A stretch of 64,000 nt of DNA, taken from NCBI GenBank assembly GCA_026419785.1, contig JAODTK010001888.1:62001-126000 (forward strand), given 5' to 3'. Position numbers and translations under genes: made by a program. The notes beneath the pieces are model-generated. The model made no database searches and had not been told where the DNA came from. It was given only the letters and a program-made list of their open reading frames with translations. Positions 1 to 64,000 of the stretch are shown here, one piece after another. Position 1 is the first letter of the stretch; each line of letters opens with the position of its first letter. The DNA comes from Sclerodactyla briareus. Its lineage: Eukaryota > Echinodermata > Holothuroidea > Dendrochirotida > Sclerodactylidae.

Positions 1-1129
1 AAATGTTACGTCAGTGTAGTGTACCTAACGATGAAACCGAGTTTATTTGTGGAGCCATGCATGGTTGAACTCGGATGGTTGCAGGGGTGTGAGTCGCCTG
101 AGGAGATTGTGATACCCAACAGGTGTATTTGTGGAACCCATCCTATGATTGTACTGACTTGACAGAGCAACTGCTTCAGCATACCGCTTCGCGCTTGCAT
201 GCAGTTTGCATTAGAAGCGTTGCGACAATCCTAAGCGGGCACTGACCGTTAGGTTTATTTTATCGACTTGTCTTTGTAGTAATGGTACATCAACCTAGGC
301 TGCCAAACATCGAATTTCGAGCGTGTCTGTTACTCGCAGATAGTAAAGACATGACTTAATTTACGTCTAATTTTACGCCACTGAATTGCTGCTGGTAGCA
401 ATTGTATTTGTAGTAATTGTCCAGCTGAGGAGGGGAATAAATTATATGCTGAATTCTTCTGAGAGTCACTCTATCGCACGGCTTGGAAGAATGGCGCATG
501 TGACACATGATCTAGTGTTGCCAACCTATCACAATAACATTTGGAACGCTACCCGATAACCGTGTTTAATCACACCTTTTTTTTTTTTACAATGGGAGTT
601 ACGACGCATGCGCAGGACTTTATACTGAAGCTCGATAGATTGCCAGTCTGAAAGATATTCCCTAATTCTCCATCCCATTTTTTGCAAGTAGTAAAATGAA
701 CGATGATTACTGGATACCTTGTATGGTGTTTTATCAAATTCAATTGACCCACGTTCCAAAACGCGCCAGCATAACGTATTAACTCGTAAGTTGTTTATGT
801 AGATGTAAAGACCCATGCAATGACTGTACTGTAGGCCTCCATGGAGATGAGTGGTATTTTGTCTAACAAATGGAAAGTGAAAATTTTCATAACGCGATCG
901 ATTTCCGTTTTCATGAAAAAATTATCGGATGTAAATATTTGTTTTTATCATGGACAAACCTCTTTGTTAAATGTTATGACACTATTGTCTCAAACTACCT
1001 CCATTGCAACACCTATAGATGAGTTCGTTTGTAACTTTCGCTAAATCTTCCTTGCGTTCTGCAGTTGCATCTGAAAAATAAATTCATCACTGACCTCCTA
1101 TTGTGTAGAATTCACACAACCCTATGTAA

Positions 1130-1275
1130 CTAGAAAACCTATATCCCGGTGTTGTGTGAGCAAATTACACAACATTGTGTGAAAAAACTACACAAATCAA
1201 GCAGATTATACACAATGATCGTGTAATTTCTTACAAAACACTGGGAAAGGTGTGCTAGTTACAAAACATTTTTGA
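1130..1275. repeat. TGTGTAA-type short inverted motifs
   Basis: This short AT-rich block repeats variants of ACACAA/TTGTGT in both orientations (TACACAACATTGTGTGA and similar). A diverged version lies in arm A' at about 41,130-41,225. It looks like the end or core of a short dispersed element. No coding sequence was seen. Confidence 0.4.
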
Positions 1276-1544
1276 GAGTGTAAGGTTGATTGACGCTGTC
1301 AACCAACTCGAGCTGGCCGAGTCTTGATCGACAATTTAATAGGATTCATTTACAAGGAGGCAACTTGGCAACAACCACATCATTATATTTTTTCACAACT
1401 TTGGCGCCCCAAAATCACAGTCACCATATGTTGCTGTCTTTTGGGGACAATGGGACACGCCTGAGCTGGCCTATCCCAGCGGGGTGAATGTGCTTGAAGT
1501 AATGCAGTCTGTAAATAAACTCTTGTGTGCCTACTGGAGGTAAC

Positions 1545-1925
1545 TAACTCAGCGTCGCCAAAATCCCACTTTCTGAGCCTCCTCGATTCTGATACATTAC
1601 GAGTGGGAACCAGCAATTCTCTCGTTTGCTGCTCACTGAACTGAGTGCTAGAATGACTTTTGACACGAACTGCCCACTTTCTGTGAACTAGTTTTGTCGA
1701 CATCCTACAGAAGCAGGGTAAAAACTACACAGAGAACAGATTGCTACGTCAAGCACAAACTGTCGTTGACGGACTCGGCGTCACTAGGATCTCACTCATT
1801 GAAGCATTATCGATTTGTTCTTCAATCACATAACGAGTGGAGACCAGCACATTTTCTGGTTGCCTGTCACTGAGCTGAGTGCTAAAGGGACTTTTACGCC
1901 AACTACGCACTTTCCTAAGCTATCC
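1545..1925 (+). repeat. Two-copy tandem repeat, about 230 bp period
   Basis: The segment around 1,555-1,700 (GCGTCGCCAAAATCCCAC... ACGAGTGG... TGAGTGCTA) recurs diverged at about 1,785-1,920. The pair is also present in arm A' (about 39,905-40,270, reverse complement), so the duplication predates the A/A' split. No gene recognised. Confidence 0.55.
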
Positions 1926-1984
1926 GTTTCGCCATTCTGAGAACGAATTGGTACGCCAAGCAGGAACAAACGTTTGTTTCATTC

Positions 1985-2235
1985 GAGATTTCATTGATAT
2001 AACCCTGCATGACCACACTGCGATAACGGCATAGCAGAGACTCAACGATATAATGATATGACGTTATGAAGATGTCAGCGATGATACCACCATGTGATGA
2101 ATTAATCATAGCAAAATTTATATAACTGATATAGCCCTGCATGTATAACGGTATTACGTTATAACGGTACAGCAGAAACTCGACGAAATAATGATAGGAC
2201 GATATCACGAATGACACTATTGATTGGAAGAAGAT
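1985..2235 (+). repeat. Two-copy tandem repeat, about 140 bp period
   Basis: Two diverged units share TATAACCCTGCATG, GATAACGGCATAGCAGA and CGACGATATAATGATA-like blocks (about 1,995-2,060 and 2,133-2,205). The same arrangement occurs reverse-complemented at 39,655-39,870 in arm A'. Noncoding as far as can be seen. Confidence 0.55.
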
Positions 2236-3369
2236 GAAAAGAATAAAAAACATTCATGATGACACCTGCAACTGTCGGCCAACACAACTGTTCATCAGGT
2301 CATTCTGTATATTACTAGTGTTGATTGGAATGTGGAATGACTAATGAGGATGTTGACATTACTGACTCTCATGGTAGTTTCATGAGTACCAGTATTCATT
2401 CACGGAATTCTCGGCTATCCATGCAGCCCTCATTCGTTCTTTAATTAATGATTTTATCCTCGCCGTCACCCAGACTGCCAACACTTCAGGTCGCAGTGCA
2501 TAGCTTGAATTTGTCTTCGCTTTCAAAGTTTTGGCAGAAAATACTATAACATCCGTAGGTTACACTATATATCATACAACTGATGCTTGATATGTGGAGG
2601 GCTTCAACCACAATTAAAAGAGGATTTTTGGCAAATTGACCTAGAACAGATTCATGATAACGACGAACTTCTCTGATACCACTGCTGCTACCTAACAATG
2701 TTTCCTACAGCGTCAGACTGAGGGGCGGCAAACCGGGACATCCTTCTATGACTATAACATTTGGTCACCACAAGGAGACAGTGCAAGCCAACTCTTTGAA
2801 ACCATATGACAATGACATCGACACAGCTAGCCTGCCATCATCAGATAGTTGATCACGCAAGCAGCGCAAGCAAAACCACCAACATATTTTTCACCGTAAG
2901 TCAACATTACGCTGATGGAGTTCAAGTGGTCATATTACTCAAGATATCCAAGAAAACTGGAACTGACTGGAAAACTGACAAAAAGGAATCTCAGAATCAA
3001 CATGATGAAAATTTGGAAAAACACAAGGAATGGAAATGAAAGTTGAATGTAATGTGAATATTTAGAAAGTTCGCTGAGGACTAAAGAAGACATCACCAGA
3101 AATATTGACATAGCCACACTATCTGTCAACCATTTTCAAGAGCAGACGAACAGGCAAGCACATTACACTCAGGATTTTCGAATCTCTAATAAAGAGCATT
3201 TTTCTGTACAATTGCGAACTGGTACAGCGGAGGAACTTGATCAAAAAGTGAAGAAGAAACGACTTCGCAAATGTTCAACAACAGATGGACCAATAACAAT
3301 AGAATGCCAAACGATGGACTTGTGATGAAACCAGCCAAAGTCTCTCTGTCATCCATACTTGTACAAGAC

Positions 3370-3570
3370 TCTAGGAGTAGGCTCGCAGGGAAGTTGCTCT
3401 AAGAAAAGCATTGAGACATACTGCTAACCCATCAGGGTATCCGTGACTACCTTGCTTGGAGAAATCAAGTCGCAATTCAAGACATCAACATTGACAGTTT
3501 CGAGAAACCATAAGTTGCACATGATCGCAATACGTGGTGCAGGTTAGTCACTGAGCATGTCGGATAGACG
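3370..3570 (+). pseudogene. LINE reverse-transcriptase ORF C-terminal fragment
   Basis: Broken conceptual translation on the + strand resembles the ending of many non-LTR retrotransposon ORF2 proteins: a pairing of RxTxxPxG(R/Y)PV with LLGEIKSQ..DINIDSFE, then HDRNTW(C/W)RLVTEH. Stops and frame changes interrupt it. The same C-terminal signature lies in the opposite orientation at 5,725-5,940 and, in arm A', at 35,640-35,830 and 38,935-39,010. It is a 5'-truncated dead copy; the clade is uncertain (CR1- or RTE-like endings are similar). Confidence 0.55.
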
Positions 3571-3664
3571 AGACTAAACCTACTACTACTATAGCTATTG
3601 ATAATCCAGAACGTCCGTACGGTACCCGTGTGGCTTCCAATTTAGGCGTGCCAGCGTTTCGAAA

Positions 3665-3890
3665 TGAAATGATTTTCAAGATGGAACATGATAGATACCA
3701 GAGAAAAGGAGTTGGGGTAGACCGAAAAGGAGGTGGAGGGACTGCCTGAGGGAAGATATAAGAAGGATTAATGCCGATGAGGACGACGCCTACGACGGAT
3801 ATGGTGGAGGATGGATCGGGCGGCAGTGATCCCACAGCACTTGAGTGGGAGAAGCTGGGAGAGAGAGGTGAGGTGAGGTGAGAGTTTCAA
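3665..3890 (+). pseudogene. Second LINE C-terminal fragment, present only in arm A
   Basis: The + strand encodes in pieces a second LINE-type ending: a basic RP/GRPK-like region, WRDCLREDIRRINADEDDAYD, then a W-rich DRAADPTALEWEKLGE tail, followed by a (GGTGA)n run. The matching place in arm A' (about 38,850-38,880) lacks it, so it inserted, or was lost from A', after the arms separated. Frameshifts show it is not functional. Confidence 0.5.
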
Positions 3891-4084
3891 AAAGAAAAGA
3901 GAGAAAAAATACACGCATATTTAGTAAGCGTTGCTTTGACACCTATTTCTTAATATAATAGCTCCATGATTTTTACAGGAAACAATCAAAGTGGTGCGCC
4001 TTGGGGATAAAGACGACGTTACTAGAAAACAGTAGTGTTTCCATCCTAATGTAGGCAATTTACATGCCTACTTTGAACTTCAGG

Positions 4085-4375
4085 ACATTTGTGCTCTGGA
4101 AATATCGCGCTCAAAAGAAATTGTCACATACAAAGACGTAACACACACGCACGCCACACCGTGATCGGAAAGAATATGTCACATACGAACACGTCTACAC
4201 ACTCGCAGGCATACTGTGCTCAAAAGAAATTATCACATATTGACACGTATACACACACGCACGCATACTGTAGAAAGTGTCATAACAAACACGTATACAC
4301 GCACGCCTACCGTGCTCAAAAGAAAGGGTCACATACAGACCTGATACACACACGCACTCATACATATAATGTCTG
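4085..4375 (+). repeat. Minisatellite upstream of the small secreted-peptide gene (arm A)
   Basis: Four to five degenerate units of about 55-60 bp are built from GTGCTCAAAAGAAA, CACATA and ACACGTATACACACACGCACGC. The same array, with about five units, is reverse-complemented at about 37,290-37,600 in arm A'. In both arms it ends about 200 bp upstream of the TATA box, so it belongs to the promoter-proximal region of both paralogues. Apparent Thr/His-rich frames are a by-product of the repeat. Confidence 0.7.
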
Positions 4376-4564
4376 TGTAACTGCATAGTTCCTTTTGCTT
4401 TTAGATTGCTTGCAAGAAACGAACACTTGGCGCGCCGTTTAGAAAAAACAGGGTGGCCATTCAGACAGTTCTGGGGCCACGAGCTTCGGTAACCAATCAG
4501 AATTAATCTACCACACGATACATAAATTCGGAAAAAAAATGTTGCGGCATAGGGCAAGAACAGG

Positions 4565-4597
4565 TATATAATACGTGCGGCGAGTCCGATGCTCTCA
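4565..4597 (+). promoter_or_regulatory. Core promoter: TATA box and initiator (arm A gene)
   Basis: TATATAAT at 4,565-4,572 is followed by CTCTCACAG, whose A at 4,597 fits an initiator about 32 bp downstream. From the TATA box to the first splice donor, arm A' shows only about eight differences over about 117 bp, closer than much of the surrounding arm sequence. TSS position is inferred, not measured. Confidence 0.55.
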
Positions 4598-4655
4598 CAG
4601 CTCAAGACGATTCCGATCACTCAACGCCACAGCAGCATCGTGCAACACAAACATC

Positions 4656-7228
4656 ATGCAAGGTAAGAGAAGGTGGCTTGTGTTATCCAAAAGAATATGG
4701 TGTATGATTGAGAAGGTGAATTTCAATATCCCGATTTTCTGATACTATGTCTCCGGTAAATGCGATCCGTAATCCCTGTTTTTACCTTTCCCTCGCAGTT
4801 CCTGCCTTTTTTGCTTTATTCTCATGATCGTTAGTTAGTAGCATAGCCAATATCATGTGAATATTGAACCATTGTGACGGATGATTCGATTTTTTGTTTC
4901 TTCTTTGAACCGGCATCCTGTTTCTCACCGCAATTTTATTGAACTTCCGAATTCTGGGCCAATTACGGTCATTGATGCTCATACTAGCTCGAGCAGTAAT
5001 CTCTCTCCTGTATGCTTCTTGATGCAGTGATAGGCTATAAGGTGTTCCAACTTCACACGGTCCCTTCTATTCATGCAGAATGGCAGACGATGAGTAGGCC
5101 TATTTTTCGAAGTTGACAGTTACATCACTGGACGGAAATTAAACATGGGTTATTGAATCTTCTGTCAACTTAGAATATATTCCGGAGACTGTTAGACTAA
5201 TGTCAATTGGTCTTGTAGGACGTCATAACGAAAACCTGAGCGAATTTGCATTGACAGACGCCTTCAATTAAAATATTCGTTCTTTTGGCGCAGTTTCTCG
5301 CTGATTACTTTTTGCAATTACTGTTAGTGACATTGGCAACTCATGGCATTTCGCAGTACTGTACTGCGTATAATTCGCACAAGTCTGGGCCTGGATGGAA
5401 AAAATGTGTCGTGTAAAAGAACCTTCGGCTGTTCATTGCTCTGATTATGTCAATATGAGGAGTTTTTGGCATTTCGTGAATACAAATTGAAATAAGGACT
5501 GTAGAACCAAATTGGGTATGGCAAGACTGCATGTTAAATTTAATCATCACATTAATTGAATATGACATTTCCGAGAAATGAACTGGAAAAAGGCTTCTAT
5601 CTGTTGACGAACTTGACGGGTTATCAGATTCCCATGTAAAAATGGTTGGTGTCGTTGGTCTGGTGTCTCAACGAGGAGGCGCCCTACGGTATATCCAAAT
5701 TATTATGATATTGACTCTGTAGTAGTAGGTTGAGTCGCAGTGATCAACATCCGCCACGTATCACGATCTTGTGTGAGGTTTATTGCTTCCTCAAAACTGT
5801 TAATGTTGATGTCCCTGAGTTGCGATTTGATTTTTCCGAGTAAGGCGGTCACGGGTCTCCCAACTGGCTTAGTAGTATGTCTCAATGGTTCTCTCAAAGC
5901 GATCTGCGTCAGGACTCCCTCTTGCAGTCTTGCATTGACTTGGAATTTATACGTAGTCTATATGAGAATTCTACTGAGACGGTTTGTGTCGTGGTGTCAT
6001 GTAATTGTCGCTTTTCATCAGTGGCTACTGGACGACAGACTCCTGTTTGAGGATTATTTCCGCTTACTACATGTATATTTGAAAGAAAAAAAAAACGAGT
6101 GGTCACGAGAATCAGTGGTATAAAGCACTAAATAGTATGACTGATATTGTTATGAATAGAGAATATTTAGGAAGCTATTAGTAAATATTATTTTAATATA
6201 ACATATGGTTTGTCTTATAATTGCTTGTTATCATCTCACCGGTCCCGGAGGGCCGGATGAGATATTGAATAGTCAATTGGCCATATCACCCATATTTAAC
6301 TGTTGCTGATTTTTCATTAACAGTTGCCATGGTAATCATAGTGGTGGTTAAGAACTATCCACTGAGGGGTACCTACTATAGTGGGGTACCCATGGCGCCG
6401 GATGATCAGCTTTGAGGTGCACTCGCGGAAGTGTCCGTTTTTGCGTGTGGCCATGTGCGTGAGTGTGTATGGTGTGTGTGTGTGTGTGTGTGTGTGCGTG
6501 TGTGTGTGTGTGTGCGTGCGCCCTGCGTGTTCAGTCAGATTTGTAGGTTTTCACTTTGGAGTGGCTGAACTTCACAGGCCTGAAGAGTCACAAAACACAT
6601 ATTTCCTCAAAGAATAAGGCGGAAACATCACATTGTGAAAATAGAGGGGAAGGGAAAACAAAAAGTGCATATTTTTCAAGATATTTGCTGATTCTGATGA
6701 CTGGAAGATTCTGAGATTTTGTAGCATCGTTGAGAGACAAAACTACAACTTTTCCAATACAATCAGCTAAAAATGATAGAAAAAATGTGGATTTTAGGAG
6801 GCCAAATTGGGGATTCAAAAAAGAAAATCTGTTCTTCTCCAATATATTTAGAGATTGGAAGGATTAAATGGTTCAGACTGAAAATTTCATGGAACTGCTA
6901 TGAATATGTTTGTAGAAAACAGTGTTTTCAGCCATATTTTGATGAATTTTGTCTACTTGCAACTCGCAGGTAGGAACGACTGAATTAGGAAAAAATCAAA
7001 ACAAGAAGAAGGCATCGATTATGTTAGGATCAGTGGTTCTTCTACTAAATATTATACAGGGTGGTTGTTATTTGGACAGTGATATCATTAACCACTGACA
7101 AAATAATGTGGGTTACTCACGATCTGCATAAGAAATGATAATTAATAGTTTCGGGAGGCTCATATATTTCCAGCAGTGTTTTTATGATCATAAGACAAAT
7201 ATCATCTGGCGGTCACATTGGCAATCAC

Positions 7229-7260
<32 letters not shown>

Positions 7261-7282
7261 TATATAATATATATATAGATAT

Positions 7283-7324
<42 letters not shown>

Positions 7325-8599
7325 CCTTCCTCCATCGAATTCAATAGATAGTTTAGCATGAGTTTTTTTCACAATTGTTGATCGCACTGGCCAGATGGTA
7401 CAGATAAAAAGTAACATTCCGAATAAAAATGGGGAATCCCGAATCCGAAGATAGTATTCAAATCAAAATCAGCACCAACTGTCGCACCAAGTGGCGGAAT
7501 GCCATGAGGCGATCTGTCGGTGACCGCACATTTAGTGTCGTGGCTCCCAAGCTCTGGAATAAACCTTCCAGCTGCAATTCTTGTCACTTAAGACCGTAAA
7601 ACGGTCCAGCGTACTATTTGGACTCATTGATCAAGGAACCCCCTGGCGTTTAAGTGGTTTCTGTTTCTTGAGAGGGCGCTATATAAGTGTAAAGTACTTT
7701 TATTATTGATACCATTATTATCAACAAATATCAGCCTAAAGATAGGAGTGATCCGCCTCCCCTTAGCCCCTCCTAAAGGACCGCACGAACATACTATCAG
7801 AGTTTTGTGTCAAGCCGTCCCATGTCTGATTCCCATAACTCTTCATCTCTCGATCCAAGAGTCGTAATAGCCTAAAGAGTGCAGTGATGGCGCAGTGCTA
7901 CATCTCCCATGTTCTCGTTTGAAGTATAACTGTCACATGGTGGATTTAACAAAACGAATAATTAGTCACTGGCCAGAATATCGCGTGGCCGATATCATGC
8001 CACCTGAGGTTCCATCCAACAATCTAGCATGAATAATTCTCGCCGGTCCAAGCCCCCCCCCTCCCCAAAATACAAAGAAAAACTCACTTGACGTCACGAG
8101 GACTAAAAGTGTCATAAATCCGATGATTATTGCCGGTAACGTAATGTTTACAGACTATGTATTGCTCATTATAATGGTTCCAACAGGATTGTGTGAATTT
8201 TGTTTTTGGAGCGTGCGTACTTGCAGCCGCGGAACGGTCCAACTAGCTGAGGCATTGCGCTAATGGTTTCAGGCTTCTCTTCGTGATTTTATTTTTCCGG
8301 AGGGGGGGGGGGGGGGTTTCTGATGCCTAGTGATTACCAGTTTACAAGACTCTTGCCTGAGTTTGGCTTACTCGGAATCAAATTGAGGGTAGACCAAATT
8401 CAGTCGTTGAACAACTGAATGGAGGGGTCTAATCCTTTATCCTAATCTCCACAACGTTTGAAATGAATTACTGGTTTTGTTTTTGGTTTCGGCAGGTTAC
8501 TATTCATACCTGGTAGTAGTCGCAGCGTATGCGGTGATGATGGTCGCAGGGAGGCAAGGTAATGATGAAATACTGGAGGAAAGAGACCCAGATTGGTAG
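4656..8599 (+). CDS. Predicted two-exon small secreted peptide, 36 aa (arm A copy)
   Basis: Join 4,656-4,662 with 8,496-8,599. Exon 1 carries a 5' UTR from about 4,597, the start ATG at 4,656 and ATGCAAG, then donor GTAAGAG. The intron is 3,833 bp and ends in a pyrimidine-rich run plus TTTCGGCAG. The splice is phase 1 and creates Gly3. Residues 1-20 read MQGYYSYLVVVAAYAVMMVA, a convincing signal peptide with a hydrophobic core at 8-20. Residues 21-31 are charged and 32-36 are RDPDW before TAG. The arm A' copy has the same exon structure, frame, signal peptide and ending. The following 3' sequence, AAACAGACTATCTGGGGGAA, is identical in both. A GTAATG inside exon 2 (8,558) and GTGAGT at 8,641 are possible donors, so a longer or alternative transcript is possible. 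Family unknown; a secreted effector or peptide precursor is inference. Confidence 0.55.
5725..5945 (-). pseudogene. LINE ORF2 C-terminal fragment
   Basis: The minus strand frame reads REPLRHTTKPVGRPVTALLGK, then a DININSFEEA block and LTQDRDTWRMLI, matching the usual end of non-LTR retrotransposon ORF2 (GRP basic block, about 30 residues, then AQDRxxWRxLV). The reverse-complement partner in arm A' is at 35,640-35,830. Truncated at the 5' side and dead. Confidence 0.65.
6233..6960 (-). repeat. Dispersed hairpin-ended repeat, copy 1
   Basis: One of four copies (others 34,620-35,305, about 55,700-56,533, and a partial at 42,765-42,960). Shared parts are a terminal hairpin (ATCTCACCGG...CCGGATGAGAT, 6,233-6,263), the CCATGGTAA/GGTTGCCAT-like block, a GGTACCCATGG block, a GT microsatellite (6,470-6,515) and AT-rich sequence with TTTCAAGATATTTGCTGATT. 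No transposase was found. Non-autonomous element of unknown class. Confidence 0.6.
6466..6520. repeat. (GT)n microsatellite
   Basis: A near-pure GT run interrupted by a few GC steps, inside the hairpin-ended repeat. The A' and 56.3-kb copies have shorter, degraded CA-rich versions at the same place. Confidence 0.9.
7229..7321. repeat. (AT)n microsatellite
   Basis: About 90 bp of almost pure AT with occasional breaks. The Tyr/Ile-only reading frame across it is an artefact. Confidence 0.95.
7400..7712 (+). pseudogene. CR1/L2-like LINE 3' end (arm A)
   Basis: The + strand encodes STNCRTKWRNAMRRSVGDRT followed by FSVVAPKLWN, the well-known C-terminal block of CR1/L2/Jockey-group ORF2 proteins. 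It is then followed by the typical 3' UTR ending GGCGCTATATAAGTGTAAAGTACTT plus TTATTATT. The arm A' counterpart is at about 33,975-34,375 on the minus strand. Strongly 5'-truncated. Confidence 0.7.
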
Positions 8600-8794
8600 A
8601 AACAGACTATCTGGGGGAATCAGGCATTGTTTTCAGGAAGGTGAGTGTCTCTGCCTATATTCGGTTACACACCAGGAGGCCTGTATTTACAAATGATCAA
8701 GTTAATGTCACAGTATATTTTGAATATATGTTATAATTCGTTGGTTGTCGGGAAATTGAAGGAAAACTGAAACTTAAAATAAGTAATAGTAATG

Positions 8795-8800
8795 TTATTA

Positions 8801-8836
<36 letters not shown>

Positions 8837-8860
8837 TTATTAGTAGTAGTAGTAGTATCA
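8795..8860. repeat. (TTA)n-(TAG)n microsatellite: empty insertion site
   Basis: A TTA/ATT run then TAG repeats. The reverse complement is (CTA)n then (TAA)n, exactly the context of the R4/Dong-like LINE in arm A' (31,440-32,880). This locus therefore shows the site without the insertion. Confidence 0.8.
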
Positions 8861-9522
8861 ATATATACATAGAGAGTGAAGAACTGAATCCAGCATTTCC
8901 ATACGATGGATCTCATATGGGTTCGCCGGGCAATTTGAAATACTCACTTACTATTGGGTGTCCTCTCTTGGATGTCCGTCGCGATTAGCGGTCAGGCATT
9001 ACCGTCGACGTTTTCCTATCCGGGGGCCAATTTCGCCAAATGGAGGTAAATACCTCCGACATCATCAATATATAATCATCATCATCATACAGTTTAAGAT
9101 CAGTATAAGGCAGTTGTTGTTTCTGTCATAGCGGTATCTGAGGCCACGAGTATTGGACGTTTATTTGCTCTATGTCGTTATACAGATCCCGTTTTGGCTG
9201 TTCCTAATTTTATAAGAAGATCTTCTGGACGTACGTAACGATCCGTATCTAATTTGCCAGATCCCCGAGGATGTTACCAATTCAATGATCTGACACCCGA
9301 AATCAGCAGAGCGAGGATGACACAGTGGTGATGGGAACAACCCAGTGTTTCTTTTTTAATGGTTTCGATTTAATGATAAAAGTAATTCGTAAAGGCTTCG
9401 AATTTCGAAAAAAAAATATATGGTGAGAAATAGTGGAACTGGATGATTGTCGTATCACACTCTACGTGAGTTTCTACAAAACTCACTGCTACTGTATCTA
9501 CTATCTATGGCTCCTTTCCAAT

Positions 9523-9786
9523 TCATACGAACTTGACAATTCTTTCTTCAACAACCACTGCGTGAGAAATCATAGGAGGATCGGGTGAGCTTAATAGCGA
9601 ATCTGGCGGAGGGAGTCTGATCTGAAGTGCTGAGTTCCTCTTGGCGGGGAGACCACGGAGAAATTTTAACAAATGAGGGGGAGGGGGGAAGGTTAATATC
9701 CCGGAATCGGGGACATCGGAAACAAAATATGATGATGATGCAGCGGTGCCAGCCAGGTGAGTAGTAATTGCCTCCCGCGACGGCAT
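9523..9786 (-). CDS. Hypothetical ORF, 87 aa (doubtful), paired with an ORF in A'
   Basis: Starts MPSREAITTH and ends VVVEERIVKFV-stop. The partner in arm A' (30,048-30,287, + strand) starts MPSRGAFTTH and ends VVVGERIVTFV-stop. The last 41 codons align without indels, but by eye changes are mostly non-synonymous (about 10 against 4) and the middle is in a different frame. That pattern fits unselected sequence more than a conserved protein. No promoter, signal peptide or domain was recognised. Confidence 0.15.
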   Translation of the reverse strand: MPSREAITTHLAGTAASSSYFVSDVPDSGILTFPPPPHLLKFLRGLPAKRNSALQIRLPPPDSLLSSPDPPMISHAVVVEERIVKFV

Positions 9787-10639
9787 CGCTATACCAGGAT
9801 GTCAGTGAGCGCGGAAATAAGACATTCTTGAATATTAGATCGGGAACGAGTGTAAGCAGGAAAAATGCACATCCAATCTGCCTAGTTATCAATTATCAGG
9901 TGATTGATGATTACCATGGTGTTACCAAATCTCATATACCTGTTAGCGAAATTGTCCTATGTTTAGTCTGAGTTATAACATTTATCACACACAGTGAACT
10001 TTTATGTATGCATCCCCGGGAAACGCGAATTATATGTATGATTTACTCCTGTCGAAGTGAATGTTCGCCTGATTTCGAGGACATCGGGTGTGATTGATCG
10101 GATTCAGACTTCCAACGGCAGCAAAATTCCACCCAGTTGGAATGAATGGGCCACGTGACCTCAGTATGCAATAATTCCACGCGAGTTATAAATAAATAAA
10201 CAAATAAAACACTTTATATCTCTATACAGTTCTAAGACCGCGGATAGCCACTTTCATATTTTCAGGCCGCTTCATATGCAATCACTGCGAGCTAATATCC
10301 ACCAACACTTCAGATTTTGCTTCGCGGTTCCTGCAATCGGAAGTATACAGATTTTTAGTTTTCTGACTTTGAATACCTTTGCTACACTGCAACGATGCGG
10401 TAACCATTAAACCGCGTATTTGTTTCACATTGCAGCTGACGAGAAGGAAGTATACAGTATATACCTATAGGGGGTATACCTTCTATGTGTGTACCGTAGA
10501 TTCGATTCCTAGTCTGGCATGTATTCGTAAAAAAAGAGAGTGCTCATTTATGGATTCTAAGATATTACTGATACACTGTCCACGACTCTCTCTCGTTTCT
10601 CACTTCCCTACCGGCGGGCAGAGTCCTTTAGGAAAGTCG

Positions 10640-11275
10640 CCAAAAATTGGCACAACTTGACACATAACAACTCGACACAACTCGGACCATGAGAGCGTTC
10701 TGGCTGATACGGAGTATGTATGGGGGGAAACAGTTCGTAGAGTATCTTCGGAGTGCGAAACCCTAACAAAACGTCACAAATTCAAAGTATTAGGACGTCA
10801 AAAACAGTAACATCGAAAATAGTAATAACCTCACGAAAAATATAATCAACCCACCGAAAAAAATTAGCCCATCAAGAAATGGAAACATGGTGTCCAGACC
10901 AGAAGTACACTATGTTTAACTCCTATAGAGGTTTGACAACGTATGAACGCTAATGTCCACATCAATAAACTTGTGCTGCTATCGTTCCGTCCATAGTCTC
11001 AGTAATAATGAAAATCGGTAAGACGATATTGCTTCCAGTTCTGGTGACAATAATGTTATTTCTCATTTTGAATTATCTATCAGGCAAGGCTGTTTTTGCC
11101 TGTACTTATACGGCGTGTATAGTGCTGCTCGCCATGGACATAAATGATAAAGTTGCAAATGAGCGAATTGCTCGTATTTTTTTATTTCATTTTTTTGCAG
11201 GCATCCTTTGTACCGCACAAGGACAATGATTGTGCCTTGTGCAGGACATGATGTTCCTAACAACAACAAAAAATG
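10640..11275 (+). repeat. Direct-repeat unit, copy 1
   Basis: Shares CGTTCTGGCTG, GGGGGAAACAGTTCGTAGAG, TCTTCGGAGTGCGAAACCC, GACGTCAAAAACAGT and ATGAAAATCGGTAAGACGAT with 11,450-11,915. Arm A' has one copy (reverse complement, about 28,370-28,860). A LINE 3' tail lies between the two arm-A units. Short frames here are not recognisable proteins. Confidence 0.75.
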
Positions 11276-11279
11276 TCTG

Positions 11280-11418
11280 AGATTTATTCCGGGTTATTCT
11301 TTAGTTTTAGTTAGTTAGTGAAGGGTAAAGAAGGACTGAGCCTCATGAGAGACCCCGAAGCCACAACAATCCAAAGAGAAGAACACCCCATGTTCAAAGA
11401 ATTCGCCCACAATTCTTG
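11280..11418 (-). mobile_element. 3' end of a CR1/Rex1-like LINE
   Basis: Reverse complement of the last roughly 140 bp of the LINE at 27,066-28,275 (GTGGGCGAATTCTTTGAACA, GGGGTGTTCT, CTCATGAG, AACCCGGAATGAATCTCAGACAT). It lacks the coding part, so it is either an extreme 5' truncation or the remains of a deletion. It sits between two direct repeats. Confidence 0.7.
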
Positions 11419-11449
11419 AAAAATAATAAAGACGAACGGAAACATGATT

Positions 11450-11915
11450 TGGGGGAGTTGACCACTTGGAGTCGAACCCAGCGATCGTTCTGGCTGTACG
11501 AGTATGTGATGGGGGAACAGTTCGTAGAGAATCTTCGGAGTGCGAAACCCAACAAATGTCACCAAATCAGAGTATCAGGACGTCAAAAACAGTGTCATAG
11601 AAATATAAACAACCTCGCCAAAAAACAGGATCAACCCATCGGAAAAAATCGGCTCATAAAAATAATGGAAACATGGTACAGGGTGTTAATCCCTAATAAG
11701 GTTGAACAGCGATATTGAACGTAATGTCTACAATAAATTGAACCTTTGTGCTGATACTGTACCGTACACAGTCTCAGTAATAATGAAAATCGGTAAGACG
11801 ATATTGCTTCCAGTTCTGGTGACAATAATGTTATTTCAAATTTTTGGAATTATCTATTAGGCAAGGCTGCCTTTGCCTGTACGTGTACGGCGTGTATAGT
11901 GTTGCTCGCCATGGA
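11450..11915 (+). repeat. Direct-repeat unit, copy 2
   Basis: Second copy of the unit at 10,640-11,275, absent as a duplicate from arm A'. It ends at GCTCGCCATGGACA, after which the two copies diverge completely. Confidence 0.7.
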
Positions 11916-12339
11916 CACTGCGGCGGTGGGTGAAAGGTTTTCTGGCATACCAAATCCGATAGGGAAAGTAAGGAGAGGAATAAGTGAGGCCAGGCTTTTT
12001 CTCTCAAGATTGTGGTCTGTACGTGTGTGCATGTATTGATCAGACGCCTTGGTGGTAGCTGACCGTCTGTAGATATCATGATCCCCTACCTGACCTGGAA
12101 CAGCAGTCCACACAGTTGCAAACAACTGGTAACATGAAGTCCGTTATGAAGTCAGTTATTAGAACCATGGCACAACCGCTGGGGGTCGCAACGTCCTACG
12201 CAACGGTTTTTGCGCCTTCGCGTTTGAACACCATCTCGAACACACCTCGTACTGCCTATGTGTTGTCATGGGGGTGGGGGTGGAGAAACGCCCAACGCAA
12301 CGGATTTTGCGCCTAAGTTTGGCAGGGATACTGCAATAA

Positions 12340-12630
12340 TGTAACCACTATAGTGGTCCATGGGGTGCATAGTGCACTCGTATGTGCTGGCCAGGCATCA
12401 CCGATACCGTTCCTTCAATACTCCGAACGGCATTTCATCAAACCTGGAGGACCGATGCCCAGCGATTGATATATGCCGGGCCGGCTAGTGCTCATACAAC
12501 TCCCTACACTCCCATGAGAGAGTGAGTCAGTAGGTAACTGAATCACTTCATTAATTCGTGCACTCGGCAAATCGCTTCCGCAATCGTCTACGACGTTGGA
12601 AAGCGCTATATAACCTGCAGCTTATTATTA

Positions 12631-12664
<34 letters not shown>

Positions 12665-12668
12665 TAGT
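12340..12668 (+). repeat. Short repeat ending in GCGCTATATAA and (TTA)n
   Basis: The block from CCACTATAGTGG through GGCCGGCTAG and GCACTCGGCAAATCGC to AAAGCGCTATATAACCTGCAGC ends in (TTA)n at 12,628-12,664. The ending resembles CR1/L2 LINE tails, but no coding part is visible. Arm A' carries the reverse complement up to ATCGC (25,655), after which it shows (TA)n instead. This is the inner end of arm A. Confidence 0.5.
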
Positions 12669-14360
12669 ATTGGTTGAGAAGTTTTGTTATAACATTGGCT
12701 AGTAACTAGTAAGTTTTCTCACCACTATCTCTCTACCTCTCGGTTAGTGATTCGCTATTGACCTAATGAAGTCTCATTAGTAATCCAGTATTCGCAGACA
12801 TCTGATCTCGTGCGTATCACATTGTTTCAAGGGTCTGGTCAATTTGAGATCAGCAGAGGTTGAAATCTAGGAACCCTGGGTCAAATCAAAAGCCATCTGA
12901 AGCGGAGGTGGAAATGGGAAAATTGTGAAAGACTAGATTCTTGGCTTTGTGAACGCCCCACCCGAGGGTATGAAGCTTGGTACGGGGTGCCCAATGATGG
13001 GTAAATGATCCACATTATTTAGGGATCATGTCAAAGGTCAACGAACTTGAAGGCAATCGAGAAACAGTCGGCTTTCCGGCGTTCTAGCTAAATATGAATT
13101 CCTCCAATCGTTTGGTTCATCAAGTGACATTCGTTACAACAGTCCATCCATTTTCTTATTTTTAGGATATTCATTCGTTTGTTCCAACACGTCATCACAG
13201 GACCTCCTCCAAACGAAAAATGCCTTGAAAATGTTCCGACTCGACATACGAGCATTCAGCTGCCTAATTTGACATTTCTTTCACCTTAACCTGATGAATG
13301 TATTCCATATTCGAGAGCTATAGAGTGACATAATCGATCGAGTTTAGATGGACAAACAGTTCATTTAACCGTCGTCAAACGATTTGATAACCTTGAACAA
13401 CGAAACAAGATGTTACGGGAGATATCAATGGGGCATGCGTGAACTCCACTACAAATTGAACCACACAATCGATCTGATGGTTTTCTCGTCCTTTCAATAA
13501 CAGCATCGGATTGAAGTGTTTGAAGTTATATCAAGACGGGTAAATTGAACTACGATTCTTGGAAATATCCGTATCAATGTCATGAGGTAATATGCAAAAC
13601 AGTGTCGTACAGCAAATGTGATCTGTAGGGGAGAATGGGGATAGTTGAGCCAGCAGGCAATTTGAGCCACCCCCCATATCTCAAGAAGGAAGAGGGCAAA
13701 ATTTACAATACTGCACCTCATCATGTAGGACACTGTAAGTACTCTTTCCGCTACGTAAATGATACCCTGCCACACACGCTGATTGCTGACCAGCAAATGT
13801 TCAAATTTTGTGCTTTTTCGAAAATGTTTTGCTAAAAATGATTTGTCAACTTTGGAAGCTTTATACAGTGATCAACATTTCGATGTTTTCATATTTCTTA
13901 GTATACCGTGGACCGCATTCTGTCAAAATAAAATATTGCAAAAGACCACGTGCATAGAACAGGTTTAAAAAAAAGGCCCCCCCTTACCTAAAACCACCCT
14001 GTGGTGCTAGTTGATCAAGAGAGGGTGGGGTGAGTTGAGCCATGGCTCATCTTACCCCATATGTGGCTCATCTTACCCCATATTGTAGCACAACGTACCT
14101 ATGATGTTTACAGTTGGAGTATTCAATTATTTGTTAATAAAATATATAATATATATATAATATATATAATAAAAAATAATAAAGTTACTTCTAAGATAAT
14201 TTTGTTTCCCCCCTTTTTTCCTTCAATTAATATGTTTTGATATGATTTGATTTGGCTCCCTCAGAGCTGGGAACTGCTGACGTTAGCTCTCCCATGCGGC
14301 TATTTATGCCTGTAGGCTAGCTGCAGCCGTGATTCCTTTCCTGTTAGGCACTCCTTTCCA

Positions 14361-15387
14361 CTGGCGTAGCCAGGAAATTTGATGGGGTGGCCATGGGGGG
14401 AGGGGTCTAAGGGGAGGGGTTCCCCCTCCTCTTTGGAAAGTTTTGCATTTTTAGGAATCCTCAGATGAAATCTGGTTCACATTTGCCATCATCTGAAGTC
14501 ATTTTTCCCTATACATAAACTCTTGTTCTTGAGAAGTGGTCAAATGTTCTATTTCCACGTGGCTTCAGATCATTGGCGTACAGGGTTCTTCCATTTTTTT
14601 TGGGGGGGGGGGCAGAAAAAAAAAATTCCCCAAATCTTGAAAGCCGCATGATGGATAAGTACTACAGCGCGCTAAACGCGCGAAAAAAAATTGTTGTTTT
14701 GATTGAAAATTCCTCCTGAATTTCGCCAAATTTCGCTTTTGTCTGCATTTTTTGAATCCATTTTCCGCCTGTTTATTTTCGTCGGTCTCAATTTTTTTAT
14801 CCTTTTTGGAATCACTGTCTTGGTATGAATTTGAAGGGGTGTCTACGCTCCTCCTCTTATGGCCATGCCTTCAGTTGGCCAGGAATGTACCCAGGATGCT
14901 AATAGCCACAATTGCAATATCTAAAAAAAAACCTAACTAATTTGCCCGAATCTCAAATAGTTATTATCGGTGTGTATTAAGGGCAGACAACAAAACCATG
15001 GCTACTACTGCGCAAGAAGCACGCAATTTTTCTCGCATTGCTTGGATATCATCTATGATATCCCCCTATACCCCCTATACCCCCTCGTATGCCAATGTCT
15101 TATATGATCTAAAGAAACTTGCCGCAACTCCAAATGGGTAAAAAATCGTGTATATATAACGGGTACCACTGCGTGCGAAGCGCGCAAAATTGTGCACACT
15201 GTTTGGATATTGACCCAAAAAATTGGGCTGTCAGAGGGGAATTCGAGCAATCTGACTAGCAAATGATGAAAGAGAGAGCCGCATAAGTGCAAATGTTGTT
15301 GTCATTAAGTCATTAATTGAAAAAAAGAAATGGGGGGAATTCGATTGGGGGTGGCATGGCCCCCGTGGCCCCCCTCTGGCTACGCCA
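14361..15387. mobile_element. Nested TIR element with TGGCGTAGCCAG ends
   Basis: Starts CTGGCGTAGCCAGGAAA and ends (reverse complement) TGGCGTAGCCAGAGGG, with G/C-rich tracts just inside each end. Flanks TCCTTTCCA and TCCCTTTCA may be a decayed target duplication. The interior has GCGCGC/AAGCACGC motif blocks at about 14,665, 15,010 and 15,165. Another end of this family lies at 19,594-19,611. No transposase seen. Confidence 0.55.
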
Positions 15388-15500
15388 TCCCTTTCATAAT
15401 CGTGACGCAGATGATGGAGGGGCTTATGGTGTGAAGTCATCAGCGTGTCGTCTCCGGTTGTTAGAAAGGCGATCTTTGGTGAGTGAAAGGTAATGCACTT

Positions 15501-15809
15501 GTCAATTGTATGACACACCTCCTATACAAACCCCTGCAGGGTGCGTCATGTGTGAGTCCTCGACAGCCGGTGGTTCCTGTGGTTCATCACTCTGCCTCAA
15601 CTGCAAGTCACAAAGTGACTCCGTGAGGGTCATTTGCTCTGTTTATCACGTTTATCCAATGGACAAAGACAATAATGGGGTAGGTTATTTGACAAAAATT
15701 GTAAGTCAACAAAGTGACTGTGGGTGCATCATTTGTACATAAATTGTATGACTCTTCTATGACACTTCTCACCCTGCCAGGGGAATAGGGGGTGCGTCAT
15801 ACAATTGAC
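15501..15809. mobile_element. MITE with about 50-bp inverted ends, nested
   Basis: GTCAATTGTATGACACACCT at the left matches the reverse complement of the right end (GTCAATTGTATGACGCACCC), continuing at lower identity to about 50 bp. It encloses a 78-codon frame (15,506-15,742) with eight cysteines (CVMC, CLNC, CGCIIC). The frame begins inside the left inverted end, so it is probably incidental. Confidence 0.6.
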
Positions 15810-16113
15810 TAGCGCATGAGTGAATTGCGAATAGGAAGAATATACAATGGTGTCTCAACTTACATTCAGTGGATCATCTTACCTACTGGGTCAGCTCAAC
15901 TCACCCCACGAGTGAGGTTAGTTGGGCCAATTGACTTTTTTTGATGGCCTAGTGACTACCAGGTCTTTGTTACCTGACCAACTCATAGTGTATTATAGAG
16001 TGGACAAACGCCTCTAGTTTACAAAGCACCAAGAAACATTTGAAGTGCATACTTCTATTCTGGGAAAATAGCTAAAATGTAAAAAATGGCTCAACTATCC
16101 TCATTCTCCCCTA

Positions 16114-17515
16114 CATCGTTCCAACTTGCTTCTTCTTGATGAATGTAGTGGGGGGTAGAGGTGGTGGTTTTGCTGCCCGATTTGTTCCACGCCTCGATGG
16201 GTTCACCGGCATGATTTGGCTAGAGCAGCACAACAGAGGGAGGTTTCCCACCCCAGATATTTACAAACTCCCAGTAGCTTTCTGGTAGTACACCTGAACC
16301 ATTCTTTCTTACCTTTCTTACCATATTGTATTTCGTGTTTCTAAATGGTTTGAATCAGCAATCACTCAAAAGAAAATATTCAATATTACAGTTACAGATT
16401 ATTTGATATTTTTGCTGAATACCAGGTGACGATGTGCTTGGCTTCAGTCGATGGCATTGTCTCGGCCGATCAGAACCTACGTTTACTTCAATTAGGAAAT
16501 AAACGAATGGCTGATGTACGATGATTAATTTATTTTTCTATTTGGATTCGAATGGTCCTGTTGCAGGGGATGAGTGGATTCAATTGCAACACCCTCAAAT
16601 ATAATTGGTATGAATATATATCATTGGTCTTGGAAACTCCAACTCGGGGTTGGAGACCGGCGTCGTCTACCCCACTTTCCTCCACTTTCCTCCGAGGGGT
16701 ACCCACACCCTTACCTAAGTATGTGCAACCAGAACTAGAATTATTCCCAAAAATGTTCCTGCAAACGAAAAATTACATTCCACAAGGACTCAAATATTAA
16801 TGAATCCAATTTGTTCGCCTTACGGATCTCGATTCCTGTTGCCGTTGTTGTTTGCTTCTCCAACGGACTTGTGACAACGGCTGTGTCGTTATTGCGTCAA
16901 AGAGGATAAGAACAATCCACTAGATGATAGCCTTTGAGACAGATTGGGTCATATCCCTACTCTAATTGGACGACTTGTCTCATCTAATTAGAATTGTCTC
17001 CATATTTTGGGTTATTAATCACGTATTCATAAATACCACGTGACCTATGTAGTAAGTTTAGTGTGTGAAAGTGAATTATAACCGGTTATAATTCCAGTAC
17101 TAAACACCGGCTAAAGGCGACACAAGTATGTCTTGGGAGAACCTCAAGAGGGGATCAACAGAACAGTGAAAATTTTCACAATGTGTTCAAGAACTTCAAG
17201 TTGCACACGATTACTACGGTAGGGCCTATATCGCGTTTGTACGCATTCTCGACCGTGCCTGAATCGTTACGTATCTAACACCATTTTTCACGAATCTTCT
17301 CAGAGATTTTATCACCTTTCATTTGAGCAGAGGATTAAGGCCCACAGGAGAACTATTTACGTTACCCTGAACTTCTCTCGTCGTCCTTTTCACGACACTA
17401 GATGTGAATTATGGTACATGCAGTCTGAATGTCAAATGCCAGAGTCGAAAGAAACACGGGGGTGGATGATGAGAAGCCTGGATGGGTGCGAAACTGAGAC
17501 TGGTCTGATTTCATC
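16114..17515. other. No gene recognised
   Basis: AT-rich unique-looking DNA. Frames such as 16,552-16,800 lack splice context or recognisable motifs. Nothing is supported here. Confidence 0.4.
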
Positions 17516-17578
17516 CGCGATGATCCAGGGAAAGGCTACTGTACTCTAGCTTAGAGTAGCATTTCCCTGGATGATCAC
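17516..17578. repeat. Imperfect hairpin
   Basis: ATCCAGGGAAA...GCTACT is mirrored by AGTAGC.ATTTCCCTGGAT across a CTAGCTTAGAG centre. This could be a short folding element or a MITE remnant. Confidence 0.6.
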
Positions 17579-17633
17579 AGCATGCTTTGAAATATGAAGG
17601 AGAGTTTTAATATATCTCCGTCAAACAGTCCGC

Positions 17634-18011
17634 TTGGAAAACATGCTTCTAGATGTTCCTAACTTCCTCTCTTTGACAGGAATTTGGAAAAGCAAAGGCT
17701 CACTTACCAGTCAAATGAATCGGTCGAAAAACGGGAACATAACCATCAGTTGGATTCTACAGTATGCCTCTATACTATACGCCGCAGCAACACCATCAGT
17801 CAACAACATTCACAATGGCACGACCATTTGTCTTCGAATACGATCACACGATGGATGTATTTTCCACGAATTGTGTTATGTCGGTGTTCCTGTAAAATGT
17901 GTACTTTCCATTGTTTCCAAAACTCGAATTCCCCGTATTAATCCCGACCAAAACATGGTGTCTGTAACAGAATCCACTGCCTCATCGACTCAATCAAGGC
18001 TAGTATACTAG
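17634..18011 (+). CDS. Hypothetical 125-codon frame, possible exon
   Basis: One of the longer + strand frames in a region without recognisable repeats. A polypyrimidine run and TTTGACAG sit at about 17,672-17,681, so an exon might begin at GAATTTGG. The frame has scattered cysteines (CLRI, DGCIFHELC, VKC) and several NxS/T sites, vaguely like an extracellular domain, but I cannot assign a family. An overlapping 85-codon frame in the next phase weakens the case. Chance is quite possible. Confidence 0.2.
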   Translation: MENMLLDVPNFLSLTGIWKSKGSLTSQMNRSKNGNITISWILQYASILYAAATPSVNNIHNGTTICLRIRSHDGCIFHELCYVGVPVKCVLSIVSKTRIPRINPDQNMVSVTESTASSTQSRLVY

Positions 18012-18084
18012 TTTTGGACTATTGGCTATGTTCGTGAACAAGCTACTGTACATGTATGTACTCTGAGTGCTAAATTAGAACTGT

Positions 18085-18130
18085 CGCTCGGCCTGTCCAT
18101 TCGCTCGGCTGCGAATGGCCAGGCCGAGCG
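18085..18130. repeat. 20-bp stem hairpin
   Basis: CGCTCGGCCTGTCCATTCGC pairs with the following GCGAATGGCCAGGCCGAGCG (19 of 20 positions) around a TCGGCT loop. It is GC-rich in AT-rich surroundings. No poly-T or gene follows, so it is not called a terminator. Confidence 0.75.
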
Positions 18131-19000
18131 CCTCGGGATTTTCTAACCTCCTATTATGACGTCATCCCGGTTTTAATTCTGCAACAAAGGCCCTCGTATC
18201 TGTTCATTATTCCCTAATTGTAGCATAAAACCGACAGTGGTGAATAACGTCTATTTCTTGATCAGCGAACCAAGAATGTGGCTTCCCCGACTTAACGAAT
18301 TATATCGATAAAATAGTGAGGTAGTCATGAGAAAGTAATAACTAATCATCCCTCAAGACAACACATTTGTTGATTTCAACGTAATCCCCCAAAGCTGTCC
18401 AATGAATACAGTTCACGAATACCCCGTTTCAAGATATACCCTGTTGTGTCTTTCGAGATTGTATCGTCAGTTAACGGTATATATGAAGTTCATCGACATA
18501 TCAACCCGAGCACGCCTCTCTTACCAATCCGTGAAGCCCAGTATATGTGTCAATGTTGCTCCCATATTTCTCAGGACTCCGTGGCGTTCGGTTGTACTAT
18601 GATAAAAGCCACAATCTTATCCGAGCTTCATCATTATTATTGAAGAGGAGAGAACATATCTACAGCCATTTCCATCGAAAAAGTCTCGGATATCTGCTGA
18701 GAGGAATAGATACTGCTGCTGCTTGCATGCTCGACTATCAGTCATCATGGTGGTGATTTCGGAAATGGAGGTGTCAGTGGTTCAGCAAAGCATAGAGTTC
18801 GGAAAAAGACAGGCAAGACTGTGTGGTCGGAGTCTGGTTCCTGGCGGAAAAAAAACTTGTCACAAAGAGCTTATGAAGGAGATAGAAGTATATGACCCCC
18901 GACTCGGCAGCGATATGTGGATGGAATCGGCAGTGTGCCATGGAGCCGCCTTCGATTCAGAGCTTTTCGTAAACGAATGCCATCTACCAATCATATGGAT
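18131..19000. other. No gene recognised
   Basis: Several short overlapping frames (18,402-18,756 and 18,723-19,091) show no domain, start context or splice signals that I can defend. A TGACGTCA motif lies at 18,158-18,165. Confidence 0.35.
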
Positions 19001-19399
19001 CCAGATGGCTTTAGGGGAGTCGGACCCCCCCCCCCCCCCCCACTTTCTCCGCTACGTGATGTTATCTGTGATGAATGTACCTTCTACATAAGGCATACGG
19101 TACCGTTTACAAGATACATGACTCTAAAAGAACTTGCTACTTACTATTGTTTACCCCCTGTGGCATTGCATGTGATGTCACTTGTACTATATGCAAGGTC
19201 GGCACCACAGAGAAGGTAGGGCAGGCATTTGCCCCTATGGAATTCTTTCCCCCAATAAAATGTTTAAATGACGTTTTAAGACACGTCATTTTGTTAAGGG
19301 GGGGGGTGAGGGTTTATACTATCATGAGATAACGTGTAGCCACCAATTTTTGAACGAATTTGGCGGAAGGTGGGCTATTCGAACCAACTGACCTAGCAC

Positions 19400-19613
19400 C
19401 AAATCACATCTTAGGCTAGGTTAAAATGCAAAATTATTTCCACAAGTAAAATGAGTGTGAAAGTGTGTAATATGACCCAAATCGCATCCAAGGCCACCCG
19501 GAAATGAAAATTTTCAGAACCCTCCCACAGCCCCCATCAATCTCCACCCCCATGAAATCACCACCCCCCTCCGCCTCTCCACTAGAAAAATAATCCTGGC
19601 TACGCCACTGGTT
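19400..19613 (-). mobile_element. Fragment with CAGTGGCGTAGCCAGGA terminus
   Basis: On the minus strand this begins CAGTGGCGTAGCCAGGATTA, the same terminus as the element at 14,361-15,387, followed by the family's G-rich subterminal sequence. The opposite end was not found with confidence; a poly-C run at 19,026-19,043 may mark it. Confidence 0.45.
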
Positions 19614-20164
19614 TGGATCCCTCTTTCACGATCAGGGTGCAGGCTGCGCCGTCGTACCTATTGTTCCCACCACAGGGTAATAGACTCTTCACCGATTGGA
19701 AAAATTAGAAGAGGCCCAAGCCGCCTAAGGTTTGTGGTGTGGATGAAGCTATATAGCCATTGGTGGCTGCTTATACAATTGGACTCCATCATTTGCACCC
19801 GAGTCCTACGAAGAATGAGGCGGATAGACAACAATGACAAGAAGTGAAGACATCGCGTGCCAAGTGCGCAGTTTTCGAGGATTCGACAATGGAGAATACA
19901 TATATTCCATCACACAAGTCACTAATCAGTCATTGAATCTACGTATATGTCGAAAACAGTATAAGCGAAATAGCGCTGGTCAAATTGGGGGCTAAATGCC
20001 TACTAGCGTCCCGCTCTCTACCAATTAAAACTGATTCCACCCCCCCCCCCTCCCATGATAGCCGCTCATGCATGAACCAATCGGGAGGTGATCAGCGTCA
20101 ACCCCTCTTCCGTCATAGTATCTCTGCAGTTCTGACAGAGGGATGGGTGAGTTTCGAATATTCT

Positions 20165-20376
20165 TCGATCGTTCGGTCACTCAGCGCGGATTCAGATTTT
20201 TTTGGGGAAAATAAAAAAAATAATAAATGACATCCGAGAGGAAAGTTGAAGAAAGTGAATGAAAAATGGTATAAACGTCTGGGGGTGGGGTTGAGGGTAA
20301 AAAGTTGGATTGCGATTTTTCTCTGGGGCCAAATTGAATCCCTCCCTCTTAAAAATCCTGGATCCGCCCTTGGTCA
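20165..20376 (-). mobile_element. Repeat end of GGGCGGATCCAGGATTTTTAA type
   Basis: On the minus strand it begins AAGGGCGGATCCAGGATTT and runs through G/A-rich sequence to a poly-A-rich stretch. GGATCCAGG termini are common in invertebrate and fish DNA transposons, but the second end is not clear here. Confidence 0.4.
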
Positions 20377-20690
20377 GATGCCTGATTCGGGTCGCCTGGA
20401 GGTTGGCAACTCTGGTACCAGACAGGGCAAGGAAAGAGAGACAACCATGTACACAGTTCAACTCAATCGTCAGTTGGGCAGTGCCCTGTCGAGGTGGGGT
20501 GATCTGAGGTGTCGCTGGCATATTTGTTTCCTCTTCCTCTACCACTGTTAGCTTTCCTCTCTGGTGGCCGCTACCACCCTTATTCCTGCCTGTGTGCCCG
20601 GCCCTTACCACTCCCCCTCTTCGTTCTGATTTCGTCTTTGGTGCCATGCACGTATAATATTTCATTTCATTTCATAGGCCCTTGTGTATG
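20377..20690 (+). repeat. Short dispersed repeat with (TTTCA)n tail
   Basis: Runs from GATGCCTGATTCGGGTCG to CATGCACGTATAATATTTCATTTCATTTCAT and looks like a SINE- or LINE-derived 3' end with a pentamer tail. A similar (TTTCA)n run is at 35,985-36,015. Class is a guess. Confidence 0.35.
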
Positions 20691-20899
20691 ATACATGCTT
20701 TCCCTTGTGTGTGGCAGAATGTGATCCAACAATTCTGTCCAAGGTTGTAGGGGTCTAATCGTCTTGACCAACTGCGTTCTCTGGTCACTCAAATGCATAT
20801 CCCTATAATAATATATCTAAATTCCCAGCCATTAAGCTTTTTCTTTATTCCACTAGTCCAGTTCTCTGCCTATTTGTTGATGGTTTTCAGTCTCTCATT

Positions 20900-21305
20900 T
20901 CCTCTAACAGATACTCTGCATGTTTGCCCTCCGCCTTCCTGCCTAACCCAACTCCTTGATGTTCGCAGTCATAATCCATGGGAGTGGCGGTTCCCACTGT
21001 CACTGGATTCACTCTCCAACAACCCAACGCCAACTACACTCAGAAGACTGAATCCTGCGAACATATTACAACTCCTGTACAAAGTTGGAATCCGTGCGTC
21101 CCGAATTATGATAATATACCAAACTTTGTGGTGTGGCACAACACGGAGATAAATGTCATAGGTACACAGTTTTGGGAGTGTAGTTCCGGCGGAAGCAGAT
21201 CAGGGATCAATTCTAAACGATAGCTAGGTTTGAGCTGTTATCTTTAGTCTAAACAGTCCGGGGGATTCTCCTATTCGGGAGAATAAAATTGTATTGTATT
21301 TTACC
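20900..21305 (+). repeat. LINE-like 3' region with TTGTATTGTATT tail
   Basis: Frames at 20,793-21,152 and 21,020-21,223 read through a stretch ending in a short UTR and the tail AAAATTGTATTGTATTTTA, typical of non-LTR elements. RRLNPANILQLL is suggestive of a decayed ORF2 end, but no diagnostic reverse-transcriptase motif is present. Confidence 0.35.
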
Positions 21306-23439
21306 CACAATGCAACGTTCTCCCCCGTTGTCACAGCTACAAGAAAGCTTTGTTTGGTAGTTGTCAATGTAGATTTCGAGATATTTGAATGAGAATAGAC
21401 TACTTCCGGTGGTTAGCCTGTGGTTAGCTCTTGGGGATTAGATTTGTCACAGGGTCGTTGTGATGGAAACTGTGCGTTTGATAAAGAGAGTGACATTGAC
21501 TGTAATAGCACCGTGTCATGTTTTGGAAAACACGTTACTGTAATTATCGACCGAATGTAAATACTCAAACAGAGCAGGGTGTCATCAACTGGGAACGACT
21601 GTTTTGTATCTAACGGTCTGCAGACAATGAATATTCTATCTGTATTAACATACCGATTCTCCCGAACAGGAGAATTGCAGAAATCTCCCAAACAGGAGAA
21701 TCCTCCCGCTGCCTACACCTTATATATAGGTCAATGAAAATGAGGGCAAGTAAGGCTCAATATCCACATTTTCATGTCTGCGCGCTAAAAAGCCATCTGT
21801 GCATGCCGTTTTCCTGTCACTTCGAAGAGTACGATATTTTGTACGGGATTGCGCAGTGAGGATCTTGTGATTTTCTAGTAAAAACAGGATTTTCACATTT
21901 GAAATTTCCATAGTTTTACGCCAGTCCGTCATATTAGGATTCACGGAAATTTAGGTACCCGAAACTTGATAAAAATTATTATTATATAAAATTAAAATAT
22001 GATTGAACTCATAAGGAGACTGTAGACACTACCGGAAGGAGGCTGCTCAGAGACTGTATTATTGAAGAGGGAAACAGTAAACATAGAAAAAATGCGCATG
22101 ATTGGTGACGACATTCTCCAACATTAGAGGTTGTCATCCTGCTCGATACCATCTTGCTTAATTTATATAATATGTCTTCCGTTTAATTTTTGATTATGCA
22201 AGTATAATCATGTTTACAAAAAAAAATGCTACTTGAGAGTTTAATCTTTGATTCACATTCAGGAATGAAAACATACCTTTATGACTGACTTTGCACAGCA
22301 CGTTTATTGTGAAGGGTCGCTGCCCGACGCCATCCGATAATGTAACTACCTCTTTAGAGATTTGCTGATGGGGACGCATATTTTCTTTCATGGATCGCGA
22401 AGGGGAACGATTTACTCATTATATTTTGTATCAATTTGAATACCAACTCTATAACCTTGATTGGAAGAAGCATTAATTGATGTAAACTTGTTATTCTTTA
22501 CGTGACTGCTGTGATCGCATTACTGTGCCAGAGGTAATTTTACTAGTCTCATTACTAGTCTTGATGAAGGTCATGTACGGTCAAGTTAATTAGAGTTCCT
22601 TCATATTTGTTAGGGGTAATACATAATCGCAGTTCCTAGCCTGATTAGTTCGCCAGAAATTCTTCGTTGGCCTTAGTGAATAATGATAAACCTCCATATG
22701 GGCAAGTCATATGGGTTGGCTGAACGAGGTCATCTATTCCGCCAAGAATCCTGTCGCCTTGGGAGATGCCAGATGTATAATATGAACCACCATTTCCACT
22801 CTTCTGACGGAACTCGAAAGAAAAAAAAAAATAATAAATCAGTAAGATTCTGCAAATTCGAAGGTATGTTCACGCAGGGCAACTGTGAACAAGAGAACAA
22901 ATTACCCGCCGTCTGATACGTCTGCTCCTAAATGACTTAAATAATGGTTAATTCATGTATTTTTCACACTATTCTACTAACAACGAAGAATGAAATTAAG
23001 TAACGTTCATCGTCCATTGAATTTGAACTCAAATGCAGAACTCCCGCCTAGTCCTTCCGTGTTTATTGCTTCAGGACTGCTTCCAAACATGTTTCTCGGG
23101 GCGTTGGTATTCTCTGGTGCGGGCATAGGCATCAATCCATCTTCAGAAGTGGGGGACATGACCAAAGTGGGGGGGGGGGACATAACCTCGCGGCCAAAAG
23201 AATACTGTGTGAAAAATGAGAGCATCATCAAAATGTGGGGGGGGGGGACACGTCCCCCCGTTCCCCCAGGATTGACGCCCCAGGGTACGGGGGTTGAACG
23301 GAAGTGCACCGTCCTATGCAGCGGCGCCAGTGACTCGCTTAACCATTCCACCCTCGTGCAAATCGAACTGTGGCAAACGGAGAACGTCACACCTTCGAAG
23401 ATTATTAGACAAGCATGTTTATTCCATGTTTGATTTGAT

Positions 23440-23790
23440 TTCTACTGGTTCGGAAGCCAACTAAGGCTCATATAGAAACCCTGGCCGTATTGATTGTGGA
23501 TGAGCACCGGTGATAACTCACCTTCTCTCTCGACTAGTGCTAAGATGATAAGAGCAGGGGTGTAACCAATCCCAACCATCTCTCGGGACCGCCATTTTTA
23601 CGTCCCCATCCGAAAGGACCCGACACTTCTCGGAACCGGAGGAGGGGACGTTCAAGTTCAACGTGGCAGCTCACAGAGACCGACGAATGCAGCCACCTAT
23701 GGAAAATTGTCCGGTGACTCGCTGGAATTCGAAACCGGAATATTTTGGTTGTAAAGTGTCACTGATACCACCTTACCATTCTTCCGCTCA
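23440..23790 (-). mobile_element. tRNA-derived SINE-like insertion in C, absent from C'
   Basis: On the minus strand a B-box-like GGTTTCGAATTCC is followed by a conserved-looking GTCGGGTCCTTTCGGATGGG block, then ACGTAAAAATGGCGGTCCCG, a pattern seen in many marine animal SINEs. C' joins TTCCATG directly to TCAGGTGACATC at 63,105-63,125, so it is the empty site. The A box is not clear. Confidence 0.5.
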
Positions 23791-24099
23791 GGTGACATCG
23801 TGTGGTATCGTATATGGATGAAAAATATTTTGAAAGAAAACCAATAGTTACAATACGTTGATTTATAAGTTAGTAGTAATTAACAACATAAGTGAAACAC
23901 CCTTAGCAACAAGCATACCGCTAACTAGGAATATTGCTACTGGGTATATTATACAATCGACATACGACCACCTATTACGACTAGTTGTAAGAATAATCCC
24001 TCTCTGCGTTCAAGCAGGCTATACTCTGTGCTTAGGATGTGGATTTTACTAATTGGGATCATCACAAAAGCGCAGTGCTTCTTTAAGCCTTGGACGGGA

Positions 24100-24375
24100 G
24101 CAATTTTACCTTGTAATCAGTCCAGCATGCCTGGTGAAAACAATTTTGGTGCGTGTATTCCCATAATGAGTACATCACCACTATTCATTTTTGTAGGCGA
24201 AGGGGTCGATTCTGGGAAAAAAAAGTGAGAGCGTTTGAAAATTTGCAAATTCGAGCACTTCTGCCTTGTAATCAGGCTAAACCCAAACATGCCCGGTGGG
24301 ATCAAGTAGCTGTACTTTCCGTGATGAGTACATGAATGTTATATATTTCCTAGGCGTAGGGGTAAAAAAAATAGA
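24100..24375 (+). repeat. Two-unit tandem repeat, about 155 bp (copy C)
   Basis: TTGTAATCAG..., GCATGCC(T/C)GGTG, ATGAGTACAT and GGCG(A/T)AGGGGT recur twice, with a weaker third unit near 24,480-24,540. C' has the same units on the other strand at about 62,400-62,800. The phrase CNQ..MPG seen in translation is a repeat artefact. Confidence 0.6.
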
Positions 24376-27065
24376 AACTTGTTAATTTGGTCTCTCTAGT
24401 TGAGCAGATTTAAATTTTGAAGGGATAAGTGCAAATGTGAACCCCAGATGATAAGATAATCAGTTTCTCATGAGAAGGGGTCAAGTTTTGGCTCGAATCA
24501 GGCTTGCCTGGTCCAGTCAAATTTCAAATCTGCTACATGTATGCCCTGTGAGTTCTAGAAATAACCAGGTCTTTCAGTAACGAAGTACCTATATGCTATA
24601 ATTCTGCATTATTGCAATGATGTTGACAGCAAATATTTCATAATATGACTTTTCAAATGTAGCGATGCGCAATTTTCGTGTTGACTTCGACTAACCTTCT
24701 GATTTCGTAGGTAATTCACAGACCCACCGTCAAGTTGCAACAGACCTAGTTATACTTTTCAGGAAATCAATTAGAATATTGATATAAATATTCGTGCAGA
24801 ATATTGGCCATTAAGAATAAATTAGTTTGCAACGGCACACGACAGGGTGGAATAAATGGGCTATTTTCCAGTGTGATTCGCGCCCCGGACTCTATGGAGT
24901 GAAGGGCGGGTTGATAAGTCTCCCTCGAACTCGTTTCTTGCCGTGAACGTGGGTGGCTTCCTCTTGCACGTCCTCAGCTCCACAGGTGAATAGGAAGATT
25001 GAGTTTTCAGAGAACTTGAGTACGCTCTTTGGAACTTGTGATGTCCTGCGGAATCAAGAACCATGCAGACGGCAAATTTCCATCCAGCGCCTAGTGATAT
25101 TTATTGTGGCGATCAACGGGATTCTCATGTAGAGGCGACATTGTCTTACAGGGTTTTGCTAACCGGATGTGGCTGCAAATTTTAATGGGCTCTAGCCTAG
25201 AGATACACATCACTCCACTTCTCGCCCTATAATATACTACGGTAACGTTAGTGGAGTGCCGTCATTTCTGGCTCCGAATGCTGGAGATTTCGCCTGATTG
25301 TTGTCCATATCTTTTCCTCTCACCTTTATTACATCCCTGTAGCTTATTTTTCCGGAGAAATTTCTAGTCCAACTTTCTCGTCTGGTGTTTCAGTGGTCAA
25401 CGTTGGTTAGCTCCTCCAGTAAAGTGTTACACAGAGGGATGTGTGTTGTTGTTTCACTGCGCAACCACCTCCGGCTGTCAACTTCTTCTGAGGGAAGGGC
25501 TTTTTAGGTGCAATTACTTAGCAATATCGAAGAATCGCTGCGTAATAGGGGACTGAGTACGTATGTCAGCTATCCAGTCATGACACGATGCCTGATAATA
25601 ACTACTTGCCACGACTATAAGGAAATATGTCTGTTTTTTTCTTTATATATATATTTAGCGATTTTCCGAGTGCACGAATTAAGGTGGCCTACTGGGAGTG
25701 TATGTATGTAAGTCGCCTAGCCGGCCGCATTATTTAATCACTGGGCATCATTCCTGATGAAATTCCGTAATGAAGTAAATGGAATCGATAATGCCTGGCC
25801 AGCACATACGAGTGCACTATGCACCCTATAGACCACTATAGTGGTTACATTATTACAGTACCCCATGCCAAGACATAGGCGCAAAATCCGTTGCGTCGGG
25901 CGTTGCCCCCCCCCCCCCCCAGCGGTTGTGCCCTGGATCTAATAGCTAAACGGACTTCATGTTACCGGTAGGTTGCAACTGAGTGGGCTGCTGTTCCAGG
26001 TCAGGGAGGAAGTTGATCAAGGGCGGGATTTGTGTTGGCGATGGAAGGGGGGGGGGCGCAAGATGAATACTATCTAAGCTGAGCGCCACCACTGGTTGGC
26101 GCGTATCGTACACGAACATTTTTCGTTTGACAGACTAGATTGCAAAAAAAAACGGCACTTCGCCTGCCTTATTGGACAGTGAGCAGCTTCCTAAAATTGA
26201 TAACAAATTGATAAATTAGGGAAGGTTCGCCTTAGGATCAATTTCAAGGTGTTCCGTTGGATCTGTGACATTCTACAATACCATGCAAGTGAGCTAGTTA
26301 GTCGTGAAAGGAGCAATGGAAATGGGCAATGGCAACAACCAGTACGTTCGCGCGACATTGCGATCACAAATAACTTTTAACATTTTGGCAAAGTATTCAA
26401 CTATTTGTGCTCCATACAGGAAAAACAGGATCTCACCCAAAAATTTGGAACATTTAGCTAGCTTTAGCTCTACTTTCCTTCCCAACATGCTATACGCCAT
26501 GTGCCCAACAGAGCATTATCTGGAGAGAACATGCGTTGAAAATACGAGCGGTCTGATAGCCTAGGCTACTGCAGTTCCAAATCGCACGTGGTCGAGGAGG
26601 AGGAAACGGACCGGAGGCAAAATGCTTAGTAATCATAAAGAGGTTGATTGTAGTTTCCAAGGTCAATGAGATTGTGCGGAAATGACGGGAGAGCAACGGG
26701 ACAAAATTCACCACTAGTACACGCGCGAAGCACAAAATTTGTTCACTTTTTATTGCATTCGAGGCCAATTTGTCACTTTTTTTGTCACTTTCGGGCATTC
26801 CATCGGAAATTCGTATCATTTTTTTTTGACAACGCAATTTTGTGGCGTTCCCTGGCCGCATTTTCGATGCCCCACCGTGTGCCCTCGTAGGAATAGTATG
26901 TGACTGTGAACTCAACTTTCAACAAGTGGTCGCACCCATAAATAAAATTTGAAAAATCACAGATCCCGCCAGGTGGTAGACCTACCCACGTCGCCTAACC
27001 ACCTTCACCTCAAAATAGCGATTTGTGTGTTTGTTTGTTTATTTAACTAACCTTCAAAAACAAAA

Positions 27066-28275
27066 TAAAGGCTTTTGATAAGGTTCCTCATGAGCGTCGC
27101 TGCCTAAATTGAAATGTTTTGGCATTGAGGGGAATGTCCTTGAGTGGATTCGTCAGTGGCTTCCCAATAGAGAACAACGAGTTGTCATTATTGGGCGTTC
27201 GTCTCCTTGGCAAAAGGTCACTAGTGGTGTCCCAAGTCAGTTCTTGGGCTTTCGGGGCTCTATCGGTACTCTTTCTGGCGTATATTGACGATCTGGAAGA
27301 TTCATTGCATTCCAGAGTTAAAAAGTTTGCAGACGATACCAGTTGTATCGGGAGGTTACTTCGAACGATGATGTTGCAATTGTCCAAGGGATCTTGATAT
27401 AATCTCCAAATGGTCTTTCAATCGGCGATTTTTCCAATGCTGAAAAGTGCAAAGTTTATGAGCAAGTTTGGTTTCCACAATCGCAACGCTTCTTTAATGG
27501 GCAAAATCAGGTGAATTCAGAAAAGGATCTCGGTGTTCATTTCGATTCTTCTTTGAAACCTTCTAAGCAGTGTGCTTAGGCTGTGAGGAATGGTAACTGG
27601 ATTCTTGGCTTGATTGGACGTCACTCCTCATTACTCTGACAAAGATATTGTTTTCTAGGCTTGTTTAATCAGCCTGTGAGATAACCATCACCTGGAGTAT
27701 TCTGGCCCACGTATGAATCCTATTTCTCGAAAGACAAGCAGGTAATTGAAAACGTTCAGTCGGAGGGCCCACTATGACTTAATTCAAATCTTTAGAGATT
27801 CACCTTACGAAGAGAGATTAAGGCATCTCAGTCTAACTTCGATGAAACTGGACGAATTCGTGGTGATTTGATTCAGGTTTTTAAAATTGTTCATGGTTTC
27901 GAGGGCCTTTCCTTCCACCATTTCTTTGAGTTTCCAAAGTTACCACCAATAGGGGTCATTGCCTCAAGCTTCGTGGTAACGATGTAGATTGGACATTCGG
28001 AAATATTTCTTCTCCCGACCGAGAGTTATTTATGAGTGGAATAGCCTTCATGAAGATATTGTTCTGTCCAAGAGTGTGAATGAATTCAAGAACAGTCTTG
28101 ATTTATTTTTCAGAATTGTGGGCGAATTCTTTGAACATCTGGGGTGTTCTCCTTCTTTTGGGGTTGTTGTGGCTTGGGGGTCTCTCATGAGGATTTTGTC
28201 CTTCCTGACCCTTTTCACTGAACTAAACTAAATTAAACTGAGGAACAACCCGGAATGAATCTCAGACATGTTTTT
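27066..28275 (+). pseudogene. CR1/Rex1-like LINE, reverse-transcriptase remnants
   Basis: Starts abruptly within the catalytic domain at AFDKVPHE (27,070). It then shows WIRQW-like and SGVPQ.S.LG-like motifs, YIDDLEDSLHSRVKKFADDT (27,280-27,340), EKDLGVHFDSSLKPSKQC (27,515-27,575), PYEERL (27,795-27,815), VIYEWNSLHEDIVLS (28,025-28,070) and a 3' UTR ending in AATCTCAGACATG plus poly-T. At least five stops or frameshifts make it dead. It is 5'-truncated by more than half of ORF2. Arm A has only its last 140 bp (11,280-11,418). Clade assignment rests on motif style only. Confidence 0.8.
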
Positions 28276-30047
28276 TTTTTTCTGTTAAGGAACATCATAT
28301 GTCTGCAAATGGCAAATCATATGTCCTTGTGCGGTACATAAGATGCCCGCAAAAAAAAAAAAAAAAATCGGAAATGACGCAGCAGAATTCGCTCATATGC
28401 AACTTGATCATTTAGGTCCATGGCGAGCAACACTATACACGCCGTATAAGTACAGGCAAAAACAGCCTTGCCTAATAGATGATTCCAAAAATGTGAAATA
28501 ACATTATTGTCACTAACACTGAAAGCAATATCGTCTTACCGATTTTCATTATTACTGAGACTATGGACGGACAGTGTACTTCTGGTCTGGACACCCTGGT
28601 TTCTAATTCATGACACCATGTTTCAATTTTTGATGGGCTGATTTTTTTTTTTTTTTTTTTTTCGGTGGGTTGATCATATTTTTCGTGAGGTTATGTCTAT
28701 TTTCGATGTTACTGTTTTTGACGTCCTAATACTATTTTGTGACATTTGTTGGGTTTCGCACTCCGAAGATTCTCTACGAACTGTCTCCCCCATCACATAC
28801 TCGTACAGCCAGAAAACGATCTTGAGTCCGAGTTGTGTCAAGGTGTTATTTTGTCAAGTTGTGGCCAATTTTCGACCTACCTAAAGGACTATTCCACCCT
28901 CCGGTGGGGAAGTGAGTACGGAGTCGCGGACAGTGGATCAGTAATATCTCAGAACCCCTAAATGATCATTCTCTTTTTTTTTACGGATTACATGCCAGAC
29001 CAGGAATCGAGCCTATGGTACACGCATTGGAAGGTATACCCCTCATATACTGTAGGTATATACTGTATACTTCTTCTCATCAGCTGCAATGTAAAGCAAA
29101 TACGCGGTCTAATGGTTACCGAATCATGGCAGTGTCGCAATGGCCACTGCCCTACACTAACATTTGGCTGAGATTGGAGATCAAGGTAGGCTTACTTTAT
29201 TTCACTTGTTGTTGCGAAGAATCAGCCACATGGTTTGCTGCAGTCAAACAGTGTTACATCAGCACTGAAACGTCACCGCATCTGGTTTCGCAGTGACGTT
29301 GTGGCATCTGCTTTTCCTCCAAGTTGGTGAGAGGAAGAAAAGCATGTAGCAATGCACTGATTGTATCTGTAAACGGTCGATTTCATTTGACACTACAATT
29401 CCAAATATGTACTAAATAAAATATGTGTCTTCCTGTCGATTGAATAATATTTAAGGTCATCAAAAAAGATAATTCGAAGTCAACAACTGAAAATCTGTAT
29501 ACTTCCGGTTGTAGGAACTGCGAAGCAACATCGGATGTGGGTGGATATCAGCTAGCAGTGATTGCATGTGGGGCGGCCTGAAATATGAAAGTGCGTCTCC
29601 GCGGTCTTAAAACTGCTGAATTATGAGAATGAGTTATAAACTCGCGGTATTGCATACTGAGGACACGTGGCCCATTTATTCCAACTGGGTCATTTTGCAG
29701 TCGTTGGAAGTTAGAATCCGATCAATCACCCTTATGTCCTCGAAATCAAGCGAACGTACACTGCGGCAGGGGTAAATCATGCATATATTTTGCGTTTCCT
29801 CCTTCCCCCAGGATGTCATACAGAAAAGTTCGAATGGTCAGTATAACGGTACTTTTGCTAATAGGTATATGAGATTTAGTGGACGTGGGTGGAAGAGGAG
29901 GACAGTTCGTAACACACCTGATATCACCAATCCCCTGATAATTGATAACTGGACAGAGGGGAGGGCATTTTTCTCGATGACATTTGTTTCCCAATGCAAT
30001 GTTCAAGAATGTCTGATTTTCCCCCTCACTGACGTCCTGGTGTAGCG

Positions 30048-30287
30048 ATGCCGTCGCGGGGGGCATTTACTACTCACCGCTGCATCATCATGATCATCTT
30101 TCGTTTCCGATGTCCCCGTTTCCGGAATATTACCCACGCCCCTCTTCTCCAAGGGGTTTCAACCGCCAAGGGGAACCCAACACTCCAGACCAGACTCTCT
30201 CCGCCAGATACGCTATTAAATTCACCCGATCCGCCTATGATTTCTCACACAGTGGTTGTTGGAGAGAGAATTGTCACGTTTGTATGA
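30048..30287 (+). CDS. Hypothetical ORF, 79 aa (doubtful), partner of 9,523-9,786
   Basis: MPSRGAFTTH start and a 41-codon colinear C-terminal part shared with the arm A frame, ending at the same TGA. The middle differs by compensating indels. Changes are not biased to synonymous sites, so selection is not supported. Confidence 0.15.
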   Translation: MPSRGAFTTHRCIIMIIFRFRCPRFRNITHAPLLQGVSTAKGNPTLQTRLSPPDTLLNSPDPPMISHTVVVGERIVTFV

Positions 30288-32125
30288 ATTGGAAAGGAGT
30301 CATATATACAGCAGTGAGTTTTGTAGAAACTCACGTAGAGTGTGATACGACAATCATCCAGTTTCAATTTCTCATCACTATACATTTTACCTAATATCGA
30401 AATTACTTTTATCGTTGAATCAGAACCATGAAAAAAAAAAAAAACACTGGGTTGTCCCATCCCAACTGTTTCATCCTGCTTTGCGGTTTCGGGTTCAGAT
30501 CATTGATTTGGTAACATCCTCGTGGATCTGGTGAATCTGGAAAATTAAGAGACGGACCGTTACGTCAGAATATCCTCCTAAACAAATTAGGCACAGCCAA
30601 AACGGGATCTATATACCGACATAGAGCATAATAACGTCAAACCCTGCCGTCAAACTTTTCAGCTAATTGATCTTATACTGTGTAATAATCCAACGAGCTG
30701 GACCATACCTGTACCATTTTTATATAATGTGAGCTTCGAGCGTACTGGATTATGTCATTACGCTGATAACGCCCATATAGCTCACTCTGGTTGTATTAGT
30801 TGACCCTGTCCTAGGTATATTGGAAATCTCAATGAAATCTTCACCAAACAGTGTTTTTGCGGGTAAGTCACGAGACAGCATGTATTTGATCAAAGTGGGC
30901 AGTCATGTCTCGCGCCCCAATTGGATCGTGCAGAGCTCATACCTCAAGGTACCCTACCATTGCCACTAACAGCGGATGTTGCATTTAAAATAGACAACTA
31001 CGTTGCTATCTAAGCAGAGCGTCACCGTCGGATGAAGCCGGTCATTTGTCTGTCTATGTTTGTGATAAGAACCCTCAGATCTATGCCTAATGAATCTTAG
31101 GAACTCATCTATATAGGTAATTAAGGTTGGTAGGTTCTATCAGAATGGATAGAAAGCCATAACATCACAATCGGGTGTCAGTTGTCTGAGGATATTGGAG
31201 GAATATACCCTCAAATTGGCAAAATTGGCCCCCACGAATAGAAAAACGTCCACGGTAATGCTGAAGACCAACTTAGAGGACATCCAAATAGTAAGTGAGT
31301 ATTTCAAGATTTCCCGGAGAATCCATATGAAATCCATCGTATGGATATACTGAACTCTGTTCTACACTCTCTATTCAACAGTTCGAAGGTTACAATCGTT
31401 GATGCGGAGCAAATGTGTTCGTAGATTTGCATTGTTACACCTATGAATACTACTACTACTATCACTACTACTACTACTACTACTACTCTACTACTACTAC
31501 TATCACTACTACTACTACTAATAATAATAATAATAATAATAATAATATGGTAATATTACGAATACCTGGGCGTACTGCAGAACATGGAAAACAAACAGAG
31601 GGGAGGTCAAAGACAAGGCATCGGCAGCGTACAGGAGGAAGCTACGTCAGATCCTCAAGTCCAAGCTCAATGGGCAGAACAAGATACACGACCAGGGACA
31701 CATACGCCTGCTGTATCATCTTTACGGCGGGCATAATAGACTAGACGCAGCAAGAGCTGGCTGAGCTGGACTGCAAGACGAAGAAAACGATGAACATGTA
31801 CGGTGGACTACACGCACGAGCTGACGTGCACCGGCTGTACATCCATGAAGGGACGGTGGGAGGGGCCTGAAGGGGTCGCGGCCACCATGACACTCCAGTG
31901 TGCCGGACTCCAGGAATACATCGCGGGACAGAGACCCCTGATAGAGGCTGTGTGGCGGAATGAGGTGCTTACGGGGTATAGCACGAAGAAAGAGACAAAG
32001 GCCGATTGGCAGAAAGAGTGTACGGAAAAAATAGGCAGTAAAACGCTACACGGACAATGCAGACAAAAGACAAGACGAATGGCCCACCCCCAGTATAAAC
32101 GGCGATACAGAACTCCTATCAATGG

Positions 32126-32662
32126 ATGCAGAAGCTAAAGGTTTTCAAGATAGACAGAGGCACTGATAACAGCTGCTCAAGATCAGGCCCTGAACACCAA
32201 GTGTCACCAGTCACCCGCACATCGAGTGATCCGAAATGTCGCATGTGCCACCCGAAAGACGAAACGGTGGCTCATATAACAACGGCCTGCTCGAAAATCG
32301 CCGGAAGTCTGTTCAGGACAAGGCATACACGTGCGGCCACACTACAAAATCACGGTATTTCCACACTACGGGACCAGACGAAAGATACGGCAACGATCCT
32401 CTGGGACTTTGAAGTGGGAACTGACATAGTAATCAGCGCACGGAGACCAGACCTGGCATTAGTGGACGAAGCCACGAATGAAACCACCATAATCGACGTG
32501 GCAATACCTGGGAGCAGTGTCCAACAACTTAGGTGGTCACCTGGAAGAGATTACTGGACAACACGGAGTACGCCCCTAACAAAGACAGCACTACTTGGCA
32601 GTGCACATATACTCAGACAGGTGCTCGACCTCCCAGAGTCCGGTAGCCCAGAGTCCGGGTAG
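32126..32662 (+). CDS. LINE ORF C-terminal part: CCHC finger plus restriction-like endonuclease
   Basis: A 178-codon frame; the true protein would start far upstream. Cys38, Cys41, His50 and Cys55 form C-x2-C-x8-H-x4-C. The region ILWDFEVGTDIVISARRPDL (91-110) followed by TTIIDVAIPG (120-129) matches the PD-(D/E)xK-type nuclease of site-specific LINEs, with Pro108-Asp109 and Asp124 as likely catalytic residues. In such elements the nuclease nicks the target to prime reverse transcription. The upstream ORF is broken, so this is probably a remnant, although this part is uninterrupted. Confidence 0.7.
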   Translation: MQKLKVFKIDRGTDNSCSRSGPEHQVSPVTRTSSDPKCRMCHPKDETVAHITTACSKIAGSLFRTRHTRAATLQNHGISTLRDQTKDTATILWDFEVGTDIVISARRPDLALVDEATNETTIIDVAIPGSSVQQLRWSPGRDYWTTRSTPLTKTALLGSAHILRQVLDLPESGSPESG

Positions 32663-32731
32663 GACTCCGAGGGCTGAGGACCAGGCTTATACAAGTACCA
32701 ACCAAGGAGGACAATTGTAGAAGAATAATTG

Positions 32732-32862
32732 TAATAATACTAATACTAATACTAATACTAATACTAATACTAATACTAATACTAATACTAATACTAATAC
32801 TAATACTAATACTAATACTAATACTAATACTAATACTAATACTAATACTAATACTAATACTA
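32732..32862. repeat. (ACTAAT)n hexamer array
   Basis: About 21 near-perfect TAATAC/ACTAAT units at the 3' end of the R4/Dong-like LINE, merging into the TAA microsatellite target. The lack of intervening spacers excludes a CRISPR array. Confidence 0.95.
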
Positions 32863-33091
32863 CTAATAATAATAATAAAATAATGAGAATAATAACAACA
32901 TTACTATTACCTATTTTAGTGTTTTAAATCTCCTCCAATTTCCCGACTATCAACGAAATATAATCTTAATTTTAAATATTAGTTGACATTAACATGATCT
33001 TGTAAATACAGGCTTATGGTGTGTATCCGAACATAGGCAGAGAGACTCACTTTCCTGAAATCAATGCCTGATTCCCCCAGATAGTCTGTTT

Positions 33092-36000
33092 CTACCATTC
33101 TGGGTCTCGTCTCTTCTGCATATCCTCTTCTCCATTACCGTCGTCCCCTGCGACCATCATCACCGCATACGCTGCGACCACTACCAGGTATAAATAGTAA
33201 CCTGCCGAAACCAAAACAAAACCAGTAATTTCATTCCGGGCGTTGTGGAGATTAGGATAAGGATTAGAGCCCTCGATTCAGTTGTTCAACGACAGAATTT
33301 GGTGTACCCTCAGTCTGATTTCGAATGACCTCACGAGAAGTGAAAATCCCGGACGAAAAGCCTGAAACCATCAGCGCAATGCCTCCAGTTCAGGTCCGTT
33401 CCGCGGTACGCATTCTCCAAACATTTTCATACAATTCTCTTCGAACCAAGAAAATGAACAATCCATAGTCTTTGAAAATTAGCTTTCTCTACCGGCAGTT
33501 ATCATATCGAATTCATGACACTTTTAGTCTTCGTCTCGTCAAGAGAGTTTTTTTTTTTGTAGGGGGGGGGGGGGATCTTGGACCTGCGAGAATTGATCAT
33601 GCTAGATTGTTGGATGAAACTTCAGGCGTCAGAATATCGGCCAAGCGATATTTTGCCCAGTGACTAATCATTCGTTTTGTTATAAAGAAAACCCTCCATG
33701 TGACAGTTATACTTCAGGCGAGAACATGGGAGATATAGCATCGCGCCATGGCTGTACTCTTCGGGCTATTACGGATTGAGGTACGAAGAGATATGAGAAT
33801 CAGACATGGGACGGCTTGACACAAAACTCTGATAGTATGTTCGTGCGGTTGTCGTTCTGTGGGATGTCTAAGGGCAAGGCGATGAACTCCTCTCTTTAAG
33901 ATGGTATTTGTTAATAATAATAGTATTAAATCTATAATATATAATATATAATATATAATAATAATACTTTACATATATAAGCACCTTTTTCAATTTATAA
34001 GAGGCGCTTAACACGAAACAGAAACCACTTAAACGCCAGAGGGTCCTTGATCAATGAGTCCAAATAATGTGCTGGACCTTCTTAGGGTCTTGAGTGAAAA
34101 GAACAGCAAGTGGAAGGTTATTCCAGAGCTTGGGAGCCACGACACTAAATGTGCGGTCACCAGCAGATCTCCCCTTGGCATTCCGCCACTTGGTGCGACA
34201 GTTGGTGCTGATTTTGATTTGAATAATTCTTCGGATACCCCATTTTTCGATTTCCGAAAGAATGTTAGTGCTGTCGCTGTCCTCGCGGAGGGGCTAAGAG
34301 GAGGCGGGGGACTCTTCAGGAGAATATTTGCAACATTTGGTGCCGACTTTGATTCGACTTTGATTTGAATTTGATTCTTTATCGGGAATGTTGCATTTTT
34401 AATCTGTCCCATATGGCCAGGCCAAACCAACATTCGGTGGTAAATGAAATTACTGTTCGAATCACAACCACCCCGCATAATATTTCATAGAAAAACTACT
34501 GATTCTAACATAATCGATGCCTCCTTCCTTGTTTTGATTTTTCCGTAATTTCACTTTTTGCTCTTCGTGCGACATGAAACATGAGGTAATCTCCGGAGTT
34601 GTAGGATCTCATTGGCAAATGGTGGAACCTCTAGTAGTTTCTACTTGCTACTATTTTGCAAGTTGCAAATACACAACATTCCAATATTCAAATTCTTGTT
34701 TTTCCAATACGTTCTGAAATCAGCCGTTTGTGAGTTTGTTTTTAATTTCCAATTTGGCCTCCTAAAATCCACATTTTCTGTAATTTTGAGCTGATTGCAT
34801 GGGAAAGTTTTATTTTTTTGTCTCTTGCTTGCCTACAAAATCTCCGGTTCTCTCAGTCATCAGAATCAGCAAATATCTTGAAAAATAGTGAACATTTTTT
34901 AAAAGAAAAATTGCCCCATAATGTCACATGTCCCATGTTGAGGGTTCACGCTAACTTTGTGGGAAATATGTGTGTCATGACTTTTCAGACCTGTGCAAAG
35001 TTTGACGATGTTCAGCCACACCAAAGTGAATATATTTGCGAAAACCATCACAAATCTGACTGACACGAAAACGCACACATACGCATAGATAGACACCACG
35101 CACACGACACAACACAAACGGACACTTCGCGAGTGCAGCTCACCAATGGGTACCCCACCGACGGGTACCACTCAGTGGATATTTCTTAACCACTATTATG
35201 GTTACAATGGCAACCGTTCCTAAGACAACCAACAACAGTTGAATATAGGTGAAATGGCTAATTAACTAGACAATATCTCATCCGGCGGTACGGGACCGAT
35301 GAGATGATACGACCAAGTATGAAACAAACCATATGCAGGAAAAACTTACTAATGGCTTCCTAAATATTCTCCATTCATAGCAATATCAGTCATACTACTT
35401 AGTACTTTATTCCCCAGATTCTCGTGACCATTGGTTTTTCTTTAAATATAATTCAAAGATACATGTAAAGCACAAATAATCCTCAAACAAGAGTCTGTCG
35501 TCCAGTAGCAACTGTTGAAAAGCGACAATTACATGACACCTCGACACTAACCATCTCAGTAGAATTCTCATAAATATTACGTATTATCATAAATATTACG
35601 TAAGTCAATGCAAGACTCCAAGAGGTAGCGTCGGCGAAGATCGCTCTAGAGAAGCATTGAGACATACTGCTAAGCCACTTGGGAGAACCGTGGCTACCTT
35701 GCTCGAAAAAATTATGCATCAGGGAATCAAACAATAGCTATTGAGGGCGCAATAAACCTTGCACAAGACCGTGATACGTGGTGGAGATTGTTCACTGAGC
35801 ATGTAGAACAGATGAGACTCAACCTACTAATACAAGTCAATATCATCATAATTTGGATATACCGTGGAACGCGTTCCTGTTGGGCGGAAGTATAACAAAC
35901 GACACCAACCATTTTTGTGGGTGTGATGAGATGACTTTGGAGGATCTGATAATCCGTCAAGTTCGTCAACAGGTGGAAGCCTTTTTCATCATTTCATTTC

Positions 36001-37006
36001 ATTTCATTCATTTATTGAAATGTTATATTCAATTAATGTGATGATTAAATTTAACATGCAGTCTTGTCATACCAAATTTGGTTTTACCTCCTTACTTCAA
36101 TTTGTATTCACGAAATGCCACGAAGTACGAACAATCGGAGAAGTGTTTTCAATCGTTTCAGCATTGTCCTGCTTAGTCACATCGCAGAGCTCCAAGTGAT
36201 TAGCGTTAATACGATGCATAGTTATTTCAGAGGTCCAGACGACGCACAACTCTATTGAAACCTCCTCATATTGACATAACTAGGGCAATGAATAGGCCCA
36301 GGCTTGTGGGAATTATACGCAGTGCAGTACTGCGAAATGCAGTGAGTGGCCATTATCACTAACAGTATCGTCAAAAAGTAGTTAACAAAACACTGCGCCA
36401 AAAAGAACGAATATTCGAGTTGAAGGCGTCTGTCAACGCAACTTCGCTCAGGTTTTCGTTATGACGCCCTACCAGATCAGTAACATTAGTCTAACAATCT
36501 CCGGAATATATTTTTAGTGGCCCATGATAATTTCCATCCAGTGATTTCACTGTCAACTCCGAAAAATAGGCCTACTCATCGTCTGCCATTCTGCATAAAT
36601 AGAAGGGACCGTGTGAAGTTGGAACACCTTATAGCCTATCACTGCATCAATCAGCATACAGGAGAGAGATACTGCTCGAGTTAGTAATAGCATCAGTGAC
36701 CGTAATGGGCCACAACTCCGAAGTCCATATGATTGCGGTGGAAAACAGGATGCCGGTTCAAAGAAAGAAAAATCAAATCATCCGTCACAATGGTTCAATA
36801 TTCACTTGATTCGCTAGCAAAAACCAATGGATGATGAGCATAAAGCAGAAAAAAAGAGGGCAGGAACTGCGAGAGAAAGTTAAAAACAGGAATTACAGAT
36901 CGCATTTTCAGGAGACATAGTATCAGAAAATCGGGATATTGAAATTCACCTCAATCTGTAAACTATATCATTTTGATAATACAAGCCACCTTCTCTTACC
37001 TTGCAT
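33092..37006 (-). CDS. Predicted two-exon small secreted peptide, 38 aa (arm A' copy)
   Basis: Join on the minus strand: 37,006-37,000 then 33,201-33,092. The transcript probably starts at 37,066. Exon 1 ends ATGCAAG before GTAAGAG; the intron is 3,798 bp and ends in GGTTTCGGCAG. Residues 1-20 read MQGYYLYLVVVAAYAVMMVA, differing from the arm A copy only at position 6. Residues 21-31 are acidic (GDDGNGEEDMQ), then KR-RDPEW and TAG. Compared with arm A the tail is exactly two codons longer, so the frame is kept despite strong divergence. A Lys-Arg pair (32-33) before RDPEW could be a processing site; the arm A copy has Glu-Arg there. The 3' flank matches arm A for about 50 bp to a GTGAGT donor-like site at 33,050. 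No known family; expression is unproven. Confidence 0.55.
33975..34375 (-). pseudogene. CR1/L2-like LINE 3' end (arm A')
   Basis: Reverse-complement partner of 7,400-7,712. The minus strand gives TNCRTKWRNAKGRSAGDRTF, then SVVAPKLWN, followed by the GCGCCTCTTATAAATTG tail. An extra stretch upstream (34,230-34,340) is missing from the arm A copy. Confidence 0.65.
34620..35305 (+). repeat. Dispersed hairpin-ended repeat, copy 2
   Basis: Arm A' partner of 6,233-6,960. Ends with the same 31-nt hairpin (35,275-35,305), preceded by GGTTACAATGGCAACC, the GGTACCACTCAGTGGATATTTC block and a degraded CA tract (35,070-35,130). Confidence 0.6.
35640..35830 (+). pseudogene. LINE ORF2 C-terminal fragment (arm A')
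   Basis: Partner of 5,725-5,945. LRHTAKPLGRTVATLLEK is followed by frameshifted NLAQDRDTWW-like sequence. Dead. Confidence 0.55.
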
Positions 37007-37065
37007 GATGTTTGTGTTGCCAAGATGATGCTGTGGCGTTTAGTGATCGGAATTGTCTTGAGCTG

Positions 37066-37097
37066 TGAGAGCACCGGACTCACCGCACGATTATATA
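37066..37097 (-). promoter_or_regulatory. Core promoter: TATA box and initiator (arm A' gene)
   Basis: On the minus strand TATATAAT (37,097-37,090) precedes CTCTCACAG with the presumed TSS at 37,066. Spacing of about 31 bp equals that in arm A. Confidence 0.55.
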
Positions 37098-37289
37098 CAT
37101 GTTCTTGTCCTATAGCCGGACGTCTACAAAGATTTTCCGAATTTGTGTATCCTGTAGCAGAATAATTCTGATTGGTTATCGAATGCGCATGCCCCAAAAC
37201 TGTCGAGAATGCCACGCCTTTTTTTTTAAATGGCGCGGCCAAGCGTTGATTTCTTGCAAACAATCTAAAATCAAAGGAACTATGCCAGC

Positions 37290-37600
37290 TACAACAAAGA
37301 CGTTTCAATGGTATGAGGCGTGTGTGTATACGTGTCTGTATGTGACCATTTCTTTTGAGCACGGTATGCTTGCGTGTATGTATACGTGTTTGTATGTGAC
37401 AATTCCATTCATCTACATTATGCGTCGTGTGTGAAATACTTTCATTATGTTGTAATTTCTTTTGAGCACCGTCTCGCTGCGTGTGTGTAGACGTGTTCGT
37501 ATGTGACATATTCTTTCGAGTACGGTGTACGTGCGTGCGTGTGTGTATACGTGATTGTATGTGACAATTTCTCTTGAGCACGATATTTCAGAACACAAAC
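37290..37600 (-). repeat. Minisatellite upstream of the arm A' gene
   Basis: About five degenerate units of about 55-60 bp, reverse complement of the array at 4,085-4,375, with one extra unit. The long Thr/His/Arg frame at 36,946-37,581 is a repeat artefact that reads on through the promoter. Confidence 0.7.
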
Positions 37601-38344
37601 GTCCATGAAGTAGGCATGTCAATTGCCTTATGGAGACACTACTGTTTTCTCGTATCACTTTGAGGTCATTTAAGTTCAGCTGAGGCTCAAGAGAAAATCC
37701 TGTGGGTGGGGATGATATTTAGAGGTGACAGGCATCAGAATAGTACAGTTAAAAGGGAAGAGGTCAACAAGAGGTGGGTTGGAAATATCAAGTGGAAAAG
37801 AAGGGTGTTTCTCATCCCTGATTCTCCCGAATTTTTTTTTTTTGTTCCGTTTCTTTTTTCCAAATGGCGAGGACGAAGTTGTATTTCGTGACTGTTTGCC
37901 TCGATGAAAATGTTGCAATAGACCAGGTAAAGTAATCAGCAAAAATGAAAATGACCCCAAAATATAAATTTTCTCCCTGCTTGGAAACACGCCTCTTTTC
38001 GTTGAAAACACTATGCTCGTGGACATAACCACCCTTGTTCTGAATTTGGATGCATGTATATTTCCAACCACGCCTTTCTCAACGTCGTTGTTCAACCACG
38101 CTTTTCGGCAGTTCTTTAAGCTAGTATTGTCGCTGTGAAGAGTTATACAGGCACGCAAACACAGTTCTCATTGTAACGCCAACCAGTATGCCCGTATTGG
38201 CTCCCTTGTAATCCGCGCTCCCATAGCAACGCCTGTCGGTATTCGTGTTTGTTATTCTAGCAACCGCATTTACACCCGGCGCAAACTTGGAAAGGAAAAA
38301 AAAAATGAAATTTTTTTGAGGCCTCTATCACAACACAAGCGTGT

Positions 38345-38680
38345 TAATGTGGCGAGTTGTGGACTCTGAACGAACAACTCGAAACAGTAGTAGACGTCTT
38401 CCAAAAAAACCTGTTGAGGATAATAGTTAAATGGCCATACAAAATCTCCAACTGGGAACTGTACAGAAGAACCAAACAGGAAGCATGGAGTGTCGTAATA
38501 AAACAACGGCGACTTGAGTGGCTGGGTTACCTATTGAGACTAGAAATAACATATTGTGAAATGAGCTATGAGAGAAGCACTAAGACCAGTGAAAAGACCA
38601 AGGGGACGACCCAAAGATACCTGGATGTCCACAAAAAATGGGACCCTTGGGAACCAAACTAGGGGGACCCCAGTTGCAGA
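38345..38680 (+). pseudogene. LINE ORF2 C-terminal region, present only in A'
   Basis: The + strand frames read WTLNEQLETVVDVFQKNLLR, ISNWELYRRTKQEAW and IKQRRLEWLGYLLRL. The next frame continues with MREALRPVKRPRGRPKDTWM, the classic thumb and C-terminal region of non-LTR reverse transcriptases. A frameshift near 38,570 separates the halves. It is the same family as the shorter tails at 3.4, 5.7, 35.7 and 38.95 kb. Dead copy. Confidence 0.75.
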
Positions 38681-38929
38681 AATGACTAAAAAAAGGAGAA
38701 ATGGAGAGATTCGGTGGCAGCAACCTTTTGACGGAGGTGCAGTGCTGACCAACGTAGCAGGGAAAGGAGAAGCACCACTTCGATGGTATCGTGTAAAAAT
38801 AGGTGTCAAAGCAACGCTTACTAAATCTGCGTGTATCTTCTCTCTTTTCTTTCATTTTGAAACGTTGGCACGCCTACATTGTAAGCCACATGGGTACGGA
38901 CCGTTTTGGATTTTCAATAGTAATAGTGG

Positions 38930-39020
38930 TTGAGTCTCGTCTATCCGACATGCTCAGTGACTAACCCCCACCACGTATTACGATCTTGTGCAAGGTTTTT
39001 GGAAAATCTCAAATTTTTGT
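38930..39020 (-). pseudogene. LINE C-terminal tail
   Basis: On the minus strand LAQDRNTWWGLVTEHVG-like sequence is the partner of 3,480-3,590 in arm A. Only the last roughly 25 codons remain. Confidence 0.5.
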
Positions 39021-42000
39021 TGCCACTATGTATGACCACGGACCTTTGTTGGTTTCATCACAAAGTTCATCGTTTGGTTATCCTATTGTTATTGGTCTAT
39101 CTGTTGTTGAGAATATTGCGAAGTAGTCTCGGGTTTACCGCCCTTTAGTCTGACGGTGATGGAAACCTTTTAAGTTAAGCAGTGATATTAGGATTAAGTT
39201 CGTCGTTATCAAGAATCTGTTAGGTCGATAAGCTAAAAAAAAAAAAAAAAACCTCTTTGAATTGTGCCGGAACCCTCTCCATATCAAGCATCTTTGTTTT
39301 ATAGTGTCCTCACGGGGTGTTTAACATCTTCGCCCATTACTTCGAAAGCGAAGACAAGTTCAACTGTGAGTCTTCCTGAATGATAGGGGCAGTCTGGGTG
39401 ACGGGGAGGACATACTCATCAATTGACGGACGAATAGGGCAACATGGGTCGCCGAGATTTCTGTGAATGAGTACTGGTACTCATGAAACTACCACAAGGG
39501 CAGTGATTCTAGTTCCTATCTAACATTTACATTACCATATTTCAATCAACACTAGTAATATACGGAATAACCTGATGAACAGCTGTGTTGGCCGACAGTC
39601 GCATGTGTCATCATGTAGGTTTTCATTTTTTATGCTCTTCCAATCAATAGTTTCATTCGTGATATCGTCCTATCGTTATTTCGTCGAGTTTCTGCTGTAC
39701 CGTTATAAGGTAATACTGTTATACAGGGTTATATCAGTTATATCAATTTTGCTATGAATAATTCATCACTGATTATCGGTAACATCTTCATAACGTCATT
39801 CCGTTATACCGTTGAGTCTCTGCTATGCCGTTATCGCAGTGTGGGTATACAGGGTTATATCAGTGAATTCAAATGAAACCAACGTTAGTTCCTGCTTGGC
39901 CCTACCCAATGCGTTCTCGGAATGCGTACCTGGCGTCAAGTCTCTTTAGCACTCAGCTCAGTAGACAGGCAACCAACATTTGCTGGTCTCCACTCGTTAT
40001 GTGATTGAAAAAAACAAATCGATAATGCTTCAATGAGTGAGATCCTAGTGACGCCGAGTTTGTCAACGTGCTAGAAGTCGAGCCTGTTTTCTGTGTAGTT
40101 TTCAAATCATGACTTCTGTGAGATGTCGACAGAAATAGCTCCACAGAAAGTGGGTAGTTCGTGTCACGGTCCTTATAGCACACAGTCGTGGCAGGCCAAC
40201 GGAGTATTTGCTAGTTCCCACTTGTAATGTTAATCAGAATAGGAGGCTTCATAAAGTGGGATTTTGGCGACGCAGAGTTAGTCACCTCAAGTGTAAGGCA
40301 CACAAGACTATCCCGCCCACGGTTACTGATATTCAATATAAATCTCATGATACGCCTATGCCAAAGCACCAATTATTAGAGTCACACATTGTTACAAACA
40401 TCCTGAGTTTATTACAGATGACTTTACTTCATGAACATTACCCCGCTGAGATAGGCCAGCTCAGGCGTGTCACCACCTATGGTGAATGTGCCTTTGGGAG
40501 CGTCGAAGTTGTGAGATGCCCGTTCGTCCCATCATTGCGGGGGGGGCCCCAACCCCAGAAGGCCATGACGTGACTATTAAAACTTTATGTTAACAAACGT
40601 ATAGTTCTAAAGGATTCCGTTTACTTCAAAAAGCGTTCATAGAGGTCTAACAAAATTAGAAGGGACATCAAAGATCAAGTCAGTGGAAATGGTTTTTTCT
40701 AGAATAGAATAGTCAATTTAGACAATGTATACATTTCAATCATTGATAATCAATATGATATAAACGCCATTGTGAATCTATGAGACAACTGATGTCATCA
40801 TAATCACATTGCAGTGTAGTACGATACATATCATGCGAAAAAGTTCCTTCACAAAGTACATATACAAACTGGCGAGGTAAAAACTGACACACCCGATACA
40901 ACTAATACCCAACCCACCAATCAGTCACAAGTGAATTACCACAATAATGGGGGACCGAAAAGCTTATTTCAAAGTAAAAACTCCACTGAGGTTGGCTGTT
41001 GCCAAGTTGCCTCCCTGTAAATGAATCCTACTAAATTGGGCGTCAAGACGCCGGCCCCAAAAACGAGGGGGGTTTTTTTGACCTCATCAATCACCATTCA
41101 CTCTTCAAAATATTGCCGTAACTAGCACACCTTTCCGGTGTTGTGTAGAATTTACAGTATTGTGTATGTGTGCACAATTTGTAGACTTTTTTCCATGACC
41201 TTCACACAATGTTGGGTAATTGCGATGCATGAAGTGATTCAACTTTTGAAGTACCCACGATCATAATGGGGATCAGGTAGTTGGGGACAATAGCTTCTAA
41301 AAAATCAACAAAGAGGTGTGTCTGTTTGTAAAAACAACCTTTACATTAGATAATTTTTATAAGGGAAAACGGAAATCGATCGCGTTATGAAGAAAAAGAA
41401 TTTCTCTCGAAGTATAATTGTAACTACTTTCCATTTATTAGACAAAATACATTAACCCCCTGGAGGACTATAGTGACAGTCTGTAAAGGCACTCATTGGA
41501 AAGAAAAAAAAATAGTTTGTTTATGCTAATAGTATTTATGATTGGTTGCAACAGCCAGCTTCATGTGTCAGGAACCCATTTTACAGGCGCCATGATTCAT
41601 CTGACATTTATCAAACCGTGAGTATGGTAACTCTCATCAGTGAATTTCATATACAATTTCTCTCCATTCATCAGCTTTGCAATCACTACTGACAATACCA
41701 AATAGATATACAGTCAATTTAAGGGTTCTTGGAAAGTAATGGTCTTACTATCTGCGAGGTGAAACAGACACGCTACAAAGTTCGATGTTTAGGCAGCCTA
41801 GGTGGATTGTACCATGGACAAGTCATATAAAAATGAACCTAATGATCAGTGCCCGCTTAGGATTGTCGCAACGCTTCTAATGCAAAACTGCATGCAAGTG
41901 ATATCAGTGATGAAGCAATAGCTCCGTCAATTCAGTACGTACGGTTATAGGATAGGTTCCACATATTCAAAACAAAATCTCCTCAGGCGACTCAATGAAT

Positions 42001-42075
42001 AACTTCCGAGTTTCAACCCTGTAGGGCATGCCTGCACAAATCAACTCGGTAACACTACACTGGACGTACCCTTTC

Positions 42076-42764
42076 TGGCAAGTATCATGATTGAGTAAGG
42101 GGGGGGGGGGGGTAGGGGGGGTGGGGGTAGGGGGAGGGGTTGGTGGTAGTAAAGAGGCGAGAATTCAAGTGAGTTCTACCATTGATATTACTAAATCATT
42201 CAAATCAGAGCAAGACAAGCATGGAGCTGGGGACTCCTAGGACGTGTGTGAAACAGCGGCTATCACGCCACGCATGGCTACCATGGCTATTTTAGCGGTA
42301 CGATTGTATAGTATATGGTATACCATGGTAACTGGATGTATGAGATTAGGCAGTTAGACGGTAAATTACTGGTAGGGATTAGAGCTAGGCTTAGGGTTAG
42401 TGAGGATCAAGGATTAGGTTTAGGTGTTGTTAACGAAGATGATTGGGATTATACAGTATGGAATTGACCCTAAACGATTCAACCTGAATAGAATTAATTT
42501 CATTCAACCCACTGTGCTCCACTTGAAGCCATTTGATCACAATAAAAGGCCTGAAATAGGTAATTTTGGGACCTAACTGCCCCATTTTCGGACCTTATAT
42601 TCTATTTTTGGCGGAAAATTGGAAACTGGTGAAATTCAATATTGAAAACAAGCTCATATTACATCATTCATACAAGATAATCCATTGGCAGCCTTGCATG
42701 GCCAAATTTTTATCCATCGGTACCGGGGAGGGCCGTGAGATTACGTAGTCCAGTTTTTTAACCA
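42076..42764. other. Poly-G tract and unassigned AT-rich DNA
   Basis: A G-rich run (42,099-42,145) marks the place where the A/A' match stops. Beyond it no gene or recognised repeat was seen. Confidence 0.5.
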
Positions 42765-42960
42765 TCTTCACTTCTATTTACTTTTGATTGGTTGCCATAG
42801 CAACGGTTGCTCTGGTAACGATAGTGGGGTTACGAACTATTCCACTGGAGGGGACACCATGGGGGGGTACCCAGGGTTTTGTCGGGTGGTTCCCCAATGA
42901 GGTGCACCGCAAAGGTTGTTAGTGTGGAGTCAGGTTTAGGTGTATTACCCAAAAAAATTT
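42765..42960 (-). repeat. Dispersed hairpin-ended repeat, partial copy 4
   Basis: Carries GGTTGCCATAGCAACGGTTG, CTGGTAACGATAGTGG, the ACTATTCCACTGGAGGGG block, GGGGGTACCCA and GAGGTGCACC, matching copy 1 in order and strand. The terminal hairpin is missing. Confidence 0.5.
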
Positions 42961-43774
42961 GGATTGTTGGAAATGGAATCTAACACTAACCCACAAATTT
43001 CCTAACATTAATCTTCATACATCCCAGGTAAAATGGGCTATACATTTACAATCATGTCAAATTTAGCCTAGCCCTGGCCAAAATTGCAGGCGAACAGTAA
43101 CAATGTGAATAACCTCTTCAAGCAACAGTCATTACTAGCCCGGGGCCTAGGCTATAACGAGTATACTATAGGATAGGCCTAGGTTAGTTGAACTCCACAT
43201 TGAGTGTTTTCCCCTAGTCAAATACTGTATTAGCCAAAATGGCAACCGTATACCCTACACTTCACACCCTTTTCCTGAGCCCAGAGCAAGTTATTACCAA
43301 GTATACTCCACCCTAAATTTCCATACTCCGCTCTGCGTCTGACTAGTGAAGTTTTGCGCGGATGACTGCTTGAAGTCGTTAGCGAAAGTTTTAGACATGC
43401 GGTCACAGGATGAAATCTCACATCATAATAGACGGGTATATTTTGGAGAGAAAATACATCAAACTGCAAGCCAAAATCAATTCATGTAAATGTATACAAA
43501 TCTTAATCGCACAGACGAACGTGTTCTCTTATTCTTTTCTTTTCTTGCTTCCGAATACGGGTAGAATGGATTCCAGCTGAGAAGGCTAACAACCCCCAAT
43601 TTGGCCAGAAAGCGAAAACATATGGGTCTATTTTTTTTGTGGAGGGGAACACCTGACGGATGTAAGCAGTGTAAAGGTGGTGTTCTGCTTTATTCAGTGT
43701 TGTTCCTCGAGAGAAGATACAAATCTCTTGACCAAGTAAAGCTCACACACACGACACAGCACCAGAATCTATAC

Positions 43775-44039
43775 TCGTGGTTCCCAACCTTTTTCTCCCC
43801 AGTTCCCGCTTTGCCTTTCGCTTGAAGCCGTTCCCCTTATAAAATACAATATTGAAGGTTAATAGGTGGGGAGATGGCGGGAAAGGTTTTAACTTGCAAT
43901 GTCAATTGTGCTTGTGAACAAGAGGAATTCTCAACTCAAAAAATTATGCAAATTAATGATTACTTTTTTATACATTTTTTTTCTTTTCTCCCCTGAAATT
44001 TTCCCCTAGGGAAAATTTCCCCCTGTTTGGGAATCACTG
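43775..44039. mobile_element. hAT-like MITE, 265 bp
   Basis: Left end TCGTGGTTCCCAACC and right end (reverse complement) CAGTGATTCCCAAAC are imperfect inverted repeats of the hAT style. ATCTATAC (43,767-43,774) and ATCTAGAC (44,040-44,047) form an 8-bp flanking duplication with one mismatch. Noncoding inside. A copy lies in the second tandem unit (about 45,150-45,332). Confidence 0.65.
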
Positions 44040-45165
44040 ATCTAGACGGAGTCCCGCTTCCAACCGCTCACTTATATTGCACCAACTGCATATGTTTAGC
44101 AGCTATCCCGGCTTTCATGCAGTATAATTTACTTAAGGTTCTGAACTTCTGAAGACTGAATTTTCATGGATGCCGTTGAGATATGCAACCCCCGGGGATT
44201 GCCCTCTTGTTCACCTTCGGTGTACTCCGTTGGGAGCGGCGATCACGAATTTCACGAACTTCGTGTTCGCGCTCCTCTTTATCAATAACACTTATGTAGG
44301 TGGATATGTACGGCGTGATTGATAGAAAGTTCCTAGAATCGTGACTTTTATTCTGGGGGAACCAGGGGGCACGGAGGCACAACGGTTAGGCAGGAGGGCA
44401 GGACGGCACTTGGAGATTATCCGAGTTGGAGCGGCCCGAAGAGCTGAACGAGTAGTATACAAATCATTAGGTTCACAGACACCCCAGATGGCCGGGATGA
44501 CCAACTTTCCAAGTGTTTCAGGCTGCCTGTTCCCGTTCAGTTGTGGCCAGCATCGGGACTATATTATCAGGTAAACTGCCGTTATATTCACACGGAAAGC
44601 ACGGTACCATATGCAACTGCACCTCTAGACATGTTGCTATAATTCCGATGTGCAATTCGATGGAATTATACTAGATTTTTTTTCCACGCTGCTAACTCTG
44701 TTGTTAGATCGTGCCTTTATTTTGAATAGTCTTCGGGGGTCAATTACAAATAGCCGGATTTGACTCTTGCTGTGCTAAACCCGGCTCGGTCTTTATATTA
44801 CCAATTTCAGAAAACGTTCCTTGGAGAGCAAAGTGGGTTATATTTGGATAGTAATTGGTGACCTATATCTCCGTCAAGAGCTCGGACTTTTTTCATTCAC
44901 TCTCCCATTATAAGTACCACCACCTGAGTTAACTGAATATAAATTATGGCATAACTTAATTTCCTTACAATTATGATGTTTTCCGTATTGCTAATAGTTT
45001 GTCTCATGATTGTATACTGAGTGAATTCATGACTTTTAAAACCGCTATGTCTCAGTAGTCATCAAACCAATCCAACGAAGACGTGCGCAGTACTATTTTT
45101 TTTTTTCTTAGATATGACTGCTCAATTTCAATGTCATGTCTAGTATCGTGGTTTCCCGTATACGG
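43855..45165 (+). repeat. Tandem duplication, unit 1 (about 1.3 kb)
   Basis: From AATAGGTGGGGAGATGGCGGG onward this unit matches 45,165-46,490 along its whole length (AATTTCACGAACTTCG, GGGGGAACCAGGGGGCACGG, AGATTATCCGAGTTG, CCAGATGGCCGGG and others). Differences are mostly single-base insertions and deletions scattered through both copies. No gene recognised. Confidence 0.85.
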
Positions 45166-46490
45166 AATAGGTGGGGAGATGGCGGGAAAGTGTTTCACTT
45201 TGCAATGCAATTGTGTCTTGTACAAGAGGAAATTCTCCTCAACTCAAAAATTATGCAAAAATGATTACTTTTTTATACATTTTTTTTTCTCCCCTGAAAT
45301 TTTCCCCCTAGGGAAAAGTTCCCCCTGTTTGGAATCCTGATCTAGACGTTCCCTTCCACCAACCGCGCCTTATATGCACCAATCTGCATGTTAAATAGAC
45401 AGCTATCCCAGCAATTTCAATAGCAAAAAGTAATAATTTACTTGGCTTTCTTAAGGTTCTGAAACGTCTGAAGACTGAATTGTTCATGGATGCAGTTGAG
45501 AATAATGCACAACTCCGGGGCTTGCCCCCTCTTGTTTCACCTTGTGTGTACTCCTTGGGAAGCGCCCGATCACGAATTTCACGAACTTCGTTTTTCGAGC
45601 TCCTCTTATAAATCAATAACACTTATGTAGGTGGTATGTACGGCGTGATTGATAGAAAGTTCCTAGAATCGTGACTTTTATTCTGGGGGAACCAGGGGGC
45701 ACGGATGCACAACGGGTAGGCGGAGGCATGAACGGCACTTGGAGATTATCCGAGTTGAGCGCCACGAAGAGATGCGAGTAGTAATACAAATCATTAGGTT
45801 CCCAGACGACCCCAGATGGCCGGGGATGACCACTTTCCCAAGGTTTCAGGCTGCAATGTTCCTCCGTTCATGTTGTGCCAGCATCGGGAGCTATATTATT
45901 CAGCGAAACGCCGTTAGATTCACCTGAAGCACGGTACCATTCCCGCACATCTAGACCTGATAGCTATAATTCCGTGGCATTCGATGGAATTAGTACTAGA
46001 TTTTTTTTCACGCTGCTCTCTGTTTTGAATTCTACTCTGCTTTATTTTGATGTCTTCGGTCAATTAGGGTGCAAGATAGCCGATGTGACGCTGTGCTACC
46101 ACCGCTCGGTCGTTTATATTAGACAATTTCGAAAACGTTCCTTAGAGAGCGTAATTGGGTTAGTTTTTGGATAGTAAATTGTGACGCTTCGTATCCTCCG
46201 TCAAAGCCGCGCTCGACTTTTCAATTCATCTCCCATTAGAGTACCACCATGAGTTTAAATGAATATACAATATGGCATACCTTAATCTTAAAATTCTTAC
46301 AATGATTAGTTTTCGGATTGATAAGTAGTTGTCTGCATATTGGTAATTACTGAGTGTTCATGAAAACATTTAATAAACCGCTATGGTCTCAGTAGTCCAC
46401 AACCATCCAACGAAAGACAATCGCAGTCGATTTTTTTTTTTTCTAGATTAGGACTGATCATTTCATTTAATTGTCCTGTATAGTGTTGCC
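45165..46490 (+). repeat. Tandem duplication, unit 2 (about 1.3 kb)
   Basis: Second unit of the pair. The indel-heavy, substitution-poor difference pattern is unusual for an old duplication and may reflect long-read sequencing errors. Confidence 0.85.
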
Positions 46491-46495
46491 AGTAT

Positions 46496-48960
46496 ACATA
46501 ATGAATCATTTTGTAAATTAGTTTGGTGAAAACGGCCTTTGGCCATTTTCCAACTACTTCTCAGCGGCCCTCTATATCACAACCTAGTAAAGTTTTCGTT
46601 TGGATTATACCGGTAACTCCACGGGGAATGACGGATGGCGCATTTCTTACCCTACTTTCCTCTCCTTCAGTGTCAGTGTGAACAATACCACCTAAAATAA
46701 TCTCCTTCGGCGAAATTGAACGTCGTGTCCCGAAACGCAAACCCGGTATCACTGGCTAGAGGCACTAGACAATTCCAGTAGCTTTAGGAAAAAAGTAGAC
46801 CGTGGTATCCATTTCAGAGCCTCATTGCCATAGGTATATCATCACGAATTCATTACGAGTAGTAAGACGAGAACATTCGTTCTCTCATGGTGATCCAATA
46901 TCCTCAAATGACCGTCAATCTATCGGCTTCTACTGTTCTATTATCAGCCAAATAATCTCTCGGTCTTAGTTGAACGAGGGCATCTGATCCACCCGATTGG
47001 GCATTCTTACGGGGTGTAAAGTTTTTGTTTCGATAATCGCGCATTTCAATCGCATTGGTGATTGCCAGTTACAATAACTGGTTTTGCTTACATACAAATG
47101 AAATAAACTTCCGATTATGATTGGTACATATACAAATTTGTTGGTCGATTATCTTCAAATTCACCTGCTAGACACATGATAACTAGCCGGCGTCTTGACT
47201 CAACTAACACGATTTATTTATAGTATTTTCATTCTGGGAACCGCGTTATCCAGCATGGTTGTTATACTCTCTAGGTAATGAAATGAAAATTAGAGAAGAT
47301 TTACAAACTGGGAAAATAGTCAAGTGTACTGCCCAGGGGCCATCATCTACAAACCCCAGAACTCAAAGGGTTTCAATGATTGTTCCAGGGTTGAGCCGAG
47401 AAGCTTATGAGCCGAATTCGATAATCACCCCCATAGTTCTCTGTAACACACAATCCTCGAAATGTGTGGAATTTGTTTTTATCGATTTTCCTACCATATG
47501 ATTGTTATATTTTTTTTGTTTTTGTTTTGTTTAAAGATCTAATCTGTTCAAGGCAGCAGCACCATGCACGAGTCATGGAAAGGCCTCCAAACAATTCTCA
47601 GAAAGAAGAACAAATCTCGAAATAACTCCCCAAGTCCACCCTCTTGCTAATTGGCTACCGGCATATGTTGATGTGCCTATTACTATTTTTTTTTGCAAGT
47701 CTGTGCTCATTGGCATCCCTTTATCTATCATTAATGCAATATAGTGTATGTACATAATCGTTCCTCTCCCTATATATTATAAAAATGTCCACATTACCTA
47801 CCACTTCAGAAATTCCTCCGCGTGACTGTGCGTGGTAGAATGTGGAAAGTAGGTAACAGGTGAAGAACCTCAATGAAACTTCAGCGTTTGGAATAATGTG
47901 CTATAAATCTTTTCCCCAGGTCATAACTCTAACACCTCTCAACGAAATTGGGCATCTTCACAACCAATTCTTTTTGGGTCACGGTATACCTGCCGGGCCA
48001 GAAGATCGGACCTAGTCCAGGCCTGCAAGGGTGCAGACCTGGATATTGCAACTTTTCAGCTGCGACTTCCTTCAACCTGGTAACACAGAATAAGGCAAGC
48101 CTCTTGTTTTCGGTACCATAATTGGGGGGTAATCAGACGCAGACGGCAAATTGCCAATTGCCTACCCCGTATGTCTCTGCTCCCATCACTTGTGTATTTT
48201 TAAAGGTCTTTGGTAAAGACCGCCGAGGGATTCGAACTCCCGGTTGAGGACCGAATTTTATCCAGATATATCATTATGTCTGTTGATGTACATCGTATGG
48301 AAAAACATTTCCTCCCCCGGGTTCATATCACATCAAGCAAGGATATGGGACCTTTCAGGAACGAGAAACAGATACAAAATGGTTTTAGAATGGTTTAAAT
48401 TTGGGTGCAATGCTGCTACTCTGTGAAGTGTGAACGCCATATTGAATTCAACTATTTGTAATTGACTGTTACACAGTATGTTTTTCAATTTCTACCAACT
48501 GCTTAGAGCCCTTCGCGTGATAGAATCAAAATGACAACTGTCACCATCAATCATTTCACATCCATTATTAGTTTCCTCATGTTGTATTTCGAATTTTCGG
48601 TGGCTGTTAGATAACGGGTAGGGCAGTACAGGTGGACTGTTGGAACATCGACCTTCCATTCTCTATCCACATTCACCCGTGACCAATGTTGTAAGTGTTC
48701 GTGTCCCTAAAGTGAATCATAACCCGCCATCATGCTTCTGATGGACTGCTCTGCTGGAGCCGACACATGCGATACATTTAAAATGTCGATCGACAATTTC
48801 TGAAATTTGTAGTGTCAGTTGCAATTCGCGGACAAAATGTAGTTCGGTAACAGGAGAGAAAGCGTGGAAAACATTCTGAAACATGTTACTGTGTAAGCAC
48901 AAACTGTAAAGTGGCAAACCACTGTCAGAATCTTAGATACTAGACGATTTCTCACAGACC
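46496..48960. other. No gene recognised
   Basis: AT-rich. A palindrome-like AACGGCCTTTGGCCATTTT lies near 46,530. An 80-codon frame at 47,259-47,501 has no recognisable domain. GGGATTCGAACTCCCGG at 48,228-48,244 is the reverse complement of a tRNA B-box-like sequence, but no A box or cloverleaf was found. Confidence 0.35.
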
Positions 48961-51727
48961 TTCTCATTCATAGTTCCAATGCGGTCGTCCCGGCTGCGTT
49001 GACAGTACACACGGCATAATTGCCGATCGGAAGAGCATTCGGGGATTCGGTCTAAATCTCTGTGAGCAATTTGAAGTCATTTCTATTTCTCGGCAACTAT
49101 TTTTTTTTTTGAGGGGGGGGGGGGGGAGGGGGTGATTGTGCTTCTTGCGCAATCCCCATAGTGGAAGCAGTTTTCTCAGAATAACGCATATGAGGCACTC
49201 GAACGGTTATAGTCGCGCGCTACGTTCGTAACCTGGGTCTCGTCTTAGGTCCAATATTACGGATTTAGACTGTGATCGGCGAGATTTATGTGTATTATAA
49301 TATACCTGCAAATATAATAATATACGGAAGCTGCTCTCCCAGTAATAAAATGTAGTATCATGGAGTAGAACAGTTGAGTTTGAAACAACATTATTGAGGG
49401 ACTACGGACCGTAGACTAGATGGGAAGTCTTCTAGACGACTGATCGTGGAACTGGCATGCTCATTTGCGTTAGTCAATGTGCATAGGTTCGCTCGGAAAA
49501 CCGAAGAAGAGAATATCTCTCGCGCTTTACGGAGTGTAATTACTAAAAGTCTGAAGCTAGCTATCCACGCGATTTCACATCCGCTATTACACTAGCCAAG
49601 TAGGACTCTGAAGTAGGGTCCGAATTACTGTCCCAATCAGTCCCCTCGGCACACTCAACTGGCATCTTGAAGTACAGTTGACATTTCTTTCTTGGCAGAG
49701 GTGCAATGCCTAGTCAGTGTGGCAGAAAATACATGTACTTACTTAACTTGGCAAAATAACTCGAAATTCCTCTGAAATAGCCCGTGATAATACTATCACA
49801 GGGTATTGCACTCTTTGAATGCACTCGACTAGACTAGCTGAACTGCAATGTACGACGCACCACGTAGGCGCGCAGATCTTAAGCGAATCCGACTATCAGG
49901 GAACATAACCCTGGGCAAGTGTACATGTACCGTATAGCATGCAAAGATGTCACATCTACCGGGTCTTTGATCTCAAATGATCATTACACACAACAGCAGG
50001 GGTGAATAGAGCATCTTGAAAATCTGTGAAATAGCTACCCATACCGAGAGCCGTGTGGATGGCTAGATGTGTTGACTGTTGGTAAAGCAATAGAGCATCA
50101 CATTTTGGGAAGCAAATTGCAGAGTGAGGGGGGGGGGGCTTGGTTTTTCTCCTTTGGTTAGCAAAGTACGGAGTGTACAGGATATGATAGACTCCCCATT
50201 GTCAACTTCTGTAGACGCTGTCGTGAACCTGTCCTCTACTACGTTCGGAACGATGCTTCGGCCGCGTAAGAAGTGGGATTGATTCGCCCGTGCAGCGCGG
50301 TTGAGGATGGTGTGCCCATGTACTAGCATTACTATTCCGTGTTTTTTGTGTTTCTGCTGATAAGTGAGGGGCGTGTTGGGTGTCCACGTTTTCGCGTGGC
50401 TTTGTAATATTTATTCTTGATGTTTTCGTCCTCCTCAGTTTTCCCGGTTATGAGTTATAGCAAGTGTTGTTGATAACAGCAGTTGGTTGTTGTCTCTTAT
50501 TTTAGCTGTTGACCCCGTGTCCGTTCCTTGTGACATAAAAGCACAAGCCCCCTTTTTTTGTTGTTGCTGCGCTCATTATTCCTCCATATGCCCACGACAG
50601 AACGTGAATGGCCTTTTTTTTAATCGTACTGTATTTGTTTTATGTGTAGGCCTACATATGCGAGCTTGCAATTTCTCTTTGAGATGGAATAAAAGTTCCA
50701 CTCACTTATGCCCTGAGGCAATTTGCGAAAATGCGAATCTTTGTTAGGACCTCAGTGGTAATCTGGTGCACCATACCAAATCGAGCATTATTCTGGTTTT
50801 TGTCCCAATTACGTTCCATGGAGGCCTAGCCTCCGATGTTATCATGATAGGTTACGGCGTTACGGCGATCGGAGAAACGGCCCATGTGAGTTAGAAAATC
50901 AGTTTCCAATCGGAATTTCTGCAATTTTATGTGAAGTAGAATAGCAAGAACAACATATCAGGATTCCGACTATCGTCTGTTTGCAAAACTCGACATTTCC
51001 CGCGGTTGAAAGACAGAAGTGACGTCACGCCGATCTGTCTAGATTTGAGGGTAATGTTGCATTTTATTTTTTATTATAACAATGAGCATTGCTAATACTA
51101 AACATTCCTGTCCCCGCCAAAAACATATATAGGTCTAAAATTTTCGTACAAACACTAACAAGAAGAAAAAAAATATCCTAAAATAATACCCCCTGTCTAA
51201 TCAAGTTCAAGTGACTGTCCCATCCTGTGTAATGCATTAACCTTTAATGGACTATCTGTAACTGAAGTCAAAGAGTGGTGCTGGTGCTGTGGAGAGCGAG
51301 AAGATCACATGGATCCACTGCGAAGCACTGCAGTTTCTGCTTGGTTTTGTTACTCCGACATAGCAGGTCGAATCTCCAAGCCTCACAAGCAATAACAGCA
51401 ATGTGGCAATACAAGATAGCTGTACAGTTATATTTTTTTTTTAGACTATGCAGTCACAAAGCGGATTGATTGTTCGTGGGGGGAGGAGGGGGGTTCGGAA
51501 TTTCGCGAACAAGAATTTGACATTATCATTACTACAGGGTTTTCCAAAGTAAATGTTTCACATTGACTTCGGGTATTACCAGATATCCCTGTGGTTCCCC
51601 CCCCGCAAGGCGAATTTTGCAATAACTGATTACGCCTTATCGGGAAACTCGAACAGCGAAATCGGTATGGAGCTTTTTGCTGCCATATTAATGAATAGAA
51701 GTACCAAAAGTCAAGTAATATTCACAT

Positions 51728-51812
51728 GACCCCGAACCGGATTCGAACCACAGATGGTGAGTCAACCCTCAAGCGTGTCATACCATGCGGTTATCCTCGT
51801 CCGGTCCATCTT
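51728..51812 (-). repeat. tRNA-like sequence, probably SINE head or tRNA pseudogene
   Basis: On the minus strand ACCGGACGAGGATAACCGCA is followed by TGGTATGACACGCTTGAGGG and TGACTCACCATCTGTGGTTCGAATCCGG. GTTCGAATCC fits a B box and GAGGATAACCGCATGG loosely fits an A box. The acceptor ends pair only in part and no clear anticodon stem forms, so a functional tRNA is unlikely. Confidence 0.4.
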
Positions 51813-52559
51813 TCAAATGTGCTAATGTTTGAAAAATGCATACTTCCAATTAGTGGTTAGAAACTCCTTAATTACGACCGTTTCAATTGTAAAGATTAGG
51901 ACTGAAAAGCTTGTGTGAGAAGTCGTCAAGGGAAACATGTGAATCGTGACTTTACATGAGTTTGGGATATGCAGTGGTAACATTATATAGCACATGGCGG
52001 AATATGGTATTTGAGACGTTAGTGGGCCTCTCGAATGCTTGCGAAATACAAGGAGCGGGTATTCCTTGAAATAAAATATACAAGGATTGTCCGAGGCCAG
52101 CGATGAGGTAGGCAAGCATAACGTGTAAATTTGGCGTTCCGTGAATGAGAAGTGTAACGAAGCAGTACAATGATGAATGAGCTATCAACCTCAGCGGCAG
52201 TCAGACTCCCGGATGCAATTCTAGTCGATATTTATCGAGGACGTGAAATGGCCTCCTAAGAGGTATGTTCACTGAGGTAGCAAAAGGCACCGTGCTGTAG
52301 ATGGATTTGAGTAGAACTATAATCGTGAGTCGAATCGATGCATAGTAAACAAACCACCAGGACTGAAATATTCATAGCTACATGTCGTTCGTTCATCTTA
52401 AGAAGAGAGAAGAGATGTAGGTAAATGAATGGGTACCGAATAGGGCGAACAAGTTGATTCCCCGTGGAGACTCAGCCGTTCTGTTGTTAATTATCATCAA
52501 AAGGTACGCATCCGCCACGAGGACAGCCCTCCTTCGAATTCCATCAGGAGCGTTATCTT

Positions 52560-53545
52560 TCGCCGAGGATAAGGATTACACACTTGTACGGATACCCTTG
52601 ATGAGTTCTTACCAACTTCCTACAACAGCCTGACAACAATGTCTTTGTCGAGAAAACTGAATTTACGATTTCAATCAAGACGAAATTACAAGTACCTTGC
52701 CTAGCACGTCCCACATGTTGCATGCAAAGTTTCAATTTATAATCAAAATACACACAAAGGTTTTTATTCTTTGCTTTTCCAATTACAACCTGGCTGTCTT
52801 GACCTATTGAACTAAAAGACGCGCTGGCGTCATGATAGCCGACAGGCATCTGCATATATCGGCCGTTAAACAGTTGCCAATCGGAAGAATTATATAGAGA
52901 TTCGGTCTATATCCCTTTGAGCACTTGCCGCGTCATCACTCGAAGTCGCTTCCCGATACAACTTCAGTGTCGTCCGCGACTCGAGAATGCTCAACGTGGA
53001 ATATGCCATAAAGAATGAGAAAGAAACCGACCCCGTGATGAACACTACGCACCGCTCATTGAATGACACTCCGTCCCCTCCCCCCTATTTTGGATCCACT
53101 CCTGAATGTACTTCAGGACATTACCGGCGATACCCAAACTCTCCAATTCGAACATGAGAGTTCTACTGCTGTCCATAGAACTCATATCATTTCCCATGAA
53201 TCAGAGTGGACTAGTCAGCAAGAACGATTGTTTTTCTGAACCTATGTTGAGACTCTCCAATGAGATTTTATTCATCAATCATTCACTCAGGATTCCTAAT
53301 GAATTAAGATTTCATCAACTTGTAAACCACACTGGTAAAACTCATTGGCCTGTAATTACAAAACTGAGAGCGATCACCTTCCTTGATGTGCCTTCCTCAA
53401 GTTCTCAGGAACCATCCCTTCTTCCCTGATTTTATTGTAAACAAGAGCTGACGTGACATACACTGGCCGCTAAATCGTCTAGATGGCTGGTAACTCGCCC
53501 AGATCCGGCGATTTATAGTTTTTAAGTTCCCTGAAGTTTTCTCCT
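52560..53545 (-). pseudogene. Degenerate CR1/Rex1-like LINE reverse transcriptase
   Basis: Reading the minus strand from about 53,440 down gives, across frames, EGMVPENLRKAH, GDRSQFCNYRPMSFTSVVYK, NLIGESQHRFRK, GIAGNVLKYIQEWIQNR, a RVADDTEV-like YADD relic, LQRDIDR and KNKNLCVYFDYKL. This is the normal order of LINE reverse-transcriptase motifs. Stops and frameshifts are frequent. It resembles the LINE at 27 kb in motif style. Confidence 0.65.
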
Positions 53546-54330
53546 CAACCAAATCGGGTACAGACCACAGCGCTAATACTATTGGGAAACACCAACAACC
53601 AAGTCATCAAAATATCACCGAGTGAAGGAGTTCCTTCATGGCAAAATAGGAAACGTGTATGCTCCTCTCTTCGTGTGATCACCCCACCCCCATTAAGGTA
53701 ACGCCAAAGAAGCATTGCCTTATTCCGTGTACCTGGGAGGGATTCGTAGCTGACAATAGACTGCAGGATCCCAAGGACTGTAAGGACTCTCAACGATGGT
53801 CGGAAGTGTGGTAAGACATAACAATACGAGAGTTGAGGTCTGCGTGTGATTAACTCAACAGTACTGCCGAACAGGACATCGTGTCTTCGTGTATCCGTAT
53901 GGATCGCAGCCGATAATAAGGTGCAGATCCATGTCTGCCATGCAGGGCCGGGAATATGTTGGATCTCTGAGCTTAGAAGAATGAGACTACGGAACCGATT
54001 CGTAGAAGAACGTAGAGAAACTTCATCATGAGACACTAAGACAAGGCAAATCCAGTCTTCTGGAGAAACACTAGAGCATAGGCATGGCCCAAGGCATAAA
54101 GTCTTGTGAAAGATTGATACGATACTCGTAGTAGCAAGAAGTTTAGAGAATATAAAAAATACCAGCAGGATGTTGTTAGTGAATTGCCCACTCTTGGAAA
54201 GTGATGAGAGACAGACAGGATCAGCGGAGATGCCCGTTTTTGGGCTTGATGTAAGGATGTAGATGGCGGGTTTCTTCCCCATTGTTACTATCGGCCATGG
54301 CCTCATGTGCCATGTGGGAGCCTGGTACAT
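53545..54330 (-). CDS. Unassigned 261-codon frame upstream of LINE RT remnants
   Basis: The longest open frame in the window. On the same strand it lies immediately before the LINE reverse-transcriptase relic, where the N-terminal or endonuclease part would be expected, but no endonuclease motif can be seen. Composition (rich in Ser, Leu, Cys) is not distinctive. A 61-codon frame runs antisense through it. It may be a LINE part in the wrong phase, an unknown exon or chance. No splice sites were relied on. Confidence 0.25.
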   Translation of the reverse strand: MYQAPTWHMRPWPIVTMGKKPAIYILTSSPKTGISADPVCLSSLSKSGQFTNNILLVFFIFSKLLATTSIVSIFHKTLCLGPCLCSSVSPEDWICLVLVSHDEVSLRSSTNRFRSLILLSSEIQHIPGPAWQTWICTLLSAAIHTDTRRHDVLFGSTVELITRRPQLSYCYVLPHFRPSLRVLTVLGILQSIVSYESLPGTRNKAMLLWRYLNGGGVITRREEHTRFLFCHEGTPSLGDILMTWLLVFPNSISAVVCTRFG

Positions 54331-55690
54331 TTAAATTCTAGTAAGAGAAAACTCTGAACAGTAGGACACGTAACCAGTTAGTCACAATGGTTCACATCAA
54401 TCTACAGAACAAGCCTGATAGAAATTTCTTGCCGCATTAAGGTAAAGTGCTCGGACACAACTGTACTCGTTCACAAGGTAATAAGGAGTGTACTGCACAT
54501 CGGGAAGCAAGCTCGTCAGGCTTTGTGCCTGCACCATCACACAACAACAATGAAAATTGCACTAGAGCCTAATCCGGTATACATCGATATGATAAAACAG
54601 CGTAACACAAATACATTAACCTTCAATTAACCTTTCCCAGCAGCCGCTCATTAACGTAAACTCAAACCCAGGTCGTTAACTTTAAGTATTATACAATACT
54701 CAACCAGTTTCAATTGGCAGGCCTACTTATAGGGTACTAGTGTAACCTTTTGTCACAAGGCCGGCCAACCCGGGTAGTTGGCATGGGTTAGAATTAGTTT
54801 TTCACGAGTTGTGAAACGTAGGATAAAAATATGCTCACAAAGTTCCAACGACTTACCTAGGCGAAGACTAGATGTGAATATATCTATCCAGATTGCGTTC
54901 AACATCAGAATCTATTACCAACCAATTGAACAAAGACGGATTTGCCGAGGTTGATGATTGGTGACATACACCCATTACGGGGCCGGTTGAACAGGCGTTG
55001 ACGTTTGATCCGCCTTGATTCATTAGTATGGGCAAATGACGTCATAACCAATGGGTGGTCTGCTAAACAAACGCCTGTAGATTGTGGGACTGCGGGCGCG
55101 ACCAAAAACGGAGCGATAGCCTAGCCTTGACCGAGCGATGGTTTTGCAAGGATTCGACAGCCCTCCCCAGAATCAGCACAACCATATGAGTTATGAACTA
55201 TTAGAATGTTATTCCTTCTCCATTGGATACCGTATTTCTATTCACTTTTGTCGCATTTCGGGGGATCTGTAAGCCAACTGTTTACACAATAAAGGCCTTT
55301 GAAAAGTTCAATTAGCCAAGCTTTACGTCAACATTGAATGCAATCTCGAAACTTCCCTATTCCAATTCTCGGAAACATTTGCGCCCATAGTGAGGAATGT
55401 TCACCTAAACTGCCCCATAAACGTTTACTAAATTGAAACCTTCTGCAACAATAAGCTTCAACTTCTCAAAGATTTTATTATTTATAACGTTACCAAAACA
55501 CTACGCGGACTCAAGGCAACGGCTGCCTCCTATGTGTTATTAGACACATTTCGTTGAAAATTCTCGTTTCCAGTAATAAAGCAATTGGAAAGTAGGCTAA
55601 TGATTACAGGCAACTTTAAACCAACTAGGGGAGTAATCGTCATTCTGAAATCATTCATTAAACAAGAAGGGCAATTCCCGAGTTGAAGGT
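54331..55690. other. No gene recognised
   Basis: Mixed AT-rich DNA with a TGACGTCA motif at 55,038-55,045 and no supported coding region. Confidence 0.4.
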
Positions 55691-55699
55691 TCTCATCGG

Positions 55700-56533
55700 C
55701 AAAGGTGGAAACTATTAATTTAGTTCTACTTGCTACCTTGTTGCGAGTGAAAAAGGACAACATTATCAAAATAGTCTGAAAACAGCCATTTTCCCACAAA
55801 GGGTAATCATATTCATGGAAATTCAGTTAATTCACAGCATGAATGTTGGGAAAAACCCTTGTGTGATTACTTGTACCTCATCAGAAATTGGAATCATTCA
55901 TACTCCCATCGTAAATATACCGAAAACAAACAGATTTTCAGAAATTCTCAAATTGGCCAAAAATCTATTTTTCGCCCCCTTAAAATCGGCATTTTGGTAT
56001 TTTGGGCTGGTTTCCTGGTAAAAGTTTGTTATTGTGCTTTTTACCATTGCTACAAAGTTTGAAATTCATTCAGCCTATTTGAAAAGGGAATATCTTGAAA
56101 ATAGTGGAAAAACTTGTAAAAGTAGAAATTGCCCAAAAATTTGTCTTTTGCCTCCTAAATTCCCCAATTTGAATAGTTTCCGTCTAATGGTTTGAGAGCC
56201 AAACTATGAGTTTAGTGACTATCAAGCGTGGTTCAAATTTCCACTTGTCAGCCACTCCAAAATGGAGATATTTGCGAAAAAAACCATCAAAAATCTGACG
56301 ACCGCAAACACCATACATACACACACACGCAAACGGACACTGTTGCGAGTGCACCTCCATTGCTGGATCACCGGGCACCCATGGGTACCCCACCAATGGG
56401 TTACCCTCAGTGGATATTTTCCAACCACACTATGGTTACCATAGCAACCTTGCTATGGCAACCAGCAAATAAATATAGGTGAAATGTCAAAGTGACTACA
56501 ATATCTCGTCCGGCCCTTCGAGACTGATGAGAT
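55700..56533 (+). repeat. Dispersed hairpin-ended repeat, copy 3
   Basis: Located outside the inverted arms, so it proves the family is dispersed. Shares GAGATATTTGCGAAAA, ACCATCAAAAATCTGAC, a CA tract, GGACACTGTTGCGAGTGCA, GGGTACCCCACCAATGG, ATGGTTACCATAGCAACC and the final hairpin (56,503-56,533) with copy 2. Confidence 0.65.
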
Positions 56534-58980
56534 ATTTATAATCTTCCTTGATTTGGTGGGTGTTGACCACTGGGAATCCCAATGCCGTGGGTTCTGTCAA
56601 GCTAACAATATGTCAGAATTCTAAGAATTGCCTGGATTCAGCTCCCTCATATCGTCATGCTTCCAGCAGGGTAAACCCATTCCCCCAAGTTCGAAGTGAA
56701 TCGAGCGCCCGTGGTGTTGCCTATTTATAACAGGAACCCCCACCCAAGGGAATATTCCCACGGGAGCCTTGATCTCAAGTTTTGGAATGACGACGGTATC
56801 CATGAATCTACCAGCATAGTTAACGAAGATAGGGATGTATCTGTTGCCGATATCTAAAATCGGTGAAAGTGAACAATGAATGAATACAATCGCAACTTCG
56901 CGGCATGGAGTATTAATCCCTGGTATTTGGCCGAAACGGTTCTAAGCTGATATTGGCGTCCAAGACAGTTCTTCAGCAAGGCGCAAGATAGGCAGCGCTC
57001 CTCGGCATCACCTCGCATCACCTTGAATACAAAATTGTCAGATAGTTGTGTGATTGTGAACCCAAACCTTAGCGCTCTTCGAATTTAATTATTTCACTGG
57101 GGTGAAATCCCTCCAAGCAACGGTTCATGTTCCAGGATTTCCTTGTACATTGACATCATCGGTCTCTGCCCAAATAAACAATCTCTAACGCCTCGCCCTC
57201 CGATTCCAAATTATGTAACTTAAGCAGTGCCTCTCTCGGGGTGTCATATTAACGTAGCTTGAAAAACAAACGGGAGCTTTGTCTAATATGACTCCTCATG
57301 AGATAAAACTTCTAAATAGTAGGTCACAAACATCTAGAAACCCAACACTGATCCTATCAAATGAAGATGGGACATCAAATGCGTAGGCGACATTGCACAA
57401 ACTTGGGGCATACCATAGCAATATGTGTAGCCTAATGTTCGCGTAATGAAGGGTAATTACTATTTTATCTCGTGAGACCATGACAAGAACATGCCGAAGC
57501 ACACTATCATTGTCACAGACACAGAAAGGTTCATGAGTAAGCCGAGATTCTGCCACTTTCATTCCCACTCAACGGAGGAAACGAAGAATAAATAAGAGAG
57601 CAAAATTGGTCTAGGTCTGACTGTCTTGGCATTGTTTTGGGGACTGTCTTGGATATTTCTGAATAACAACTTTCAATTTGGAAAATATTACCCTGTGGCT
57701 ATCAAAGAGTCTGATTAATTATCGATTAAATGACATAGACATATACACGATGGATACAGACACCCCCATTGGACTAATACGGTATGATAACAGAGATAGA
57801 AATCAAGCAATTGGGATGTGACACATACCCTGGATCAGATTGCAACACATATCACAAACAGAAATGAGGCCAGGCCGATCAATCTGAAACACTCAAGGAC
57901 CCCCTGTAATCAAGACCAGGTAAATCGCCGAACTCAGTAAACGTTTTTGAAAGAGAGTCTGACAACATGAAAACATACCTCGAGATGAACCTGAAGACCT
58001 GTTGACCATCCTCAACAAACAGCGCAACAGCCACTTGTATGAATCAATAGACCCCTTAAAAACCCTGGAATGTCTAAGATGGGAGCTCTCGCTGATCAGA
58101 AAAACAGACTAACAGCAAGAGAACTCTGGAGACATTGGTGAAGAGTGGCCAAGATTCCAACGATTATTAGAGGGACAAGGAATCAAGGCTTGAACAGCAG
58201 TGGCAGGTAGATTCAGAACTATCCGACATCGCAAATCTACGAAAGTTGTTCGAACAGTCATGAATTTGAAAAAAACATCTAGATGAATAATCGGACAGAT
58301 GGGGAGGAATATGCAAAAAAACATGTTTTAAAAGACCATATGGTGAAGAACCACTTTGCTTGTTATTGACAACAGCACCGGACGCAGATTCTATTACCTA
58401 TTTTAATCTGAAGTCGACGTGCAATATGGAACATTTCATCATCAGAATTGGGAGGTGGAACCAAACCCACTACCAGATTTTATACAGATAATGTAAAAAA
58501 TCAGTTGAAGGAATTTGGAGAGCTACAACAGCTGCAAATGAAGTAGGCAAAGACAAGATCCTGACAGATCTTCAGAACATTCTGAATGATGGCAACCTTC
58601 CCCAACAGCTAAACATTACCTTGTCAGCCCCTGGTGTTGGTGTGTTAGACTTAGGGCTGGAGGTTGGGACTCTGAATCAGTTGATGAGATGCTAACATGC
58701 GGTTTCGGGACGAATGATGAAAATCAGCTGGAAAGAGAAGAAAAATCAAAGGCTAAAAACATAGTCTGGTTCAACCTCTGCTGCTGACACTGACATGCTT
58801 TCCTTAATATGAGATGCCGAATGAGGTAAAAATGTAATAACTGCACATGTTCGTATCACTGTGAAATAGACCTTTGTATGAGTCAGGAAAAGCCAATTTT
58901 TTCACATTCCAAAACCCATTCTGGGGGTGAAACAAAACCATATACACTCATACTCCTAATTGACTAGCTTCGGCAATCTC
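56534..58980. other. No gene recognised
   Basis: Low-complexity-poor, AT-rich sequence. Frames at 57,296-57,568 and 58,400-58,700 have no recognisable features. Possibly very old repeats. Confidence 0.35.
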
Positions 58981-58984
58981 GCGC

Positions 58985-59750
58985 TTTTTTTTTTCCCGGC
59001 GCAGTGGGCATTCGGCCCTCACTCCAATTGCATGTTTTTTTCACCGGTGGGGTGGGGGTCAACTGGGATTGCTTTGCTTTTGCCTAGTGTTGTGGATTTT
59101 ATATATTGCCGATGTTGTTCATGCATCTGTACGATACTTTGAGGGGTGTTTTTGTTTGAATATTTGTACAGGTTGTGCCTGGCGGAGTCCTGGAGACCAG
59201 GTTTTAGATGTCCCCCTACATTTGGATTTACACACTCGTGCTGTAGGGGGGGGGGGGGGTTAACCAAATTACTTTCCTCTGTCTCCTCCCTCTTTTCCTC
59301 TTCTTGGTAGCTCCTGGTTGTCCGGATTCCTTGACGTAACTGAGTTGCCTTCATAGCCGGTGTCTTCTAGGGCCTTGTTGTAGGTGGGCGCTGCATTGTC
59401 AGAGGTAAGCTTCGTCAGAGGAGAGTGCGGATATCCTGTTTTCCTCTCCTTCTATGGCGGGTGGGATTTTTGTCTATGCATCGAAGGGGGGTGGTTGGAC
59501 ATGCGGGGTTGATATAGACTGTCTGTCATTTGGCTTGCGGAATGGCGTTGTGGGCTCCAGTGCGGAGTCAGGTTTAATGTCGAGGAAGTTGGCGGTCTTG
59601 AGGTTTGTGTTCACGGTGACGGAGAGGCCGTTTTTGTGGAATATCTTCACACCAGGTCTTCTGGCTTTGTCGGCTCCACTGTCCGAAGTGTTTCGCAGAA
59701 CAGCCATGCCGTCGGGTCGCGGTACAGGCCGATTGACTCCCTAGCGAAGT
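58985..59750 (-). pseudogene. Penelope-like element fragment (RT end and linker)
   Basis: The minus strand starts with a GLYRD...DGMAVLRNTS motif (a two-base insertion breaks the frame beside the Asp pair). It continues NGLSVTVNTNLKTANFLDI, then PFRKPNDR, YNKALEDTGY, NLYKYSNKNT, LKVSYRCMNNIGNI and a CNW/CNC...CPLPG-like linker. That order matches the RT C-terminus and Cys-rich linker preceding the GIY-YIG nuclease in Penelope-like elements. The GIY-YIG domain itself is not found and at least four frameshifts are present. It ends at the (AT)n tract. Confidence 0.65.
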
Positions 59751-59988
59751 GTTGTATATATATTATAGATTATATATTATATATAAACTTTATATATATA
59801 TATTATATATATATATATAATATATATTATATTAATACATATATGATAATTATATATTATATATCTATATATATATAATATAAATATATATATATATATA
59901 TATATATTATAATAATATATCTAATATAAATATATATATATATAGTATATATATATATATCTATATTAATATATATATATATTATATA

Positions 59989-60034
<46 letters not shown>

Positions 60035-60090
60035 TAATTATATATTATATATTATATATATATAATTATCTATATAAATATATATAAGTA
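59750..60090. repeat. Long (AT)n tract
   Basis: About 340 bp of TA-rich microsatellite between the Penelope-like fragment and the start of C'. It may mark a rearrangement breakpoint. Confidence 0.95.
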
Positions 60091-60109
60091 TGTAGCCGAA
60101 ACCTACCGA

Positions 60110-63100
60110 ATCACTAATACTTGGCTGGATTTTCACAAGAGGTTGACAGCCGGGTGTGGTTCGCAGTGAACACAACACACATTCCTCGCAGCGGAGCACG
60201 CGCTGCGCCGCCTCTGTGTAAAACCTACTGGAGGAGCTTAACTCAACTGTTCAGTTGACCACTTGAAACACCAGCCGAGAAAGTTGGCTAAACGTTCTAC
60301 CGGAAAATCGGCTACAGCATCACGAATTTGACCCAGGGGATGTAAGAAAGGTAAGAGGAAAATTTATGGACAACAATCAAAGAAGGGCAAAATCTCAGCA
60401 CATTCGGAGCCCGAAACGAGAGCACTCCGCTAAACGTTACCGTAATAATTATAGGGCTAAAGTGGAGCGATGGGTACTCCAGGTTGAGCTTATTATAATT
60501 TGTGACACGGAACAATAAATGCCCAAGCGACTGCAGCCACATCCGGTTAGCAAAGCCCTGTAAAACACTGTCCCCTCAATAGGAGTGGAAGATCGTCGCT
60601 GATCGCCACAATGAATATCACTAGGCGCTGGATAGAATTTTGCCGTCTGGTTCTTGATTCCGCAGGACATCACAAGAGTAGTTAACCAAAGAGTCGTACA
60701 AGTTTACTCAAACCACTCGTGAGTGCTGTCAACAAACATGCGTTTTAGAACCAAATAACCAATTTACAGCAATGTCCGCGACCCTGAAAATAACCTCCCT
60801 ATTTGCCTGTGAGCTGGAGATGTGCAGAGAAAGAAAAACCAACCCCCAATGTAAACTCATCCGCGGCGAGAAAAGAGTTCGAGAACCTATCAAACCCGGC
60901 CCTTCACTCCATAGAAATCACCTGTGACAATAGGCCCATTTATTCCATCTGTTGTGTGCGTTGCGGGATCAGTACTCAAAATGTACTGCGTCCGATAAAA
61001 ACTGTATGGATAGCGAACAGGTGAAAATCATTGCCCAACCAATGAGTAAAAATCCTCGAAACAGCATGAGAAAGTAATTGAAGTCGCCATCCAGAAGATG
61101 TTAAAAGTAGATGACACAAAAAATTTTTAGCGCTATCAAATTAACCACCCACCACCCTAAGTCTCTTGAGGAGCAGAAAACAAGGTAGTTTGTCCGTTAA
61201 TGCGTAGCTGTCTGAATTTCCTGCAAATGCCAAGAATTTCGACGCTGTCACTCCGCTTACCCCATGCCGTGGCGAAGCGACTACTCTGATGGAGACTGGA
61301 CTAAACTGGCTCTGTCGAGCGACGCCACATGCTCACAACTCCTCCGCTATCGACGATTTAATTAAGCTAGCTGCGACATCATGACACCGCAACATTGTTA
61401 CACAGGAACAGAGATGTCGCGAATTAAGACAAGAGCGTGCTGAAAGTGGCAATTAGACTGCTTATAACAACCCCATATACAACCGTCGCCAGCCACATTT
61501 CCATTGTTGTCATTCCATGTGAAGGCTCGCTCACGAAGCTGACCTGTAACTAATATTATTTAAGGTTCGATTCTGGTCAAAAGTGTGTACCTAAACATGC
61601 AGGGTTGATGGGCCACAGAAAGACGGGTCCAAATCAAATCCAACCAGACCTGCTGTAATCCCATAGGAGGACACGCCAGGTACGAGTCGGTACAGACACG
61701 CGTCGGAAAACGACTACGCAAGCCCATAAAGTTGTCACCCCTCCTGCGTCGACGGTCCAATCACCATGCTGTTTTCGGCAGGTAAATATGTGATGTGGGT
61801 GTCCTTGGGCTCAGGTTGCCCTCTAAATGAGTCTTGAATCACTACTATATTTCGATTTCTCATTTTAAAGCATCCGGGATCTGAAAACTGACAGTTTTTT
61901 TATTTTTTATTCTCGTTGACTTTACTTTACCTCGTCTTCGAATATAGTATTACTCAAATCTTCAATCAAACAGGTTGTCTTGGTGAATTCGTAAATAAAC
62001 TAATTTATTCTTATGCCCATATTTTGCACGGATATTTATATCAATATTCTAATAGAAATTCTAAGCGTTGGTCGGTGCAGCTTGAGGGAGGGTCTAGTGA
62101 ATTACCTCGAAATCAGAAGGTAGTCGAGTCAAACACGGAAAATTGTGCATTCGACATTTGAGAAGTAATATTATGTAATATTCGCTGTCAACAACATTGC
62201 AATAATGCAGCATGATAGCAAATATGTAGTTTGTTACAAGACTCACATAGCAGGATTCGGACATATTAGGATTGTAATAATAGGAAGCTGAAAGGCCGGG
62301 TGATTCATGGACGCTGAAATCAGTAGCGCTTCTGAACTCTTACCGGGCATACATGTAGAAGGTTTGAAATTTGACTGTGGACCAGGCGTGCTGAGTCAGC
62401 CAAACTTGACACCTTCCCATAAAAAAAAAAAAAAAAAAATGAATAACATATAAATCAGGGTTCAAATTACACCTGCCCTCTAACATTTAAATCGCCAACA
62501 GAGAGTAATTTTTTTTCAAAGTTTCACTTTTTTCACCCCCGCTTGAGAAAAATAACAGCATTCATGTACTCATACACGGGGAAGCACACCTACCCAAACT
62601 TAATCCCACCGGGCATGTTGGATTTCGCATCCTAAACAAGGCAAAAGTGCCCGAATTTTCAAATTGCCTCACTTTTTCTCCCAAATCGCCTACAAAAATG
62701 AATAGTGTTGATGTACTCCGTATGGGAAAGCAACGACCAAAGTGATTGCACAGGCATGTTGGACGGATTACAGGTAAAAATTGCCCCGTCAAGGATTGGA
62801 GGAAGCACGGCGCTTCTGTGATTGTCCCAAATTAGGTAAACACCTCCTAGCAAGGAGTATATTGCCATGGAGGTCTGCCGAACGCAGAGAGGGAATTTCT
62901 TACAACTAGGACGCAAATAGGCTGTTCGTATGTCGATTATAGGATATACCCTAGTAGCAATCTTCCTAGTTATCGGTATGCTTGTAGCCAAGGGTTTTTC
63001 ACTTATCGTGTTAATTACGCTAACTTATCAATAAAGTATTGTCGAACTTTTTTTCTCAAAATACTTATGTCTTTGTTCTATGCGGTACCACTCCCCAAAC

Positions 63101-63790
63101 GGGATGTCACCTGAGACACATGGAATGGAACATACGGAGCGACATAGTGTGCTTTTCTTCATAATCTTCAAAGGTGGACGCTCTCCGTTGTCATAGTCCG
63201 ATTGCAGGGTGGAATCGTTGAGGGAGTTATGGCTGCGCTGCATAAAACGGTGTACTTCCATTCAAAAACCTGCACCAGAAAATAAACCAAGCCCGAGAAG
63301 CATGTTGAAAGCGTCCGGAAGCAATAGACATGGAAAGACTAGGCAAAAGTTTGCATTTGAGTAGGGAAAAAGTCAATGGAAGATTAACCGTACTTAATTA
63401 TTTTTCGTTGTTGGTCGATAGTGTAAAAAATTGAATGAATTCACCTTATTTAAGTAACATTTAGGAGCAGACGTATCATGCGGCGGGAATTGTTCTTTTG
63501 TTCACAGTTGGCCCCGCGTTTAAAAACATACCTTCTTAATTTGCAGAATCTATGAATTGTTGTAAACATGATCATACTTGACATAGTCAAAAATAAAGGA
63601 AGGCCAATTTATATAAGTTAAGCGAAATGGTATCGAGCAGGTGACAATCTCTAATGTTGGAGGAGTCCTCACTATCAGAGCATTTTTTTGTTTGTTACTG
63701 TTTCCCTTTCAATATCTCGTCAATCTACTCTGGAATCCACATTTTCTGTATTGGTCCACAGGTCTTCCTTATAGTTAATTATATATTATA
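60110..63790 (-). repeat. Second inverted repeat, copy C'
   Basis: This is the reverse-complement partner of 21,985-25,500, lacking three insertions seen in C and carrying about 110 bp of its own near 60,690-60,800. Its left end is an (AT)n tract of about 340 bp; the matching C-A' junction at 25,645-25,655 also carries a short (TA)n. A frame at 63,028-63,261 on the minus strand is open here but broken in C by stops and the inserted element. Confidence 0.85.
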
Positions 63791-64000
63791 TATTGTAATA
63801 ATATATATCCATAAATCCCCCACGGACCCTTTGTATGGGCATTGTGTGGTTTAAAAGTGAAATTTATAATACAGTTATAATCTGATACCAAACAACGGCC
63901 GGAACAAACTGACAAATCCAAGGAACGAGCCGCGACACGCAATGCCTTGGGTCAGATATACGCGGGTAGCTTGAAAGGTTCGAAACACTCCTTGAAGCGT

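Follow-up and report, generated by a model that had tools for sequence, protein, structure and literature searches.

Cone-snail toxins and many of the antimicrobial peptides of invertebrates form lineage-restricted families of short secreted peptides, in which a conserved leader precedes a fast-changing mature part, and orphan secreted peptides of such type are common in invertebrates. Another group of short products, the single-helix membrane micropeptides such as sarcolipin, consists of 30-40 residues with one hydrophobic stretch, and its members are easily missed by annotation. The myticalins of mussels are described as linear antimicrobial peptides that are multigenic and cationic (PMC5577615).

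The pair of candidate genes described below (the MQG pair, one in each arm of an inverted duplication) resembles the toxin and antimicrobial peptide genes in that the precursor is short, the leader conserved, the mature part diverged and the gene duplicated, but differs from them in that the predicted peptides are acidic and carry no cysteine framework of the toxin or defensin type (zero cysteines in either peptide), in the conserved C-terminal RDP[D/E]W, and in that only two copies were found. With the myticalins, compared by description, the MQG peptides share the linear form, the multigenic state and the marine invertebrate origin, but neither peptide is cationic, the predicted mature parts being acidic with a net charge of about -4 each (counted by eye, assuming cleavage after VAG). 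With the sarcolipin-like micropeptides they share the length of 30-40 residues, the single hydrophobic stretch and the ease with which annotation misses them, but their hydrophobic part is N-terminal, the tail is acidic, and no match was found in Pfam. Because orphan secreted peptides are so common in invertebrates, the kind of gene predicted here is not new; the sequence itself appears to be new as far as the searches reach.

The window (the whole stretch of 64,000 bases analysed) spans positions 62001 to 126000 of a contig that is 397,709 bases long, within an assembly of 319 Mb. Positions roughly 36-12,500 pair with 42,050-25,700, and the two arms are a real and old inverted duplication. 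The identity between the arms is about 81% in alignable blocks with gaps scored as mismatches, that is, a divergence of about 19%, and gap openings amount to 2.1 per 100 aligned bases. Identical runs reach 53 nt within the intron described below and 54 nt downstream, and those touching the exons are 40, 33 and 36 nt long.

A sequence-only reading of this DNA had proposed an unrecognised gene in each arm, and its series of TATA box, initiator, ATGCAAG/GTAAGAG, intron of about 3.8 kb, acceptor and exon 2 was recovered base for base in both arms. In arm A (forward strand), a CCAAT box (4493-4497) lies 104 bases and a TATA box (TATATAA, 4565-4571) 32 bases upstream of the initiator TCTCACAG, of which the A is at 4597. 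Exon 1 (4597..4662) consists of a 5' UTR and only seven coding bases, ATGCAAG (4656-4662), followed by the donor GTAAGAG at 4663; the phase-1 intron (4663..8495) ends at 8495 with the acceptor TTTCGGCAG; and exon 2 (8496..8640) contains the stop codon TAG (8597-8599) and, 41 bases on, the donor AAG/GTGAGT at 8640/8641. The CCAAT box is conserved in arm B (reverse strand) at 37171..37175, and a TATA box of the same sequence (37091..37097) is located 31 bases upstream of the initiator A at 37066. Exon 1 of this arm (37000..37066) ends with ATGCAAG (37006-37000), the phase-1 intron of about 3.8 kb (33202..36999) has the acceptor TTTCGGCAG followed by G as in arm A, and exon 2 (33051..33201) has TAG at 33094-33092 and, again 41 bases on, the donor AAA/GTGAGT at 33051/33050. 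Exon 1 of arm A matches that of arm B at 62 of 66 bases, and the indels between the arms are one of 1 nt in the 5' UTR and, within the frame, only one of 6 nt.

The layout drawn in that reading thus stands element by element, but it was incomplete in two respects, as a conserved GTGAGT donor is located exactly 41 bases past the stop in both arms and a second block of mini-ORFs lies downstream. Since a conserved donor past both stops leads one to expect at least one more exon, exon 2 as drawn is probably not the last exon. No poly(A) hexamer (AATAAA or ATTAAA) was found at aligned positions common to both arms.

The joined frames give a 36-residue peptide, MQGYYSYLVVVAAYAVMMVAGRQGNDEILEERDPDW, for arm A and a 38-residue peptide, MQGYYLYLVVVAAYAVMMVAGDDGNGEEDMQKRRDPEW, for arm B, and the near-identical N-terminus and RDP[D/E]W ending claimed for them were borne out, with 20 of the first 21 residues in agreement. 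The hydrophobic core in the N-terminus scores 2.73, a value reached by 24 of 1576 ATG frames of at least 30 codons within 176 kb of the contig. The inverted pair may represent RNA polymerase II genes that are restricted to one lineage and encode short secreted peptides; this is the most likely of the readings considered, and we assign it a probability of about 0.45, somewhat below even. Transcription would start at the TATA/initiator promoter with its CCAAT box, removal of the phase-1 intron of about 3.8 kb would join ATGCAAG to exon 2, and at least one additional, untranslated exon would probably follow exon 2. A hydrophobic leader of about 21 residues would then route the product to the secretory path and be cut off near VAG, leaving a mature product that is acidic and cysteine-free, has 15 or 17 residues and ends with RDP[D/E]W. 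All these steps, from transcription and splicing through translation to secretion and leader cleavage, are predicted from the DNA sequence. The peptide may serve in extracellular signalling or in defence, the former being slightly favoured because of its short acidic form. Nonsense decay has a 50-nt limit; as only 41 nt separate the stop from the junction in either arm, the mRNA would escape it, which fits the short frame as the true product. Annotation tends to overlook genes whose start exon has seven coding bases and lies kilobases away from the remainder. Should the two genes be expressed, they would illustrate cleanly how ORF scans pass over a short, lineage-restricted gene for a secreted peptide, and each would offer a paralogue for comparison; should they not be, they would show how readily an old duplication yields something that looks like a convincing gene.

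A variant that overlaps with the secreted-peptide reading is a membrane micropeptide, in which the hydrophobic stretch would remain in the membrane and anchor the peptide, leaving the acidic RDP[D/E]W tail exposed. The n-region ahead of this stretch carries no positive residue in the predicted peptides and the stretch itself is about 15-19 residues long, both of which agree with an anchor, as does the almost wholly hydrophobic nature of the unspliced frames in two copies of the downstream block (A2 and B1, 25 residues; see below). Small residues at positions -3 and -1 fit leader cleavage, however, and V-A-G of the MQG peptides places them there. We regard retention as an anchor as decidedly unlikely.

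The conserved donor past the stops would also allow a different product from a real promoter and real splice sites, with exon 2 internal to a longer transcript. In one form this transcript would be a non-coding RNA, the frame of 36 or 38 codons being a small upstream ORF; in the other it would be coding, continuing through the donor-like CAAG/GTAATG within the frame of exon 2 (8559, phase 1, forward strand) into downstream exons, perhaps those of the downstream block, so that the hydrophobic stretch would be the leader of a larger protein. It fits such a transcript that the donor past both stops is conserved and that GGTAATG is kept inside an otherwise diverged part of exon 2. Both arms, however, retain the stop at the identical 41-nt spacing, and no convincing conserved coding exon was found elsewhere in the arms. 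We judge a longer transcript with another product to be less likely than the secreted peptides, but the strongest of the rivals.

Relatives were searched for at the level of both DNA and protein. In the 319-Mb assembly, the two loci were the only matches to the DNA of exon 2, to that of the promoter with exon 1, and to the 36-residue protein at E up to 10; the assembly is possibly incomplete (COX1 gave no match, and HSP70 was fragmented, with 13 of its 14 pieces on one contig). No spliced retrocopy was present among the exon 1 and exon 2 DNA matches in the assembly, and the 176 kb of contig contained no further significant copy. In Pfam, at E up to 10, zero families were matched by the two peptides and by the unspliced MKIGK frame of copy A1 (see below). 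Protein sequences were searched in a set of 5.8 billion that includes eukaryotic proteins, considering only those of 0.55-1.75 times the query length, with the exon 2 frame of arm A (51 residues) and the unspliced A1 MKIGK frame as queries; for neither query was there a length-eligible candidate sharing three 5-residue words. A longer relative of the 51-residue frame would escape such a length limit, a point in favour of the longer transcript. In the literature searched, RDPEW and MQGYY were absent and RDPDW appeared only as letters in irrelevant papers. No known family was thus found in Pfam, in the length-limited protein search or in the literature searched, in line with the earlier reading, which knew of no family with such a sequence. 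A total of 14 PDB sequences matched residues 8-32 of the 36-residue peptide (E 3.2e-17 to 0.95), all of which we take to be designed proteins (dTor, BGL, pD5-14, LK031 and the like); they were rejected as compositional, because repeat proteins sum many weak matches and only one of them has stretches that pass alone.

Chance controls were performed on the 176 kb with a loose-rule scan for TATA, start near donor, acceptor, hydrophobic frame, stop and donor. The real sequence gave two structures on the forward strand and one on the reverse strand, of which two are the MQG pair and the third has the same exon 1 with a different acceptor. From ten order-2 Markov shuffles, each of a single 176-kb strand, the scan returned 1, 0, 0, 0, 0, 0, 0, 0, 0 and 2 structures, three in total, and a single structure in 176 kb is thus unremarkable by chance. 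CCAAT and TATA boxes at this spacing number 26 in the real sequence of 176 kb, nine of them followed by an initiator; the mean counts over ten order-3 shuffles were 20.9 and 7.7, and the frequency is thus near chance. The background rates of identity between the arms were 0.232 for 9 nt (TATA, acceptor), 0.121 for 14 nt (ATG-donor) and 0.355 for 6 nt (donor), and a 99-nt frame open in arm A stays open in arm B in 353 of 2153 background cases (0.164). Multiplied together, the rates for the TATA box, ATG-donor, acceptor, final donor and open frame give about 4e-4, which we read as suggestive because it was formed after the structure had been seen, with a post hoc choice of signals, and treats the pieces as independent. 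Joint survival of all the signals and the open frame in diverged arms would in this sense exceed the background.

These controls bear on a neutral origin of the whole structure, in which the signals resembling a gene in the arms of the old duplication would be chance, or remains of a dead gene, picked out by the eye of the reader. The yield from shuffled sequence (about 0.3 comparable structures per strand per 176 kb), the near-chance promoter spacing, the rate at which background frames stay open and the scattering of conserved runs across the arms are all in line with a neutral relic, but the figure of about 4e-4 for all five signals surviving together speaks against it, and we consider it unlikely.

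Compared with windows of the arms' background, exon 1 ranks in the top 5%, the leader (8497-8556) in the top 18%, exon 2 in the top 11% and the tail plus 3' UTR in the top 5.5%, and the variable part ranks in the bottom 13%; the identity of the exons is only modestly above the background. The 3' UTR is identical between the arms at 39 of 41 bases, a conservation equal to that of the leader and coding part, which is also what a longer transcript would show. Within the leader (21 codons, 63 bases) there are one synonymous and one non-synonymous change, and past the leader 1.67 synonymous and 12.33 non-synonymous changes (pS 0.213, pN 0.332), this pN being higher than the background of about 0.19. 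Such a pattern matches that of secreted peptides with a conserved leader and a fast mature part, as judged from the predicted frames. For the whole frame, pS was 0.118 and pN 0.156, with no meaningful difference, and the frame is kept open in both paralogues. When both arms were scanned for codon patterns at scores above 8, neither the exon 2 frame nor the MKIGK block was listed, and many weak segments were returned, with both strands scoring alike. Coding selection on the MQG frame is thus neither demonstrated nor excluded. Altogether, the sequence-only reading is right about the split-start structure and the two related peptides, and its proposal of secreted-peptide genes is partly supported: it gains from the joint survival of the signals, the pattern of indels and the hydrophobic N-terminus, but loses from the pN/pS values, the codon scan and the modest conservation of the exons. 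Further points against such genes are the longer identical runs outside the exons, the missing shared poly(A) hexamer, the n-region that lacks a positive residue, the lack of a homologue in the searches and the ease with which one such structure arises by chance.

The second mini-ORF block (MKIGK) is present in three copies, A1 (10986..11139, forward strand, ATGAAAATCGGTAAGAC, ATG 11008), A2 (11761..11917, forward strand, ATG 11783) and B1 (28386..28571, reverse strand, ATG 28549), and neither its DNA nor its protein had any match in the 319-Mb assembly besides these three. Outside the MQG exons, few stretches of the arms are as conserved as this block, with an identity of 93.7% over 175 bases between 10986-11160 and the other arm, which is equalled by 0.2% of 5107 windows (its own neighbours included). 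No promoter for it was seen by eye. Read without splicing, A1 gives MKIGKTILLPVLVTIMLF... (73 residues), two bases being missing relative to A2 and B1, both of which give 25 almost wholly hydrophobic residues, MKIGKTILL[P/S]VLVTIMLF[Q/H]IFGIIY. The sequence ATGAAAATCG/GTAAGAC is present in all three copies, and when the GT...AG stretch of 66-68 bases is removed, all three read MKIGKA[V/A]FACT[Y/C]TACIVLLAMD and then diverge, A1 with its 66-nt stretch removed reading MKIGKAVFACTYTACIVLLAMD.... A spliced MKIGK frame would parallel the MQG genes in having its start codon in the preceding exon and an intron of phase 1, and the block may be linked to the MQG gene. The conserved acceptor-like site and the phase-matching GT-AG stretch at this block again fit a longer transcript that runs on from exon 2. 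Between A2 and B1 the MKIGK frame has four synonymous and two non-synonymous changes (Fisher p 0.027, with sites rounded to 18/57 from counted sites of 16.3/58.7), a weak result because this was one of six frames looked at. Each arm could even be a compact unit with two hydrophobic mini-ORFs, private to the locus and unlike in sequence, the MQG one with a split start exon and the MKIGK one with its start codon next to a GTAAG donor. The two would then make up a new family with two classes of micropeptides, secreted or membrane-bound, in which the leader is conserved and the mature end changes fast; they would be invisible to standard gene finding and possibly be carried on one transcript, but we consider such a unit markedly improbable.

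Several other features were observed in the window. A second set of inverted repeats pairs 21968-25491 with 63809-60133 at 70-80% identity, and a tandem duplication of about 1.3 kb with 81% identity occupies 43861-46502. The segment 9437-9490 (30363-30310 in arm B) consists of 54 identical bases with a perfect 8-bp hairpin, GTGAGTTT/AAACTCAC. Nine RNA folds, covering five stretches on one strand and two on both, gave z values of -1.46 to 1.47 against shuffles, the best being this hairpin at -1.46, which is not significant. Searches of the window with Rfam (gathering thresholds) and for tRNA gave no matches; 10385-10530 presumably resembles a tRNA-derived SINE, with a B-box-like GATTCGATTCC. 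Within the intron, the stretch 7455-7600 (34225-34100 in arm B) is highly conserved between the arms, predates the duplication and, we assume, resembles the tail of a CR1/L2-type retroelement (GDRTFSVVAPKLWN). In arm B only, at about 31580-32720, a retroelement is inserted within a TTA/TAG microsatellite; its frame at 32126-32659 has 20 relatives with 29-52% identity, some of which bear the Pfam accession PF13966, and the only two named ones come from Holothuria leucospilota (a reverse transcriptase with 33% identity) and Bolinopsis microptera (31%).
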